A DNA stretch of 64,000 nucleotides, from positions 124,001-188,000 of the forward strand of contig JABYQU010000031.1 of the NCBI GenBank assembly GCA_022264855.1, read 5' to 3'. How positions within the stretch are numbered: position 1 is the first letter of the stretch; each line of letters starts with the position of its first letter. This document shows positions 1 through 64,000 of the stretch, piece by piece. Origin of the DNA: Lenzites betulinus. Its lineage: Eukaryota > Basidiomycota > Agaricomycetes > Polyporales > Polyporaceae. Below the pieces are notes generated by a model. The model ran no database searches. It saw only the letters and a list, made by a program, of their open reading frames with translations, and was not told the origin of the DNA. The position numbers and the translations under genes are program-made.

Positions 1-568
1 TGGACACAGCTGTGCTCATGCTGCATGCGCTAAGCAGGGAGCCCCAGGAATTCCTGGTAAAGGACCACCTGGAGCCCCCCAGTCTACTGACATCCCCCTC
101 CCCACTGCCCTCCCCCCTCTGTTGTGTGCGCAGATGCCATCATTGCCACCAATATCTCTGCAGCTCATCATGACATACCTGAATGATGCCGCACCCACAG
201 GTGGAGATCCTGAGGGGGAGGGTGTGTGTGGTGACTGCCATGCCACACCTGATGTAGTGCCTGCACAGGCCTTAGGGGACAGTGCAGCAAGCATAAGCAT
301 TATGCCACTCATTGCACGGCCAAGCATAAGGACCCTTCAACCAGGAATGTGCAGTCCTTGGCCATGTGTTATGTGGTCCAGGCTTCTGTGCTGCCCATGC
401 CCGAGCCTGTGCAGCTCAAAAGAATGGCAAAAGGGTGCTTTATCGCAGTGTGCCACCCAAGGGGGAGCTGCAAGCTCAGCCAGCTTGACAAGCTGTGTGT
501 GAGCTGTGTGCAAAGGGCTTTACGGTTCATGATTGGGTGGCATGTGAGTTTCCTCTGCAATTCAGACA
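1..568. other. No gene supported at window start
   Basis: Short open frames occur on both strands but none shows a recognisable domain. The stretch is CpG-poor and lies directly upstream of the dioxygenase relic. It may contain its decayed N-terminal part, but I cannot show that. Confidence 0.3.
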
Positions 569-1571
569 TTGATATGGTATTCATATTCTGTGCTTGCTAG
601 CACCACCCAGGCAATATTGGATGGTGCCGACTGTATTGTTGGTGTCCTCACAGGGTGTCCTGAGGACCCTGCTTGGGATGGTGTGGTTTGGGGGGCAAAT
701 ACCATAATATACTATACTCGCCATAATTGCCGCTTTGGCCACCCTAATGTTATACATTGCTGGGGCAATTATCCAACACTGGCCCATGGTGTATCCTTCA
801 GTGGTGGGCAGTGTCTATGTTATGTCTGTGTTGCCTGTGTATTTAACATGCTAATTCATGTGGCTAGGCCGCCCATGGACTCAAAAACTCTGCGGGGAAT
901 GCATCTGTGCTGTCTGACTTATGTGCAGACCCCACCATGTGGCGCATCCCCGGCTTTGGCAATTGTATGTGGCAGTTCCCTATGCTATGCAGCAGAGCCC
1001 TCTAATAATGGCATGCACACAGCTATCCTTGCGACATATGCCCCAAAAATATGTTGTGACATAAACACCGAGCTGTGTAAGCTCCTCCACAACAACCCAG
1101 ACCTACAGAAGCCATTCAATACCAGCATGTGCCCTGCTGCAAGCTTCAATTTAGGGTCTAGCTCCATGTGCGTTAAGCATACAGATTCCCTCAATGACCC
1201 CTGCAATTGGATCTACATTACTGCTCTGGGCACATTTAACACTGCCAGAGGAGAACATCTTATCCTCTATGACCTCTGCCTTGTCATCAGATTCTCACCA
1301 GAATCCTCCATTTTGTTTCCATCAGCACTTCTGTACCATAAGCAGCATTTCCATCACAGATCACGAGCACAAGATGTCATTTATGCAGTACTGTGCAGGA
1401 GGTCTCATGCAATGGGTGGCATATAGGGGGCAGACAGTGGGCTCTCTCAAGAAGAATGACCCCACTGCATATGCTGCATATCATTTATCCCTGCCAAAAA
1501 GGGCTGAGCAGTGCATGGGCCACTTCTTAATGCTCGCAAGCTTCTCTGGGGACATCAGGGGTGGTAATTAA
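569..1571 (+). pseudogene. TET/JBP-like 2OG-Fe(II) dioxygenase relic
   Basis: The translation matches the fungal TET/JBP-type dioxygenase pattern. Seen in order: a GNYPTLAHGVSFSGGQ-like segment (about 760-815), an ILATYAPKI segment (about 1027-1055), then the core double-stranded beta-helix. The metal-binding HxD is HTD (His at 1178-1180, Asp at 1184-1186), followed by an ITALGTFNTARGEHLILYD segment. The distal His is in ALLYH (1337-1339). After about 1340 the match moves to another frame, with SFMQYCAGGLMQWV typical of the family C-terminus, so at least one frameshift is present. No start codon is convincing. Fungal members are thought to oxidise 5-methylcytosine and often travel with KDZ transposons (Iyer and colleagues). 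The core metal residues survive, but the frameshift and lost N-terminus argue for a pseudogene. Confidence 0.7.
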
Positions 1572-3100
1572 TATGAGTAATTTGATATCATCCTTTGTAG
1601 ATCTTGTGAAAGCATCCAATCCTGTTGCTCTTGACTTTGAGTCACAGAAGGATTTTGACATGGGTGGAAACATGAATAGCGGCTCAACAAACAGTATTGG
1701 GCTGACTCCATTTGCATATACCCTGAGTACTGCTACACTATCCTTTGCACTACATGAACACTGTGGATGACACCCTACCATACTAGTATCCCTTCCCCGC
1801 TGAGCACATCTGGCAAGGCTGCAAGTCTGATAACATATTTCCTGTGCTTGGGAATGTCACCAGAGTGCTCCATGAGCTTATTAAGGGCAAGTGCACTGAG
1901 TGGTGTCTGCATCCCATTAAACATGGAAGTAGATGTGAATGTCCCTAATCTTCCCTGTATTGACCACACTGGCCAGCATGCATGGGCTCTAGGTTAACAA
2001 GATGAACATTGCACTACAGGATATGTCGCTGTCGGCCAGGGACTGTATTTAGTTTGTTTATCTCTCTCATTATATTATGTTAATCCTTGATTAAACAAAC
2101 CATATATTATGTTATGTCCAAAGCCTATGGGATCCTCCAACTCAATCACTGGTGCAGATTATTGCTGGATTAGTATGGTTTAGCTTGCATGAACTCCTGC
2201 TTAATCAGTATAGATTAGCAATAGATTAAAAGTAGAACATCTCTATGTAGTGCATGGCTAAGATAGTCATCTATAGGCAGGTCATTGATATATCCCAGAG
2301 ATCATTCACTGACACCAAGTCTCTAGTCCATGTGTAGTAATTTCAACACCAGCTCCCAGTCCTCCATTACTATGTTGCAAATCTGCTTTGCCAAGTCATC
2401 CCTGATCAACTATAAAATGTTAGATTAAGGCATTAGTAGCAGTACTAGTGGATGCAACAGTACCTTGTCTGATCTAATGTATCACAGGCAACACTGTCCT
2501 TACATGCACCATCATATTCATTTTGACATTTATCCTACATACAACTGAACATGGATGACTGCTGATATGCATATGCATGTTCTCCAGAGGGCAAGTCTTG
2601 ACATGTCACTGCAGCAAGCCAAAGTTATAACATGTCCATTCTTCTCTCACTTTTAAAATAACCCTAACCAAACCCAGGTTGCATTAAAGAAGGGTATCCC
2701 AATAAAAGGGATGGCATCAAATACACATACTAAAACTGTTCTGCAATCCTAACTGTTGTAAACATGGTGCTCCCCTTGGGGATCCCTGCACTATTCCCCA
2801 TTCTTCCAGAGCTTCTAGCCGTATGCCATCTGCCCCTACACTAACACACACCCATCTTCTGATACTGTGCTTCACCTGTAGCCTGCTAATGGAGATGTTT
2901 ACAACATCAACCTCTTCAAAGAGGCCTTAGCTCTGCACACCCTGTTTATCTAGGAAATGCTCTCTGTTCATGGCCACCTCTGCCACAATGGCACAATCAC
3001 ACACACTGATGTTAATCTAAAGTGAGCCCCTTGTCTCAAGGACCTTAGGTACTCCATCACTCTGTCCAGGGTCTTTGGGACCAGCAGCTATTGTAGAAAT
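1572..3100. other. AT-rich, CpG-poor stretch without a supported gene
   Basis: Open frames are short and show no family signature. Base composition suggests old decayed repeat DNA. I see no boundary, tandem array or RNA gene. Confidence 0.4.
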
Positions 3101-3102
3101 GA

Positions 3103-5432
3103 TGCATTATTTACCGCATGCCTCCTGATGCATTATGACGGCCCAGTAAGCAAACAAGGACACTCTGGGACCTGCCTAATTAGGCAGGTGCCCCCAGTGA
3201 GCACTATTATATGGTGTTTTTACTGAGCTATTGCTTATCTCTTCTAGATTACACTCTTATCTCATCAGTCTGGTGCTTTCCCATGCCCCTCAGGCCTCTG
3301 CAAATGGATGCTTTTGCTCTCAGCTCACCACACCCTAATTAGGCAACTGCTGCCTCTTTCCTTTATAGCACCCTCCTCCCTCCAGCTCTTCTGTGCTCGT
3401 TTCTCATCTGTTTCAGCACAAACTAGGACCATTTGATTTGCATTACCTGGGACCACAATTGCATGCCAATGTGTCTGGAATTAGGTCAGTACTGATTGAG
3501 CTACAAAAGATGCAACATAGACAGATAAGCTAATGGAAATGTGTGATAACTAGCACATTTTGTGTCATGTCTTTGCGCATAAGAGCTCCCCGGAAAGCCA
3601 CATCATGTCACTTTCTGTTGAGCCCTTAACAATGCAAAATTGACCAGGTATGGCACGGCTACCATCCACCCTTATAGGGGAGGGGGGTAGCCACACTTCC
3701 CTGGGCCATATATCCCCCCATACATGTCGGAGCACTTCCATTTCTCCATATGACAATTATTGTACATACAGTGCCATGTTCAAGCCATACATATCATAAA
3801 ATAAATGCTCAAAAGTGCTCAAAGCCCGTTGCCCTGTAGCCCAGACACAGGGCAACAATTTCCCCTGTAGCACCATCATTCGGCCATGCAACACAACAAT
3901 CAGTATATTGCCAGAAAGCTGTTGCATGCAGCTTTCTGAAGGTATAGTTTGTGCCACAATGTGACCAGTATACATACTACTGTTGCCTTCACCTCCTCCT
4001 CCTGCCCACTGTCAGCAGTAATATCAACATATGTTATGTAAAACAGCATCAATTCACAGACAGACTTCACTCATACATGCCCAGTATTGCATAGCATCCC
4101 CCAATGTATTTAGAATGTATATACATAACAGTGGACAACATCAACATCTTATCAGTACAAAATAAAGGAATCTCTACAGAATATTACAACATTATGTAAT
4201 TGTGAATATTTTTCAGATCCAAATAGCGGCACATGTAGTGTACATGTATGCAAAGTGTTAAGTGATTTTGCGCCATAGTGCATGAGCTATTTGCTAATCT
4301 ATATTGGAATGCATAGCCACAAAGTGTCTTAAGACCAGTTTTGCAGCTGTGTACTACAGTATTAACAATCTAGCACTGTGTGCACACAATAGTTTCTACT
4401 TACACAAGTTTTTTGTCATTTCCTGTGATTTCTTCTGCATTTAATAGATATATTTTAGTACTAGTAAATGTACATAGCTTGGATGTTCCAACTGTAGGAG
4501 AAACTATGGAAATAACCAAAACTGTGTAGGGCAGCAGGGCATAAGCATATAAATGTGCATAGTGATGCAAGGAGTGGTCGCCTTACAGTGATACATATGC
4601 TGTTAGAAAGCGCCTGCATGCAGCTTTCCAGAAATCCATGTTTTGTTGCACAGTGGGTCTGCGTTGTGGCATTATTTGTAAAACGGTCATGTTCTGTTTA
4701 AGCCATAGGGTGGCAGGCTGTGAGTATGCTTCAGCCAATCTGATGTTGTCTTAATGTCATTTAAATGGTCTGTAATGTATAATTAGTATTCTGTAACAGT
4801 TTAAGGGCATTCTGACATGATTTGGCGATGATATGGGCTGACAGGTAAAGCTATCCTTCTCCTCCAGGAGGCTATCTCCACCATTCCCGAGCTATTTTGC
4901 ATCATTAAGTGCTCCCCAGAAAACAATGTGCTGTTTCTTTCCGGGGAGCCCTTACACGCAAGGAGGCAATGCGAAATATGTGCAATATTGTGCATTCTTT
5001 GTCAGCCTACCTGTATATCTTGCATCTCATATAGCTTAATCAGTTCTTACCTGGTTCCAGACATATTGGCATGCAATTGTGGTCCCAAGCAATTTAAATT
5101 GAACAGTGCTAGCGCAAGAGAAAACAAAGGATAAACACGCCCAGGAGAGCCAGTGAGGGGAAGCAAGTATGGAGGGAGAAGGCCACAGTTGCCTAATTAG
5201 GGTGTGGTAATTCAAGAGCAAAAGCGCCCACTTGCAGAGGCCTGAGGGGTGCGGGAACGCACCAGACTAATGAGATAAAAGTGTAATCTAGAAGAGATAA
5301 ATAATAGATCAGTAAAAACACCAGATAACAGTGCTCCCTGGGGGCATCTGCATAATTAGGCAGGTTACGAAGGGTCCTTGGTCGCTTACCAGGCTGTCAT
5401 AATGCATCAGAAGGCAGATAGTAATTAATGCA
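3103..5432. mobile_element. Fold-back element 1 with about 630-bp inverted arms
   Basis: The segment at about 3103-3740 reappears as a diverged reverse complement at about 4810-5432. Shared landmarks include TGATGCATTATGAC near the outer ends, CACACCCTAATTAGGCAACT, GGGACCACAATTGCATGCCA and GCTCCCCGGAAAG. The centre (3740-4810) has no coding capacity but holds smaller hairpins, for example around 3911-3942 (GAAAGCTG...CAGCTTTC) and 4607-4640. The layout of long arms with nested short hairpins matches the element at 14.77-17.17 kb, including a GAAAGC-loop-GCTTTC hairpin inside each arm-core junction. I found no clear target-site duplication. It is a non-autonomous MITE or fold-back type element. 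Confidence 0.65.
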
Positions 5433-6113
5433 ATACACTGCAGGGAGTTTAACAGTAAATGATGCATCAGGACTACCACAGCTGGTGTCGGGACCACCTA
5501 CTTCATATGTCTCAACTGCACTTTTACTCAGGCCAAAGTATTTGCCTGACACAACACATACTACACTTTTTGCAAAATATCTGGCAACTATGAGATGCCT
5601 CTGTTTACTTGGCCACAAGCTTCCTGTGTTGTTGCAATAACAGTGCACACTTTGTCCTGCTACACTACATGCTTGTACATAACTGTGCACTTCCACATGA
5701 ACTCTACTAACTGCACACCTAAACAGAGGATCACAGGTGGTTTGAGACAGAAGACCTCCCATTCTCATTTGACTGCTCCCATGGTGCTTCAATATACATA
5801 CATGTCCATATTGTGTCTCTATTGAATATTGCCCCTGAGTACTAATTCCTTCTTGACCTTTGCACTTCAATGTACATACATGCTCATATTGATTGTGTCA
5901 CCATTGCCCCTAAGTCCTTCTCTATCTTAAATCACAGCAAAAAAGCAGTGTTGCCTCAAACTCCCAAAACCTATCCGTACTCTGTGCCATCCTGCTACCA
6001 ATATGCAGGTCTGTTTTCTCCTTACACTTGATCTCTGCACAGCTTTTATTTCCACCTACAGAGTTACCACATTAACTGCTACTACCTGCCCCTTCAAGGA
6101 TCTGCCGCTATAT
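5433..6113. other. No gene supported
   Basis: Only short overlapping frames on both strands without family signatures. The sequence is AT-rich and CpG-poor, like the flanking decayed repeats. Confidence 0.35.
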
Positions 6114-7015
6114 GTGTTAGGGCATGTGCCACACAATAGGTCCGGAGTTTGGAATTCCAGGGAGGGTTCCGGAGTTCGGACGGAGTCCAGACGGAGGTGC
6201 AGCACGGAGGGAAGGACTTCAGCGAAGCTATTAGCAATGCTCTGAGACCTCCCGCAGTTGTCCTTAATTTCCGAGGGAACAAATAGTTGGAATTGGCCGG
6301 AGTTTGGGCCTGACTATTCCGGAGTTCCACACTGACTAGGTGCAACAAACTCCGAGACGATCGGAGCAAAACGGAGTCCAGGAGAGGAGGATGAAGAGGA
6401 CGACAAGGGACGAAGTCCGAGGGGACTTGACAAGCAAACAAGATTAAATGAAGTCCGAAATCTGGAGTTCCGGAGCACGGAGCCTCAGAGTTACCAGATT
6501 AGGAAGGTCGGAGTTTGGGGGTCACAACGGAGTTAGACCAAAGGAATAGATTGACAAGGGAGAAGCAAAGGAAGAGAGGTAACAGGATGAGTAACGAGAT
6601 ATCCAAACTGAGGTACTACGGCATTCCATGCGTGTATTTAAGGGCGGAAACCTTATTGTTAAGGAAGACAATAAGGATGTAAGGAATATCAAATCTGGAG
6701 TTCGGAGATTTCGGAGTTCTGGAGTCCCGAGGACAAAGACAATAGAGCTTATTGTCAAAGAGCAAGATGGTGCAAGAATGATGCAATTGTAAGAGAATGT
6801 ACACACCAAATTCCGGAATTCCGGAGTTCTGGAGCACAGGAAAGTCGGAGTTTGGAGGTCCAGATGCGCGGGAACTCAGAGTACAAAGTCCGGAGTGCGG
6901 GAAAGCCGGAGTTCGGAGCTACGGAGCGCACAGAGCGTAACAGCTAGCCACTTTGTAGCCTTGGTGTAGTCCCAAGCAATTCTTCCTAATGGGTGCCTAT
7001 CTAACCCTAGCTCAC
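6114..7015. repeat. CGGAGTTC-rich LTR-like repeat
   Basis: The segment starts with TGTTAGG and ends near TAACCCTAGCTCACA. It is filled with dispersed copies of CCGGAGTTC/CGGAGT-type words. A diverged relative with the same TGTTAGG start and internal order is seen at 27,720-28,450, and the terminal part (TTTGTAGCCT...CTAACCCTAGCTCACA) recurs at about 10,750-10,815. The TG...CA ends fit an LTR, but I could not find a convincing 5-bp duplication, so the ends are approximate. Confidence 0.4.
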
Positions 7016-7479
7016 ATACCACTCCCCTTGAGCCCCAGTGGGAATAGACAAGATCCATTTGGGTCCAAATAGATCCAAATAGATCCGAAAAGGATACTTA
7101 TAAGGGATCCCGCGAGACCCACGTAGATCCCAGTACTGTACCAGGGATCTATGTTTTGTGAATTTGTTTAAATCCATATGAGTCCCTCTGTGTCCCCCAA
7201 GTTCCAGCAAAAATGGTTCCAGTTGGATCCATCTAGACCCCAGAGGCCCCAGCTAGTATACATTGTATTCTGGGTCTGCCTGGAGCACCTCCCAAACCTT
7301 GCACATGTCCATTCCCCATGCCCAATTGTGCCCTCATGTGCACTCTCCGCCGCCCCTTGTGCTCTCCTTGCATTGCTCACCCTCGCGCCCCTGTGGTTCA
7401 CTCACCTCCAGAAGTTATGCTCTTGCTTGCATATGCCTAACAACCTGTCTTGACATGCATGATGGTCACTGAGGCGCAA

Positions 7480-8985
7480 AGTGGATGTCTCACTTTTTGA
7501 GGTAAATGTCAATGAGTCCATCCGTCTTCACATAGTGCTGGGTAGACTGCATGTCAGAGTAGATTCAAGTAGTTATATGAGGTACTTACAGCATCTACAA
7601 AGGGCAAGTGCAGCTTGTACCATGCGTTATATGCAGTCTTAGCCCCACCGGGGTTGTGCTTGACCCATATCAGAGTGCATAGCACTCTACCAAATGCCAT
7701 AAGAAGAGAACAAAGTTGTCGAGTAGTATAAGCTACTTACTTGGGCTTTAGTTTGACACCTTTGTTGGGAGCAGGGGGTGGCCAGGCAGCAGCCTTCTTA
7801 TGTTAGGATAACGTTCACCGGTGTCTGTCGAGCACACTGGTGAGGTTCAGAAGGCATCAAGCCTGAGGATGTATAACAGAGAGTACAAGGTATGAACAGG
7901 AGATCGAAGCTGGGGCTCTACTGTGAGCCCCCAGGATCTTATATACAGGTGGAGTCGAGTCATGTCCTGCATGAGTCATGGTTCAGAAGGAGTCACAAAG
8001 AGTCGTAAAGAGTCCAAAGGAGTCCTATCGAGTCACAACGAGTCATAGTGTCCAACGAGTCACTGGGAGTCATAATGAGTCGCTACCAGTCCTGTCGAGT
8101 CATGGTCCAGAAATAGGAGAAATTGTAACATCTTACCCTTAAATGATGAGCCAGGCTTTGCCTCGATGGTGATGGCAGCAGCCAAGCCCACAGCAGGCAC
8201 CGAAGCTGTAGGTGTGCCTTCAGATGGGCACATACAAGTGCTGTAATGGGAGGGTAGTAAATACGAATGAGCATGAGAGGGAAAATATGTACAATGGGTC
8301 TGGCACACCAGGGACATCCTCAATCTGCGCTTGTGTCAGTATTGCATCCCAGGGGCTTGGGGCAGGACAATCTGCTTACCTCTGAATTGGAGGGGAGAGT
8401 GTGTGGTGCTGGCAGGGGCAGGGAGGTGGCACTTTCAGGCAACATTGCAGAAGCCAGAGAGTGCTCGGGGGAGAGCCAAAGCGGGGAGGTCATTGTGATG
8501 GGCAATGTTGTTCATGGAGAGGGTGATACATAGCGGGCCTTCTTGGCTGATGTCTTGGGCTTGGTATCAGACTCCTTGAGCTTGTCTGTGGACTGTTTCT
8601 TGTTCAAGGCACTCAAAGTGGCAGGGGGCAAAGAATCGTTGTGGTCAATGATATACAATACTATAGAATATTTAAAGAACTGAATGATTGCCTAAGTGCC
8701 TTGTTTGTTGGTGTTGTTCTCGTTGTTGCCATCAGTGAACTCATCTGTCGCACTGTTGTCCTGTGCGCAAGCAATACCTTTGGAATCTTCTTGTGTAGCC
8801 TTTTCTTTTTTGCTCTTCTTGTCTTTGCACTTCTTCTTCTTATCCTTGTGCTTCTTCTGCTTGACAAGCTCACACTTTTCTGGATGGCGAGGTATTTGAT
8901 ATATATTTCTTTCTCCACTGGGAGTAGTTCTTGGTTGCGAGCTTCTCTGCCTTCCAACCATCCTCACAGTATTGTAGACACTCAA
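7480..8985 (-). pseudogene. Hypothetical gene relic split by a solo LTR
   Basis: On the minus strand a Lys-rich stretch (about 8985-8692, with KQKKHKDKKKK) is followed by Pro/Ser-rich frames down to about 8140. After the LTR the reading resumes with KKAAAWPPPAPNKGVKLKPK (7798-7740). Next come a GTAAGT donor and two further exon-like pieces, one containing WVKHNPGGAKTAYNAWYKLHL. Removing the LTR and one TCTTA duplication rejoins the Lys/Pro-rich reading. No domain is recognised. Interruption by the LTR and in-frame breaks make it a relic. Confidence 0.35.
7801..8130. mobile_element. Solo LTR, copy 1 (330 bp)
   Basis: Begins TGTTAGGATAACG and ends AATTGTAACA, with a perfect 5-bp duplication TCTTA at 7796-7800 and 8131-8135. 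A second copy lies at 29078-29408. The last 160 bp carry about a dozen GAGTC words at spacings of roughly 9-13 bp. No internal retroelement sequence is adjacent, so this is a solo LTR left by recombination. Confidence 0.85.
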
Positions 8986-9129
8986 AACAAGTGTTTATCA
9001 ACAGATGGTACCGCGCAGTAACCCCATTGGCTGAGTATATCATATTCTGATCAGAAAGTAAACTGATAACTGTAGTTTGTTTTGTATGTGTGCATCCTGG
9101 GCCACTGCAGGTAGTAGTTTGCTGAGTAT

Positions 9130-9537
9130 ATGCACCTGAGGTACATGTCTGTCTTTGGGCTATATCTTATCTCAGAACAAACATATAGAATGGCAAGAGC
9201 TATAGCGGGAAGCAAGTGCAAGATTGCCCGCAGAATAACAGAGGAGGCTCAGGAGCTGAGCCTGTGTGAAGTTGGAAGTGAAAACAGGGCTTGGCGCAAT
9301 GTCTTCAACGGGAGCTGTGCTGAAGCCGTAGGAGGCGGATGTCGGGAGGATGAACCAGCGTTGGCATGCCTATCTGTATGTTGCTGTTTGCACCAGATCT
9401 GCTGCAGACTATATCTTGCCCAAACCTTAACCATGTAAGATGATTGTAATATTAGTAAAAAGCTACAGTCTAGGCTATCTATTCTAGATTGTACTGACAC
9501 ATCTAGGGGCCTTGTAACCAGACCAAATGGTTATATC
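9130..9537 (+). repeat. Dispersed repeat, copy A (left part)
   Basis: It matches copy B (11,700-12,215) from TACATGTCTGT through GGCATGCCTATC to TTGTAACCAGA. A stretch of about 170 bp (about 9187-9357) is present here and absent from B. The match stops at 9537, and the continuation found in B reappears only at 17,840 (copy C). A and C therefore look like two halves of one copy. Confidence 0.6.
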
Positions 9538-9660
9538 TATGTTTTGGATGGAGGCGAGCTTGTGCAAGGTTCGCCCACAAGGGTTAGATAGTCTCAAAAG
9601 CGGAAACATAGCATTGTGAACAATAACTAGTCCAATAGTAATGAACAAAGTATTCGGGCG

Positions 9661-9716
9661 AGAGCCTGCCCACCGGCGCGGGGCAGGCTCACCGGCGCGG
9701 GGCAGGCTCACCGGCG
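9661..9716. repeat. Short GC-rich tandem repeat
   Basis: About two and a half copies of a GGGCAGGCTCACCGGCGC unit in direct tandem. Confidence 0.8.
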
Positions 9717-9850
9717 CACAACGCGCGTGTCTCCGCCTGTCTGTGAAGTCCCATTAGCAAGCTGTGAACTCCCCGAGATTTAGGAGCTTCCACGCGACGC
9801 ATCACGCGCTTGCGAGGGCCCCTTACACTTAGTCGGAGTTAGAAGCTCAC

Positions 9851-10352
9851 CTAAGGCAATGCTGTCCCAGACGGTCGCATGATGGTGCGTGTGAACAAGT
9901 CCAAGACCTCGGTATGATCTTGCATGTATGGGGCCAGGATTTGGGCATGTCTGCGCAGATACACGAGGAATGTGTCGCTCTTCCATCGCCCGATGGACTT
10001 GACCGTTTTGAAGGACACGCCCCTCAGCAAGTACTCCAACGTCCCTCCGATTCGAAAACTGTGTCCTGATATGTTGGAGTCTTGTATAGCACCTAGCGCT
10101 ACTTGGAGTTGCTTCAACAACACTGTGCGTGTCAAAGGAATTGCGGACCCCGTGGGCCGGCGGTACGCGAAAAGATGCTGCGATCCCGGAATGTCGTTTA
10201 CTCGCAGGTGGTTGTCTAGGGCGGCCCAGGGATCGCACTTGAGGGCCTTGTGTCGCGCGAAGGATATGTCTTCCCCCGGCCTTTGCCGTCTTCGATTGAG
10301 GCAGGTGGATGATGCGGACGACGCTCCCGTCGCGATGCTCTTTGATACGTAA
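9851..10352 (-). pseudogene. Tyrosine recombinase, C-terminal fragment
   Basis: The minus strand encodes a typical fungal tyrosine-recombinase C-terminus. A HLPQSKTAKAGG segment is followed, one frame over, by an ALKCDPWAALDNHL segment. The catalytic-type GHSFRIGGTLEYLLRGV block comes next (the H-x-x-R signature is HSFR), then SIGRWKSDTFLVYLRRHAQI and the C-terminal ILAPYM with the presumed nucleophile Tyr. Reading across requires a one-base shift in a GGGGG run (C run at about 10273-10277 on the + strand), so the copy is broken. The matching N-terminal part lies at 13.38-13.54 kb on the same strand. Confidence 0.7.
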
Positions 10353-10409
10353 GGACTTCCTTGTTGGATGGCGCGTTGATACGGTAAGAGGTGCTCTGAC
10401 GGCCAATAG

Positions 10410-11699
10410 CCGAGGGGTAGAGGACGTCTAGGTGTGTGATGAAGGGGAGTAAGGTCTCGAGCTCCCTAGGTTCGCTAGTAGGCCGGCCCGTGTACTGTTC
10501 GCGCGCAAGCAGGAGGAATTACGATTGATGAGGAACAAAGAAATCGTTTCTTATGGGGTGACGTTTCAGCCAACTGATGAAACGCAAATCGATGTACGTG
10601 GGAAAAAAATGCAAATCCCGATAGCTTTGGATTAGATTTAGAATAGACGCCACATAGAACCTGTTCTAACAGACCTAGGGTTAGGGTCCCAATTCATTAG
10701 AAACTTTAGGGTTAGTGCTTAGTTCCCCTGCCATGCTGTGCTAGCAACTTTGTAGCCTTAGTGTAGTCTTAAGCTAAACCCTCCCAGTGGGCGCTTGTCT
10801 AACCCTAGCTCACACAGCGCTTTACTTAGGCAGCTACACCTCTGCCACATAGGCACATTGATCATTCTATACTACAACAACTAGCCATATTCTTTTACAA
10901 CTCATTGATATCCGTGTATAAGCCACTTTAGTGTACTTACAGCACATACTCAGAGAGCTTATTCTACTAATGTAGTGGCTTGAAAATGCATGCTGATGGT
11001 CAATAGAACTGCAAGAAGAAGTAATAGAAGGTTATACACCTCTCTGTCAAATTATCAGAAGAGATGTGTAATAAGCAAGCAGGCTCTACTAGCATGTGGC
11101 TGTTTTACCACTGTCTCTAAGGCAAATGCATATGGAATGGCCAGTTTTTAGGGCAGTATATCAGATGCCTTTCTGACCACTACCATGGAATAGAGCTGGG
11201 CTCCAGCTTCCTGGTGATATATATTATGTGTAAAATGGCCAAAGACTTGCTTTAAAACATGCTGAACAGTGTTTTTGGCCATCCTGTGATTATTTCCAAG
11301 TCCCATGGGCACCTGTCCTTCTTGCCAGGCCAGTGTGCATGACTTGTGCCTGAGGGACTTGGTAGAATGGAGCTCGGAGCATTTTCTATAGGTAGGGTTC
11401 AAAATGATGGCAAAACCAGTATATTGAGCCCAATAGTAGTCCGATGATTATGGAAATAATACCATTAGGTGCGCATGAATGAGCACAATCTGTGCATGTA
11501 TGATACATGACATATTGATAAGCATTCAAGGAAGAAAACACAGTTTTACTGTTTTTTTAATGTACTAGCTACTATAATTTGCTATTTATGACATTAAATT
11601 TGCTTCTTTCACTACAAAACCACTGCCATTGCATTCCCGTCAGCCATAGCTTTCTAATGCTATATAGTAGTCTATACCTTGTGCAACAAATGGCTCATA
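10410..11699. other. CpG-poor block without a supported gene
   Basis: From about 10,550 the sequence becomes AT-rich and CpG-poor, unlike its flanks. It contains an LTR-like terminal remnant at 10,750-10,815 (CTAACCCTAGCTCACA), also seen near 7000. No coding region is supported. Confidence 0.4.
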
Positions 11700-12215
11700 C
11701 ACATGGGATACATGTCTGTATTTGGGCTAGATCTTATCTCAGAACAAACATGTACATACAGATTGGCACGCCAACACTGGTTCGCATTGGCATGCCTATC
11801 AGTATGTTACTATTTGCACCAGATCTACTGCAGACTCAATCTTGCCCAAACCTTGACCAAATTGAATGATTTTGGTATCATCAGAAAGCTACAGTCTAGC
11901 CCATCTATTCTAGATTGTACTGACACATCTAGGGGTCTTGTAACCAGATCAAATGGCTGTATCAGTGCTCATAAGTGACAGAGTCACCTAGTGTGACCTA
12001 TGTCACCACTAGCCACTGGCTGCTGACCTTGTGACATATTTTCCTTACTAACTACCCAAGTATTATGTGCTGTTAGGATCAGATTGACTAGCTCTTCCTG
12101 ATAAAACTAGTATTAGTATTTGTTTGAAGGCAGAAATTGCATAATAAGCAGAGCAAGCAAGATTTATATTACTTTACCCTTTGATGATTCATAGAGCCAA
12201 AACATGCTTCAAATG
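11700..12215 (+). repeat. Dispersed repeat, copy B (continuous copy)
   Basis: It contains both the part shared with copy A (ATACATGTCTGTATTTGGGC to CTTGTAACCAGATC) and the part shared with copy C (GTGCTCATAAGTGACAGAGT to AAAACATGCTTCAAATG). It is the uninterrupted reference showing that A and C were once joined. No coding function is seen. Confidence 0.65.
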
Positions 12216-13374
12216 TCTGTATTAATGCTAGGGTAGTACAAATGCAGATGTGCTGTGTTATTAAAATCACTATTGCTTACCATTTCTCCTATTTTAATAT
12301 CAAATGATAGTTTCTGATCAACACACAATGATATTCTGATATGCACAGATATAGTATTGCAGCTTCATATTTTGGTAATGTACTCAGATAGGTTCAAAGG
12401 TTCTGTTGTGCTAAAATACTATAAAACATTTATATAACTGATAGAATATTTAATTAAAGACCATCCTCCCTGGACTGTTTAAATTCAAGAGTCGGTAAAC
12501 ACTGAGGCTAACCAGTGAGCTAATCATAAGGACAGCACTATAATAAGGGATGGGTAATAACAAGGATGATATGCCAGTACAATCAGTATCAGAATGTATA
12601 TGCATAGCATATGGCACCAGCCCTCATCAATTGTATCTGCCGGCAGCGGCCCTCTTAAGCAAGTGCCTCTCGCGCACAGGGCGGGAGCGCGCGCGGACTC
12701 GCGCTGTAGAAGGGCGCGCGCGGAGATACGCCCAGTAACGCAATGCGCGCAGGAATAATGCAACACTCGCAGTCAGCCGCGGGGCTTCGCAACGCAGTAC
12801 GCACGCAGTGAAACGCAGGAGAAACAGAATAGACGCAGTATACGCAACTGACGGTACGCTGTCACAGCGGAGAGGTCTCCAGTCGTCCTGCCTTGAGGGG
12901 GAAGCTGTTGCACGTCGAGAAGCGCGAGGGACACGTTCCCAGCAGTTGAGAGAGTGAGGGGTGGATTGTCTGGGGGGTTCGAATGCCCCGAAATGACTAT
13001 GTACAAGAATGCCCGCAGGCTGAGTCAAAAACACGTGCTACCATACGGAAGATAAGCGGAAACCGGGCCCGGGACGCCTCGCGCGCCGGACGCACTCGCC
13101 GCGCGCGATGCGACTCTTTGCGCGCCTCATGCGCGCGCCACTGATGCGCCTAGCGGACCTGCGCACACGAGCAGCTAGGGCAGAGGGCTCTGGATAGCGA
13201 CAGGCATCGCGCGCGCTGTGGTGAAGTGGCCCGCACGCATCTTGACCTTGCGCGCGATGGGCTATGCGCACTGCGCGCGCGACGTAGGGGGTACCAAGGT
13301 GTGCGGTGGGCTCTGCGCACGCTGTGGTTGGCGTGCGCGCGCAAGGGTGGAAAAGGAGGGTTTCTGGCCTGGAA
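12216..13374. other. AT-rich to GC-rich transition, no gene
   Basis: The CpG-poor block ends near 12,640. From there the sequence is rich in GCGCGC words and has long open frames on both strands that reflect base composition rather than protein. No domain is recognised. Confidence 0.4.
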
Positions 13375-13540
13375 CACCTGTGGAGCGTATCAGCGTGACG
13401 TGGAATGCCTTCAACGTCTTCACCATTAGTTCCCCAATACGCACGAGTGAGAAGAAGGACACGCAGGCGCATGCCCAGACTGCTGCATCCAGGGGAACGG
13501 CCAAGATATATAAGCAAGTTAAGTGTCTTGTGGGATAAGT
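13375..13540 (-). pseudogene. Tyrosine recombinase, N-terminal fragment
   Basis: A minus-strand frame reads LDAAVWACACVSFFSLVRIG followed by ELMVKTLKAFHVTL. This matches the conserved core that precedes the first catalytic Arg (here in LVRIGEL) in fungal tyrosine recombinases. The match ends soon after, and the downstream half of the enzyme is found at 10.35-9.85 kb in the same orientation. Confidence 0.55.
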
Positions 13541-13783
13541 CAAAGACTAGCTGGTAAGTCATATGCCTGTAAGTTTCAAGTCAAGATGTATAAGTCACGG
13601 TTACCCATATCAGGACCAGTCAGTGCTAAGGCATCTGTCAGGTACTGCTACCAGACCAAGTCCTGCCAGTCACCCGCGCACTTTGCTGATGTAGGAGGGA
13701 ACAGTGGTGACGCGTATCTGTTGCACGATTTCTTGGAGGGTGATTCCTCGAACGGGCTACTGGGCCGTCTTTTTTGGGACGTC

Positions 13784-13845
13784 CGCCTGTGGTCGCGTTC
13801 TAGCTCGAGCTGTCTGCCTGTGGTCGCGTTCTAGCTTGAGCTGGC
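13784..13845. repeat. 31-bp direct repeat
   Basis: A segment beginning CTGTGGTCGCGTTCTAGCT is repeated once in tandem with a single-base change. Confidence 0.8.
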
Positions 13846-13889
13846 GAAGGGCGATGCATCGGGACGCAGGACGCGGGGAATGAGCACGA

Positions 13890-14110
13890 GGATAACGTGG
13901 GGGGACGCGGGGGAGGGAACGTGAGGAGAATGCGAGGAAGACGCGGAGGAACGCGGGGGACGTGGGGGAGACGCGGGGGAGACGCGGGGGAACGCGGGGG
14001 GGAACGCAAGGAGAACGCGGGGGAACGCGGGGGGGAACACAAGGAGAACGCGGGGGGAACACGAGGAGAACGCGGGGAGAACGCGGGGAGAACGCGAGGG
14101 AACGCGATGG
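13890..14110. repeat. G-rich minisatellite
   Basis: The stretch is built from imperfect units of the type GGGGGAACGCG and GGAGAACGCG, with strong strand bias (G on the + strand). Open frames across it on either strand are low-complexity (GERGGE or Pro/Arg types) and are not credible genes. Runs of four to six G make quadruplex formation plausible. Confidence 0.8.
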
Positions 14111-14218
14111 TACGATACAGGTATGCAGACGAATGAACCGTCGCATGCGGGGGAGGGCTGTTAGCCGTCACAGTCCTAAGCAAGTTTGATGGAAAATGCC
14201 ATGCACCACCTGCAATGC

Positions 14219-17200
14219 TCACATTGTCTGCTCTGACAGGAGTTGTGTCTGTATCCTCAACATGGCCGCGTCGTTGATTATGGCAAGATCAAATGGTTCT
14301 CCTCGCGTCATCGCGTTGTGCCACTCTTTCCGATAGAGAGCTTGGTATTGTACGGCCGTTTCGTTCCCACGTGGCTCGCTGCGAATGGGATGCGCGTCGA
14401 TTGTGAAGAAGAACAGCGCGAGCACATCTAGGTGCTCTTCTTCCCATCCTTCATTCTTGGCGTGAAGGAGGAGCAACGTGCGCGCCTTCGACACTTGGTC
14501 CCATGTCAGAAGGTTGTCGCCCTTCACTCCTTTGGGCGGGCGCAAGGCGGTGGTGAGGACTATGGTGGCATCTCGGTTGGCGACGGTGAGGGCTTCGTCG
14601 TGCGACAGGGTGTTGTCTCCTGCCACCAGGTGCATCCCTTCTTCGGTGAAATAGAACAACTCGACGTACTTCTTGTCTCTCAACCGCGAGATCGCGAACT
14701 CCGCGATGGGCTTCAAGAACTCTTCGGGCAGGGGCTTTCCCCGCGGAATGGGAGGGAGAGAGTGCAGCTGCTGTTGTAGGAATAATGTATTATAAACCGG
14801 TACGGTGCCTGTGCTGCAATACAAGTTAAACCGGTTAGTTTAATGCATTGCGGGCCCCCCCGGAGCTCCGGAGGTGCCTTCCAAATGTAGTAATAGATTG
14901 ATAAGATGCCCGCAAACAACACCAGGGCTTCCTAATCTGGCTGGCAGATACCTCTGACCATATCTACTGTACCTATCTTATCTACGGGCGCTTTTCTGAT
15001 CATTTCCGGCCTCCTCGGCTCCTGCACTCCTCCTCGGCTATTAGGACCATAGGTGTGTACCCCTCCCCTGCTCTAGCTCACTCATTCCTCACCTGTTTCG
15101 CTTCTTTCTTTTTGCATTAGGTGGTGTTTTCGAATGCGATCAAGACGCACTACTTTTTGCGCCTTATAGTGAGCTACAAACAATGTCGAAAAAACGCACA
15201 AAATGGGCGCCTCCTGGACAAATCGGCTCATAGCGGGACTGGTTTGCGTCACAATGCGGCCGCCTTGGGCTCGTTCGAAAGCAACTGATAGTCGCTTTCG
15301 AACGAGCCCAGCGCGCGGCGAATCGGACGAGAACCCGTTGAGACGTCCTCCTGCCAATGGGCAGGAGGACATCTGGCCATATCGCCGTCAGATCTGGGTT
15401 GGTTTGTCTGATTCTTGCTGACGATTATACCTGCTAACATTCGCTAACTAGATATACCTTTTGTTTTGCGCCAAACAAACATGTGATTGCCCAGGGAAGC
15501 ATCCAGTGTTCACCTACTGGGCGCTTCCTTGTGCAATACCTCCGCCAGTTTGCGCCTGATCCCCGCGCAAAGTATGCCATCGGAAAGCGGCTGAACGCAG
15601 CTTTCCGACGGTAATTTTTGTGTGGCAAGGCGACCACTCTGTGTGCTACAAAGTCATGTTCTCCCCCTGCCCTCTTCTCACATTCAGACTTACTCTCCAC
15701 TTCTTCCACTGCAGGGAGTAAAGTAGTACAGACCAACAGCCAATGTTTATACAGTGTATTAGGTCACTTTTATGGAGTCCCAGACTATGTACAATGTATA
15801 GAACACAAAATATAACTGAGATACTGCTTGAAATCCTTGAAATAGCAAAATGTCGCCCTTTGTGCACCATTTAGACAGTCTGTACAGAGATGTATGTTCC
15901 CAGATCTATGTAGACAGATTGGCACCTTTAGCTTTTGAACAAGCCTAAAATCACATTTCTAGGATGAGTAGTTATTGAGATATGCATTACAGGATATAAC
16001 TAGAGTTAAGGGCTTGCAGTGCTTCGAGATGGGGCATGCTGTGGCTGAAAAAGGTGCATAGCTGCCCGCGCAATTGTGAGACGGTCATGAGACGCTTCCC
16101 GGGCGCCTGTCTACCCTGTCAAGGGAGAAATGCGAATATCCCGGGCATAAAGCGTCCGTGCCGCCCGAGATTTGGTACACAGGCTGATATAGCTAGCATA
16201 CATGTGTCTACAAGTTTTCGATCCGATCGGAGCGGTGTAGGGTGAGTAATACGCAAGGATAGGGTGGCCGAGTAAAGACAGCGTGCTGAGATGGCCGCTG
16301 CTCGTGTGGCGACGCAAAGTAAACCGCCAGAAAGCGGCGTTCAGCCGCTTTCCAACGGCGTACTTCGCGCCGTGATCGGGGGAGAACTCACAGCGCCATC
16401 GCCCATGGAAGCGCCCAGTAAATGAGCACTGGGCGCCCCTTCGGGCAGTTTCATCGGGGTTTGACGCAAAGCGTATACTACACCTGCATTGAATATGTCA
16501 GTAGGTACAAAAGTAAAGAAACACGAAAGAAAACAGTGGGGAAACAATGGAGATATGGCCAGATGTCCTCCTGCCCATTGGCAGGAGGACGTCTCAACCA
16601 GTTCTCGTCCGATTTGTCTCGCGCTAGGCTCGTTCGAAAGCGGCTGTCGTTCGCTTTCGAACGAGCCCAGCGCAACCGCGGTGCAATGCAAACTCGTCTT
16701 GCTGTGGCCTGATTTGTCCCAGAAGCGCCCATTTTGTGCGTTTTTTTCGAAATCATTTGTTGTGCACCATATGACATCGGAGGGGCGCGTTTTGATCGCA
16801 TTTAAAAACACCACCTAATGCAAAAAGAAAGAAGCGAAACAGGTGAGGAATGAGTGAGCTAGAGCAGGGGAGGGGTACACACCTATGGTCCTAATAGCCG
16901 AGGAGGAGTGCAGGAGCCGAGGAGGCCGGAAATGATCAGAAAAGCGCCCGTAGATAAGATAGGTACAGTAGATATGGTCAGAGGTATCTGCCAGCCAGAT
17001 TAGGAAGCCCTGGTGTTGTTTGCGGGCATCTTATCAATCTATTACTACATTTGGAAGGCACCTCCGGAGCTCCGGGGGGGGGGCCCGCAATGCATTAAAC
17101 TAACCGGTTTAACTTGTATTGCGGCGCGGGCACCGTACCGGTTTATAATACATTGTTGCTACAACATATGGTGGAGAGCGCGTCTTGGCCTTGGCCAGGG

Positions 17201-17560
17201 CAGGCTTCTTCGGGAGAGATGCCGTAGACAGAGTCGGGGATTCAGGGACTGGAACCCGCACCTGTCTCACTTCTCGACTGCAATGCTTTCTCCTCCTCTG
17301 CACGCCTGTCCTCTCTCGCCCCTCTCTGGCTTGAGACTTCTCCGTCCAGCAAGCGAACAAATGGTCGATCGCCTGCTCGTCTGAGTCCACTATGCCTCCG
17401 TCCATTAAGGCCTTGCGAGCGACCTCGAAGGCAGGGCCCAAGAAATCCGGCGGGGCTTCTCGCTGGTCCTCTTCCTCTTCTCCCTCTGCTTCCAGTGCAT
17501 TCGGTACTTGATCCGCTGGAAGGGGTGTCAGTGTGCGTTCTCTATGACGGAGCTGTCCGG
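14219..17560 (-). pseudogene. Gag-like retroelement gene split by fold-back element 2
   Basis: The minus-strand 5' part (about 17,560-17,166) reads AFEVARKALMDGGIVDSDEQ, then a basic region ending TRSPPYVV. The 3' part (14,772-14,219) resumes with HSLPPIPRGKPLPEEFLKPI and continues through KYVELFYFTEEG, the NLLTWDQVSKA and EHLDVLALFFFTIDAHPIRS segments, and YRKEWHNAM. This is a familiar Gag-like protein of Agaricomycete retroelements, usually ending in a cysteine-rich motif that is not clear here. Fold-back element 2 sits exactly between the two halves, so the gene is disrupted. It belongs to the same minus-strand element as the recombinase fragments. Confidence 0.6.
14773..17165. mobile_element. 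Fold-back element 2 with about 600-bp inverted arms
   Basis: 14,773-15,390 and 16,545-17,165 are inverted copies. Outer ends read TGTTGTAG-N-AA-N-AATGTATTATAAACC. Each arm contains perfect short hairpins: GGCTCGTTCGAAAGC with its complement (15,270-15,310 and 16,628-16,668) and a CCTCCTGCC/GGCAGGAGG hairpin (about 15,347-15,370 and 16,565-16,588). Weaker inverted similarity continues inward: GAAAGCGGCTGAACGC...GCTTTCC hairpins at about 15,588 and 16,330, and CACTGGGCGC at the two flanks. The core (15.6-16.3 kb) has no supported gene. It is inserted in the Gag-like gene, and no clear target-site duplication was found. Confidence 0.75.
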
Positions 17561-17839
17561 CGTTTTGGTTGCCTGTCGGTGACTCGGAACATTGTGCGGA
17601 TCACCTTAGATCGACCATTGGCTTTTTTAGAAAGGAGTTGTATGTGGAAGCTTAGATGTAGGAGACAAATAAAACAGCAGATTTTTGTAGCGAGGCCAGA
17701 GACGAGACAGTGCCTGACCAAGAGGATGGCGGGCGCGAGCGAGAAGTGCGGACTCGCTAAACGCCCGCCATCCTTGGATCATAGACGTGGCATTGTTGGC
17801 GCGTGCTCGTGCCTCGCGCGCTTGTACAACGCGTCCATT

Positions 17840-18090
17840 AGTGCTCATAAGTGACAGAGTCACGTAGTGTGACCTATGTCACTACCAGACACTATCTGCT
17901 GGCCTTTTGGCATATTTTCCATACCAACCACCCAGGTATTATATGCTATTAGGATCAGATTAACTAGCTTTTCCTGATGAAACTAGCATCAGGAGGCAGT
18001 AATTGCATAATAAGCAGAGCAAGCACAATTTATATTGCTTGACCTTTAGGGTAATGCCTAGGGCCAAAACATGCTTGAAATGCTATTGAA
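17840..18090 (+). repeat. Dispersed repeat, copy C (right part)
   Basis: It matches copy B from AGTGCTCATAAGTGACAGAG through TAATTGCATAATAAGCAGAG to CCAAAACATGCTT. It lacks the left part, which is found at 9130-9537. Confidence 0.65.
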
Positions 18091-18159
18091 GGGGAGACAA
18101 AGCCCACCACCTTGCTGTACTCAAGCAGGTCCCCCCCCCTTCCCCGAGCATCGCCACCA

Positions 18160-19161
18160 TCTCACCCTCGTCCGGGCTCCGCTTGATACCAAGCAGCTTC
18201 TGGATGTTGGTCGAGACCAGTGCAATCGCCTCTTCCTTCTAGATTGTGCCGCCCGCCTCCAATGGGGCCTTCATACAGCGCCCAGCGTGGCAGCAGGGCT
18301 CGGCAGGAGAAGCGAGAGTGGATGACATACCCAGGCGGTGTCAAACCGCATGTTCAGCACCTTGTCCGCATCATGCACCCTGAGGCCGACAGTGACCCTG
18401 TGCTCGCGCAGCACCTGCAGCACACTCTTCTCCATCAGCAGTGGACCGGGCAGTCTGCCGCCACCCATGAGCATGTCGGGCAAGTCGACAGTGTGGAGGA
18501 CTTACATTCTGCTTAAGCTTGGCCCTCTTGACCACCAGCAATGTTGCTCTTGAGCCAGTTGCACTGTGCACAGCTACCCCATTTGAGGTTGGGATCTTCA
18601 TCTTCATCCTGCTTAACAATGTCAACAGCAGCTCCCACCTTGAGATAGTGGCAAGCGAATTCCAGGTACATGTGCGTTATGAGCGCATGCACCCGGTAAT
18701 GGCCTTGACACATTGTGAGAGTGGGGAGGGCTTGTAGACACTGGCTTGGATGTAGTGTGTTGCATGGATGTTACATGATCCCCATGTGAGTGGTCCATGA
18801 GCATGTGGAACATATACTTGATGAGCTGCTGTAGCTCATCATGAGCGGTGCATGTGAACACTTTACCCTGTTCATCCTCAAGATATGTCAGGACAGTATT
18901 GCGGACCCTAGAACTGCTGTGCTTAGCCGTTATCAGTGCGGAGGCCCTAATATTGCTGCACCCGCAATGCCTCACACGCTTATCCTTGTTCAATATTTTT
19001 GCTGCATTTGTAATGTGTGTTGCCTCCAAGTCCCTCACTTGGGCAACAGATCCCATGGCTGCTGCCGCTGCTGCCAACATCCCAGATGTGCCCCCAAATG
19101 CCCAAGACTCTGGCCACACCACCTGCAGAGATAGGGTCTCTTGCCACTGCGACCTTATCAA
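18160..19161 (-). pseudogene. Possible decayed multi-exon hypothetical gene
   Basis: Consecutive minus-strand open stretches (19,161-18,622, then 18,713-18,513, then 18,483-18,271) give a protein-like composition. Examples are VGAAVDIVKQDEDEDPNLKW with a CAQC pair, and VLQVLREHRVTVGLRVHDA. Frames shift between them, and no domain is recognised. It could be a decayed transposon-associated gene or chance. Confidence 0.25.
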
Positions 19162-19721
19162 GCCTCTCAGCGGTCTTTAAGGTGAGTTATGACTATTTGT
19201 TCATGTCCGGATTGTAACTGTTCATTGAATGCTGCCACCAACAGGTTGCTAACTCACTGTGAGTGATTATACCATGCATATCATCATTTTCGCCCCCAGA
19301 GACATGCTTCAAAATGCCATGGCAGCGCCCTTTCCCATGCTTATCACCCCGGCTATGACAGCAAGCTATACAGCACAAGCTCCTTGGACAGCCCCTCCTG
19401 AATCGCCAAGAAGAGTGCACCCTTTCATGGAGACAATTATTGACCATGATGCATTGGTAGGCTCTATGTTGCCTATATATTCTGGGGGCCTGTGTCAGCA
19501 TGTGCTGTGTCACATTCAAGCTCCTAGCATTTGGGGTTGTTTGTGGCCTGCTGACTTTGGGCCCCCTTTAGGTGGTTGGAGAGTTGCCTATTTTGTGCTG
19601 GTGAGATCACCAACATCCATTGGCTTAGTCTTGGTGGGGGCATATTGACAATTGGTGGGCACTTGTTAATTCTAAATATTATTACAACCTGGTAGTATCT
19701 TAGACTCCCCTACATATCCCT

Positions 19722-22700
19722 TCAGTTCTGCAATGTGCTTCAGAAGTCCCACAGAGCAAAAAGTACATGCTGCAGAAACTCCCCTGAGCCCCTCCCTCCC
19801 TCAGCATTCCCCTGGAGGAGCATGCATGCTCCTCTCTCAGTAATTGGGCGATCATCTTTATCTCCCAATAGGTGTTTGGCTCTTAATGTGATCAAAACAT
19901 GTTCAAATCAGGTGGTTGATTGTTTGCAGCATGTATATGGCTATCCTATAAACACCCAGGTGGTCTTGGTAGACTGCAGCAAGGCACAATAAGGCACAAT
20001 GTGCAAGCTCTACTTGCTACTGTGGTAATATAGCTGGGAACTGCTCATACTGCATGTGTGAAAAGTGCAGCTGTCTTCAACCTCACAGCTGCGGGTATGC
20101 TGGCCATGACAAGTCCTGCTGTGCTGGATGTGTTAGCCTCTCCACAGCTATCCCAGGCTACCCTTGGCTCCCCTGACCTGTTTGCATGGTCCCGCCCTGC
20201 TGCAATCTTTTCCCCTGCCCCCTACATCCCTACAATTGCTGCCACTGTGTGTATTGACATAAGCAGATCAGCTTCATGATAGGGAATAATCAAAGTCTAC
20301 CACTACCTGCTGCGGGAATCACAAGATTTTGTAGTGAGACTACCCCTGAATTAAAAATTAAATGACTGCCTATCATTGCTCATCACTAGGCAGTATGCTG
20401 CTATGAAATTCATGGCATGGAGAGATCTAACAACCAATGCTCTAGAGCTGCGCCAAATACACCTCCGCCGGGTACTCCTTGTTCAATGATCCAGTGAATA
20501 GTGTAGCCGACCTCATTCTCTACTCTGAAGAATTGCAAGAGCAATTTGTAACTTCCATCAGGTGGAAGCTGTTTACCTACAGGGAAGATATCAATGCTGT
20601 ATGTAATCTCCAGTGCACACTTGGACGCAACAAGTGGATAGCCAGTTATCCAGTTATCAGATGTCGTGGACAGCCGTTAAGGCTGATAGAGAGGGAGAAA
20701 GGCAAGGGAAACGATTGATAATCACCCTGCTTGGCCACAGCTTGTCTATGACTCTGGTGGCAAGTGCTTTCATTGCGCTGAGGTGTGCAAAGTTGATCAA
20801 TCGCTTGAGGATGGTGATCATCTCCAGGTCAATGGGGTGTGGGTGGTGGTCACCCCGGGGGACAAAGAGGGTGATACCTTGCTCCAGAACTGTTCGAGGA
20901 GGATGCGCAGGGTGCCAACGCGAAGGTGACACAGGCCAGTTTGGAGAAATCGCAGCTTCAATCCCAGTCAAAAGTCGGTCCGTGTGAATACGCGCATGTC
21001 AGCGCAGCTCCGAAAATGCGGAGTGCCAATGGGCAAATCTGCGTGAAACCGGACAGGCGTTGGCCCCCACTTTTTGCTGCTTGGCCAGGCTTGCGCATGC
21101 TTCGTCCCCGGTACTGTGTGTGGACGCATTTCAATCAAACATGGAGTGTTTGAGTGCGTTCAAACAGCTGTGTTGCGCAAGCTCTCCCGTCGACTCCAGG
21201 CATATATACACCCCACTGTACTCATCACAAATATCCCAAAGTGAACATACTTAAACCAGCGGCCACATATCTAATCCAGCGCCCCTTCTTGTCCTTCTTT
21301 CTACCACCACTATCCCCACCTTCGCCAGCGTGTGCAGTTCCCCGCCGATGGAGTTCCTCCCTTGGACATCACAAGGTAACGGATCTCTCGGGTTATAACG
21401 AGACTGCTAGTATGGGCCCGGGTACGTGCATTCCTTGACAATAGCAGCCTGCCATCGCAGGTAAGTTCCTTCAAAATAGTAAGCTTCCTATATGCGTGTT
21501 GGAATATGTTAGGCTACCTCAAGGTATGTCTAAGCTTGCACTCCCTCGACCCTCAATGCTAGGTGAGTACTCTGAGTCCCGCTGGTATAGAGATAACATG
21601 ACCAGGTATGTCCCCGCTATTTGCACATTCTGAACGCTGCCTCAGATACCTTTCATCCACTGATAGCAGCGTGATTGTGCCGGCACCCCCACCTAGTACT
21701 TCCGGATGCTCTCATAGCTCTCTACAGACACCGGAAGATATTCTTCAAGCGTACTCGGGCCTCGGCGATACATAACGTGCGGTACGTCGATTTGTCCTTA
21801 TATTGGGAAGCACTGTTTGATACTGTATCCATAGGGCTACACACCCCTCGATGCGAGACATGGGAGAAGGAAGGCATATTGACGCTGGCAAGCAAGCGGG
21901 GTATGGGACAGTAGAACAGCGGGATTTGCACAGAGCTAATATGTACACCTCCGTGGTGATCCGGGCGATTCTGCGACCTGCTTAGTATAATGCATGTTCG
22001 GCAGGTGGGACTGCTCAAATACGAGTGATTCCGAGTGAATATGTGTACATCTGCATAACTCTGCATGGATCCGTACAAATCCCAAGAGTCCATGCGATCT
22101 GCGCCACACGTCAGCTGTCCCATAATATCACGGAGGGGTGCAGATTGGTGCAGCTTTCATTCCGTGGTAGTGCCATTTTTTCTGCACTGGTATGTGCCAA
22201 ACCGGGGCCACAGATTTCCCCGTGGGCGCACATAATGGCACGGACCGACTTTTGACTGGGCTTCAATGCCAGAGCTCTGCATCATTCGTGGCAGTGGGGG
22301 GTTGAGGACAATGCTTGTAAGAGGCCAGTGTGTTGTATCACCAGGATGGGTACAGCAACACCATGATCGATGGAGACACAGCAGACAGTGGTATGGATGA
22401 GGTGGTACGTGATGACAGAGGGGCTACTTACAGGAGATTACCAACCCGCATTGGAGGAAACGTCCGGGCAGCGGCTGTGGAGATAGAAATTGGTATACAG
22501 GAGACATGTGATGTTGATGGCGGCAAAGACAGGCTCAATGCGGATACCCCAAGTCCTACGTGTAAATGCGTCACTGCATCGCAGTCGGAGTTGCCTACAA
22601 ATGGAAGCCTCACGTGACGCAGCCAAGTATTTTGGTCACACACACATCCGCCACCCTGCGTTTCGCAGACTCCTCCATGTTGGCGATTATCCGCTGAAGA

Positions 22701-23375
22701 AACTGGGTGGCTGCCCAACCCTAGTCGCATGCTTTGTGCGCTGCCTCACCAATCACGCACCCACTGGCTGGTATCAGAGCTGAAGCTCTCGTTGGAGGTG
22801 CCGCTGATCCCCAGAAGTTCTTGTTGATACAGCTTGAAGGTTGCATGTGTTTGTGGGAGCGCCATTGAAGAGCTCTAGGTACTTGATGCCAGTGTTGCCA
22901 GTCTGAGGAACTGTGTCGTCGGTAGAGAGTAGAAATACGGCCTGTTGGATTAAATCATACTCAGTGCGTATCAAGTATATAACATACCACCATAGCACTG
23001 AAAGCTATCATTCCTGGAGTAACCTTCTTCAGTTGCCACAGCTTAGCTTTTGACAGTGGGCCAGTGTGCCCCTTTTTTCTTTGAACATTGACTGTTTCCC
23101 AAACAAGACAACTTTGAGAACCTGGAGAAGTGGTTTCAGCCTAGCACGCTATATGACACTTCAGACATGTCCGATAATGTTCATGTCAGGAGAGAATGAG
23201 GGCCAGGGGATAAGGAGGATGTTTTGTTCATCAAGCCAGCACTGTGTAAGTTTGGAGGTGTGCTTGCGATCATTGTCTTGCTATAAAATGAAGATGTGTG
23301 GGTTGAGATGGGGATTGTGAAACATACTCAGGAGGGCCAACTCAAGAATGGTGTACTTCTTTGCGTCCATGATCC
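19722..23375 (+). repeat. Giant palindrome, left arm (3,654 bp)
   Basis: Every position p pairs with 46832-p in the right arm. The reverse complements agree base for base wherever I compared them, apart from one transition (C at 20,776; its partner at 26,056 is A instead of G). The outer edge is TCAGTTCTGCAATG; the inner edge is TCCATGATCC. The arm contains a 1,298-bp TIR element and the C-terminal part of a Tc1-type transposase, on the minus strand. Short open frames in the arm are mirrored in the other arm and show no other domain. Confidence 0.95.
20963..22260. mobile_element. 1.3 kb TIR element in left arm
   Basis: Perfect 22-bp terminal inverted repeats start CCCAGTCAAAAGTCGGTCCG, and further subterminal similarity (GGGGAAATCTG / GGGCAAATCTG) follows. 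A 7-bp direct repeat CTTCAAT flanks it (20,956-20,962 and 22,261-22,267). Inside are a short ATG frame (MEFLPWTSQ) running into GTAACG and several GTAAGT or GTATGT words, but no assembled gene. The superfamily is unclear; a 7-bp duplication is unusual for hAT (8) and Mutator (9). Confidence 0.8.
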
Positions 23376-23456
23376 TCCAACTTTGCTTTGAGATCGACAA
23401 TCTTCATGTTCTGTATGTGGATGGTTTCCTTAGCTTGGGACTTCACCGCATCAAGG
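23376..23456. other. Palindrome spacer (81 bp) inside Tc1 transposase
   Basis: The unpaired centre of the palindrome. Its + strand reads a GFLSLGLHRIKG segment that continues directly into GIMDAKKYT in the right arm, typical of the middle of Tc1 transposases. The spacer is therefore contiguous with the right arm's element and foreign to the left arm. Confidence 0.75.
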
Positions 23457-23790
23457 GGATCATGGACGCAAAGAAGTACACCATTCTTGAGTTGGCCCTC
23501 CTGAGTATGTTTCACAATCCCCATCTCAACCCACACATCTTCATTTTATAGCAAGACAATGATCGCAAGCACACCTCCAAACTTACACAGTGCTGGCTTG
23601 ATGAACAAAACATCCTCCTTATCCCCTGGCCCTCATTCTCTCCTGACATGAACATTATCGGACATGTCTGAAGTGTCATATAGCGTGCTAGGCTGAAACC
23701 ACTTCTCCAGGTTCTCAAAGTTGTCTTGTTTGGGAAACAGTCAATGTTCAAAGAAAAAAGGGGCACACTGGCCCACTGTCAAAAGCTAAG
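23376..23790 (+). pseudogene. Tc1/mariner transposase fragment
   Basis: In-order Tc1 motifs on the + strand: LHRIKGIMDAKKYT, a stop in place of the residue before QDNDRKHTSKLT (second catalytic Asp region), and WLDEQNILLIPWPSFSPDMN. Next comes IIGHV, where the family normally has IEHV or IEHLW, so the third acidic residue appears lost. Another stop follows soon. A truncated mirror copy on the minus strand occupies the inner left arm (about 23,375-23,040). It is inactive. Confidence 0.75.
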
Positions 23791-26700
23791 CTGTGGCAAC
23801 TGAAGAAGGTTACTCCAGGAATGATAGCTTTCAGTGCTATGGTGGTATGTTATATACTTGATACGCACTGAGTATGATTTAATCCAACAGGCCGTATTTC
23901 TACTCTCTACCGACGACACAGTTCCTCAGACTGGCAACACTGGCATCAAGTACCTAGAGCTCTTCAATGGCGCTCCCACAAACACATGCAACCTTCAAGC
24001 TGTATCAACAAGAACTTCTGGGGATCAGCGGCACCTCCAACGAGAGCTTCAGCTCTGATACCAGCCAGTGGGTGCGTGATTGGTGAGGCAGCGCACAAAG
24101 CATGCGACTAGGGTTGGGCAGCCACCCAGTTTCTTCAGCGGATAATCGCCAACATGGAGGAGTCTGCGAAACGCAGGGTGGCGGATGTGTGTGTGACCAA
24201 AATACTTGGCTGCGTCACGTGAGGCTTCCATTTGTAGGCAACTCCGACTGCGATGCAGTGACGCATTTACACGTAGGACTTGGGGTATCCGCATTGAGCC
24301 TGTCTTTGCCGCCATCAACATCACATGTCTCCTGTATACCAATTTCTATCTCCACAGCCGCTGCCCGGACGTTTCCTCCAATGCGGGTTGGTAATCTCCT
24401 GTAAGTAGCCCCTCTGTCATCACGTACCACCTCATCCATACCACTGTCTGCTGTGTCTCCATCGATCATGGTGTTGCTGTACCCATCCTGGTGATACAAC
24501 ACACTGGCCTCTTACAAGCATTGTCCTCAACCCCCCACTGCCACGAATGATGCAGAGCTCTGGCATTGAAGCCCAGTCAAAAGTCGGTCCGTGCCATTAT
24601 GTGCGCCCACGGGGAAATCTGTGGCCCCGGTTTGGCACATACCAGTGCAGAAAAAATGGCACTACCACGGAATGAAAGCTGCACCAATCTGCACCCCTCC
24701 GTGATATTATGGGACAGCTGACGTGTGGCGCAGATCGCATGGACTCTTGGGATTTGTACGGATCCATGCAGAGTTATGCAGATGTACACATATTCACTCG
24801 GAATCACTCGTATTTGAGCAGTCCCACCTGCCGAACATGCATTATACTAAGCAGGTCGCAGAATCGCCCGGATCACCACGGAGGTGTACATATTAGCTCT
24901 GTGCAAATCCCGCTGTTCTACTGTCCCATACCCCGCTTGCTTGCCAGCGTCAATATGCCTTCCTTCTCCCATGTCTCGCATCGAGGGGTGTGTAGCCCTA
25001 TGGATACAGTATCAAACAGTGCTTCCCAATATAAGGACAAATCGACGTACCGCACGTTATGTATCGCCGAGGCCCGAGTACGCTTGAAGAATATCTTCCG
25101 GTGTCTGTAGAGAGCTATGAGAGCATCCGGAAGTACTAGGTGGGGGTGCCGGCACAATCACGCTGCTATCAGTGGATGAAAGGTATCTGAGGCAGCGTTC
25201 AGAATGTGCAAATAGCGGGGACATACCTGGTCATGTTATCTCTATACCAGCGGGACTCAGAGTACTCACCTAGCATTGAGGGTCGAGGGAGTGCAAGCTT
25301 AGACATACCTTGAGGTAGCCTAACATATTCCAACACGCATATAGGAAGCTTACTATTTTGAAGGAACTTACCTGCGATGGCAGGCTGCTATTGTCAAGGA
25401 ATGCACGTACCCGGGCCCATACTAGCAGTCTCGTTATAACCCGAGAGATCCGTTACCTTGTGATGTCCAAGGGAGGAACTCCATCGGCGGGGAACTGCAC
25501 ACGCTGGCGAAGGTGGGGATAGTGGTGGTAGAAAGAAGGACAAGAAGGGGCGCTGGATTAGATATGTGGCCGCTGGTTTAAGTATGTTCACTTTGGGATA
25601 TTTGTGATGAGTACAGTGGGGTGTATATATGCCTGGAGTCGACGGGAGAGCTTGCGCAACACAGCTGTTTGAACGCACTCAAACACTCCATGTTTGATTG
25701 AAATGCGTCCACACACAGTACCGGGGACGAAGCATGCGCAAGCCTGGCCAAGCAGCAAAAAGTGGGGGCCAACGCCTGTCCGGTTTCACGCAGATTTGCC
25801 CATTGGCACTCCGCATTTTCGGAGCTGCGCTGACATGCGCGTATTCACACGGACCGACTTTTGACTGGGATTGAAGCTGCGATTTCTCCAAACTGGCCTG
25901 TGTCACCTTCGCGTTGGCACCCTGCGCATCCTCCTCGAACAGTTCTGGAGCAAGGTATCACCCTCTTTGTCCCCCGGGGTGACCACCACCCACACCCCAT
26001 TGACCTGGAGATGATCACCATCCTCAAGCGATTGATCAACTTTGCACACCTCAGCACAATGAAAGCACTTGCCACCAGAGTCATAGACAAGCTGTGGCCA
26101 AGCAGGGTGATTATCAATCGTTTCCCTTGCCTTTCTCCCTCTCTATCAGCCTTAACGGCTGTCCACGACATCTGATAACTGGATAACTGGCTATCCACTT
26201 GTTGCGTCCAAGTGTGCACTGGAGATTACATACAGCATTGATATCTTCCCTGTAGGTAAACAGCTTCCACCTGATGGAAGTTACAAATTGCTCTTGCAAT
26301 TCTTCAGAGTAGAGAATGAGGTCGGCTACACTATTCACTGGATCATTGAACAAGGAGTACCCGGCGGAGGTGTATTTGGCGCAGCTCTAGAGCATTGGTT
26401 GTTAGATCTCTCCATGCCATGAATTTCATAGCAGCATACTGCCTAGTGATGAGCAATGATAGGCAGTCATTTAATTTTTAATTCAGGGGTAGTCTCACTA
26501 CAAAATCTTGTGATTCCCGCAGCAGGTAGTGGTAGACTTTGATTATTCCCTATCATGAAGCTGATCTGCTTATGTCAATACACACAGTGGCAGCAATTGT
26601 AGGGATGTAGGGGGCAGGGGAAAAGATTGCAGCAGGGCGGGACCATGCAAACAGGTCAGGGGAGCCAAGGGTAGCCTGGGATAGCTGTGGAGAGGCTAAC

Positions 26701-27110
26701 ACATCCAGCACAGCAGGACTTGTCATGGCCAGCATACCCGCAGCTGTGAGGTTGAAGACAGCTGCACTTTTCACACATGCAGTATGAGCAGTTCCCAGCT
26801 ATATTACCACAGTAGCAAGTAGAGCTTGCACATTGTGCCTTATTGTGCCTTGCTGCAGTCTACCAAGACCACCTGGGTGTTTATAGGATAGCCATATACA
26901 TGCTGCAAACAATCAACCACCTGATTTGAACATGTTTTGATCACATTAAGAGCCAAACACCTATTGGGAGATAAAGATGATCGCCCAATTACTGAGAGAG
27001 GAGCATGCATGCTCCTCCAGGGGAATGCTGAGGGAGGGAGGGGCTCAGGGGAGTTTCTGCAGCATGTACTTTTTGCTCTGTGGGACTTCTGAAGCACATT
27101 GCAGAACTGA
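23457..27110 (-). repeat. Giant palindrome, right arm (3,654 bp)
   Basis: Inverted copy of 19,722-23,375. The outer edge is CATTGCAGAACTGA. CAGAACTGA recurs 11 bp further out (27,122-27,130), and no target-site duplication links the two outer flanks. One difference from the left arm was seen, at 26,056. Confidence 0.95.
24572..25869. mobile_element. 1.3 kb TIR element in right arm
   Basis: Mirror copy of the 20,963-22,260 element with the same TIRs and 7-bp flanks. Because it sits at the exact symmetrical position, it was already inserted before the arm was duplicated. Confidence 0.8.
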
Positions 27111-27119
27111 TGTCAAGTA

Positions 27120-27719
27120 CAGAACTGAAAAGTTTTCAAAGTGTGGATAGACCACTGGACCTGAGCTGAAGCTTGTTACACCAGTATTGGGGCCCCGGGA
27201 GAAGAAAATAATTGTGCTCTTCTATGATGAATGTTGTTTCCATGTGAATAATTACAAGTGCTCAGCCTGGTGGGTGTTTCCATGACCCTTTAAAGCTTAT
27301 TTGTGGGATGGCTTCTGCTGGGTGGGACCATCTTGCAGAAGAAGGGCTGCAAACATCTAATCTACATCTCAGACTTTATCACTAAACCCACTGGGCAGCT
27401 GGTGCTGCTTGATACAAATGGCAGCATACTTGAGCATGTGCACAAGATAATCTATTCAGGCTTGAATGTTAATACTTGGTGGGACACAGTGCAGCTCATT
27501 GAGCAAGTCAAGAATGTAATTAGGATTTCTGATAAGGCCCATCCCAGCTGCACCATTCAGTTCATCTTTGACCAATCATCTGCTCATGTGTCCCTCCCCC
27601 CAATGCACTGCAAGCTTTCAAAATGAACATGTCAGATGGCAGAAAACAATGCAAATAATGCAATATTATCATTTCACAGTCCAATCTGATGGTCCCCTTT
27701 CTATAGTCAAGGGAGTGGA
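27120..27719 (+). pseudogene. DDE-superfamily endonuclease transposase relic
   Basis: The reading contains, over two frames, TGPELKLVTPVLGPREKK, then IIVLFYDECCFHVNNYKC (catalytic-type D-E-x-x-F), then HLIYISDFITKPTGQLVLLD. The longest intact stretch (27,303-27,626) ends FIFDQSSAHVSLPPMH, where the second Asp lies in FDQSSAH. This is the common Agaricomycete DDE_3-like transposase. Stops and frameshifts separate the parts, and the C-terminus is cut off by the LTR-like repeat that starts at 27,720. Confidence 0.7.
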
Positions 27720-28450
27720 TGTTAGGACCATGCTGCCCAGAAGACAGAAGTCCAGTGTGCCTGGGGGTCAGAGTCCAAAGTCTGGGGGTGAAGTCCAGGA
27801 TGGAAGTTTGAGCTAGACTTATCAGCACATAGGCTAAGGATGCACAGCATCCTTAGCCTATGTGCTGAGCAGACTCACCATAGGTCCTCTATTTCAGATT
27901 AATGAAGTTCTGGGGTGGACATGAGGTCCAGTAGAAGTTGGGGGTATAGTGGGAAGAATAAGTACATGCAAAGAAAAGAAGCCAGAGAGAAATATGAAGT
28001 CTGGACAGACTTTGGAGCTCAGGATTAGTGTTTGGAGGTCAGACAGGGGTAGGAGAACAAAGGAGAAGTTTGGATTACAATGAGATATCTGAGCTAAGTA
28101 TCTAGGACATTCTTAAGTACATATTTATAGGTACAGGGCCTATTGTCTAGTAAGAACAATAAAGAAAGATATATATGAAATTTAGAACCTGGGGTATATA
28201 CAGGATTCTGAGGTCTAAGATAAGAACAATAAGACATTATTGTATTTACAAATAAAACATGAAATGGTATAATATAATGAAATTGGATATATAGAATTTA
28301 GATTCAGGATTCAGGATTCAGAGGTTGGAGCGGGATTTGAACTTCAGGGTCAGAGCACAGGTAGAGCCATATAATGGGTCACACATTCTCCAAACATTAT
28401 CCTTGTTATACTTTTGTAACAGCAGCTGTCATAGCCCTTGATGGTAACTA
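27720..28450 (+). repeat. Decayed LTR-like repeat, relative of 6114-7015
   Basis: It starts TGTTAGG like the 6.1 kb copy and keeps the order of landmarks (GAAGTCCAG and GGAGTT-type words, AGGAATAT/AACAATAA segments, GTAACAGC near the end). CpG sites are largely replaced by TpG/CpA. The right end is not clear. It interrupts the DDE transposase. Confidence 0.4.
27822..27868. repeat. Perfect hairpin
   Basis: CAGCACATAGGCTAAGGATG and its exact reverse complement are separated by a few bases, giving a stem of about 21 bp. It lies inside the LTR-like repeat. The role is unknown. Confidence 0.85.
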
Positions 28451-29077
28451 GTTAGAGGGGTTCATTTTGGCTCCCTCTTGAGAATAATAGTGCAGAAGCA
28501 GATGTTGCTAGTAGAAGTGCATAAGTGCACAGAGAGACAAAAGCTAAGATCCACAAAGATCTAAGTGAAAGTATAATGGCAAAACTAAGTGTTGTGTTTA
28601 TATGCACATGGCTCTTGCCATAAAAAGGGTGTGGGGCAATTGAAATGTGGAGATCAGGTGTATGTGTGTTGTTTATATTTGATGTGCTACCAAAATCTAT
28701 AGTAGTGTATGGTGAAAATTTATGGTGGGGTATCCCCCATAGTCATATGTGATCTTCAAATAGTGTTTTGGCCAAATATATTTGCTAAAATTAACTAGTC
28801 AAGGCCCCCAACCCTAATCTGAGTCCTGATATTGAAATGGTGGTGCATATACACCTAAAGAAGCCCTTTTCATAGGAATAAGTCCACCTCAACATCTAAT
28901 TACAAAAAGCAGGAGGGTGCATGTAGCCTGGACATGAGCAAATCTTCTCAAGAGTAACAGCTAGCTCTTGAGGCAGCCCTTGGCATAATGTTTAATATGA
29001 AATGTATGACATTGCTATTTGGGCCTAATGTAAGAGAGCATGAGCAGGGTTCATAAGCTATAGTGATATAGGCATGT
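28451..29077. other. AT-rich stretch, no gene
   Basis: CpG-poor sequence without credible open frames or repeats that I can match elsewhere in the window. Confidence 0.4.
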
Positions 29078-29408
29078 TGTCAGGATAACATTTGCCAGTG
29101 GCTGTTGAGTGCACTGGTGAGGTTCAGAAGGCATCAAGCCTAGGGAGATGTATAGCTGAGAGTACAAGGTAGGAACAGGAGATCAAAGCTAGGGCTCTGT
29201 GGTGAGCCTCATAAGTCTTATATACAAGTGGGATTAAGTTATATCCTATATGAGTCAGAGTTCAGAGGGAGTCACTAGCAGTTGTAATAAGTCAGGAGGA
29301 GTCCTATTGAGTCACACTAAGCCATAGTGTCCAATAAGTCACTGGGAATCATATTGAGTCGCTACTAGTGCTGTCAAGTCATGATCCATAATAGGAGAAA
29401 TTGTAACA
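29078..29408. mobile_element. Solo LTR, copy 2 (331 bp)
   Basis: Begins TGTCAGGATAACA and ends AATTGTAACA, with a perfect 5-bp duplication CATGT (29,073-29,077 and 29,409-29,413). It is a diverged copy of 7801-8130, with most differences being CpG to TpG/CpA and G-to-A changes inside the GAGTC words. The giant element begins 23 bp further on. Confidence 0.85.
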
Positions 29409-29424
29409 CATGTAGTATAATAAT

Positions 29425-29431
29425 ACAAGCC
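29425..29431 (+). repeat. Left target-site duplication ACAAGCC
   Basis: The same seven bases occur in direct orientation at 58,925-58,931, immediately outside the right end of the giant element. Confidence 0.7.
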
Positions 29432-31178
29432 ATTACACCACAGGCAGGAGCTGGGAATCGACGCGAGGGAAGGAATAGAAAATTGGACCCAGAGTTTTCC
29501 TGACTGGGCTATATCAGTAGAAACTCGTAGGAGTGAATAGTCAAGATTTAGCCGCCCTATCGCGGCCGTTTCGCAAACGTCCACAGGCAAGCTGAGAGCA
29601 GACATGTTCGCTCTGGTGAAATGACTGGGCAACGAAGCCTTTGTATGGAATTTCTGTGGGCCGTACAGTGGACTTGAAAGTCAAACCATCGGTCGCCAAA
29701 CCGGGCCATAACTTGAATGCGCTTTGTTAGCCTCGGCTAGTCTTGGTTTGTACTCCTTTTCGGCATTCGTTCATGTTGTGGATAGGTTACTTATCCACGG
29801 ATTATCCGTCCATCAGATTGTGCACAGCTTATGTAGCATATCTGGCTGCGGAAATCGCGCGGATTGCTTAGCTTACATCAAGGCTGAAATAATCTGGAAA
29901 GGAAGGTGAAAGACAAAGCAACACACAGCTTTCTAGGGCTGGATAGGCACGAGTAAGACAGTGTATCTCTGACATTTCCGTGTCGGTAATATGGCTCATG
30001 TAAAGGTTACCTATCGTGCCCCGAGGAATGAGAGCAAAAGGTAAAATATCCGTAAGCTTGCGACACGACGCGACGCGACCCCACACGACGCAACGCGACC
30101 CCCCGACCCGCCGCAAGACACCACGCCTCCCCATACCACGGCACGCGGCCCCCCGACCCGCCGCGCCACTTCCCGGCGGCATTCCCTCGACACCGCACCA
30201 CGCCTTGCACGCTGGGCCACCCCTGAGAGCCCTCGCGCGCGATGTGCAATACACACCCACGGTCCCGCGCCACCCACGCGCGCCCCCTCACCATCCACGC
30301 GCGCCCCCTCACCATCCACGCGCGCCCCCTCACCATCCACGCGCGCCCCCTCACCATCCACGCGCGCCCCCTCACCACTCACGCGCGCCCCCTTACCACC
30401 CTTGCGCCAAGGCGTCCCCGCAAACGGCGCCGTCTGCACCCAAAAACGTAGACCGCGGGTCGTGCCGCGCACACGCAGCCATGTCCGCACTGCACGCATA
30501 CGCCGGGTCTACCCACATGCACGGGTCGCCAGTCCCCCGTGCGCGGCGACGATGAGACTCTCCTGCACACCCGGCGCGTACGTCAACTGCACCCCGCGCT
30601 CGCGCCATTTCTCCTGCCAACATGCACATCGCGCTGCACCGACACTGAAGAAGGCGGCTCGAAGGCTCCTCCGGCCGCTCAAAGACTCCTCCGGCCGCTC
30701 GAAGGCTCCTCCGACCGCTCAAAGGCTGCCCCGCAAACACCGCGGGCATCTCCTCGCGCACCGTACGTGCTCCATGCATTCCACGCGCGTCGACTGTCGC
30801 TCACGCGTAACTTCACACCGCAGCCTTCGCCTGAGCAGCCAAGGCGCTCCTTCCTGCCACGCGCCCCCGCACGACCCAAAAACGAGCTACGTTTTGCATA
30901 CCTGCCGCGCCCGCTACACACGCTGATATTCGCGGCGTTATCTGCGGTATGCAATACGCACGGGTCCCAAAGGGCGCCGCATCTCGTCCTCGCGCGCCGC
31001 GAGGATGCACACTGGCGTCCTCCCGAACGGGCGGGTCATGTCGTATCTGCGCCGTCTTTGCGCTTCGTACACACTCGTCGCATGATATGCAATGCACCGC
31101 GCAGCCTCCACGAGAGAGCAGAGATCAGCGCGATACATCCCATAGCAGGCGCGATGCCCGCGGCTCACGCTGAGGGCG
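29432..31178 (+). repeat. Left terminal inverted repeat (1.75 kb)
   Basis: Positions 29,435 to about 30,530 pair with 88356-p in the right TIR. Inner positions pair with 88006-p, because the right copy has about 350 extra bases. Differences seen are a one-base change in a C run near 30,536 and a base change near 31,015. The outer 600 bp are of mixed composition; the inner part is very GC-rich with tandem repeats. Long overlapping open frames here reflect composition and are not credible genes. Confidence 0.95.
30274..30402. repeat. 21-bp tandem repeat in left TIR
   Basis: Six to seven copies of CCACGCGCGCCCCCTCACCA plus one base (21-bp period). The right TIR has the mirror array at about 57,954-58,082. 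Confidence 0.9.
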
Positions 31179-31346
31179 CCATATTGTATCCCCCCAGCCA
31201 TTTCACTCGAGCTTCAGCTAGCGATGAATGACATACCTATTGCCACACGGTATCAATACCTCAAGCGCACGACGATCTTGTATATATTTTGTGATAGGAT
31301 TCCTCGCGCGCTATGCTAATTCTGTGAGGAACCGTCAGCGACCGGG

Positions 31347-34300
31347 CTAACTAGCAGTACAGGACTCTGAGCCTGAGGTAAGACTTACCCTGTCTAGTGA
31401 TACAGCGACAACACATTGCCTGTCGATGCCGTCAGGCGTATAAGTATACGATGCAAAGTGGGATACGATATCCCGTGTGCGTATGACATGTTGGTAGTCG
31501 TATACTTCATCATAGTAGAGTCGTGCCATGCCATGCGTGAATTGCTGATATGGATCGAAAGCTTGATGTGGTGCCGAAAGAGGCTTGTATTCGCGGACGA
31601 CCAAGTGAACCTCCTTGATGCAGGTATCCCCTTCGGTGCGCAGATGCTCGAAGATTTGAGTAATCTGTCCAGCTACGATCTCGCAGTGGCCGTCGTCGTT
31701 GGGTCCAGCCTTACGGAAGAGCAAAAAGGAATTACGCAATGCGTCATCGCGCGTCGCGAAAGTCACACCCGCGTGAGTGGTCCAGGGGAGGAATAATGCG
31801 GTGGAAGGGAGCAATGGTCGATCGTCGTCGGTGGGGTTATGTCGCGAGGCGAATGGCGCATGATCGGAGAGGGCGTTGACATAGCTCAGGAGGGCCTTAT
31901 AGAGCGTAGGGTTGAGCTCTTCTTCGGCTCCGTAATGACGGGAACGCGACCGCACAGAAGCTTCATCAGACCCAAAAGATGATACAGCCTCCATGATACG
32001 ACTTCCACGCGCAGCATCATGGAAGGCTGTCTCGAAGGCATGCACCAGTGTTCGGAACTCCTCGGTGTCTGGCCACGATTCGGAAGCCATCTGCCATCGT
32101 AATTTGGCACCGATGTAGAAGTAGCGCATGAACGTCTTCGGCATATCCGCTGAAACATGTCAATCAGTTTCTGTATAGCGCACAGAAGGATTTGTCGACA
32201 TACCTGCTCGAAAGTTGGTATTCAGCCGCTGAAGCAGCCCATTATACCGTTCAAACGGGAACGTCCACCAGGATAGGGTAGGGCCAAAGAGAAGTAGACA
32301 CTCCCTCAGGTGCAGTGACAAATGATGGTTTGGCACGAGGTCTGCGTCGTAGAGTGAGCGGAGCCCTCGCAGATAGTTTAGCATGTGAGTGTCGAATGCA
32401 TGGGCCCGCTCTGCAGACATGGTGCGTCGAGACACGAGGTCGACAGCCGCAACAAGATGTAGAAAGTTCTTCAAAGCTAGCCGTTCATGTTCTGTGGAGG
32501 ACGCAGTTCCCCACAACCTGACGAGTGTGATGACCATGTTGACCGTGCACACCGTACGCCAGTGGTCGGCTTTCAGCTTGCCATGACTCGCGCTGCCAAA
32601 TGTTGCTGGGGGCTTTGAGAGCCAACTAGGGAGGTGGGCGGCGCGAATGTCTCCTCTGATCGCTTCTAGAACATTCCCAGAAAACACAGTGTGGCCAAGC
32701 GGGTCAGGCTCAGGTGCGGTGTCGGCGGATATATGGAAATGATCGGTTGCATAGGAAAGAGGGGGAGGGATGCGCAGGGATTCAACGCCGTCCGGCGCCG
32801 ATGAGACCTACATGAGCCGTCAGCAGGAAGAAGTGTCTGGCTACAGACGGAACATACCCAAGCAGCGAGTGCGCTCGCGAGGTCGGCTTTCGTCGGCGAC
32901 GATTTCATGATCAAGACAGAGTTGTTGAAGCTGATGACCGCCTCCAAGTAGTCCTTTCGGACGGACGCAACCATGCTCGACGAGCCCTTTCGCAGGCCTG
33001 TCACAATGCGCTGCAACGCCGTCCTCTGCATATCGGGTGTATGAGCCGTCGATCGCTTGCGTTGCTCATCGCGGTTTTCTGCAGTCTTGAGACCCCATAT
33101 GGAGATGCAATGGTGATTGAGCTCGCCCAGAAACAGATTGTGCATAGCGTCAACGAGAGCGAACCGCGTGGGATCCCAGTATGGTAGCCGCAGCATCTCA
33201 GACCAGCGTACGCCGTACTTGTCGAAGAGGGCCTTGCGCCGGGCCTCTGTCTCCGCGTCCCTCCACTCCTCTGCTGCTTGAAGATGTTCGCTCCAAGACC
33301 GAGACATCGGCCAGGTTTCTCTGTCGAGATTGCAAATGTTGCCTTTGAGAAGTGGGCAGAACGAGCAGAAGCGGTGCGCGCTGTGATGTGCAAAACCCGC
33401 AGTCTTCCGCAAGGCGGGGAGATCGCAAACAAGAGGTATGACCGCTGCACGAACCAAGCAGCCTGCCGGTCGCTCCACCGTTTCACTAACATACACACCT
33501 CGATCCCAGAAGACAATCAGCTCGTCGATGAGCGGCTTGAGAAGGTGGTTGAGCTGCGCTAGATGCGGTTCCCTGGGTCCAGGAATGATTGCGACAAGGT
33601 AGATGTTCTCAGGTCGGTAACGGAGGTGGGGAGGAAGGTTGAGACAGGCCATGTAAATTGCGCCGATGGAGTGCGATTTGCCAGCCTGCTTGTTGCCGTA
33701 CGGGTTGAGCCAGTCGACGAACAGAGAGAATGCGAGGTGCAACGAGCCGTCTGGTTGGACGGAGAACAAGGTACGACCGTCAGGTCCGACGAAGTCGCGT
33801 AGCGCCGGGGTGCTCATGATGTCGCTCCAAGTGGTGCTGTAGCCAGATCGACCCCAGCCTGCTCTCATCAGCGATTCAAGACCCGGACGGGACAGTAGTT
33901 CTGCGATCCATGACTTTGCGCTACGATAGACGTAGGGTCGCCGAGGTACGCACTCCAGGTCGTCAATACCTTGCCCAGCTTTCCGTCTGCGACGACCCTT
34001 CCGACGATCCTTCGCTTCCAGTAGCAGCTCGTCGCAAGGCGGCTTATCAGTTTCCACGAAGTTGCACCTCATAGGATACGTTGGTGGTCCGTCGTTCGTG
34101 CTCGGGGGTCCAGGAGGGTATATGGCAAAGCAGCTTGGACATGATGCGTAGACCACAAGCTCGGGATCAAGATCCAGGAGTTTCAGAGCCGTGCGGACGT
34201 CCGTTGGAATCTGGCGAAGGAGGTTGCGGTGATCCTCGGTCAGCGCAGAGGGGCCGCCTGACAGCATGATAGACCCGAGCAGCACGACTTTGATGGTAGC

Positions 34301-35369
34301 AAGTATGACATTTGCGTACGGACGTGCAACGTGAGCCAATGAGTGCAACGCGCAGACCATGGTAAGCGCAGCGATGAGGAAAGGTTGCATGTTCTGTCTA
34401 AGACGTGAGACTGATGCTAGTACAAGCGTGAGCCGCTGCAGAAAGACACTCATATAATGGTACGTACGAGGGGGCACAATGAGCGGAGTACTTGTGTTTG
34501 AATGGAGGTGGAAACCGGGCAAGCGCGCGAGTACCTTCTCACGGTCCCATGAATAATCCTCGAGAGTGTCAAGGCGACTTAGCTCGGACTTCAATCGCCG
34601 TAGGATGCTTGCGCGTTGCCCATCCGTGGCCTTGTCCCCGGTGGGGAGCTGCTTTGTCTCGAAGCATGACACCTCGCCAAGTAGCCAACTTCGGTAGGCG
34701 AGGAAGGCGATGTTCTGCGCGTCGTCTGCCATGAGGGGTGGTCGTTGATCGAGGAAGGTCGTCGGCTTGGCAGAGAAGGTGAGGTGTACGGTCTTTGGGA
34801 CACGACGAGATCGATGATGCAATTGGCTTTGAACCTGGGACAAGTATTTGTTGCGGACCTCGAGTACATCAGAGACCTAGGAGGAGGATCGTATGGGTTA
34901 CAAGGGGGATACCCGCGCATACCTGTACTCACCGGAATTGGCAGTGGCAGATCCGAGCGTTGCCCCACTGATGCACCAGGCTGAATATCTCCACCCTGGA
35001 AGCGGGTTAACCAGAGCATCAACACAATAATGATGGCTACAATACCTGCGCCATTCGTGGTCGTTTGCTGGCTCGAGTGTCCTCGTCACCGGCCGATGTG
35101 TCATCTTGCTGGCGCTTTGCAGTCGAATTTCGACCTTCGGCCTGAGAGGCAGATTCGCCGATCGAAGACATCGTCGCCAGCATGATGGTGTCTTCTATTA
35201 TCGCAACGTCACGAGCCGCATGCTGGGACGCCCGCGCTCGTTTGCCGTCCTCGACCTTGTGGAGTTTCCGAGTGTGGAGGGGCTGGAGTGACCCTGGGCG
35301 GAGGTCCCCCCGTTCATCTTCGTATTCGTCAAGAATACAGACACTGCAGAGGCAAGGAGCGTCAGCCAT
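31347..35369 (-). CDS. tnp2-type DDE transposase of the giant element
   Basis: Five exons join in frame: 35369-35046, 34995-34933, 34876-32858, 32807-32204, 32149-31347, giving 1,270 aa. All introns are GT...AG and 50-57 nt. The N-terminus has a CLCSVC motif and a basic stretch (SKRPRMA). The central part matches tnp2 (PF02992-like) transposases of mushrooms. Landmarks: a CPSC cysteine pair (about aa 375), FSLFVDWLNPYGNK (about 513-526, first catalytic-type Asp), VCDLPALRK (about 612), HRFCSFC (about 631) and VDAMHNLFLG (about 704). The C-terminal ERYNGLLQRLNTN segment precedes the last intron. The start is the ATG at 35369, which opens the conserved N-terminus. No stop or frameshift is seen, so the gene looks intact. 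It points toward the nearby left TIR and presumably moves the element. Confidence 0.85.
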
Positions 35370-35568
35370 GTAAGTCCTAGACTCCTAGATCACAGCTTGT
35401 CTCGTATTTGCAGTCAATTATGAGCGTAGAGTCCCATAACAGACAGACCTGAGCTATTGAGGGCGATGGAGGAGGAGGAGGGTCAGAAGGCGCAAGCAAG
35501 TCGCTTTGTCATTGAACAATCGATAGTGTACAAGCCAAAACGGGAATGATGGTGATGGGAGGTGTTCA

Positions 35569-37286
35569 TCATGCTCCTAGCGCCTCCCATATGGGTGCAT
35601 CGTTCTGGCTGCTGCTGGGATGCCAGCTGAAGATGAACGATGTGGAGATGACGGCGAGGCAAAGGGACGCGGTCAGAATGAGCAGCAGCGAGGAAGGGGA
35701 GGGCGCCGAAATGCTGTGATCAACTTCTGCAACAGCGCACTGGTTCACGCTGTGCGAGACGTCAATGGCGACCGGCGAAGTAGCCAGGTCTCGCTGGGAA
35801 AGCGAACCAACAGTGTTGGTAGGTACCACATGCTGCGCGAAGGAATCAGCATCGGCATTAAGCGGCACACATTGCAGACGAAGGTACTCACATTGGCGGG
35901 GGAGTTCTCCTCAAGGGGGGATAGCGGGGTACTATCACGGACCGCAGGCGTGGGATCAGACATCGCGGTGGGGTCTTTGTGGGGTGAGATAGCGTCTGTG
36001 GGTGCGGCGTGTTTGCGGTCGGCGGTGACGACAGCATGGTGGTGGGACACATCGAGCTGCGATGGTGACCGCGCACTGAGGCCATCCAGAGTGATAGCGG
36101 CAGGGCCGGCATATTGATGAACGACGGGGCCAGTGGATAAGGAAACAACGCCATCAGCGGCGGGAGGGGAGTCGCTAACACTTGCGGCGGCAGAGCTGTA
36201 GAGCTCCTCTTCCAAAGAGGGAAGGACGAGAAGGAATGACGAATCTGGCTCAGAGCCGTACAGGCTCACACTGTTGGTGAGCTCTCGCAGCTTGTCCGCT
36301 AATGTCTGAGCGTGCTGACTGCATTCTTCAGCATGTTCAAGCCGGCCTCCAAGGTCTTCCTGGCGAGCCCACAGGTCGGCTATATCAAGAGTCATACGCT
36401 CGATGAGACCCTTGTCGGCCGTGCGCTGTGCTTGCAGCGTGGCGATATGGCGCATCGCCTGGGTCACCTGGGTCTCGAGAGCACGGATAGCGTCTGCCGA
36501 GCACTGGTGTTGCCTTTCCATGCTCTTTCGTTCGTCGGCGATGATTTCTGCAACATATATTAGATAATATGGACGCATCGAGAATGTAGTACTGACTTTG
36601 CGTCTTCAGCACGAGCTGCGTCGATTTTTGAAGGGACCCGGAAACATGATCTTGGATGAATGACATGTCTGCCTCGACAGAGCTGACCCTTTTCCCCAAA
36701 CCAGCCTATGTCATGTAGATTCAGCATCGGGGTACTCTCTCAGTGTGAAGGAGCCCACCTGATCACGCCGCACAGCACGAACTATGCGGTTGAAGCTTGT
36801 GATAGACTGACTATTATCAGCGTATTCTATGTAGGAGCCGTCGGGCAGTAGAGCGAGGCTGCGAGATGCAGTGGGACTGCTAGGTCGAGAGTCGAGTCGA
36901 CAGCCGGCGAATGATGCGGCAAGAGAGGTGAAGTCCTCATCGAGATTGTGAGGGACGTAGCCATCCACAGGAAGCCCGTCCGAGTGAGCGTCAGATTCGA
37001 AACGCTGGGAGATGGGGCTTCCCTCGGCAGAAGTACTGGAGGAGACGGAGGTTGCATCCGATATCGGATGTGGTTTAAGGGGGCTCGTGGACACAGCGTT
37101 CACCACTGCGATGATAGCAGGGCTCGCTTGTATGACAGGCTTGGGGCCAGGCAGACCGGTGCCGTCGACCAGATCTGGCTTAGAGATGTCGGCGGGGCAC
37201 GCAGCAATGATATGTGAAGCTAAAGAGATTTCTCGAGGAGGAGAGGATGGACAGGTGATCGCGTCGACTTCGCGGGGGGCATCCAT
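35569..37286 (-). CDS. Coiled-coil protein with C-terminal membrane anchor
   Basis: Four exons (37286-36759, 36705-36597, 36547-35892, 35832-35569) give 518 aa in frame. The N-terminal 170 residues are Ser/Pro-rich and acidic. A long coiled coil follows (about aa 178-290, with heptad-like ERKSMERQHQCSADAIRALE and IADLWARQEDLGGRLEHAEE), then another Ser/Pro-rich linker. The end is a hydrophobic segment LLLILTASLCLAVISTSFIF (about 480-499) and a 19-residue tail. This is the topology of a tail-anchored protein such as those of the nuclear envelope or ER, but no family is recognised. It lies 200 bp upstream of the transposase start in the same orientation. ATG at 37286 is chosen as the first ATG of the coding-like sequence; an upstream in-frame extension lacks coding character. 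Confidence 0.65.
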
Positions 37287-37622
37287 TGAGAGGGTGAGCG
37301 CGTAGGAAGAGCAAACGAGTCGGGACACGACGAGGAGGGGCCAAGATGAAGGGTGAGTGTGGCCAGGAGCAAGGGTCTTAGCGGGGAGAGCACATACTTG
37401 GCTGATGAGGAACAATGCCCTTTGTAAGGACGCGAGGGTGTGAGCGAAGAACTCCTAAGGACGCAAGGCGTGTTTTGAGGACGAAGGATAACGTCCTTTG
37501 TCTCTGGAGGTAATTGCCGGGCTCTTGGGTTATCAAACCAGCCAGCGTACTTCGAACGTTGATCACACCTGATGTCCTTCTGGGTCCCAGAGAGATCGTC
37601 AAGGAGGAAAGGAACAATATTA

Positions 37623-38375
37623 ATGGGTGATCTCGAACCTACGCCGTTGGACAGAGTTGAACGGACGCAGAGTGGTTCCGAGGTTTTCGGAGCCTTGGCA
37701 TCGACGCTCGAGCCGGTCGTGGGAACTCTTACTCACGTGCATATTGACTCGGTCAACATGATCCGAATGGTCGCCCCTCCTTCCTCAGAACTACAACCAT
37801 CCAACTTCGGCCAGGTCCTGGCCCGCCATGTACGTGTCCACACATGATACGCAACTAATCACAGCTCTCATAACTGTCAACCTATAGTTCTTCAAATCAG
37901 TGGAACTTCGACACAACGCGGCTCCCGCAGTCCACATGAGGTACGTGCTTCGTACAACATAGCGTATTTCAATAGTTGACTAACACTCTATTCAGCGGCA
38001 TTCAGATCTCCAGTGTCTCATTCACGGATATGGATGACGAAGGTCGCGCACATCTCTACCTCGTGAAGGGACGGCTCGAAGCTCTTGTTCACGCACAGGA
38101 GTACCTCGGGACTGCCTTGGAGTCATTGCGAATCACGCATGCGCACATCTGCATGGAGGTCGAGGAGTTGGGCAGATATATCATAAACCTGCCCCCGTAT
38201 ATCGACCGCACTCCAGAGCAGTTCCGTGATGAGTCTGGCACCCGCACCTCCCGTCCGCCCCCCGTTACCAAGGCTATTGTCATGAAGCTGAGAGTAAGTG
38301 TCGGTATCCAATCAATTATCACCTAGCTCGTTTCTGACATCTCCACAGGCTTGGACAAATGCTCTCCGCCGCTGA
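37623..38375 (+). CDS. Hypothetical 194-aa protein
   Basis: Exons 37623-37829, 37888-37940, 37996-38293 and 38349-38375 join in frame to 194 aa. The protein has no recognised domain. It includes an ALVHAQEYLGTALESLRITH helix-like stretch and a short basic end (AWTNALRR). Consistent splice sites support a real gene. It is divergently arranged with the coiled-coil gene (337 bp between starts), which may share a promoter region. Confidence 0.6.
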
Positions 38376-39420
38376 ACAATATTCCAGGCCTTGTACGAAG
38401 GGCGCTCTCATGGACACACCTTTTATCATCAACGTTAAACACGCTCGTTTGAATTTCTTCCTCGCTACTTACTGCAGTTTGTCATGCTCCATACGCTGTG
38501 TCGTCGTCATGTTGGTTATCTCACACTGCTTTCTGCTGCGTAATCTGTTGTTCATAATGCTACAAGTCCATACTAGTCAACGTAGCTCTGTTTTTGTCTC
38601 ATCGCCGCCTACAGCTGAAACTTCGCGGGACAGCCCCAAACTTGAAGAATGTACCGCACACAGGATAAGTACTATTATTGCCAGGTGGGAGGATGTCTCG
38701 AGTATGCTCACCTCTGCCGCCAAGCATGCATGGACGCTCTCGGTACGCCATCCCTCGTGCTCCCCACCGAGTCTTACGCCCCCGCTGCAGCGGGTACCTA
38801 CAGGTCCAGATCCTCTGCGCCGCCCGCGCGACGGGCGGTACCCACTAGTGCCGCATGCGCATACGGAGCTCCGCGCGGCGGCTAGCAGACGGTGAGTGAC
38901 TTCGCAGGACTGTTGGGAGCCCCGCGCCGACATCGTCGCCGTCAAATCGACAGCGCGCGCCGCCTGTTATGTGCCTCACGTCGCTCACGCCGTCGGCCGC
39001 ACAGCAGGACGGGTACATTCGCCCGCACAGCCGCGCGCATTGGCTTGCGCGCCCACGTAGCGGGGCCCACCGGTGAGTGCCTTCATGCGCGATGCAAGCG
39101 ACGGACTGACCTTATGTCATGAAAGAGCATCGACGAGAGCGACGGGGTAGGGCGTCCGAGTCGCGAAGCGCACGGGCGGGCGGGGCACTGTGTTGGGGCG
39201 AAGGTGTAGGTTAGTACATGGGTTTGTACGCAGGATGCGATGGGGGACGTCGTTCCTGTGGGGCGGGCGTGCGGGGCGTGTCTGGGCGTGTCAGGTGGGC
39301 GGCGGATATCGTGGATGTCGTGGACGATGCATGCACGGCGTCGCCAGGGAACGTGCTGGGCGACCGGGGGTATACTACTACCAGTAACTGTGTGTGCACG
39401 GCCGTTGAGGTGCACATGCG
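38376..39420. other. GC-rich stretch without a supported gene
   Basis: Open frames on both strands overlap and are Arg/Ala/Pro-rich, as expected from composition. A short exon-like piece (38,649-38,885; YYYCQVGGCLEYAHLCRQAC) has some protein character but no partner exons that I can place. Confidence 0.35.
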
Positions 39421-41084
39421 TCATTCAGAGACACGAGCGTCGAGTGTGCTCGTTGTTGGGAAGGTAGCAAGCCCTGCCGTCCGCGGCCGCGCGACACACT
39501 TAGGAGACGACAGGAGATGCCGCGGGAGACACGCCCGACGACGGCCGTCCTGCCCTCCCGCCTGCTCAGACGGCATCGGAAACTCGTAGCCATGCCTGCG
39601 ACAGTCCTTGCGGAGCGGTGCGGGATACGGGACGCGGGACACGATCGGGGGCTTGGCCACTCCGCGCGGTGCCCAAACGCCACAAGGGTGGCGAAGGTCA
39701 CGAAGTGTACATGCAATTGCTTGGATCGCGACGCACGTCTGCGGAGGTGTGCCATCCATGTACGAGGGCCCAAACGAGAAGTCTCGGGGCGGGGCGGGGC
39801 AGGGCGGGTGTGGGGTGATGTGGTCGTTATTCTGTGCACCGAAAACAATTGAGGGTTGTAGCCTATGATTCGGGACTGCGGAAATATTGTGATATTGTAC
39901 AAGAAAAAGATAGAAGTCATTGACAGGCCGCTCTATGGAGCCACGATCACGGTCATACACGTGGAACTGAGAGGATTGTTGATGAGGACAAAGTTCGCCG
40001 GGGACGAATGCATGGACAAGAGACTCACCGCTTTGCCCTCTTGAATACTTAACCATCTGCTTGACAGCCCAGTCCGCCTTCACCCAGGATGGCCTCCGCT
40101 CCTTCGGGGTAATTGAGAGACGTCGACCGTCCTCGCGAATATCGCCCTCTGCCAAGGGCTTCCAAGATGGCTCACCATCACCGGTTGAGTGCCAAACCCA
40201 CATACGCGGCACCTTCACACCGATGACCCGGTTTACCAAAATGTCCCCTAGCGCGAATTCCGGGCGGGTAGACAGGTCTGGGAGCTCGCGGAGAGGCGCA
40301 GAAGAAAAGCATTCCCACCAGAACGTCAAACAGTCCTTGTCCTTTGTAGAGGATATATTCTTCTTCCGCATGAAGACAGGCTCTCCATTCTACGATACAG
40401 AAAATATGAGTAAATGTACGAGTTTATTCAGGATGGACTCACCTGCTTGCCATATCGAGTCCACATAACTGCCCCGTCAGACGGCGGCAGAGGCTCGCCA
40501 CCGGTAGACACATGAGGCGCGGTCACAGATTGAGCGGAGGGCGTCGAACTGCGGCGCAAGGGTGGAGGAGCATCTTCAGAGGCGACCGAGGTCACGGAGG
40601 AGTAGCGCACAGAATCTTGGCGAGCCTTCCCCTTGCGCCCAGCATTGATGGTACGCTGTGCATCTAGATCGATGAACTTTAAGTCCGACCTCTGGCCCTG
40701 TAGTCGAGGACGAGAGGATGGGTCGGAAGTCGCTCCTTCCTTGCGCTCATCTGTAGGTTGTCGAAGTCGGGTATGGTCATCGTCGGCGTCCGACGAGTCT
40801 CCTGAGTATACTGCTTCGACCTCCCTGCGTTTCGAGTCAAGGCTGCTTTTGCTGCGACGGCTGTACAATATAAAAGTTGTTTCACACTGAATCTCTCCAT
40901 GTAACACAGCTGTATCTTACCTCGTTCCATGGCGTTTGAAGACTCGCGTGATGGTGGGCTGAACACTGCGGGCCCTCCAGGGCGCGGAGGGGGCAATGAA
41001 GTCAAGCTGAGTCACCATTGCAACATTCACGGGAACATTCGCGCTGAACCTGAATTTCATCCTCTGATTGCGCGACGGAGACAT
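39421..41084 (-). CDS. Hypothetical basic protein, three exons
   Basis: Exons 41084-40921, 40860-40443 and 40389 onward join in frame. The start is the ATG at 41084; an upstream extension begins with GTG. Exon 2 is Ser/Arg/Asp-rich (EAVYSGDSSDADDDHTRLRQ) and looks disordered. Exon 3 has folded character: a CLTFWWECFSSAPLRELPDL segment, KVPRMWVWHS and WVKADWAVKQMVKYSRGQ. The reading stays open to 39421, but beyond about 39,900 it becomes Pro/Arg-rich with GC-driven composition. The true end may be earlier (an extra intron is possible). No family is recognised. Confidence 0.5.
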
Positions 41085-41619
41085 GGTGTTAGTGAAAGCG
41101 CTGTGAGGCACTTGCGGTAGAGCAGTGGGAGAGGGAGGGATATTCGACTACAGAGGGACGCAGTCGAGGGCCGCAATAACGAAACATATGCATGCAGGAA
41201 AACAAACGTCATTGACAAGATTGGGCTGCAAGTCGGCGTGGATGGAGATGCAGTGAAGGGCCACCACTGGCGGCGCAAACGTACTTTGAGATGCATTGTT
41301 GTGATCGATACAAAGCAAGGTAAGGTGGCGCCCGCGGCCGGTATCTTGGAGAATGCACGCCCTAAGGCCCGACTTGTTCCCGGCGCCTTGATTCGATTGT
41401 TCCAACTTTCACAGGCGGCTTTGTCACCGTGGATCTGATCGTGCTCTGATCATGCTTACCCTTCATGCCATCGTGAGCCAAACCATGCCCGCCAGATCGC
41501 CAGCGGGCGTTCCTTGGTTAAGCTCAATTGCCATGTTCGTCTGTGCATCCTAGTGATATCGAGGCACACTTCTGAGAAGCTACAGCAGTAGGTTTAGTTT
41601 GAAGTTCCCTATCAAAGTT

Positions 41620-43162
41620 CTACGCAGCAAGGAACATAGCTAAGGCGAAAGCTACAAGAACGGCCGCAGCTGCGCTCCATACCGACTTCAAATATATTAG
41701 CTTAGCATTCGACAAGGTTCCAGCATGCATACTTACCACATGCACATCAAATGACAGAGGCCAGCCATCGTCTCCAGCCGTGCTTGCGGTACCTGACACT
41801 TACGTAGTGAACACAACTGGCAGGATATTGTATTTGCTCGGACTATACCTTTGGTTAAGGACTCCTCGGCCTTCCATAAGACTACAGATGGACTTGAATC
41901 ATCCAGTACGCCGCCAGCAATGAAGAACTCGTCAGCATCCTCGTAGTAGTGTGCCTAAATGATGATATTCAGCCCTAGATCAAGGCGATGTCTCGACGGT
42001 AGATCATTACCGCCAATGACAGCACTCGTCGGCCGCTACCTACATAGCTTGTCATTAGCAACATATCACGCACCGTGTTTGATAGCTTAAACTGACCGGA
42101 AATGGCGAGTGTCTGCATCTTCCTCGATGTCGATCCATCTACATACCAAATATTCACCTGTCCGACTGTACTGCCGCCTATAATCGCACGGCCGCCATGT
42201 GCGTAGACGACAGGGACCGGATAGCCTTTACCGAAGTCGTACGGAACGGTCAACACCGCGGCATCTGTGTTGATGTTGTAGATGTCAAAACCGTATACTA
42301 GATTGGATACCGCGATATGTGAACCATCTGGAGAAAGGCTGGATCTTGCCCTGACGATGTCATCGAGTTAACAACTTGGAGAGAACGTGCACATCAGATC
42401 AAAAACGTACATAAAACCAGGAGCGCTGTCTCCAAGTCTCCGTAGCACGGACCAGTTGTTTGCATCGAAAAGGCTTCACGATGTCAGCGAAGAATCTGAA
42501 TGGTCTTATAAGAACGTACTAGATACCATGTGACATGTACGTCACGACAAGGGTATCAGCACTGCGTCCAGAGCCTTTCGACCACTGGAGGCCGGTGATA
42601 ATAACTTCCTCTCCACCGGCTTCAATGGGCTTCCCGATTTCCCGTTCTTTGGTAGAATATTCTCCTTCTGTACATAAAGGTTATGTTGCAATTGTCAGTC
42701 ATAATTCTGTGTTCGAAGGACATTACTCACCTTCCTCGTTAATCTTCCAAATGAAGAGCTCGCTATGAGCTCCCGATGCAAGACGGTCTCCACAGCACGA
42801 CAGATGCTCAACCGGGTATGCATGACTCCACATCCCCAGTAAATGCAGTTTGTCCTGTATAACGATTTGCATTAGTACAGTAAGGAACGACTTCACGCGA
42901 TACTCACGGATGCAAGATGGAGAGTCATGACAGTGCCATCGCTCAGTCCGCAGAATATAATAGTTGCGTTGACCCAAGCTGTCGAGAGGATCGACGAGCC
43001 CGGAGAACAAGTGTGTAAGAGCGCTCCGGTCGTAGTCTCCCAGATGCACAATGTGCCCCCAAGATCTGAAGTCGCAAGTAGAGCGCCATTTGGCGAGAAC
43101 GAGACTTGAGTGATACCTTGCGAGTGAACATTGGGGAGTGTCCTCGCTAGTGTATATCGCAT
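41620..43162 (-). CDS. WD40-repeat protein with C-terminal membrane segment
   Basis: Exon 1 (43162-42908) starts MRYTLARTLPNVHSQGITQV and shows clear WD40 units: VSFSPNGALLATSDLGGTLC then IWETTTGALLHTC. Further blades follow in exons at 42854-42731 (LASGAHSELFIWKINEEG), from 42667 (GLQWSKGSGRSADTLVVTYM) and around 42,420-42,460. Others lie at 42,350-42,100 (GSTVGQVNIWYVDGS) and about 41,950-41,850 (a GGVLDDSSPSVVLWKAEE segment). The last exon encodes WSAAAAVLVAFALAMFLAA followed by a stop (41622-41620), a single C-terminal membrane segment. Exon borders beyond the third are approximate. WD40 propellers are protein-interaction platforms; the membrane anchor is unusual. It appears intact. Confidence 0.75.
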
Positions 43163-43664
43163 AGTGAAGTAGTATTCTGACAAGATGGGCGAACAGGAGT
43201 AGAGAGGAGGCGCGGGGACAAGGCCTACTCGCCTTCCACGTGCTCCTGCGGGCCCGGCGCGACCACGAGCACTGCTAAGTTCTGACCCAGCGCCAATCCG
43301 AAGGATGCTCTTCAAGTTGCACAAGTAGTCCTACATACTCGAGCAACGTCCGGTACGTTTATAGTCAGCTCAAAGTTTTCTATGCTAATTATCTTGCAGG
43401 CGTGTGTGGAAGGCAACACTGCGTGAGTGCCTTTCCAACAGCTGGCCGCGCAGAAGTGTTAATGGGCGTCCCGCGCAGCCTCGCGGCGCAGCCACGACTT
43501 ACTTACGCGAACTCGTGCACCCCCGCCGCCTCTCGATCGACTTGTGCGCAATATTCATCAAGAGTCCTTTGTGTGTATGAGTGCACGTACCAGATGATCA
43601 CCGATTGCTCGTATCTGTCAATAATCGTCTTTATGTACCCTCAGGACTGCTCCTCCACCTTAAG

Positions 43665-44730
43665 ATGTCGCAAATGCCGTCCACGCCATATCATCTCCCC
43701 AGCGCCGTGCGGAAATTCCTCTCCAATCACATTTCAGCTTTTGTGTAATGACCCTGTTAACCTATCACCAACGTGAGTCTCCTGCAGTTTCTGTCGCTTT
43801 CCGATGCTGAGGTTTGGAACTTATCTTCATACCAGGTATCAAGAACGTCCTGAGCATGATTGCTAAGGACGACCAGCAGTCTCTGCCGTATTCTGAACTC
43901 CTCGAACGCGGTAGGTCTGTTGCCTACGCATGCACACACTTTACTTACGTCGCCGACAGTGAGGGACTCTATGGCCCTTGATCTTATGACACCAACTCGA
44001 GGCTTTGAAAAACGAATTCGCAAGGCTGTACTGCATGAGGTGAAAGCTACCACACGGCTTCACAATAATCTACCCGTGCTCACCGCACTTTCTAGCGCTT
44101 GGCCCATCGTGTCAAGTTAGCGGTGTCCTCCAACGGTCTCTTGAAACTCACATTAACGCTTACAGGCGTCCAGTAGTAAGTTTTAAAACAACCACAGCGA
44201 GCGAGCAGTTCTGACTATCAGCAGCTTCAGGAACTTCGGAGTTCTTACACTCTACCACCATGATGAACCCAGCTTTAGGAAACTCACGGTCCGCGAGGTA
44301 AGTCCCACACCTCTTCCGCCGTGCCGTTTTGTATCCTAATCCTTGTCAGCTCCGTAAAGAAACACAATTAATTAACGATGTGCTCGCCGAGATCCGAGGA
44401 GTTATCCGTGAGGGCTACGGTGAGCAGTCACAGGCGTTCACCGACGAAGATATTCCGGGCATTGTACGACACCCATACTTTTCAATACTCCATAACACTT
44501 GGTCTCACGTGTTGCCTACAGATATCTCAACTCTTACAGAAGGCCGACAACCTTGGCGGGCAGGTAGGCCTCGCAAGCGCTTCATGACTGTAAAAATTAC
44601 TCAACTGCTTGTCCAGTATACCAAGTTATCGTCCATGTTGGCTGAAGAGCGCAAGGCTGAACGTGCTCTGCTATTCGCTAAAGCTCAGCGTGCTGTTTGT
44701 GTAGCAAAGACAGTAGATGACAACATGTAG
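43665..44730 (+). CDS. Hypothetical protein, about six exons
   Basis: It starts MSQMPSTPYHLPSAVRKFLS (ATG 43665). Later exons give an LPYSELLER segment, then DSMALDLMTPTRGFEKRIRK with AVLHEVKATTRLHNNLPVLT (about 43,970-44,100). NFGVLTLYHHDEPSFRKLTV (44,222-44,298) and a final exon 44349-44730 beginning LRKETQLINDVLAEIRGVIR follow, ending at TAG 44730. The second and third intron borders are uncertain (GTGTAA or GTGAGT donor near 43,740-43,775). The protein is helical and basic with no family recognised. It is divergent from the WD40 gene, 502 bp between starts. Confidence 0.5.
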
Positions 44731-45083
44731 AAGCTCAGCTTGGGAGTCGCCTTTCCCTGATGGGGGAGGAGGAGGGGTGCGCGCAGCCGGAGCTGCACGT
44801 GGAGCGTGTTTCGTAGCTTGTTGGAACATTTGTACACTACAAGTACATTTTAATCATGCATTGGGCGGCCGTGCGACAGTTTTTGACGATTCGACTCAGT
44901 TCGGGTGTGTTACTACTTTTGGTATGCTATTCGGACTGCGCAGTCGCATGCATTGCATTGGAGCGGGATCTAAGCTTGTTGTGATGAACATGCATTGAGA
45001 TGGCGCTGGCCGGTGGCCCCCGGTAATCCCGTTCCGCTTCGCTCGATACAATGACTATTGAACATCGAACGCTCAGCTCGGAC

Positions 45084-45993
45084 TCAGACTCCAGTGTGCT
45101 CCAGGAAGTCGATGCGATCCTGAGTTTGGGCAATCTGCTCCCTCACATCCTGATTCTACATGGGAGAAAACATCAGTAACAAACTGCAGCTTTGCGGCAC
45201 GCGGCTCACCATCTCCTCCAATGTGTCGATTGCACCAAAATTATGCCGAACCTGAAAGGGTCAGTCGCGGCGAGTCTCATTGAATTCCTGAACTCACTAA
45301 TTCAGGAAGATTTCGGGGATCGTTCAACAGCGACTCTGGTTCATGGTTCATAAGAGCTTCCTTGACACTGGCGAGCGTGCGCGCAGAACTGAGATAATCT
45401 GCCTGAGCCTTTAGAAGCGATATAAGTTATATGTACCACAGGTGACTAATAGAGACGTACAGCTTGTTTGACCGACATCTTACCAGTTCTTACATGAGTG
45501 CTTGCTATATTTGTAGTAGCGGCGTAACTGCCAGTAGAGGTATTGAGTTTAGTTATGTTATGAAAGTAAGAGGGTTTGACCACGTACCAGACAACGCCAG
45601 CGGGGCTGAGAGATATATAACGGTCGTCTCCAGATCCACTGATAATAATACTACCAGCATGCACCTGTAAAAACAGATATGAGTTGGGCCGAAGCAGTTA
45701 TGCAGGACAAACCTCGTTGTTGATGAGATCGATAATGAGCTGTGAGGGATCTGTGCTCGCCGTTCGCGACGGGTCAGCCCTATCCCAACGATTATCAACT
45801 AGTGCGAAGCCAAGTTTCAGTGACAAGAGCCCGTGCTGTGCGTAAAGACTAACATACCGCAGCGCAAGAGCTCGTTATATCTGACAGGGAATTGTTCAGC
45901 TCTACCACGCTCGCGAAGTTCTTCTTCTAGCACTAAAACCAATGATACTGAGTAATTATTGTTAAAGCGATGTGAGCTATGGGGATCCACCAT
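45084..45993 (-). CDS. Hypothetical protein, about six exons
   Basis: It starts MVDPHSSHRFNNNYSVSLVL and continues VLEEELRERGRAEQFPVRYN. A 58-nt intron is followed by VDNRWDRADPSRTASTDPSQ-LIIDLINNE and, after another intron, GSIIISGSGDDRYISLSPAG. Later exons include LASVKEALMNHEPESLLNDP and a helical end, NQDVREQIAQTQDRIDFLE, with the stop at 45086-45084. Consistent splice signals and protein-like sequence support a real gene; the function is not recognised. Confidence 0.5.
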
Positions 45994-46279
45994 CGCGAAG
46001 TCCCATGTTGGGGTAAACGAGGGCGTGGACCGTGGGCTCTGCTTGTAACTTATCAACTTGAAGCACCCGTGTACATACCCGGCTGTCCGCATTAGGTCGG
46101 GTCCCCGGAGGTCCGACTTCCCGGAGTGGACCTCAATCACCGCACACGTGCGCACTAGGGCCGGCCGACTCGGAGCACCTCGCAATGCTTCCTACGCTTT
46201 CCTACGTTCCTTCTGGCGAGTGCTGTATGGTGAGCAGATCGCAAAAGCCGCGCACAGAACAGGATGAAAGCAACTCAAT

Positions 46280-47700
46280 TTTCACGACATAGACGGTCTG
46301 CACGGATTGCGGCGGGATGATTATCGAGTACGATGCCGCCGCGGGCAAGGGTTCAGCGTGAACTGCGGTACGGTCGTCGAAGAGAACACCATCGTTAATG
46401 AGGCGCGCTGACTTCGCAGCAGCTTATCATCGCACGGAAAAGGACAATCTTGCAGGTGACTTTCGGCAAAACGAGCAATAGAGCGGCGATGGTACAGGGG
46501 ACGTTCGTCAGGTGCAAGTACGTTCGCACCCCTATCGACGCTTTCGCTCGTTCTGATGTGTGCTAGCGCACGCCCGTATGGGCGGGATGTTCGGAAGCAG
46601 GGGGAACACGGAAAGCAGAGAACAGACGATCTCGAACGGTGCGCATCTCCATATGGCACGCTGAACGCCCCCTGACCTCCCGCACAGCGAGCAGGAAGAT
46701 CCAACAAGTGGCGAACACACTCAAGCTACCCGAAGTGGTTTCCCTCGCGGCGACGCGCCTGTACACCCACGCTGTGGAGCACAAATTCACAAAGGGCCGA
46801 TAGAGCATGAACGTGGTCGCGGTCTGCCTCTACATCGCCTGCAGGCAGAAGGAGACCCGGAACTACATGCTCATCGACTTTAGCGACCTACTCCAGGTAG
46901 ACGCGTCCGCTCTCCGCCCGACCACGCGCTCACCATCACCAGGTCAACGTCTTCGAGCTCGGGCACACGTACCTCCAACTCGTGCAGACGCTCAACCTGC
47001 GGCTGCCGCTGGTCGACCCCTCGCACTACATCTCACGCTTCGCCGCGCTGCTGAAGTTCGGCGACGAGACACACCAGGTCGCGATCGACGCGATACGGCT
47101 CGTGCAGCGGTTCGACCGGGACTGGATGACGAAGGGCCGACGTCCGGCGGGGATCTGTGGCGCGTGTCTCCTGCTCGCCGCACGCATGAACAACTTTCGG
47201 TGGAGCGTGGCCGAGATCGTGCAGGTGGTGAAGATCGCGGACATGACGCTGAAGAAGCGCCTCGACGAGTTCAGGAGGACGCCGAGCGGCGCGCTGACCC
47301 CCGCGGACTTCCGGACGGTGTGGCTGGAGGACGAGATGGACCCACCGGCGTACACGAAGGGAAAGGAGCGGGAGGAGAAGGAGCGCATACTGCGTGAGAG
47401 TGGCGGAGTGCTGCCCGACGAGACAGGTGAGGGGAAAGGTAAAGGTAAGGCAAAAGCGAAAGGCAGGAAGAAGAAACGGAAGAGAGGCGAGGAGAGCGAC
47501 GAGGACGACGCAGAACCTTCACCTCCCCCTGAGGAGTCTGAGTTGGCGCACGTCCAGCCCATAAGCCTATCGCTTCTCCACCAGGGGATCTTGGCCGGAA
47601 CGACGGGCCCCCTCCCCCTGTTCCTCCCCGACGACGGAGACGACATCGCATTCACTATGTCCCCACCGACGTCTTGTTTAATGCCCCCACGCACCAAACG
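46280..47700 (+). pseudogene. BRF1: Captured BRF1 (TFIIIB subunit) gene copy, broken
   Basis: The reading matches transcription factor IIIB subunit BRF1, which recruits RNA polymerase III. It has a zinc-ribbon relic (VCTDCGGMIIEYDAA, then NCGTVVEEN one frame over, 46,292-46,390), a SREQT-type segment, and cyclin-fold pieces: KIQQVANTLKLPEVVSLAAT, then NVVAVCLYIACRQKETRNYM. The second cyclin repeat (46,960-47,330) includes LVDPSHYISRFAALLKFG and TKGRRPAGICGACLLLAARM. A Lys-rich acidic linker (GKGKGKAKAKGRKKKRKRGE) follows. Frameshifts break the zinc ribbon, and an in-frame TAG at 46801-46803 precedes the CLYIACR segment. An intron (about 46,896-46,941) is retained, so the copy came from genomic DNA. 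It covers most of BRF1 up to the linker, not the C-terminal conserved domain. Confidence 0.8.
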
Positions 47701-47702
47701 CG

Positions 47703-48083
47703 ATGCTCCCTCTCGTCGCCACCAGCGTCCTCCCCGAGCTAGATCCCTCGCTCTCAGACCCAGACCTCGGTCGCCAGTCCGACTCCATTCGCTCTGGCAT
47801 GGATCAGGAGGGCTCGCGACACAAGCCTGTCGACTACGCCCGGGACGTCTACGGGCCACCCACCAGCGGCTCTGATCTCGAGGACGGGCCTATCTCCATC
47901 TCTACGTCCTCGCCGGACCCCTCGCTGCTCCGCAGATACTCTATCGCGCACGACGCGGCGCCCTCTCCGACCTCTACGCGCTCTGCCCTGCGCAAGCTCG
48001 CTATCGCCGAGGACACCACGTCAGATGAGTCGTCGCTCAGTCGCAGTGTGGGCCATATCACGTCCCCAGTGCTCGCTCGGTAA
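47703..48083 (+). other. Open frame of unknown origin
   Basis: A 126-codon open frame, Ser/Asp/Pro-rich (for example SGSDLEDGPISISTSSPDPS), between the BRF1 relic and the Dicer-like piece. It may be a linker or another captured fragment. A GTAAGTG donor follows directly (VLAR|GTAAGT). No domain is recognised. Confidence 0.3.
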
Positions 48084-48323
48084 GTGTCCCTCTGCCCGTC
48101 TGGTTCCTGCCTGCTTCAGGCTTCCCCCTTGTCTTTGTGCGGAGTAGCCAGGAGCGCACAGTGCTAATTGCGCTACGCGGGCGCGTTCGCTGCGCCAGAA
48201 CGAGCATGCGGCCGCCGCACGGGAGCAGCGCCCCCAAGGTGCATGCCCGCGCCTTTTCACAGCTTTTCACTCCCTCTCGAGCGGAAGACTGAAAATGACA
48301 CGCCTAGCTCACCATGTCCTGCA

Positions 48324-48760
48324 GTGCCTGTCGGACCTAGTCGAGAGCGTGACGGGCGCGCTGTACATGCGCGATGGCTTCTTTGAGGTCGGTGTCGGCC
48401 GCTTCTTCGATGCGGCCTTCAAGCCGTTCATGGACGCGCACGTCGCCTGAACGCGCTCGTACAGGTGATGGGTGAGTATTTTCTCCCTGTCTTTGGGCAG
48501 ATGGGGGTGGAGGCTGAATTTGTGAGCAGCGTGCGTGTATGATGAGCTCGTTGCAAGTGCGACGGACTTGTCGGCGGGGATTATGACATGCAAGGTCGCG
48601 CTGGCGGCGCTGGACGCGCTGATGCAAGCCCCGGAGCTGCTCCAGCATCCATGTGACTGTGGGTCTGGGGGCACACGAAAGCCCCAGCGGCGGCCGGAGG
48701 AGTCGATGCAGGGCGACGCAGAGGCGGTGAAGGTCGGGGAGGCGATGGAGGTACTACCGG
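48324..48760 (+). pseudogene. Possible Dicer C-terminal (RNase III) fragment
   Basis: A short frame reads CLSDLVESVTGALYMRDGFF, then VGVGRFFDAAFKPFMDAHVA and a stop. This resembles the C-terminal RNase III helix of fungal Dicers, where an ADxVES-x-x-GALY motif is followed by a FFD...KPFxDxH segment. After a short gap the frame YDELVASATDLSAGIMTCKV-ALAALDALMQAPELL ends HPCDCG, like the last helix and CDC tail of Dicer proteins. Helicase, PAZ and first RNase III domains are absent. The match is short and by eye only, so another RNase III-like protein or chance is possible. Confidence 0.4.
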
Positions 48761-49259
48761 ACGCAGAGCAAGTAGAGGCTTGCGTCATTCTGGAGACTAT
48801 TTCTAGGGCAATGCGGGGGTACATATTAGGTTTATGGTGTATGTGTCACCGAGAGACAATCTATGCGGCGCGGGCGGACTTGCTCCTGCAACCAGCGCAG
48901 AGGAGTCAGCACAAAAGTCAGGCTCAGGAGAACACGGAACGACGTACAGCTGGTAGTAGGCGGTGACCGGTGACGAGGGGGATGCCGACACCAAAAACGA
49001 GCTGAAACGCACCTCGACGCCGAACGACGCCATCCTGTCGTAATTGAATGGAATGTGCTGCTGGAGGGGGTAAATACGGCGTCCCCATCAGAGCGCACGC
49101 GCCGACACATCTTGTACTCACCGCTGTGCATGGAGCGCACGGGGGCCCCGCGCCCGCGCGGGCAACCTGGACGGAGGTGGAGATGATCTAAGTGGTGGTC
49201 GGAGAGAGAACGGTCATGCGGGCCGGCCGAGCGAGATGTGTTTTAGATCGCGCAGACTT

Positions 49260-49310
49260 AAGCGCTTCGAAGAGCTCAGCGCTCAGCGCTCAGCGCTCAG
49301 CTCTTAGCTC
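49260..49310. repeat. Short GCTCAGC tandem repeat
   Basis: Four to five consecutive copies of a 7-8 bp unit (AGCGCTC), ending in AGCTCTTAGCTCGC. Confidence 0.7.
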
Positions 49311-50039
49311 GCCCGTATGTACCTCAGAACTGTTCTGCAAAACGATTTGTTTGTGTCATACGACAGTATAGAATACATAGAATGAGCCTTAATACTTCGT
49401 TTGCGCTAGTAATTTATGCCTCACATGTTATGGGACGGTTTGTCTGGCTTCTTTCGGGCGCCCAAGCACCCAACAAGCGCCAGTCCACTCACTCGTCGGA
49501 AGCTCTTCTCCCGGCTTCAAAGCTTCACTCATCACTCACTCACTCACTCAAGTACTCACTCACGCGCGCGCCTCTTGCCAGTCTATCCCAAACGCCCTTT
49601 GGTTGGTACGCATTGGATTGTCCGATCATTAGGGGGCTATATACGCTCACTATTTGGATTTGGACTCAGATTTTGGGAAGTTTGGCATCATCGCAGGCGG
49701 GGAGGGATCAACGCCAATACCGAAGTGAAGGCCGAGAGGTTTTTGCAGGCTTTGTGGGAGGGCCCTGGTCACTCGACGCAAACAGGGGATACTGTTTATC
49801 ACGCACAGCAAGTTGTAAGCGAGATGCTACAGCTTGTTATTGGATACAGTGGGTGGCTGGGTGGTCTGATATACCATGAACAGCATGTTCATACAAAGAC
49901 GACGTGACTGCGCATGTTGTCTAGAGTGTGGCTTCAGCCCGATACTTCAATGAGCTGGTCTGAGCGTGTGGTAAGGTTTCCGCGTCGTGCACGCTGGGTT
50001 TCCTATGGGAAACGAGAAAGCTCGGAAATCAAGAAGTGG
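49311..50039. other. No gene supported
   Basis: Two overlapping + strand frames (49,382-49,907) have no recognised domain and cover an ACTC microsatellite (about 49,525-49,565). Confidence 0.35.
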
Positions 50040-51130
50040 CTGTGCTTCTAATTCTGAAAGGTATGAGGCCGTAGGGCTTGGCGTTCCTCTATGGCAGCGA
50101 TGAACTGCGCGGAGCGGAGACGCAGATCCTGCGGGCACTCATCAAAGTGCGCGCCGCGCGGAACTCTTGATCGAGCTCGTCCGTGGAGCAGGGGCGCGGG
50201 CATTACGGGTAGGTCATGAAGAACACGTCGGCGAGACCCTGTATGTCGCCGTCCTCGGCGCGGAAGGGACGCATCTGTGGCGGAGAGCGCAGTCAAATAT
50301 ATACGCGAGGAGCGGTTAGCTTGCCTGCTGGATACCTGGTTGAAGTCGATGAGGTAGTATCTGGCGCATCCGGGGATGCCTGAGCCGGCGACGACGAACT
50401 CGATCTCGCGCCCGTCGTACCCGACCTGCCAATGTATGCGCGAGAGTATTGCGCCCATGCCCGCCGCGACGTCCTCCAAGGGTGAAAGCGTGTCCGCGTC
50501 AGATTGCGCGACGAGGGCCGTGTAGCGATTTATGTCGAGCGGGAAGTTGGCCGAATTGACGAAGCGCGATGGGCGATAACTTTGCCGAAGTAGAGGTGGC
50601 ATAGTAGGGGGGGTCGGGACGTCCTGCACGGTTGCGTGGGCTGAGTAGAATAGGCCGCGCACGGTGTTGACCAGACGAGGGAGCAGCGCGTGGGCGCGGT
50701 CCATGATGTATGCGGTGCTGCCGAAGTGCGTGAAGAGGGCGCTGCTTAGAACTTGGCGGGGCTCGCGCCGTCTGCGCGAAGGAGGAGAAGGGGAAAAGTT
50801 GATAACTTCTTGTATCGCGGGGTCGTGGTACTAAGCGTGCGGGAGGTGGGCCGCAAAGAGCGCGCGAGAAGCGAGGGAGCTGAGACCTAAAGCGGAGGGC
50901 GCCGTACATGAGGGAGAACTCGGCGCGGAGCTCGGCGGTGCGGAGGGACACGTGGACTACTTCGTAGACGAAGGGCTGGCCGCGGAGGGAGTACACCGTT
51001 GCGAAGTATGGCGTGCCGAGTGCAGCTGGAGTGAGTCCTGCACGGATACCTGATGCACGGCCGGCGACGAGTCCCTAGCTCTCCCCCATCAGAGTGGCTG
51101 GAAGCGAAGGGTTGCTGTACGCACTTCATA
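50040..51130 (-). pseudogene. DUF3669-like gene copy, broken
   Basis: Minus-strand pieces resemble the DUF3669 (PF12417) proteins common in fungi. In order they are: AELRAEFSLMYGALRF (about 50,930), LLPRLVNTVRGLFYSAHA (about 50,690), PSRFVNSANFPLDINRYTAL, GMGAILSRIHWQVGYDGREI-EFVVAGSG, CARYYLIDFNQ (about 50,350) and an AQFIAAIEERQALRP end (about 50,080). Frames change between the pieces, and the usual DPYYPRP motif is degraded. It is the third decayed host-like gene in this 5 kb block and supports repeated capture. Confidence 0.6.
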
Positions 51131-51662
51131 ACCCGTACACGAGCGCGAGGGGCCGGGTTGCGCGGAGGTGTGGCCGCTTGAAAACTTAAACGTTTGAACA
51201 CCCAAATTGAAGTAGGCACTCAGGTTCGTCTTAACCGCCATATGTTAGTTCCCTAATTACGAACCCGAAGTGGAATATGACATCACATACTGTCTTAGGA
51301 TCCTATGCATGGTCGCCTTGTTGACCTCCTACTTGGAGGTCCAGCACGAGCGAAGCGTCGTCGTTGTCGTTGTCGCGGATGATGTGACAAGGAGTCTCGA
51401 CGCAGAAGAGGACGCAATGCAGCGCGTGAGGATCGAGAGAGAATTCTCGCGCATGAGGAGCATATCGAGCACGACTGTATTGGTGAGAAGGGCGTGCGCG
51501 ATGTGCTGAATCCTAGTGAGTAGGACCTCCGTCCAGAAAAGAGATTCTTACTAGCGCTCAAGCGCTCACTGAGTGATCACTCATCACGACTTCCACGAGG
51601 CAGATACTGACGCAGCCGCTGCACTTCTCTTGTCACTCTTAACAAGTCTTCAAGCTTCATAT

Positions 51663-52778
51663 ATGCCGGTTGACGAAAAGCACGATCCATTCGATCCATC
51701 CCGTTTCGACTTCGAAGATACATCCACTGCTAGTGAGTACTAGAACCGCACATGGCGTACATGTGCGTAATTGTTCGCTCTGCTAACAACGCGCGCGACT
51801 GGCGTAGTTCGTCGACAAGTCCATTTCGCACCCGCTGTTTCTTCTACCGCCGCAGACAATCCGGCGACTCAGACTTCCAGCGTCCCTAGTGCCAATCTTT
51901 CTCGATCAGCCGACTCTACGCAATCATCGATGTCTAGTGGACGTGGAGGGGCCAAGAAATCCTCCGCCTGGTCAAGCCGATTTTTTGGTGGTCGCTACTC
52001 GGTCCTCTGGCTCACCTCGGTGACTGCTGCCCTGTCGTTCGTTACCGCGCTCATCGCAATGTGCCAACCCTCCTTTGCCGCCATCGTTCAGGAGTCGCTC
52101 TCGTCCTTGGGCCTGCGAGGCACTTCCCGGACGATTAGTCCGGCGATCTACGACCACGTTCAGCAAGCAATCAGGATCGCTTTCGAAAGTACGGTGCAAC
52201 CTCGCGATTTCGCCCTTGCTTCTGAAGGTGCCCAGGTGGTGCCTGCACTCACGTCTCGAGTCGACTTCATCGAGGGTGGGAGCCAAAACCTCCCGGAGAA
52301 CGTCTTGACGGAGGGACTCCATCTCGAGTCCTGCTGGATATTCCCTAGTCCCCGGATGCAGATAGGAATTCGTTTCCGCGAGCATCACTTTATGCCCACT
52401 CACATCGCTCTCGACATGGGTATCTCCTCAGGCTTTCGAGCGATCATGCAAGCTCCGCGTCATGTCGTGCTATGGGGCCTGGTCGATGGAAATGCCAAGA
52501 GACTAGCGTACGAAGGAAAACTCTCGGAATACCGCAAGAGTGTTGCGCGGCTTGGGACAGGACCTGCCGAATCTCTGGGATACACATTCCTGGCGCTGGC
52601 CGAATTCGAGTTCGATCCGTATGCTGCCTTTCCTTTGCAGACTTTTCCTGTGGCCGATGCAATCGTCGATGCACAGATGACGTTTGGGGTGCTGGTTTTG
52701 GAAGTACGGAGTAATTGGGGAGGTAGGACAACGACCATATGTCGTGTCCGTGCTCTTGGGGATATACGGGTGGTCTGA
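51663..52778 (+). CDS. SUN-domain protein
   Basis: Exon 1 (51663-51732) and exon 2 (51808-52778) join through a 75-nt intron into 346 aa. The N-terminus is acidic then Ser-rich. One membrane segment follows (SVLWLTSVTAALSFVTALIA, about aa 88-107), then a short linker and a C-terminal SUN (Sad1/UNC-84) domain (about 150-345). SUN landmarks: PRDFALASEGAQVVPALTS, SCWIFPSPRMQIGIRF, APRHVVLWGLVDG, LGYTFLALAEFEFDPYAAF and FGVLVLEVRSNWGGRTT. Family members sit in the inner nuclear membrane and bind KASH tails in the perinuclear space, linking nucleus and cytoskeleton. The reading frame is intact, unlike the neighbouring captured copies. It could be captured host cargo or a long-term element gene. 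Confidence 0.8.
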
Positions 52779-53301
52779 AGGCTCTCGGTATGTCTTTGTT
52801 ATCTAGTCTTACGTCATTCAAGCTGATAGAGCATTCGCCATGCCCAGTATGTGCCGTAGTTGAATTGTCTCGCCACTTGTGTATGCAACATACTATGTGC
52901 AGTTCAGAGTCCGGAGCCGAAATGTCCGTAGTCCATAGCGAAAGTATATGTGAGTCCTACGTATGTATCGCGCATATCACAGTAGATGAAAGCCAATTAC
53001 TATGTGAGTGTTGTCTGGCGAGCGACGCGTTTTCTTAGCTCAAGCATGTAGAACATATCCATGGGATGCTAACTTAGGTTGATCACACGAGGCCAAACGG
53101 CTGCGAGACACGCCCAAGGACCCCGGCATTTACGGATGTGGACGTCTCGGGACGCCGCGCTGGACAACGGTGTCCCTGGGAGGCACGCGGCGAAAATAGA
53201 CGCCCGTCAGACAAAGGTTATTGACGGTGAGTGCGTCTTTAACCTTGGAGTGATCGTCCTGCTTCCGGTGCTCGTTCCTCCCCCGTTTCATATCTCTCAA
53301 T
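52779..53301. other. Intergenic region between SUN and accessory genes
   Basis: No long conserved-looking frame. It should hold the SUN terminator and the accessory-gene promoter, but I cannot point to specific signals. Confidence 0.3.
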
Positions 53302-56300
53302 ATGACAGACAGCGCCGACATCTCGCCGACAACCACCGCAGAGGGCTCTACGGCCTCGGGCGCGGTGCAAGGTAGTACAAGCGACGTCATGGTGAATGCC
53401 CGTCCTAGCGAACCAAACGCAAACCGCGCAGGAAGCAGCCAGACTTTGCAAGAATCACTTACAACACTCTCGAGCCCAACACCGTCTGTCAGCTCCGTGG
53501 TCAAACACGCCAAAGCTGGGAAGAAGCGCGCCACAGCTAGTGACACTGAAGACGAAGCATTTGACCATGAGAAGTCTGCGAAGACCGTCGAACGGGTATG
53601 GAATCTAACTCTGAACTTGTAGAATGCTGGGCTAATTCATACTCTGATGCATAACCGCTAGAGTTGGGCTCCGCCGTTGAGTCTCAGGAAGCAAACGCAT
53701 GTCTCCCAACATCTGCAGTTGTCTGCCGCAGCACCGGCTCGCCCCGTCGTGGATGCTCTCCGTCGCTCGGTGCCTTCTTCAGCACAGCCCAAGACTCCTG
53801 AAAGACGCCACGGCTTGGTGAAGGTAGGTTTAAGAGTCCTCGATACGCAGACTCCTCTCTAACGTCAGCCGGTGTTTGCAGAATAAGCTTTCTACGCGTC
53901 CGCCACGCTCTCCCGACAGCGACTGGTCTCAATCTGAGAATGAAGAGCTCGATAACAACGACATCCCTCAGGTAGTAATACAGTCCAGAACTGCGCGCCC
54001 TGCATTTGTCTCTTCATGCTGACTCCTTCGACAGGTCGGATATCCAATGGTGGGGCAACCACAGCTACCTCCAAATGTGGACGTCATGCACATGGTTCAA
54101 CCCGTGTTTGCCGCTTCGATGCAGCCTGGCCACCCGCAGGCTGTTCAGGTTCAGTATGCCCCTCCCTATCAGCCTCAATACGTACAACAATACCCCACGC
54201 AATATATGCCACCCCAATTTTTACCACAACAAATGGTATACTCGGCGCCGCCCATGCAGTTCAACACCCCCCAGGCGTCCCCTGCTCGTGGCTTCAACCA
54301 TGATACTGAGCAAACACCGCGACCACGTCAGCCAACAGCGCGCCCCCAATCGACGTTACGCACCCAATCGACATCGCGCACCCAACCGACAGCTCGCACT
54401 CAACCGACGGCGCGCACTCTACCGACGGCGCGCACTCTACCGACGGCGCGCACTCAACCGTACGCGAGAAAGAACCGCCGGAACGTACAGGTGAGTACGA
54501 TTAACTTGCTCGACCCGCAATTTGCTGACAGCGCGCCTGGGCATGGCTACTACTCTAGCTTGAGATTGAACCTATCAAAGCCAAGTTACGAGCAGTCAGA
54601 GTCGCCGGAAAGAAAAAGGCGTCGGCAATGCTGTTGGATGACGTGAGTAGTTATTCCGCAAGCTCCTGCTAATGCCTCCCACTCACGCTGGCCCGCAGGA
54701 TCTGCACTCGAGCGACTATGCAGATGGTTCGGATGCGAGCATAGACGTGGACCCCCAAGCGCACCGCCAACATGACCCAGATGACGGGATGTTCGACGAA
54801 GAGTTTCAAGGCATCCCTTCAGGCTCCGTAGGCGCTTCAGACAGCGAAGGGGACGACGCCGCCGAGCGCATGGCCGTCGAGCGTATGGCCGTCGAGCACA
54901 TGGGTAACGACGAGGGCATGGATCAGAACGGAGAGTATGTAACTGCGGATGAGGAAGAGCATGATAGAGATGCAGAAGATGACGCGAGCGTCCAGGTACG
55001 CTGATTTTGTTGATGATAGCCTTGACATCTTGACAAACATGACTACCCCCTTCGTCCAGGGCCAAAGTTCTCAACAATTCGTACCCTCGACTACGACGCC
55101 TCAGTACACACCCCCCACTCACTCTCGTCGGAACCGCCGCGGCCAGGAATATCATCAGGTATGCTCCTACGCCATCGTAATGAAGGACCTCGCTCACAAT
55201 GCTCATTGCTAGACCGCGGAGGAAGGCCGCTCGACTGGCTCCAACGATATGCCGCAAAACTTTGCGGTTATGATCCTGGACAAGTTCCAGAGCATCAACG
55301 CGTCTATGCAGGAAAGAGATGAACAAAACCGCCATTTCCAGTACGTGCCCAACCTATGCATCCAGGCTTCACTCACACATATCATCTCAGGGAGCGCGTG
55401 GTAGGAAGCATCAACAAGCTGTACAAGAAGATCTCCGACGTGCAACATGTAGCTCCTGTCGTCGCTAAGCGCGAAACGAGGGAACGTCGACAGCGCGCGC
55501 CGCGAGGGATGTTGTCCCGTGTGATCGCTCAGGGGCAGACGTCCACAATGACTCCCCAAGAGAGCGCCAGGATGATCCAGAAGGAGAAGCTGTACCTCAA
55601 GAAGCTCCAGGTACGGGTCGGGTCATTCACAAGAGTGTGCGATAGCTAACACTCGCCTGCAGAGAGTCGTACGCACTCAAACCAAGTCTATGCTTGGCTT
55701 CAAAGGCAGAGACTACAAGACTATGGCACGACTCAACGGAGCCCTCACGGACGCCGAACTCGAAGCATACGAGGCGAACCAAGACCCCAGCTACTTCGCG
55801 ACGCGGAGGTTCCGTTTGGACTTCACTCGGTCTTGGGGAGACTTCCCTTTCAACATCGACGCGCGCGACCACTTCATCCATACCCTCATACGTGATTTCG
55901 AAGGCGGCTCGTACAAAAGCGCAGGTATACCGTCGCGTTATATCACCGAGGGCCACATCGGCGCCGCGTTCGACACCTACATCGAGACCTGTCGTGTCAA
56001 TTTCCGTCTCATCGCGACGCCTCTCGATGAGCAAGAGCACGAAAGACGGAAGCAGAGGGCGAGAAAGAACTCACGCAAAAATACAGTACGTGCTTTGCTA
56101 TATGCGTAGCGATGACATGATACTGATAACTTCCTTAAAGACATTCGTCACACGCGAAGCCGTCTTACTTGAAAACGGCTGGAGCCATCATCTCGACCTG
56201 TTCGCTCGCATCAAGCCTGAATACATGAGTGGCGACGAGACCGACCGCGATGAGGATGACAAGAGGATACGCCCTCATTCGTTCACTGGGGAAGAGCCCG

Positions 56301-56617
56301 AATGGATGAGCGAAGCGTACAGGGAATTCATGCACACACTCGATGACTGGCACTACGACAAGTGGGCCAACGGCGTCGACGGAGAGCTCAAGGGCGGTAA
56401 CCCCCCGCGCACGCGCAACTTCTGTGGTAAGGTTGTCAAAACGAAGGCCCCCAAGGGACTCTGGCGGAACTGTTACAACGCTGCCTGGCTTGCGCAACTC
56501 AAGCCTTACCAACGTCGCGGGCTTCATGTGATCGAAGAAGACTACAACTTCGAGCTACCAATGTTGGGGACGGAGATGGGAGGGAAGGGCGATGAGGACA
56601 TCGAGATAGACGAATGA
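53302..56617 (+). CDS. Accessory protein of the giant element (909 aa)
   Basis: Eleven exons join in frame: 53302-53595, 53662-53823, 53882-53971, 54035-54490, 54559-54642, 54699-54995, 55060-55158, 55213-55340, 55391-55610, 55663-56085, 56141-56617. The N-terminal third is Ser/Pro-rich, and exon 4 is Gln/Pro/Tyr-rich and ends in about seven PTARTQ-type repeats. An acidic stretch follows (exon 6), then a helical region (VGSINKLYKKISDVQHVAPV). The C-terminal part appears folded: RTQTKSMLGFKGRDYKTMAR, TREAVLLENGWSHHLDLFAR, an MSGDETD acidic turn, and NCYNAAWLAQLKPYQRRGLH. The last block recalls hypothetical proteins that accompany tnp2 transposases in Agaricomycetes, so a TnpA-like DNA-binding helper role is possible but unproven. 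It is intact and points toward the right TIR. Confidence 0.75.
54328..54465 (+). repeat. 18-bp coding tandem repeat
   Basis: About seven copies of an 18-bp unit (CCGACGGCGCGCACTCAA type) inside exon 4 of the accessory gene, each encoding a PTARTQ-like hexapeptide. Units near the centre are most alike. Confidence 0.8.
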
Positions 56618-56827
56618 ACAGTGTGATGGTGCGACTCTTTGTTGAATGCTATGTCTAACGTCTGTTGTATGTCCAGAAAGCGCGTGTCGTTGATGGTCGT
56701 TGCCCTGTGTGTACAAGTATCCGGAGGGTAATCAGAAATCAGTACCTTTGTTGACGCCGGGTGAGTTGTTCGGGCATTCATACCTTTTACTATACATGCT
56801 TGAGTGGGGATGTACGTCATGACATGA

Positions 56828-58924
56828 CGCCCTCAGCGTGAGCCGCGGGCATCGCGCCTGCTATGGGATGTATCGCGCTGATCTCTGCTCTCTCGTGGAG
56901 GCTGCGCGGTGCATTGCATATCATGCGACGAGTGTGTACGAAGCGCAAAGACGGCGCAGATACGACATGACCCGCCCGTTCGGGAGGACGCCGGTGTGCA
57001 TCCTCGCGGCGCGCGAGGACGAGATGCGGCGCCCTTTGGGACCCGTGCGTATTGCATACCGCAGATAACGCCGCAAATATCAGCGTGTGTAGCGGGCGCG
57101 GCAGGTATGCAAAACGTAGCTCGTTTTTGGGTCGTGCGGGGGCGCGCGGCAGGAAGGAGCGCCTTGGCTGCTCAGGCGAAGGCTGCGGTGTGAATTTACG
57201 CGTGAGCGACAGTCGACGCGCGAGGAGATGTCCGCGATGTTTGTGGGGCAGCCTTCGAGCGGCCGGAGGAGCCTTCGAGCGGCCGGAGGAGTCTTCGAGC
57301 GGCCGGAGGAGCCTTCGAGCGGCCAAGGGTCCGCGTGCGTTGTGGGGAGCGCTTTGGCTGCTCAGGCGAAGGCTGCGGTGTGAAGTTACGCGTGAGCGAC
57401 AGTCGACGCGCGTGGAATGCAAGGAGCACGTACGGTGCGCGAAGATATACTCGCGGTGTTTGTGGGGCAGCCTTCGAGCGGCCGAGAGTCCGCGTGCGTT
57501 GTGGGGAGCGCTTTGGCTGCTCAGGCAAAGGCTGCGGTGTGAAGTTACGCGTGAGCGACAGTCGACGCGCGTGGAATGCATGGAGCACGTACGGTGCGCG
57601 AGGAGATGCCCGCGGTGTTTGCGGGGCAGCCTTTGAGCGGTCGGAGGAGCCTTCGAGCGGCCGGAGGAGTCTTTGAGCGGCCGGAGGAGCCTTCGAGCCG
57701 CCTTCTTCAGTGTCGGTGCAGCGCGATGTGCATGTTGGCAGGAGAAATGGCGCGAGCGCGGGGTGCAGTTGACGTACGCGCCGGGTGTGCAGGAGAGTCT
57801 CATCGTCGCCGCGCACGGGGGGACTGGCGACCCGTGCATGTGGGTAGACCCGGCGTATGCGTGCAGTGCGGACATGGCTGCGTGTGCGCGGCACGACCCG
57901 CGGTCTACGTTTTTGGGTGCAGACGGCGCCGTTTGCGGGGACGCCTTGGCGCAAGGGTGGTAAGGGGGCGCGCGTGAGTGGTGAGGGGGCGCGCGTGGAT
58001 GGTGAGGGGGCGCGCGTGGATGGTGAGGGGGCGCGCGTGGATGGTGAGGGGGCGCGCGTGGATGGTGAGGGGGCGCGCGTGGGTGGCGCGGGACCGTGGG
58101 TGTGTATTGCACATCGCGCGCGAGGGCTCTCAGGGGTGGCCCAGCGTGCAAGGCGTGGTGCGGTGTCGAGGGAATGCCGCCGGGAAGTGGCGCGGCGGGT
58201 CGGGGGGCCGCGTGCCGTGGTATGGGGAGGCGTGGTGTCTTGCGGCGGGTCGGGGGGTCGCGTTGCGTCGTGTGGGGTCGCGTCGCGTCGTGTCGCAAGC
58301 TTACGGATATTTTACCTTTTGCTCTCATTCCTCGGGGCACGATAGGTAACCTTTACATGAGCCATATTACCGACACGGAAATGTCAGAGATACACTGTCT
58401 TACTCGTGCCTATCCAGCCCTAGAAAGCTGTGTGTTGCTTTGTCTTTCACCTTCCTTTCCAGATTATTTCAGCCTTGATGTAAGCTAAGCAATCCGCGCG
58501 ATTTCCGCAGCCAGATATGCTACATAAGCTGTGCACAATCTGATGGACGGATAATCCGTGGATAAGTAACCTATCCACAACATGAACGAATGCCGAAAAG
58601 GAGTACAAACCAAGACTAGCCGAGGCTAACAAAGCGCATTCAAGTTATGGCCCGGTTTGGCGACCGATGGTTTGACTTTCAAGTCCACTGTACGGCCCAC
58701 AGAAATTCCATACAAAGGCTTCGTTGCCCAGTCATTTCACCAGAGCGAACATGTCTGCTCTCAGCTTGCCTGTGGACGTTTGCGAAACGGCCGCGATAGG
58801 GCGGCTAAATCTTGACTATTCACTCCTACGAGTTTCTACTGATATAGCCCAGTCAGGAAAACTCTGGGTCCAATTTTCTATTCCTTCCCTCGCGTCGATT
58901 CCCAGCTCCTGCCTGTGGTGTTAC
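56828..58924 (-). repeat. Right terminal inverted repeat (2.10 kb)
   Basis: Inverted copy of 29,432-31,178 with about 350 extra bases. The excess lies at about 57,166-57,570. There a unit of about 160-185 bp (TTGGCTGCTCAGGC through GTGAGCGACAGTCGACGCGC to GGCAGCCTTCGAGCGGCC) occurs three times, against once in the left TIR. Short CTTCGAGCGGCCGGAGGAG arrays (about 57,250-57,330 and 57,625-57,700) also vary. Long open frames across this GC-rich DNA are not considered genes. Confidence 0.95.
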
Positions 58925-58931
58925 ACAAGCC
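58925..58931 (+). repeat. Right target-site duplication ACAAGCC
   Basis: Direct copy of 29,425-29,431, immediately outside the right TIR. Confidence 0.7.
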
Positions 58932-59873
58932 TCACAGAGCCAATTTTGAATTCATTTGTCTCACCTAATTAGGAATACTATTTGTACATGGTATATCCCC
59001 AACTCCTACCTTGACTCAAGTATGGTATCTTCTGTACTATAAGTGTTGTGAAGATGACCAGGCCCTTGTATTTTTCCTCTATTTTTCCTTATTATTCTGG
59101 AGTTGGTATAGGCATTCCACAATATGTAGCACAGGCAGGTCTGGCACTCTGCCTTGCAGGTAGGCTCTCCAAAATTTACAAAGGGATTAGACTAGTAAAT
59201 AAAGCAAAATTCAGAAGGCACCAGTAACTCTAGACATCAAATTAAATTTGCCACAAGAAAATGTGTGGAAATGCCCATATATTTCCTATATTTTCTGCAT
59301 GTTTGTTAGAACCCAGATTTTCTTAAAGTTTACTCAGAGTGAACCCAAATGGATTATGCACATTACTTGTCAAGCTCCCAAAGAAGGCAGAAGTGGGCAA
59401 TTCCAGTGATGAGCACATCTTTTGAACTCCAACTCCCATGATTCTTGAATGCACCCACTTGTGAGTCCCTCTGCCTTATTGCCCACTGACACCTTTCGGC
59501 AGTACTACTGACTACTAACCACTACTGATTTTACTGACTACTAGTTACTACTGATTTTACTGACTACTAGTTGGTACTGACTACTGACTGATTAATATAA
59601 ACTACTCACTGATTACTGACTGGCATGATCACTGACATCTTTGTAGTGGGTACAGGCATCTTCTGACTCTTAGCCACCTTCCTGGATGCATACATGGAGG
59701 TTAGTGGACTTGTTAAACTCCTGGACACTTTCTGCAGTGTAATCTAGAACTGTATGATAACATAGGGTGTTGTGTCGAGCATTTAATAATATATCCTGCG
59801 GCCTAAAACTGGCTGTTGTGAGGTTGAATCCCAACAATGTGATTGGCTTGTCATGATCAATATGATCTGACCT
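58932..59873. other. AT-rich flank without a supported gene
   Basis: CpG-poor sequence. It contains a TACTGACTACTAGT-type imperfect microsatellite at about 59,497-59,630. A minus-strand frame (59,912-59,670, with ITLLGFNLTTASFRPQDILL) has some protein character but overlaps the MULE terminus. Confidence 0.4.
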
Positions 59874-62800
59874 TAATGTCCTAGCACGTTTGTTCAGCTT
59901 TTCGAGCCCCAATGTGGCACGACCTAATGCCGAGTGACAGCTACCCGGTGACCGACGGGCGCTTGAACGCGCGACCGCCCCGACAAATGTTGCGCGACGC
60001 GCACTCCCTTATCGCGCACGTGCACCTCGCGCCCAGCCTGTACCTTACTCACTGTATGCCACCACACATAGTTAGCTAGCTAGTCATGACAAAATCAAAT
60101 CTGGTTGTTGCTCAAAAACTCACTGCTGCTCGCTCTTGATGGACTCGAAACACTGTGATACTTGTCATGTGGACAAGCCCATGGGCGCATTCCCACCTTG
60201 GGTCAAGAATAGTGCACATGGAAAGAAGCATGATCCGGGCGCAGATTGCGGGCCATGTGTCAAAAAGCGCAAGGTGACGTGGCTGGCCCGGAAGAGGAAG
60301 GCCAAACTCGAGAAGGCGGAGGATGGGGACAGCGAGGGCGGGGAGATTGCCCAAGATCTTGGGCTGTTCTCAGCAGCAGCCTTCATCAAGACAGTGGCCG
60401 AAATGGACTTGCCTGGGCAGGTTGATATCACAGAGATAGTGCCGGCAGGCACTGTGATGACGCCGAGGGACCGGGCCGACCTGCTGGCTAGGGGGATTTG
60501 AGATGCACTCCTAGTTCACTGGATGTGAGTGACTCACAAATAATCAATGAAAAGTTGAAGTAATATTTAATGCACTTATGCAGTTTTGAGACCCGAGCTG
60601 TCCGCAAGAAGACAGGGAACGAGGTGTTCACATACAGCTGTGCGCAGTCAGAGGAACGGGAGCACAAGGCCAAGGTTCTGAAGCCAGGCAAGGCACACAA
60701 CTCATGTCGTATGGACTGCGTCTTGTGCAATGGATGGCTGAATATCACAGTTAGCGCGACTTCAAATAAGGTCATATTATCTCTCAAGCACTCTATGATG
60801 CACCTGGCCTATGTTGATCTTGAATTGCCGGAGAAATGAAAGGTGTATGTTCGTGAACATGCAAAATGGCTGACTCCGGGCAAGGCACGGGCTTTGATGG
60901 ATTAAATTGTATTTGTGAGCTAATCGGTTCCCCAGATCTGGCAGCATATCTTGCAGGAGGAGGGGAAAGACGCCAGCATCCCGTACGGCCCAAATGCAGT
61001 ATACTATTACTGGCATGTTGTCAGTTGCAATGAATGGTGGCTGGATAATGACCTGCTCATATCGGCTCAAAAATTCATTGAAGAGCATGGCGAGGAATAC
61101 AATGTCGCACCACTTGCTGTTGAAGCAGAGCTGGGGACCATGGTTCTGGCATTTTATATTACAGACTTTATCAATGCATGGGCAGAAAATACACAGGAAT
61201 TAGCAATGGACTCTACATGTAAGGCAACATGGTTTTCCCACACACCAGAAATTGACCACAATATATTAGGGAATACCAATGGTGGCAATTTCGAACTATT
61301 TGCTGCCATCGCTGATGCAAACAGTTCCGGTCTCCCCCTTGCGTTCATCTTCATTCAGACTACCAAGGATGCTGCCGCAGGGGCCAAGCAGGCCATCCTG
61401 AAGTGCTTCCTCACTCGTCTCAAAGAATTTAATGTGGATCCGGAGTTTACATTGACCGACAAGGATTTCTCGGAAATCAACGCGATGGCCGCAACCTGGC
61501 CAGATGCAAAGCAGCAGCTGTGCTTCTGGCATGGCATACGGGCAGTCAAGCAGCGTCTGTGCAAGAACAAGGACACTCCCACATTATACAATGTCGCAGC
61601 AGCGCGGCGCGAATTTGCGTTCATAGACATTGACTTTATTCCTGCTGCTCAACGCATGGCAGCGGGGATGATTCCGGTAAGCTGTATTTATATTCTCAAA
61701 TAATAGATTACAAGCCTAATCTTTGCTATAGATCCCTCCTCCCCTGTCCCAACCCCTGCCTTGGGTCCGCCTTCTGGTCAACGGCTGGCCGCCTGTGCTC
61801 ACCCCGGCACTGCCGAAGATCATACTCATGCCAGATATGATTGTGCATGCGCTTCGTAGCCAACGCAAGTCAAATCAGAGTGTCGATGACTTCGACATTC
61901 AGCATGCTAGTGGTTCTGCCGCACGTCCCTCCACACTTGCTGTGAGCCGTACTGAAGAGAGTGAGGCTGAGCAGAGTGATGAAGGCATATTCTGAGCAGA
62001 TCAGGAGGAGGCAGGTGTTGTCTGGGAGGATGACGATTTAGGACCGTGGGATGATGAGGAGTCTGGGACTGAGATAGCCGATGAAGATGACTGCCACCAA
62101 GAGGTCGATGCAATGGCCCATGACCCATCAAATGTGAATGCCACAGCACCTCCTGGGCCATCAGAGACAGGCCCCCGATCTGCTCATAGTGACTATCAAT
62201 TCTGTCCACTGGCACATTGGCTGGCCATCTTACGGCTATATTCCAAGCACGCCTGTCAGCACCCTCTCCTTCCGGAATGGCATGGAGAAAACCGCTCGGC
62301 AGAAGATATCTATCGGGATGCGGTGGGCGAGATGTACCGCCACTGCAAGTCAAACAACCTCAGTAAGGTTTGGGCCTATCTCTGGAACTCGTGGTATAGC
62401 AGGCCCCACTGGAAGCTTTGGGCACGCTTAGCCCATCCAACAAGCATTCCACGCAAGTGGACGACCATGATGGTCGAAGCTCTGTGGCACAACATCAAGC
62501 GGCTCATTCTGTACATGTATAACCGCCCTCCAATCGACCTTGCCCTCCATGCTGTTGTCACCAAGGTGCTACCGCCATACCAGCACACCCTCAAGGCCCT
62601 CATCACCGACCTGCATGCTGGCTGATCATTAAAGCTGTCAAATTCCCAAAAAGTGTTCAAACACTCATGGGAACGTCTTGAAAAGGTCCCCCTTCAGGGA
62701 AGCCATCAAACAGATGTTGCACGGTGGACATGTGACTGCACCACCCAAAAATACCACACATATCTATTATGCAAACATCCTGTACAAGCTGTCAGCCATC

Positions 62801-63954
62801 CATCTGCATCATGGTGGCCCACTGTGTTGCGCTACCACATCCCTCCCTTCTACACCCCTCCAATTGACGGTCTCGCTGCCCCACCTCCAGAGTCTGTGGA
62901 AAAACATGGCTGGACTGAGTGCCTGCATGACAAGCCATCTGCGATCTAGAAAAGGCCCCGACAGATTGAACGTGCAGCATCTGATGGGTCTGATGCTGAT
63001 ATTTCCGTTGCAGACACCTTCTGGTCGTTATCTCCGGTAAGCATCGGGGTTTCCCTCCGCAGCAATATCAGTACTGATTATAATATTATATTAGATTTTC
63101 TTGTCCCCGGAAAAGGCACCGCCAACTGGCCAAGATGGGTTACTGTGCATGAATGCTGGTGGGGGCACTGGTTATGATATAAGTACATATTTCTTGTGTT
63201 TACAAGGTATTAACATATCAAGTAGCTCGATGATCATGACGATGTCACCACTGATGAGCTCGAGTGGTGCCTTTCTTCAGCAATCGAGATTCTTCTCAGC
63301 CAGGACCAGAACCCCGACCTCCAGTTCTTCCAGAGAGCCACCGAGTGCATGCGCCCCACAATCAAATGGGCTTGCAAGCTCAATCAGCACCCTGTGCCCA
63401 CTTTGGATGCCTCAGCGGTGTGCATGGATCTTATAGACTATCTGCATAGGGCGCTAATACTCTTTCGAGAGCAGCGGGCACAGACCGACAAGCAGCATCT
63501 CCGGAAGGCACTGCGAGGGGTGCGTGCCACGCACAGGTGGGTTCATACTCTCGAACAAGCAGAGTCCTGGCGAACGATGCCGAAAACGAATGTGCACAGC
63601 GCACGGGAGCTCAATCCGGCATATACACATGGATATCGCTACCGTGACTGCAAGCCTTCAACTTCTTCTTTGAATTTGTGAATTTGTGCAATATATATTA
63701 TAATGCTACCTGTAGGTCCGTATAGGTCCACAATGGGCACGGCGGGTGCACGTGTGGTGGCATACAGTAGGTAAGGTATGGGCTAGGCGAGAGGCACGGG
63801 TGCGTGATGAGGGAGTGCGCGTCGCCCGCGGGGTGCGACATTTGTCGGGGTGGTCGCGCGTTCAAGCGCCCGTCGGTCGCCGGGTGGCTGCCACTTCGGC
63901 ATCGGGTTGCGCCACATCGGAGCTCAAAAGCTGAACAAACGCGCTGGGACATTA
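59874..63954 (+). mobile_element. MULE DNA transposon (4.1 kb)
   Basis: Inverted termini of about 190 bp: 59,874-60,068 and about 63,750-63,954. Both begin TAATGTCC and share GCGTTTGTTCAGCTTTT, CGACGGGCGCTTGAACGCGC and TACTGTATGCCACCACAC-type landmarks. The flanks (ATCTGACCT and CACTGGGCG) do not match, so no 9-bp duplication was found. The element may be rearranged or the true ends may differ slightly. It contains one transposase gene. Confidence 0.7.
60139..63681 (+). pseudogene. MULE transposase with SWIM zinc finger, broken
   Basis: The N-terminal exon (ATG 60139) has a C-x2-C...C-x2-C metal-binding pattern (KHCDTCHVDK, CGPCVKKRK). After an intron the FAR1-like region reads FTYSCAQSEERE and CNGWLNITVSATSNK, then a stop after LPEK (60,836-60,838). 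The MULE core (60,951-61,670) has MDSTCKATWF (first catalytic-type Asp), FTLTDKDFSEIN (second) and QLCFWHGIRAVKQ (C-x2-H type). A further stop lies at 61,993-61,995. Then come HGENRSAEDIYRDAVGEMYR, VWAYLWNSWYSRPHWKLWAR, and a SWIM motif WTCDCTTQKYHTYLLCKH (62,722-62,775). The C-terminal part continues to 63,681. One intron seems to use a GC donor (GGCAAG|GC near 60,880). The stops make it inactive unless they are spliced out. Confidence 0.75.
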
Positions 63955-64000
63955 CACTGGGCGTCGCCCGATATTTGCTACCAAAATATATGAAGCAAAG

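Follow-up and report, generated by a model that had tools for sequence, protein, structure and literature searches.

Do two nearly identical inverted repeats that enclose 25.6 kb of DNA and a transposase gene mark the ends of a single giant transposon, and, if so, to which family does it belong and what do its other genes do? The question is raised by a window of 64,000 bp (contig C34, positions 124001-188000; positions without a contig name refer to this window) in an assembly of 37.4 Mb and 108 contigs. A first-pass annotation had seen in the locus a DNA transposon of giant size that carries genes, encodes a tnp2 transposase, and ends in very long inverted repeats, and that much is upheld here. 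It had also given the element a 7-bp target duplication and set it apart from CACTA elements, and these two points do not stand. The locus, which we call E1, is very probably a structurally complete CACTA/EnSpm transposon, by its sequence probably autonomous and probably young, and one of at least four, probably five, giant relatives.

Boundaries and Terminal Repeats of E1

E1 occupies positions 29,436-58,920, a span of 29,485 bp. Self-BLAST of the window and alignment placed its inverted arms at 29,436-31,178 (left, forward strand, 1,743 bp) and 56,828-58,920 (right, reverse strand, 2,093 bp), although one arm comparison cut the inner edges slightly differently, at 31,174 and 56,816. The near identity noticed at first pass amounts to three mismatches over 1,739 aligned positions, and the right arm exceeds the left by about 0.35 kb, the extra length consisting of tandem repeats. 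The termini common to both arms are CACCACAGG... running from 29,436 and ...CCTGTGGTG running to 58,920, where the right arm finishes. In the alignment, the left end, and with it the left arm, starts with CACCACAGGCAGGAG... at 29,436, and the right end reads ...CTCCTGCCTGTGGTG at 58,920. The ends of the element are accordingly 5'-CAC...GTG-3', and TTA stands directly outside both of them as a 3-bp target-site duplication (29,433-29,435 on the left and 58,921-58,923 on the right). When 100,000 pairs of window positions were drawn at random, both had the same abutting 3-mer at a frequency of 0.016.

The heptamer ACAAGCC, which had been described as abutting the ends, is indeed present on both sides (29,425-29,431 and 58,925-58,931), but it lies 4 bp beyond each end and 1 base beyond TTA, which is the repeat that abuts. 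A 7-mer shared within 14 bases of both ends arose at a frequency of 0.004 in 100,000 random pairs from the window. Within the left arm, the outer 0.6 kb or so has a moderate GC content, and the inner part, about 1 kb, is GC-rich and contains tandem arrays, with 21-bp units at 30,270-30,398 and 20-bp units at 30,653-30,727.

The first-pass annotation had suggested looking for other copies that end at the same base, and for an empty site. When the left 300 bp of E1 was compared with the 37.4-Mb assembly (E <= 0.001), it matched the two arms of E1 only, and no second copy of precisely this family turned up in that search. A local comparison of the joined flanks with the loci already collected likewise yielded no empty site. 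Copies of the repeat in the left flank (77-81% identical) end at least 13 bases short of the junction, and no copy spans it. On contig C32, left-flank-like and right-flank-like repeats keep the order of the two flanks at a spacing of about 1 kb, a resemblance too weak to count. The window also contains a second near-perfect inverted repeat at 19,722-27,110, which could be artefactual.

Transposase and Family Placement

Just inside the left arm, the reverse strand carries a transposase gene at 31,347-35,369. Its model, spliced across four GT-AG introns (35045-34996, 34932-34877, 32857-32808, and 32203-32150), reads from 35,369 to 31,347 as 1,270 aa without an internal stop, in agreement with the uninterrupted protein proposed at first pass. 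Pfam assigned it to Transposase_21 (tnp2; E 6.5e-16), with a sub-threshold match to DUF1258 and no other match. The key residues in the model are D517, D614, C633, C636, histidines 963-968, and E988. Searched against the genome, the transposase frame gave 62 matches (61 of 81 candidates scored), of which 12 besides its own had E <= 5.3e-83. Both D residues, the C(2)C cysteine pair, and the last E are kept in all of these 12 strongest relatives, and the H region reads HHL(S/A)LH in ten and QHNSLH in two. Upstream of the transposase gene, a further open frame on the reverse strand (35,748-36,605) has weak, sub-threshold Pfam matches only; over 111 aa, it shares 31% identity (E 3.7e-9) with sequence that lies upstream of the transposase in E2, a related element described below.

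According to the passages on these groups in a recent account, CAC...GTG termini with 3-bp duplications are consistent with EnSpm, and C(2)C together with H(3-4)H is common to the CMCT group (Kojima, 2025; PMC12730594). The same passages describe KDZ (Kyakuja-Dileera-Zisupton) elements as having a KDZ transposase and a 7-8 bp duplication (PMC12730594); E1, with Transposase_21 and a 3-bp duplication, falls outside that group. The tnp2 transposase of E1 has the D, D, and E residues as well as C(2)C and H(3-4)H, and both CAC...GTG ends and a 3-bp duplication were found in five of five elements, one of which is joined across two contigs. Subterminal repeat arrays are another feature of CACTA/EnSpm elements; GC-rich arrays, which may or may not be of this kind, were seen within the ends of E1 and E2 and also downstream of the transposase in each of the five relatives whose downstream DNA was examined. 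The CAC...GTG ends and the 3-bp duplication recur in four relatives from the same genome, and E1 is, on sequence grounds, a CACTA/EnSpm element (CMC/CMCT group) and not a member of a new 7-bp subgroup unlike CACTA, as had been proposed. Given this family and these duplications, the DDE transposase would be expected to cut at the CAC ends and to insert with a 3-bp stagger.

Giant Relatives in the Same Genome

DNA downstream of the transposase was fetched for five of the 12 strongest relatives, and ends were sought in all of these but C81:9471; C2:19183 was left out of the end search, as were six more remote transposases, of which C65 has two and C1, C44, C87, and C98 have one each. Both ends were found for each of the four relatives searched, one being probably split across two contigs. 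E2 (C2:35087-79222) measures 44,136 bp and has arms of about 1.2 kb at 99% identity and the duplication CGT. E4 (C2:94873-119988) measures 25,116 bp, with arms of about 1.8 kb at 94% and the duplication CGG, and E5 (C15:61355-80025) 18,671 bp, with arms of about 0.8 kb at 98% and the duplication AGA.

The split relative, E3, would have its ends at C81:92932, next to the transposase at C81:95685, and at C64:197237, with TCA as the duplication on both. These two ends are identical at 83 of 83 compared bases, and both face the high end of their own contig; across the same 83 bases, E5 is 78% identical to the C81 end. The two ends thus probably belong to a single element, 44.0 kb long or more (20,229 + 23,788 bases to the contig ends), that was divided by the assembly. 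The arms are about 0.8 kb or longer in four of the five elements, and those of the fifth, E3, were compared over 83 bases.

At C81:88690 there is another end, which agrees with E1 at 19 of its first 20 bases; a mate for it was sought and not found. A pattern describing E1/E2-type ends was matched 14 times and its reversed control 10 times; this pattern by itself therefore proves nothing.

E1, E4, and E5 also share a layout, in which an outward-pointing transposase at one end is followed by a SUN-domain gene or a match to it and then, toward the other end, by a gene that we call P3 or a match to it. In E2, the SUN-P3 block is inverted.

SUN-Domain Gene, P3, and Probably Captured Cargo

The SUN-domain (Sad1/UNC) gene of E1 is an open frame of 335 aa on the forward strand (51,771-52,775), with the domain match at residues 176-330 and one hydrophobic stretch preceding the domain. 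Pfam Sad1_UNC gave a modest score, 25.7 bits where the cut-off is 22, and among solved structures the frame reached SUN2 only at E 0.01. P3 lies on the same strand at 55,576-56,614 and probably consists of two exons, with an intron from about 56,086. It has no Pfam match, and a loose-threshold Pfam search returned nothing usable for P3 or for the other frames. Neither of these two genes, nor the rearranged TFIIB-family copy described below, had figured in the first-pass annotation.

Genome searches with both genes led back to the related elements. The SUN frame had eight other matches, including those inside E2, E4, and E5 and on C64 (E3), which are 28-38% identical to it and contain no stop codons. 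P3 had nine others, inside E2, E4, and E5, on C64 (E3), and in five cases elsewhere; in the order E2, E4, E5, and C64, the relatives are 34-38% identical and cross 2, 2, 1, and 5 stop codons. Since the P3 query was a single frame (55,646-56,614) that runs across the probable intron and lies partly in another frame of the first exon, these stops may reflect either introns or decay. Further P3 matches lie 9.5-19 kb from transposases on C1, C87, C98, and C65. We took the 13 strong transposase loci, which with their surroundings make up 1.3% of the genome, and counted the matches no more than 20 kb from any of them: four of the eight for SUN (binomial P 2e-6) and seven of the nine for P3 (binomial P 2e-12). 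The test treats matches as independent, and the 20-kb limit was chosen after the positions had been seen.

SUN comes before P3 in the direction of transcription at all six close pairs (E1, E2, E4, E5, C64, and C72), and relatives of the two genes are present in all five elements, with E3 included by the inferred join. Some matches count against an association with transposases. The pairs on C72, at a contig end, and on C64 have no strong transposase nearby, which for C64 the inferred split of E3, with its transposase on C81, would explain. On C54, a SUN match occurs without P3 and without a transposase, and one SUN match on C65 is 35 kb from the nearest transposase.

E1 carries other cargo as well. 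At 46,299-47,872 on the forward strand lies a rearranged and apparently broken copy of a TFIIB-family gene, presumably BRF1-like. Its open frame (46,901-47,872) contains a TFIIB repeat, and residues 2-259 are 93% identical to C88:18501-19274, while residues 254-324 are 76% identical to C17:71329-71565. Upstream of this frame, pieces starting at 46,299 and 46,361, which we take to be zinc-ribbon-like, occupy different frames and lie too close together to accommodate an intron. The copy in E1 is probably not the original and was apparently captured, rearranged, and broken. A WD40-repeat gene or fragment lies on the reverse strand at 41,978-43,330, with a Pfam match above cut-off in the frame 42,896-43,330 and sub-threshold matches only in the frame beside it (41,978-42,367). 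Capture of host genes does happen in this element, given the rearranged TFIIB-family copy, and host fragments such as this gene and others would have been acquired as DNA.

Such capture raises the possibility that SUN and P3, too, are passengers, taken up once by an ancestor and of no use to the element. We consider this rather doubtful, although it is in keeping with the rearranged captured gene in E1, and the stop codons in the P3 matches form the best argument against a service of SUN and P3 to the element. Relatives of both genes nevertheless occur in five elements at 28-38% identity, with SUN before P3 each time, and the SUN matches are free of stops, whereas the TFIIB-family copy in E1 has already been rearranged although still 93% identical to its counterpart. 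The presence of SUN and P3 relatives in five of five elements, beside a captured gene already rearranged at that identity, is the best argument that the two genes serve the element.

In the reading favored here, SUN and P3 would be part of the element machinery, as partners of transposition, and the GC-rich tandem arrays in the arms are putative binding-site arrays for the transposase or for P3. The two proteins might also tether the element to the nuclear envelope, a step much less likely than the others proposed here. SUN, in the inner nuclear membrane, and P3, bound to the GC-rich arrays at the ends, would then have been turned into machinery that anchors the element, whether in place or excised, at the nuclear envelope, and this could favor its spread, its choice of targets, or a biased passage through meiosis. 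We regard this anchoring as unlikely. To our knowledge, no earlier DNA transposon encodes a nuclear-envelope tether, and the E1 lineage would be the first to do so if the anchoring were real. A SUN protein that serves the element would link transposition directly to nuclear architecture.

Alternative Readings of the Inverted Repeats

The interior of E1 is partly host-derived, and one could therefore picture a composite in which two short non-autonomous CACTA copies in opposite orientation bracket host DNA. We rejected this composite as very improbable: the left 300 bp of E1 matches its two arms only (E <= 0.001), the inner arm edges at 31,178 and 56,828 are without a GTG/CAC terminus, and E2, E4, and E5 share the same plan with different arm sequences. 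Little credence can likewise be given to a segmental inverted duplication or an assembly artefact in place of a mobile element. The second near-perfect inverted repeat in the window (19,722-27,110) and the failure to find an empty site would suit such an origin, but arm similarity ends at CAC/GTG with 3-bp duplications in four single-contig elements and in the inferred fifth. A new tnp2 subgroup with a 7-bp target duplication is scarcely credible and was rejected. ACAAGCC does flank E1 on both sides, a similar heptamer (GGGTGGA) stands close to either end of E5, and only 0.4% of random pairs share a 7-mer located no more than 14 bases from the two ends. Yet these repeats sit 1 base (both in E1, the left one in E5) or 0 bases (the right one in E5) beyond a 3-bp duplication that is itself perfect, no such 7-mer occurs in E2, E4, or E3, and the 3-bp rule holds in five of five elements.

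Comparison With Known Systems

Read as a giant CACTA/EnSpm transposon, E1 can be compared with several kinds of elements. Typical CACTA/EnSpm inverted repeats are tens of bases long, and Pack-type or transduplicating CACTA elements of plants capture pieces of host genes. Capture of host pieces is common to those plant elements and E1, which differs in being apparently autonomous. With CACTA/EnSpm elements as characterized in the passages already cited, the present ones have in common the CAC...GTG ends, the 3-bp duplication, and a DDE transposase with C(2)C and H(3-4)H (PMC12730594); they differ in their size of 18.7-44 kb, in arms of about 0.8-2.1 kb, and in their SUN and P3 genes.

Enlarged CACTA elements with extra ORFs are also found in the red alga Chondrus crispus, where large En/Spm families reach 16-20 kb with 4-5 ORFs (PMC6431247). 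These are smaller than four of the five present elements, and the passages that describe them are silent on SUN genes and kilobase inverted repeats (PMC6431247). Among fungi, CNEST and CNIRT6 of Cryptococcus neoformans are described as CMC-group elements (PMC12810828). CNEST resembles E1 in belonging to this group and in its CAC start (CACGG), but is given in that description as about 7.2 kb long, its TIRs as 33 bp, and its duplication as the 2-bp TA (PMC12810828). Plavaka has a fungal CMCT transposase and, in some families, an accessory TET/JBP gene (PMC12730594). The Pfam match of E1 is Transposase_21, and no TET/JBP match appeared in the 20 E1 frames scanned; E1 may stand near Plavaka or far from it.

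The superfamily itself is known. In the open-licence literature, we found no report of a SUN domain with a CACTA transposon, or with a transposase in basidiomycetes, nor of a basidiomycete CACTA element with long terminal inverted repeats; the pairing of a giant CACTA element with a SUN gene and the kilobase arms are, within that literature, without a report. An ordinary cut-and-paste superfamily, CACTA/EnSpm, here reaches 18.7-44 kb, gathers host DNA, and carries a SUN gene together with a second shared gene.

In being giant, cargo-carrying, and fungal, E1 resembles Starships, eight of which, of 42-606 kb, have been described in the basidiomycete Tremella fuciformis (PMC13066641). The Starship captain is a tyrosine recombinase, whereas E1 has a DDE transposase and long inverted repeats; no tyrosine-recombinase domain was detected in the 20 E1 open frames scanned, and the gene at its left end is the DDE transposase. 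CACTA giants represent a route to cargo-carrying fungal elements besides the tyrosine-recombinase Starships.

Short direct repeats at insertion sites

The 3-bp target duplications of two of the five giant elements are bracketed by a 7-bp direct repeat, ACAAGCC at E1 (the CACTA/EnSpm element at 29,436-58,920 of the window) and GGGTGGA at E5 on contig C15, with a spacing of 11-12 bp and a chance expectation of 0.4% for each of the two sites. Comparison of the insertion sites of E2, E4 and the inferred E3 revealed no such 7-bp repeat. The repeats around the E1 and E5 duplications possibly reflect a target preference.

Additional candidate elements and gene fragments

C72 has a SUN-P3 pair near its start (3386-8766) and C81 likewise has a transposase (9471-11015); the two could be the halves of one additional split element. 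An additional end of the E5/E3 type (CACGAGGGGCATT) lies at C49:333042, and the contig itself ends 2.3 kb away. Two equal-scoring SUN matches on C65 (956079-956558 and 980506-980985) face in opposite orientations with 24 kb between them, as if located within long inverted arms. Similarity to the first-exon frame of P3 is also seen at C2:117720-117941 (720-941 of stretch L051; 32% over 74 aa, E 1.7e-5), within E4 between the transposase on one side and an arm on the other, where it marks a second P3-like piece.

Other repeats

A near-perfect inverted repeat occupies 19,722-27,110 of the window, 2.3 kb left of E1, with 3,654-bp arms that differ by one mismatch and an 81-bp spacer. Inspection of its ends revealed no duplication, and the repeat could be either a genuine palindrome or a product of the assembly. 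A smaller inverted pair (~620 bp, 90% identity) at 14,772-17,166 has the termini TGTTGTAG.../...CTACAACA and appears to be a further fold-back or DNA element. On C81, a 1,082-aa open frame at 104976-108221 (stretch L073) appears to encode a Ty3-type retrotransposon polyprotein.
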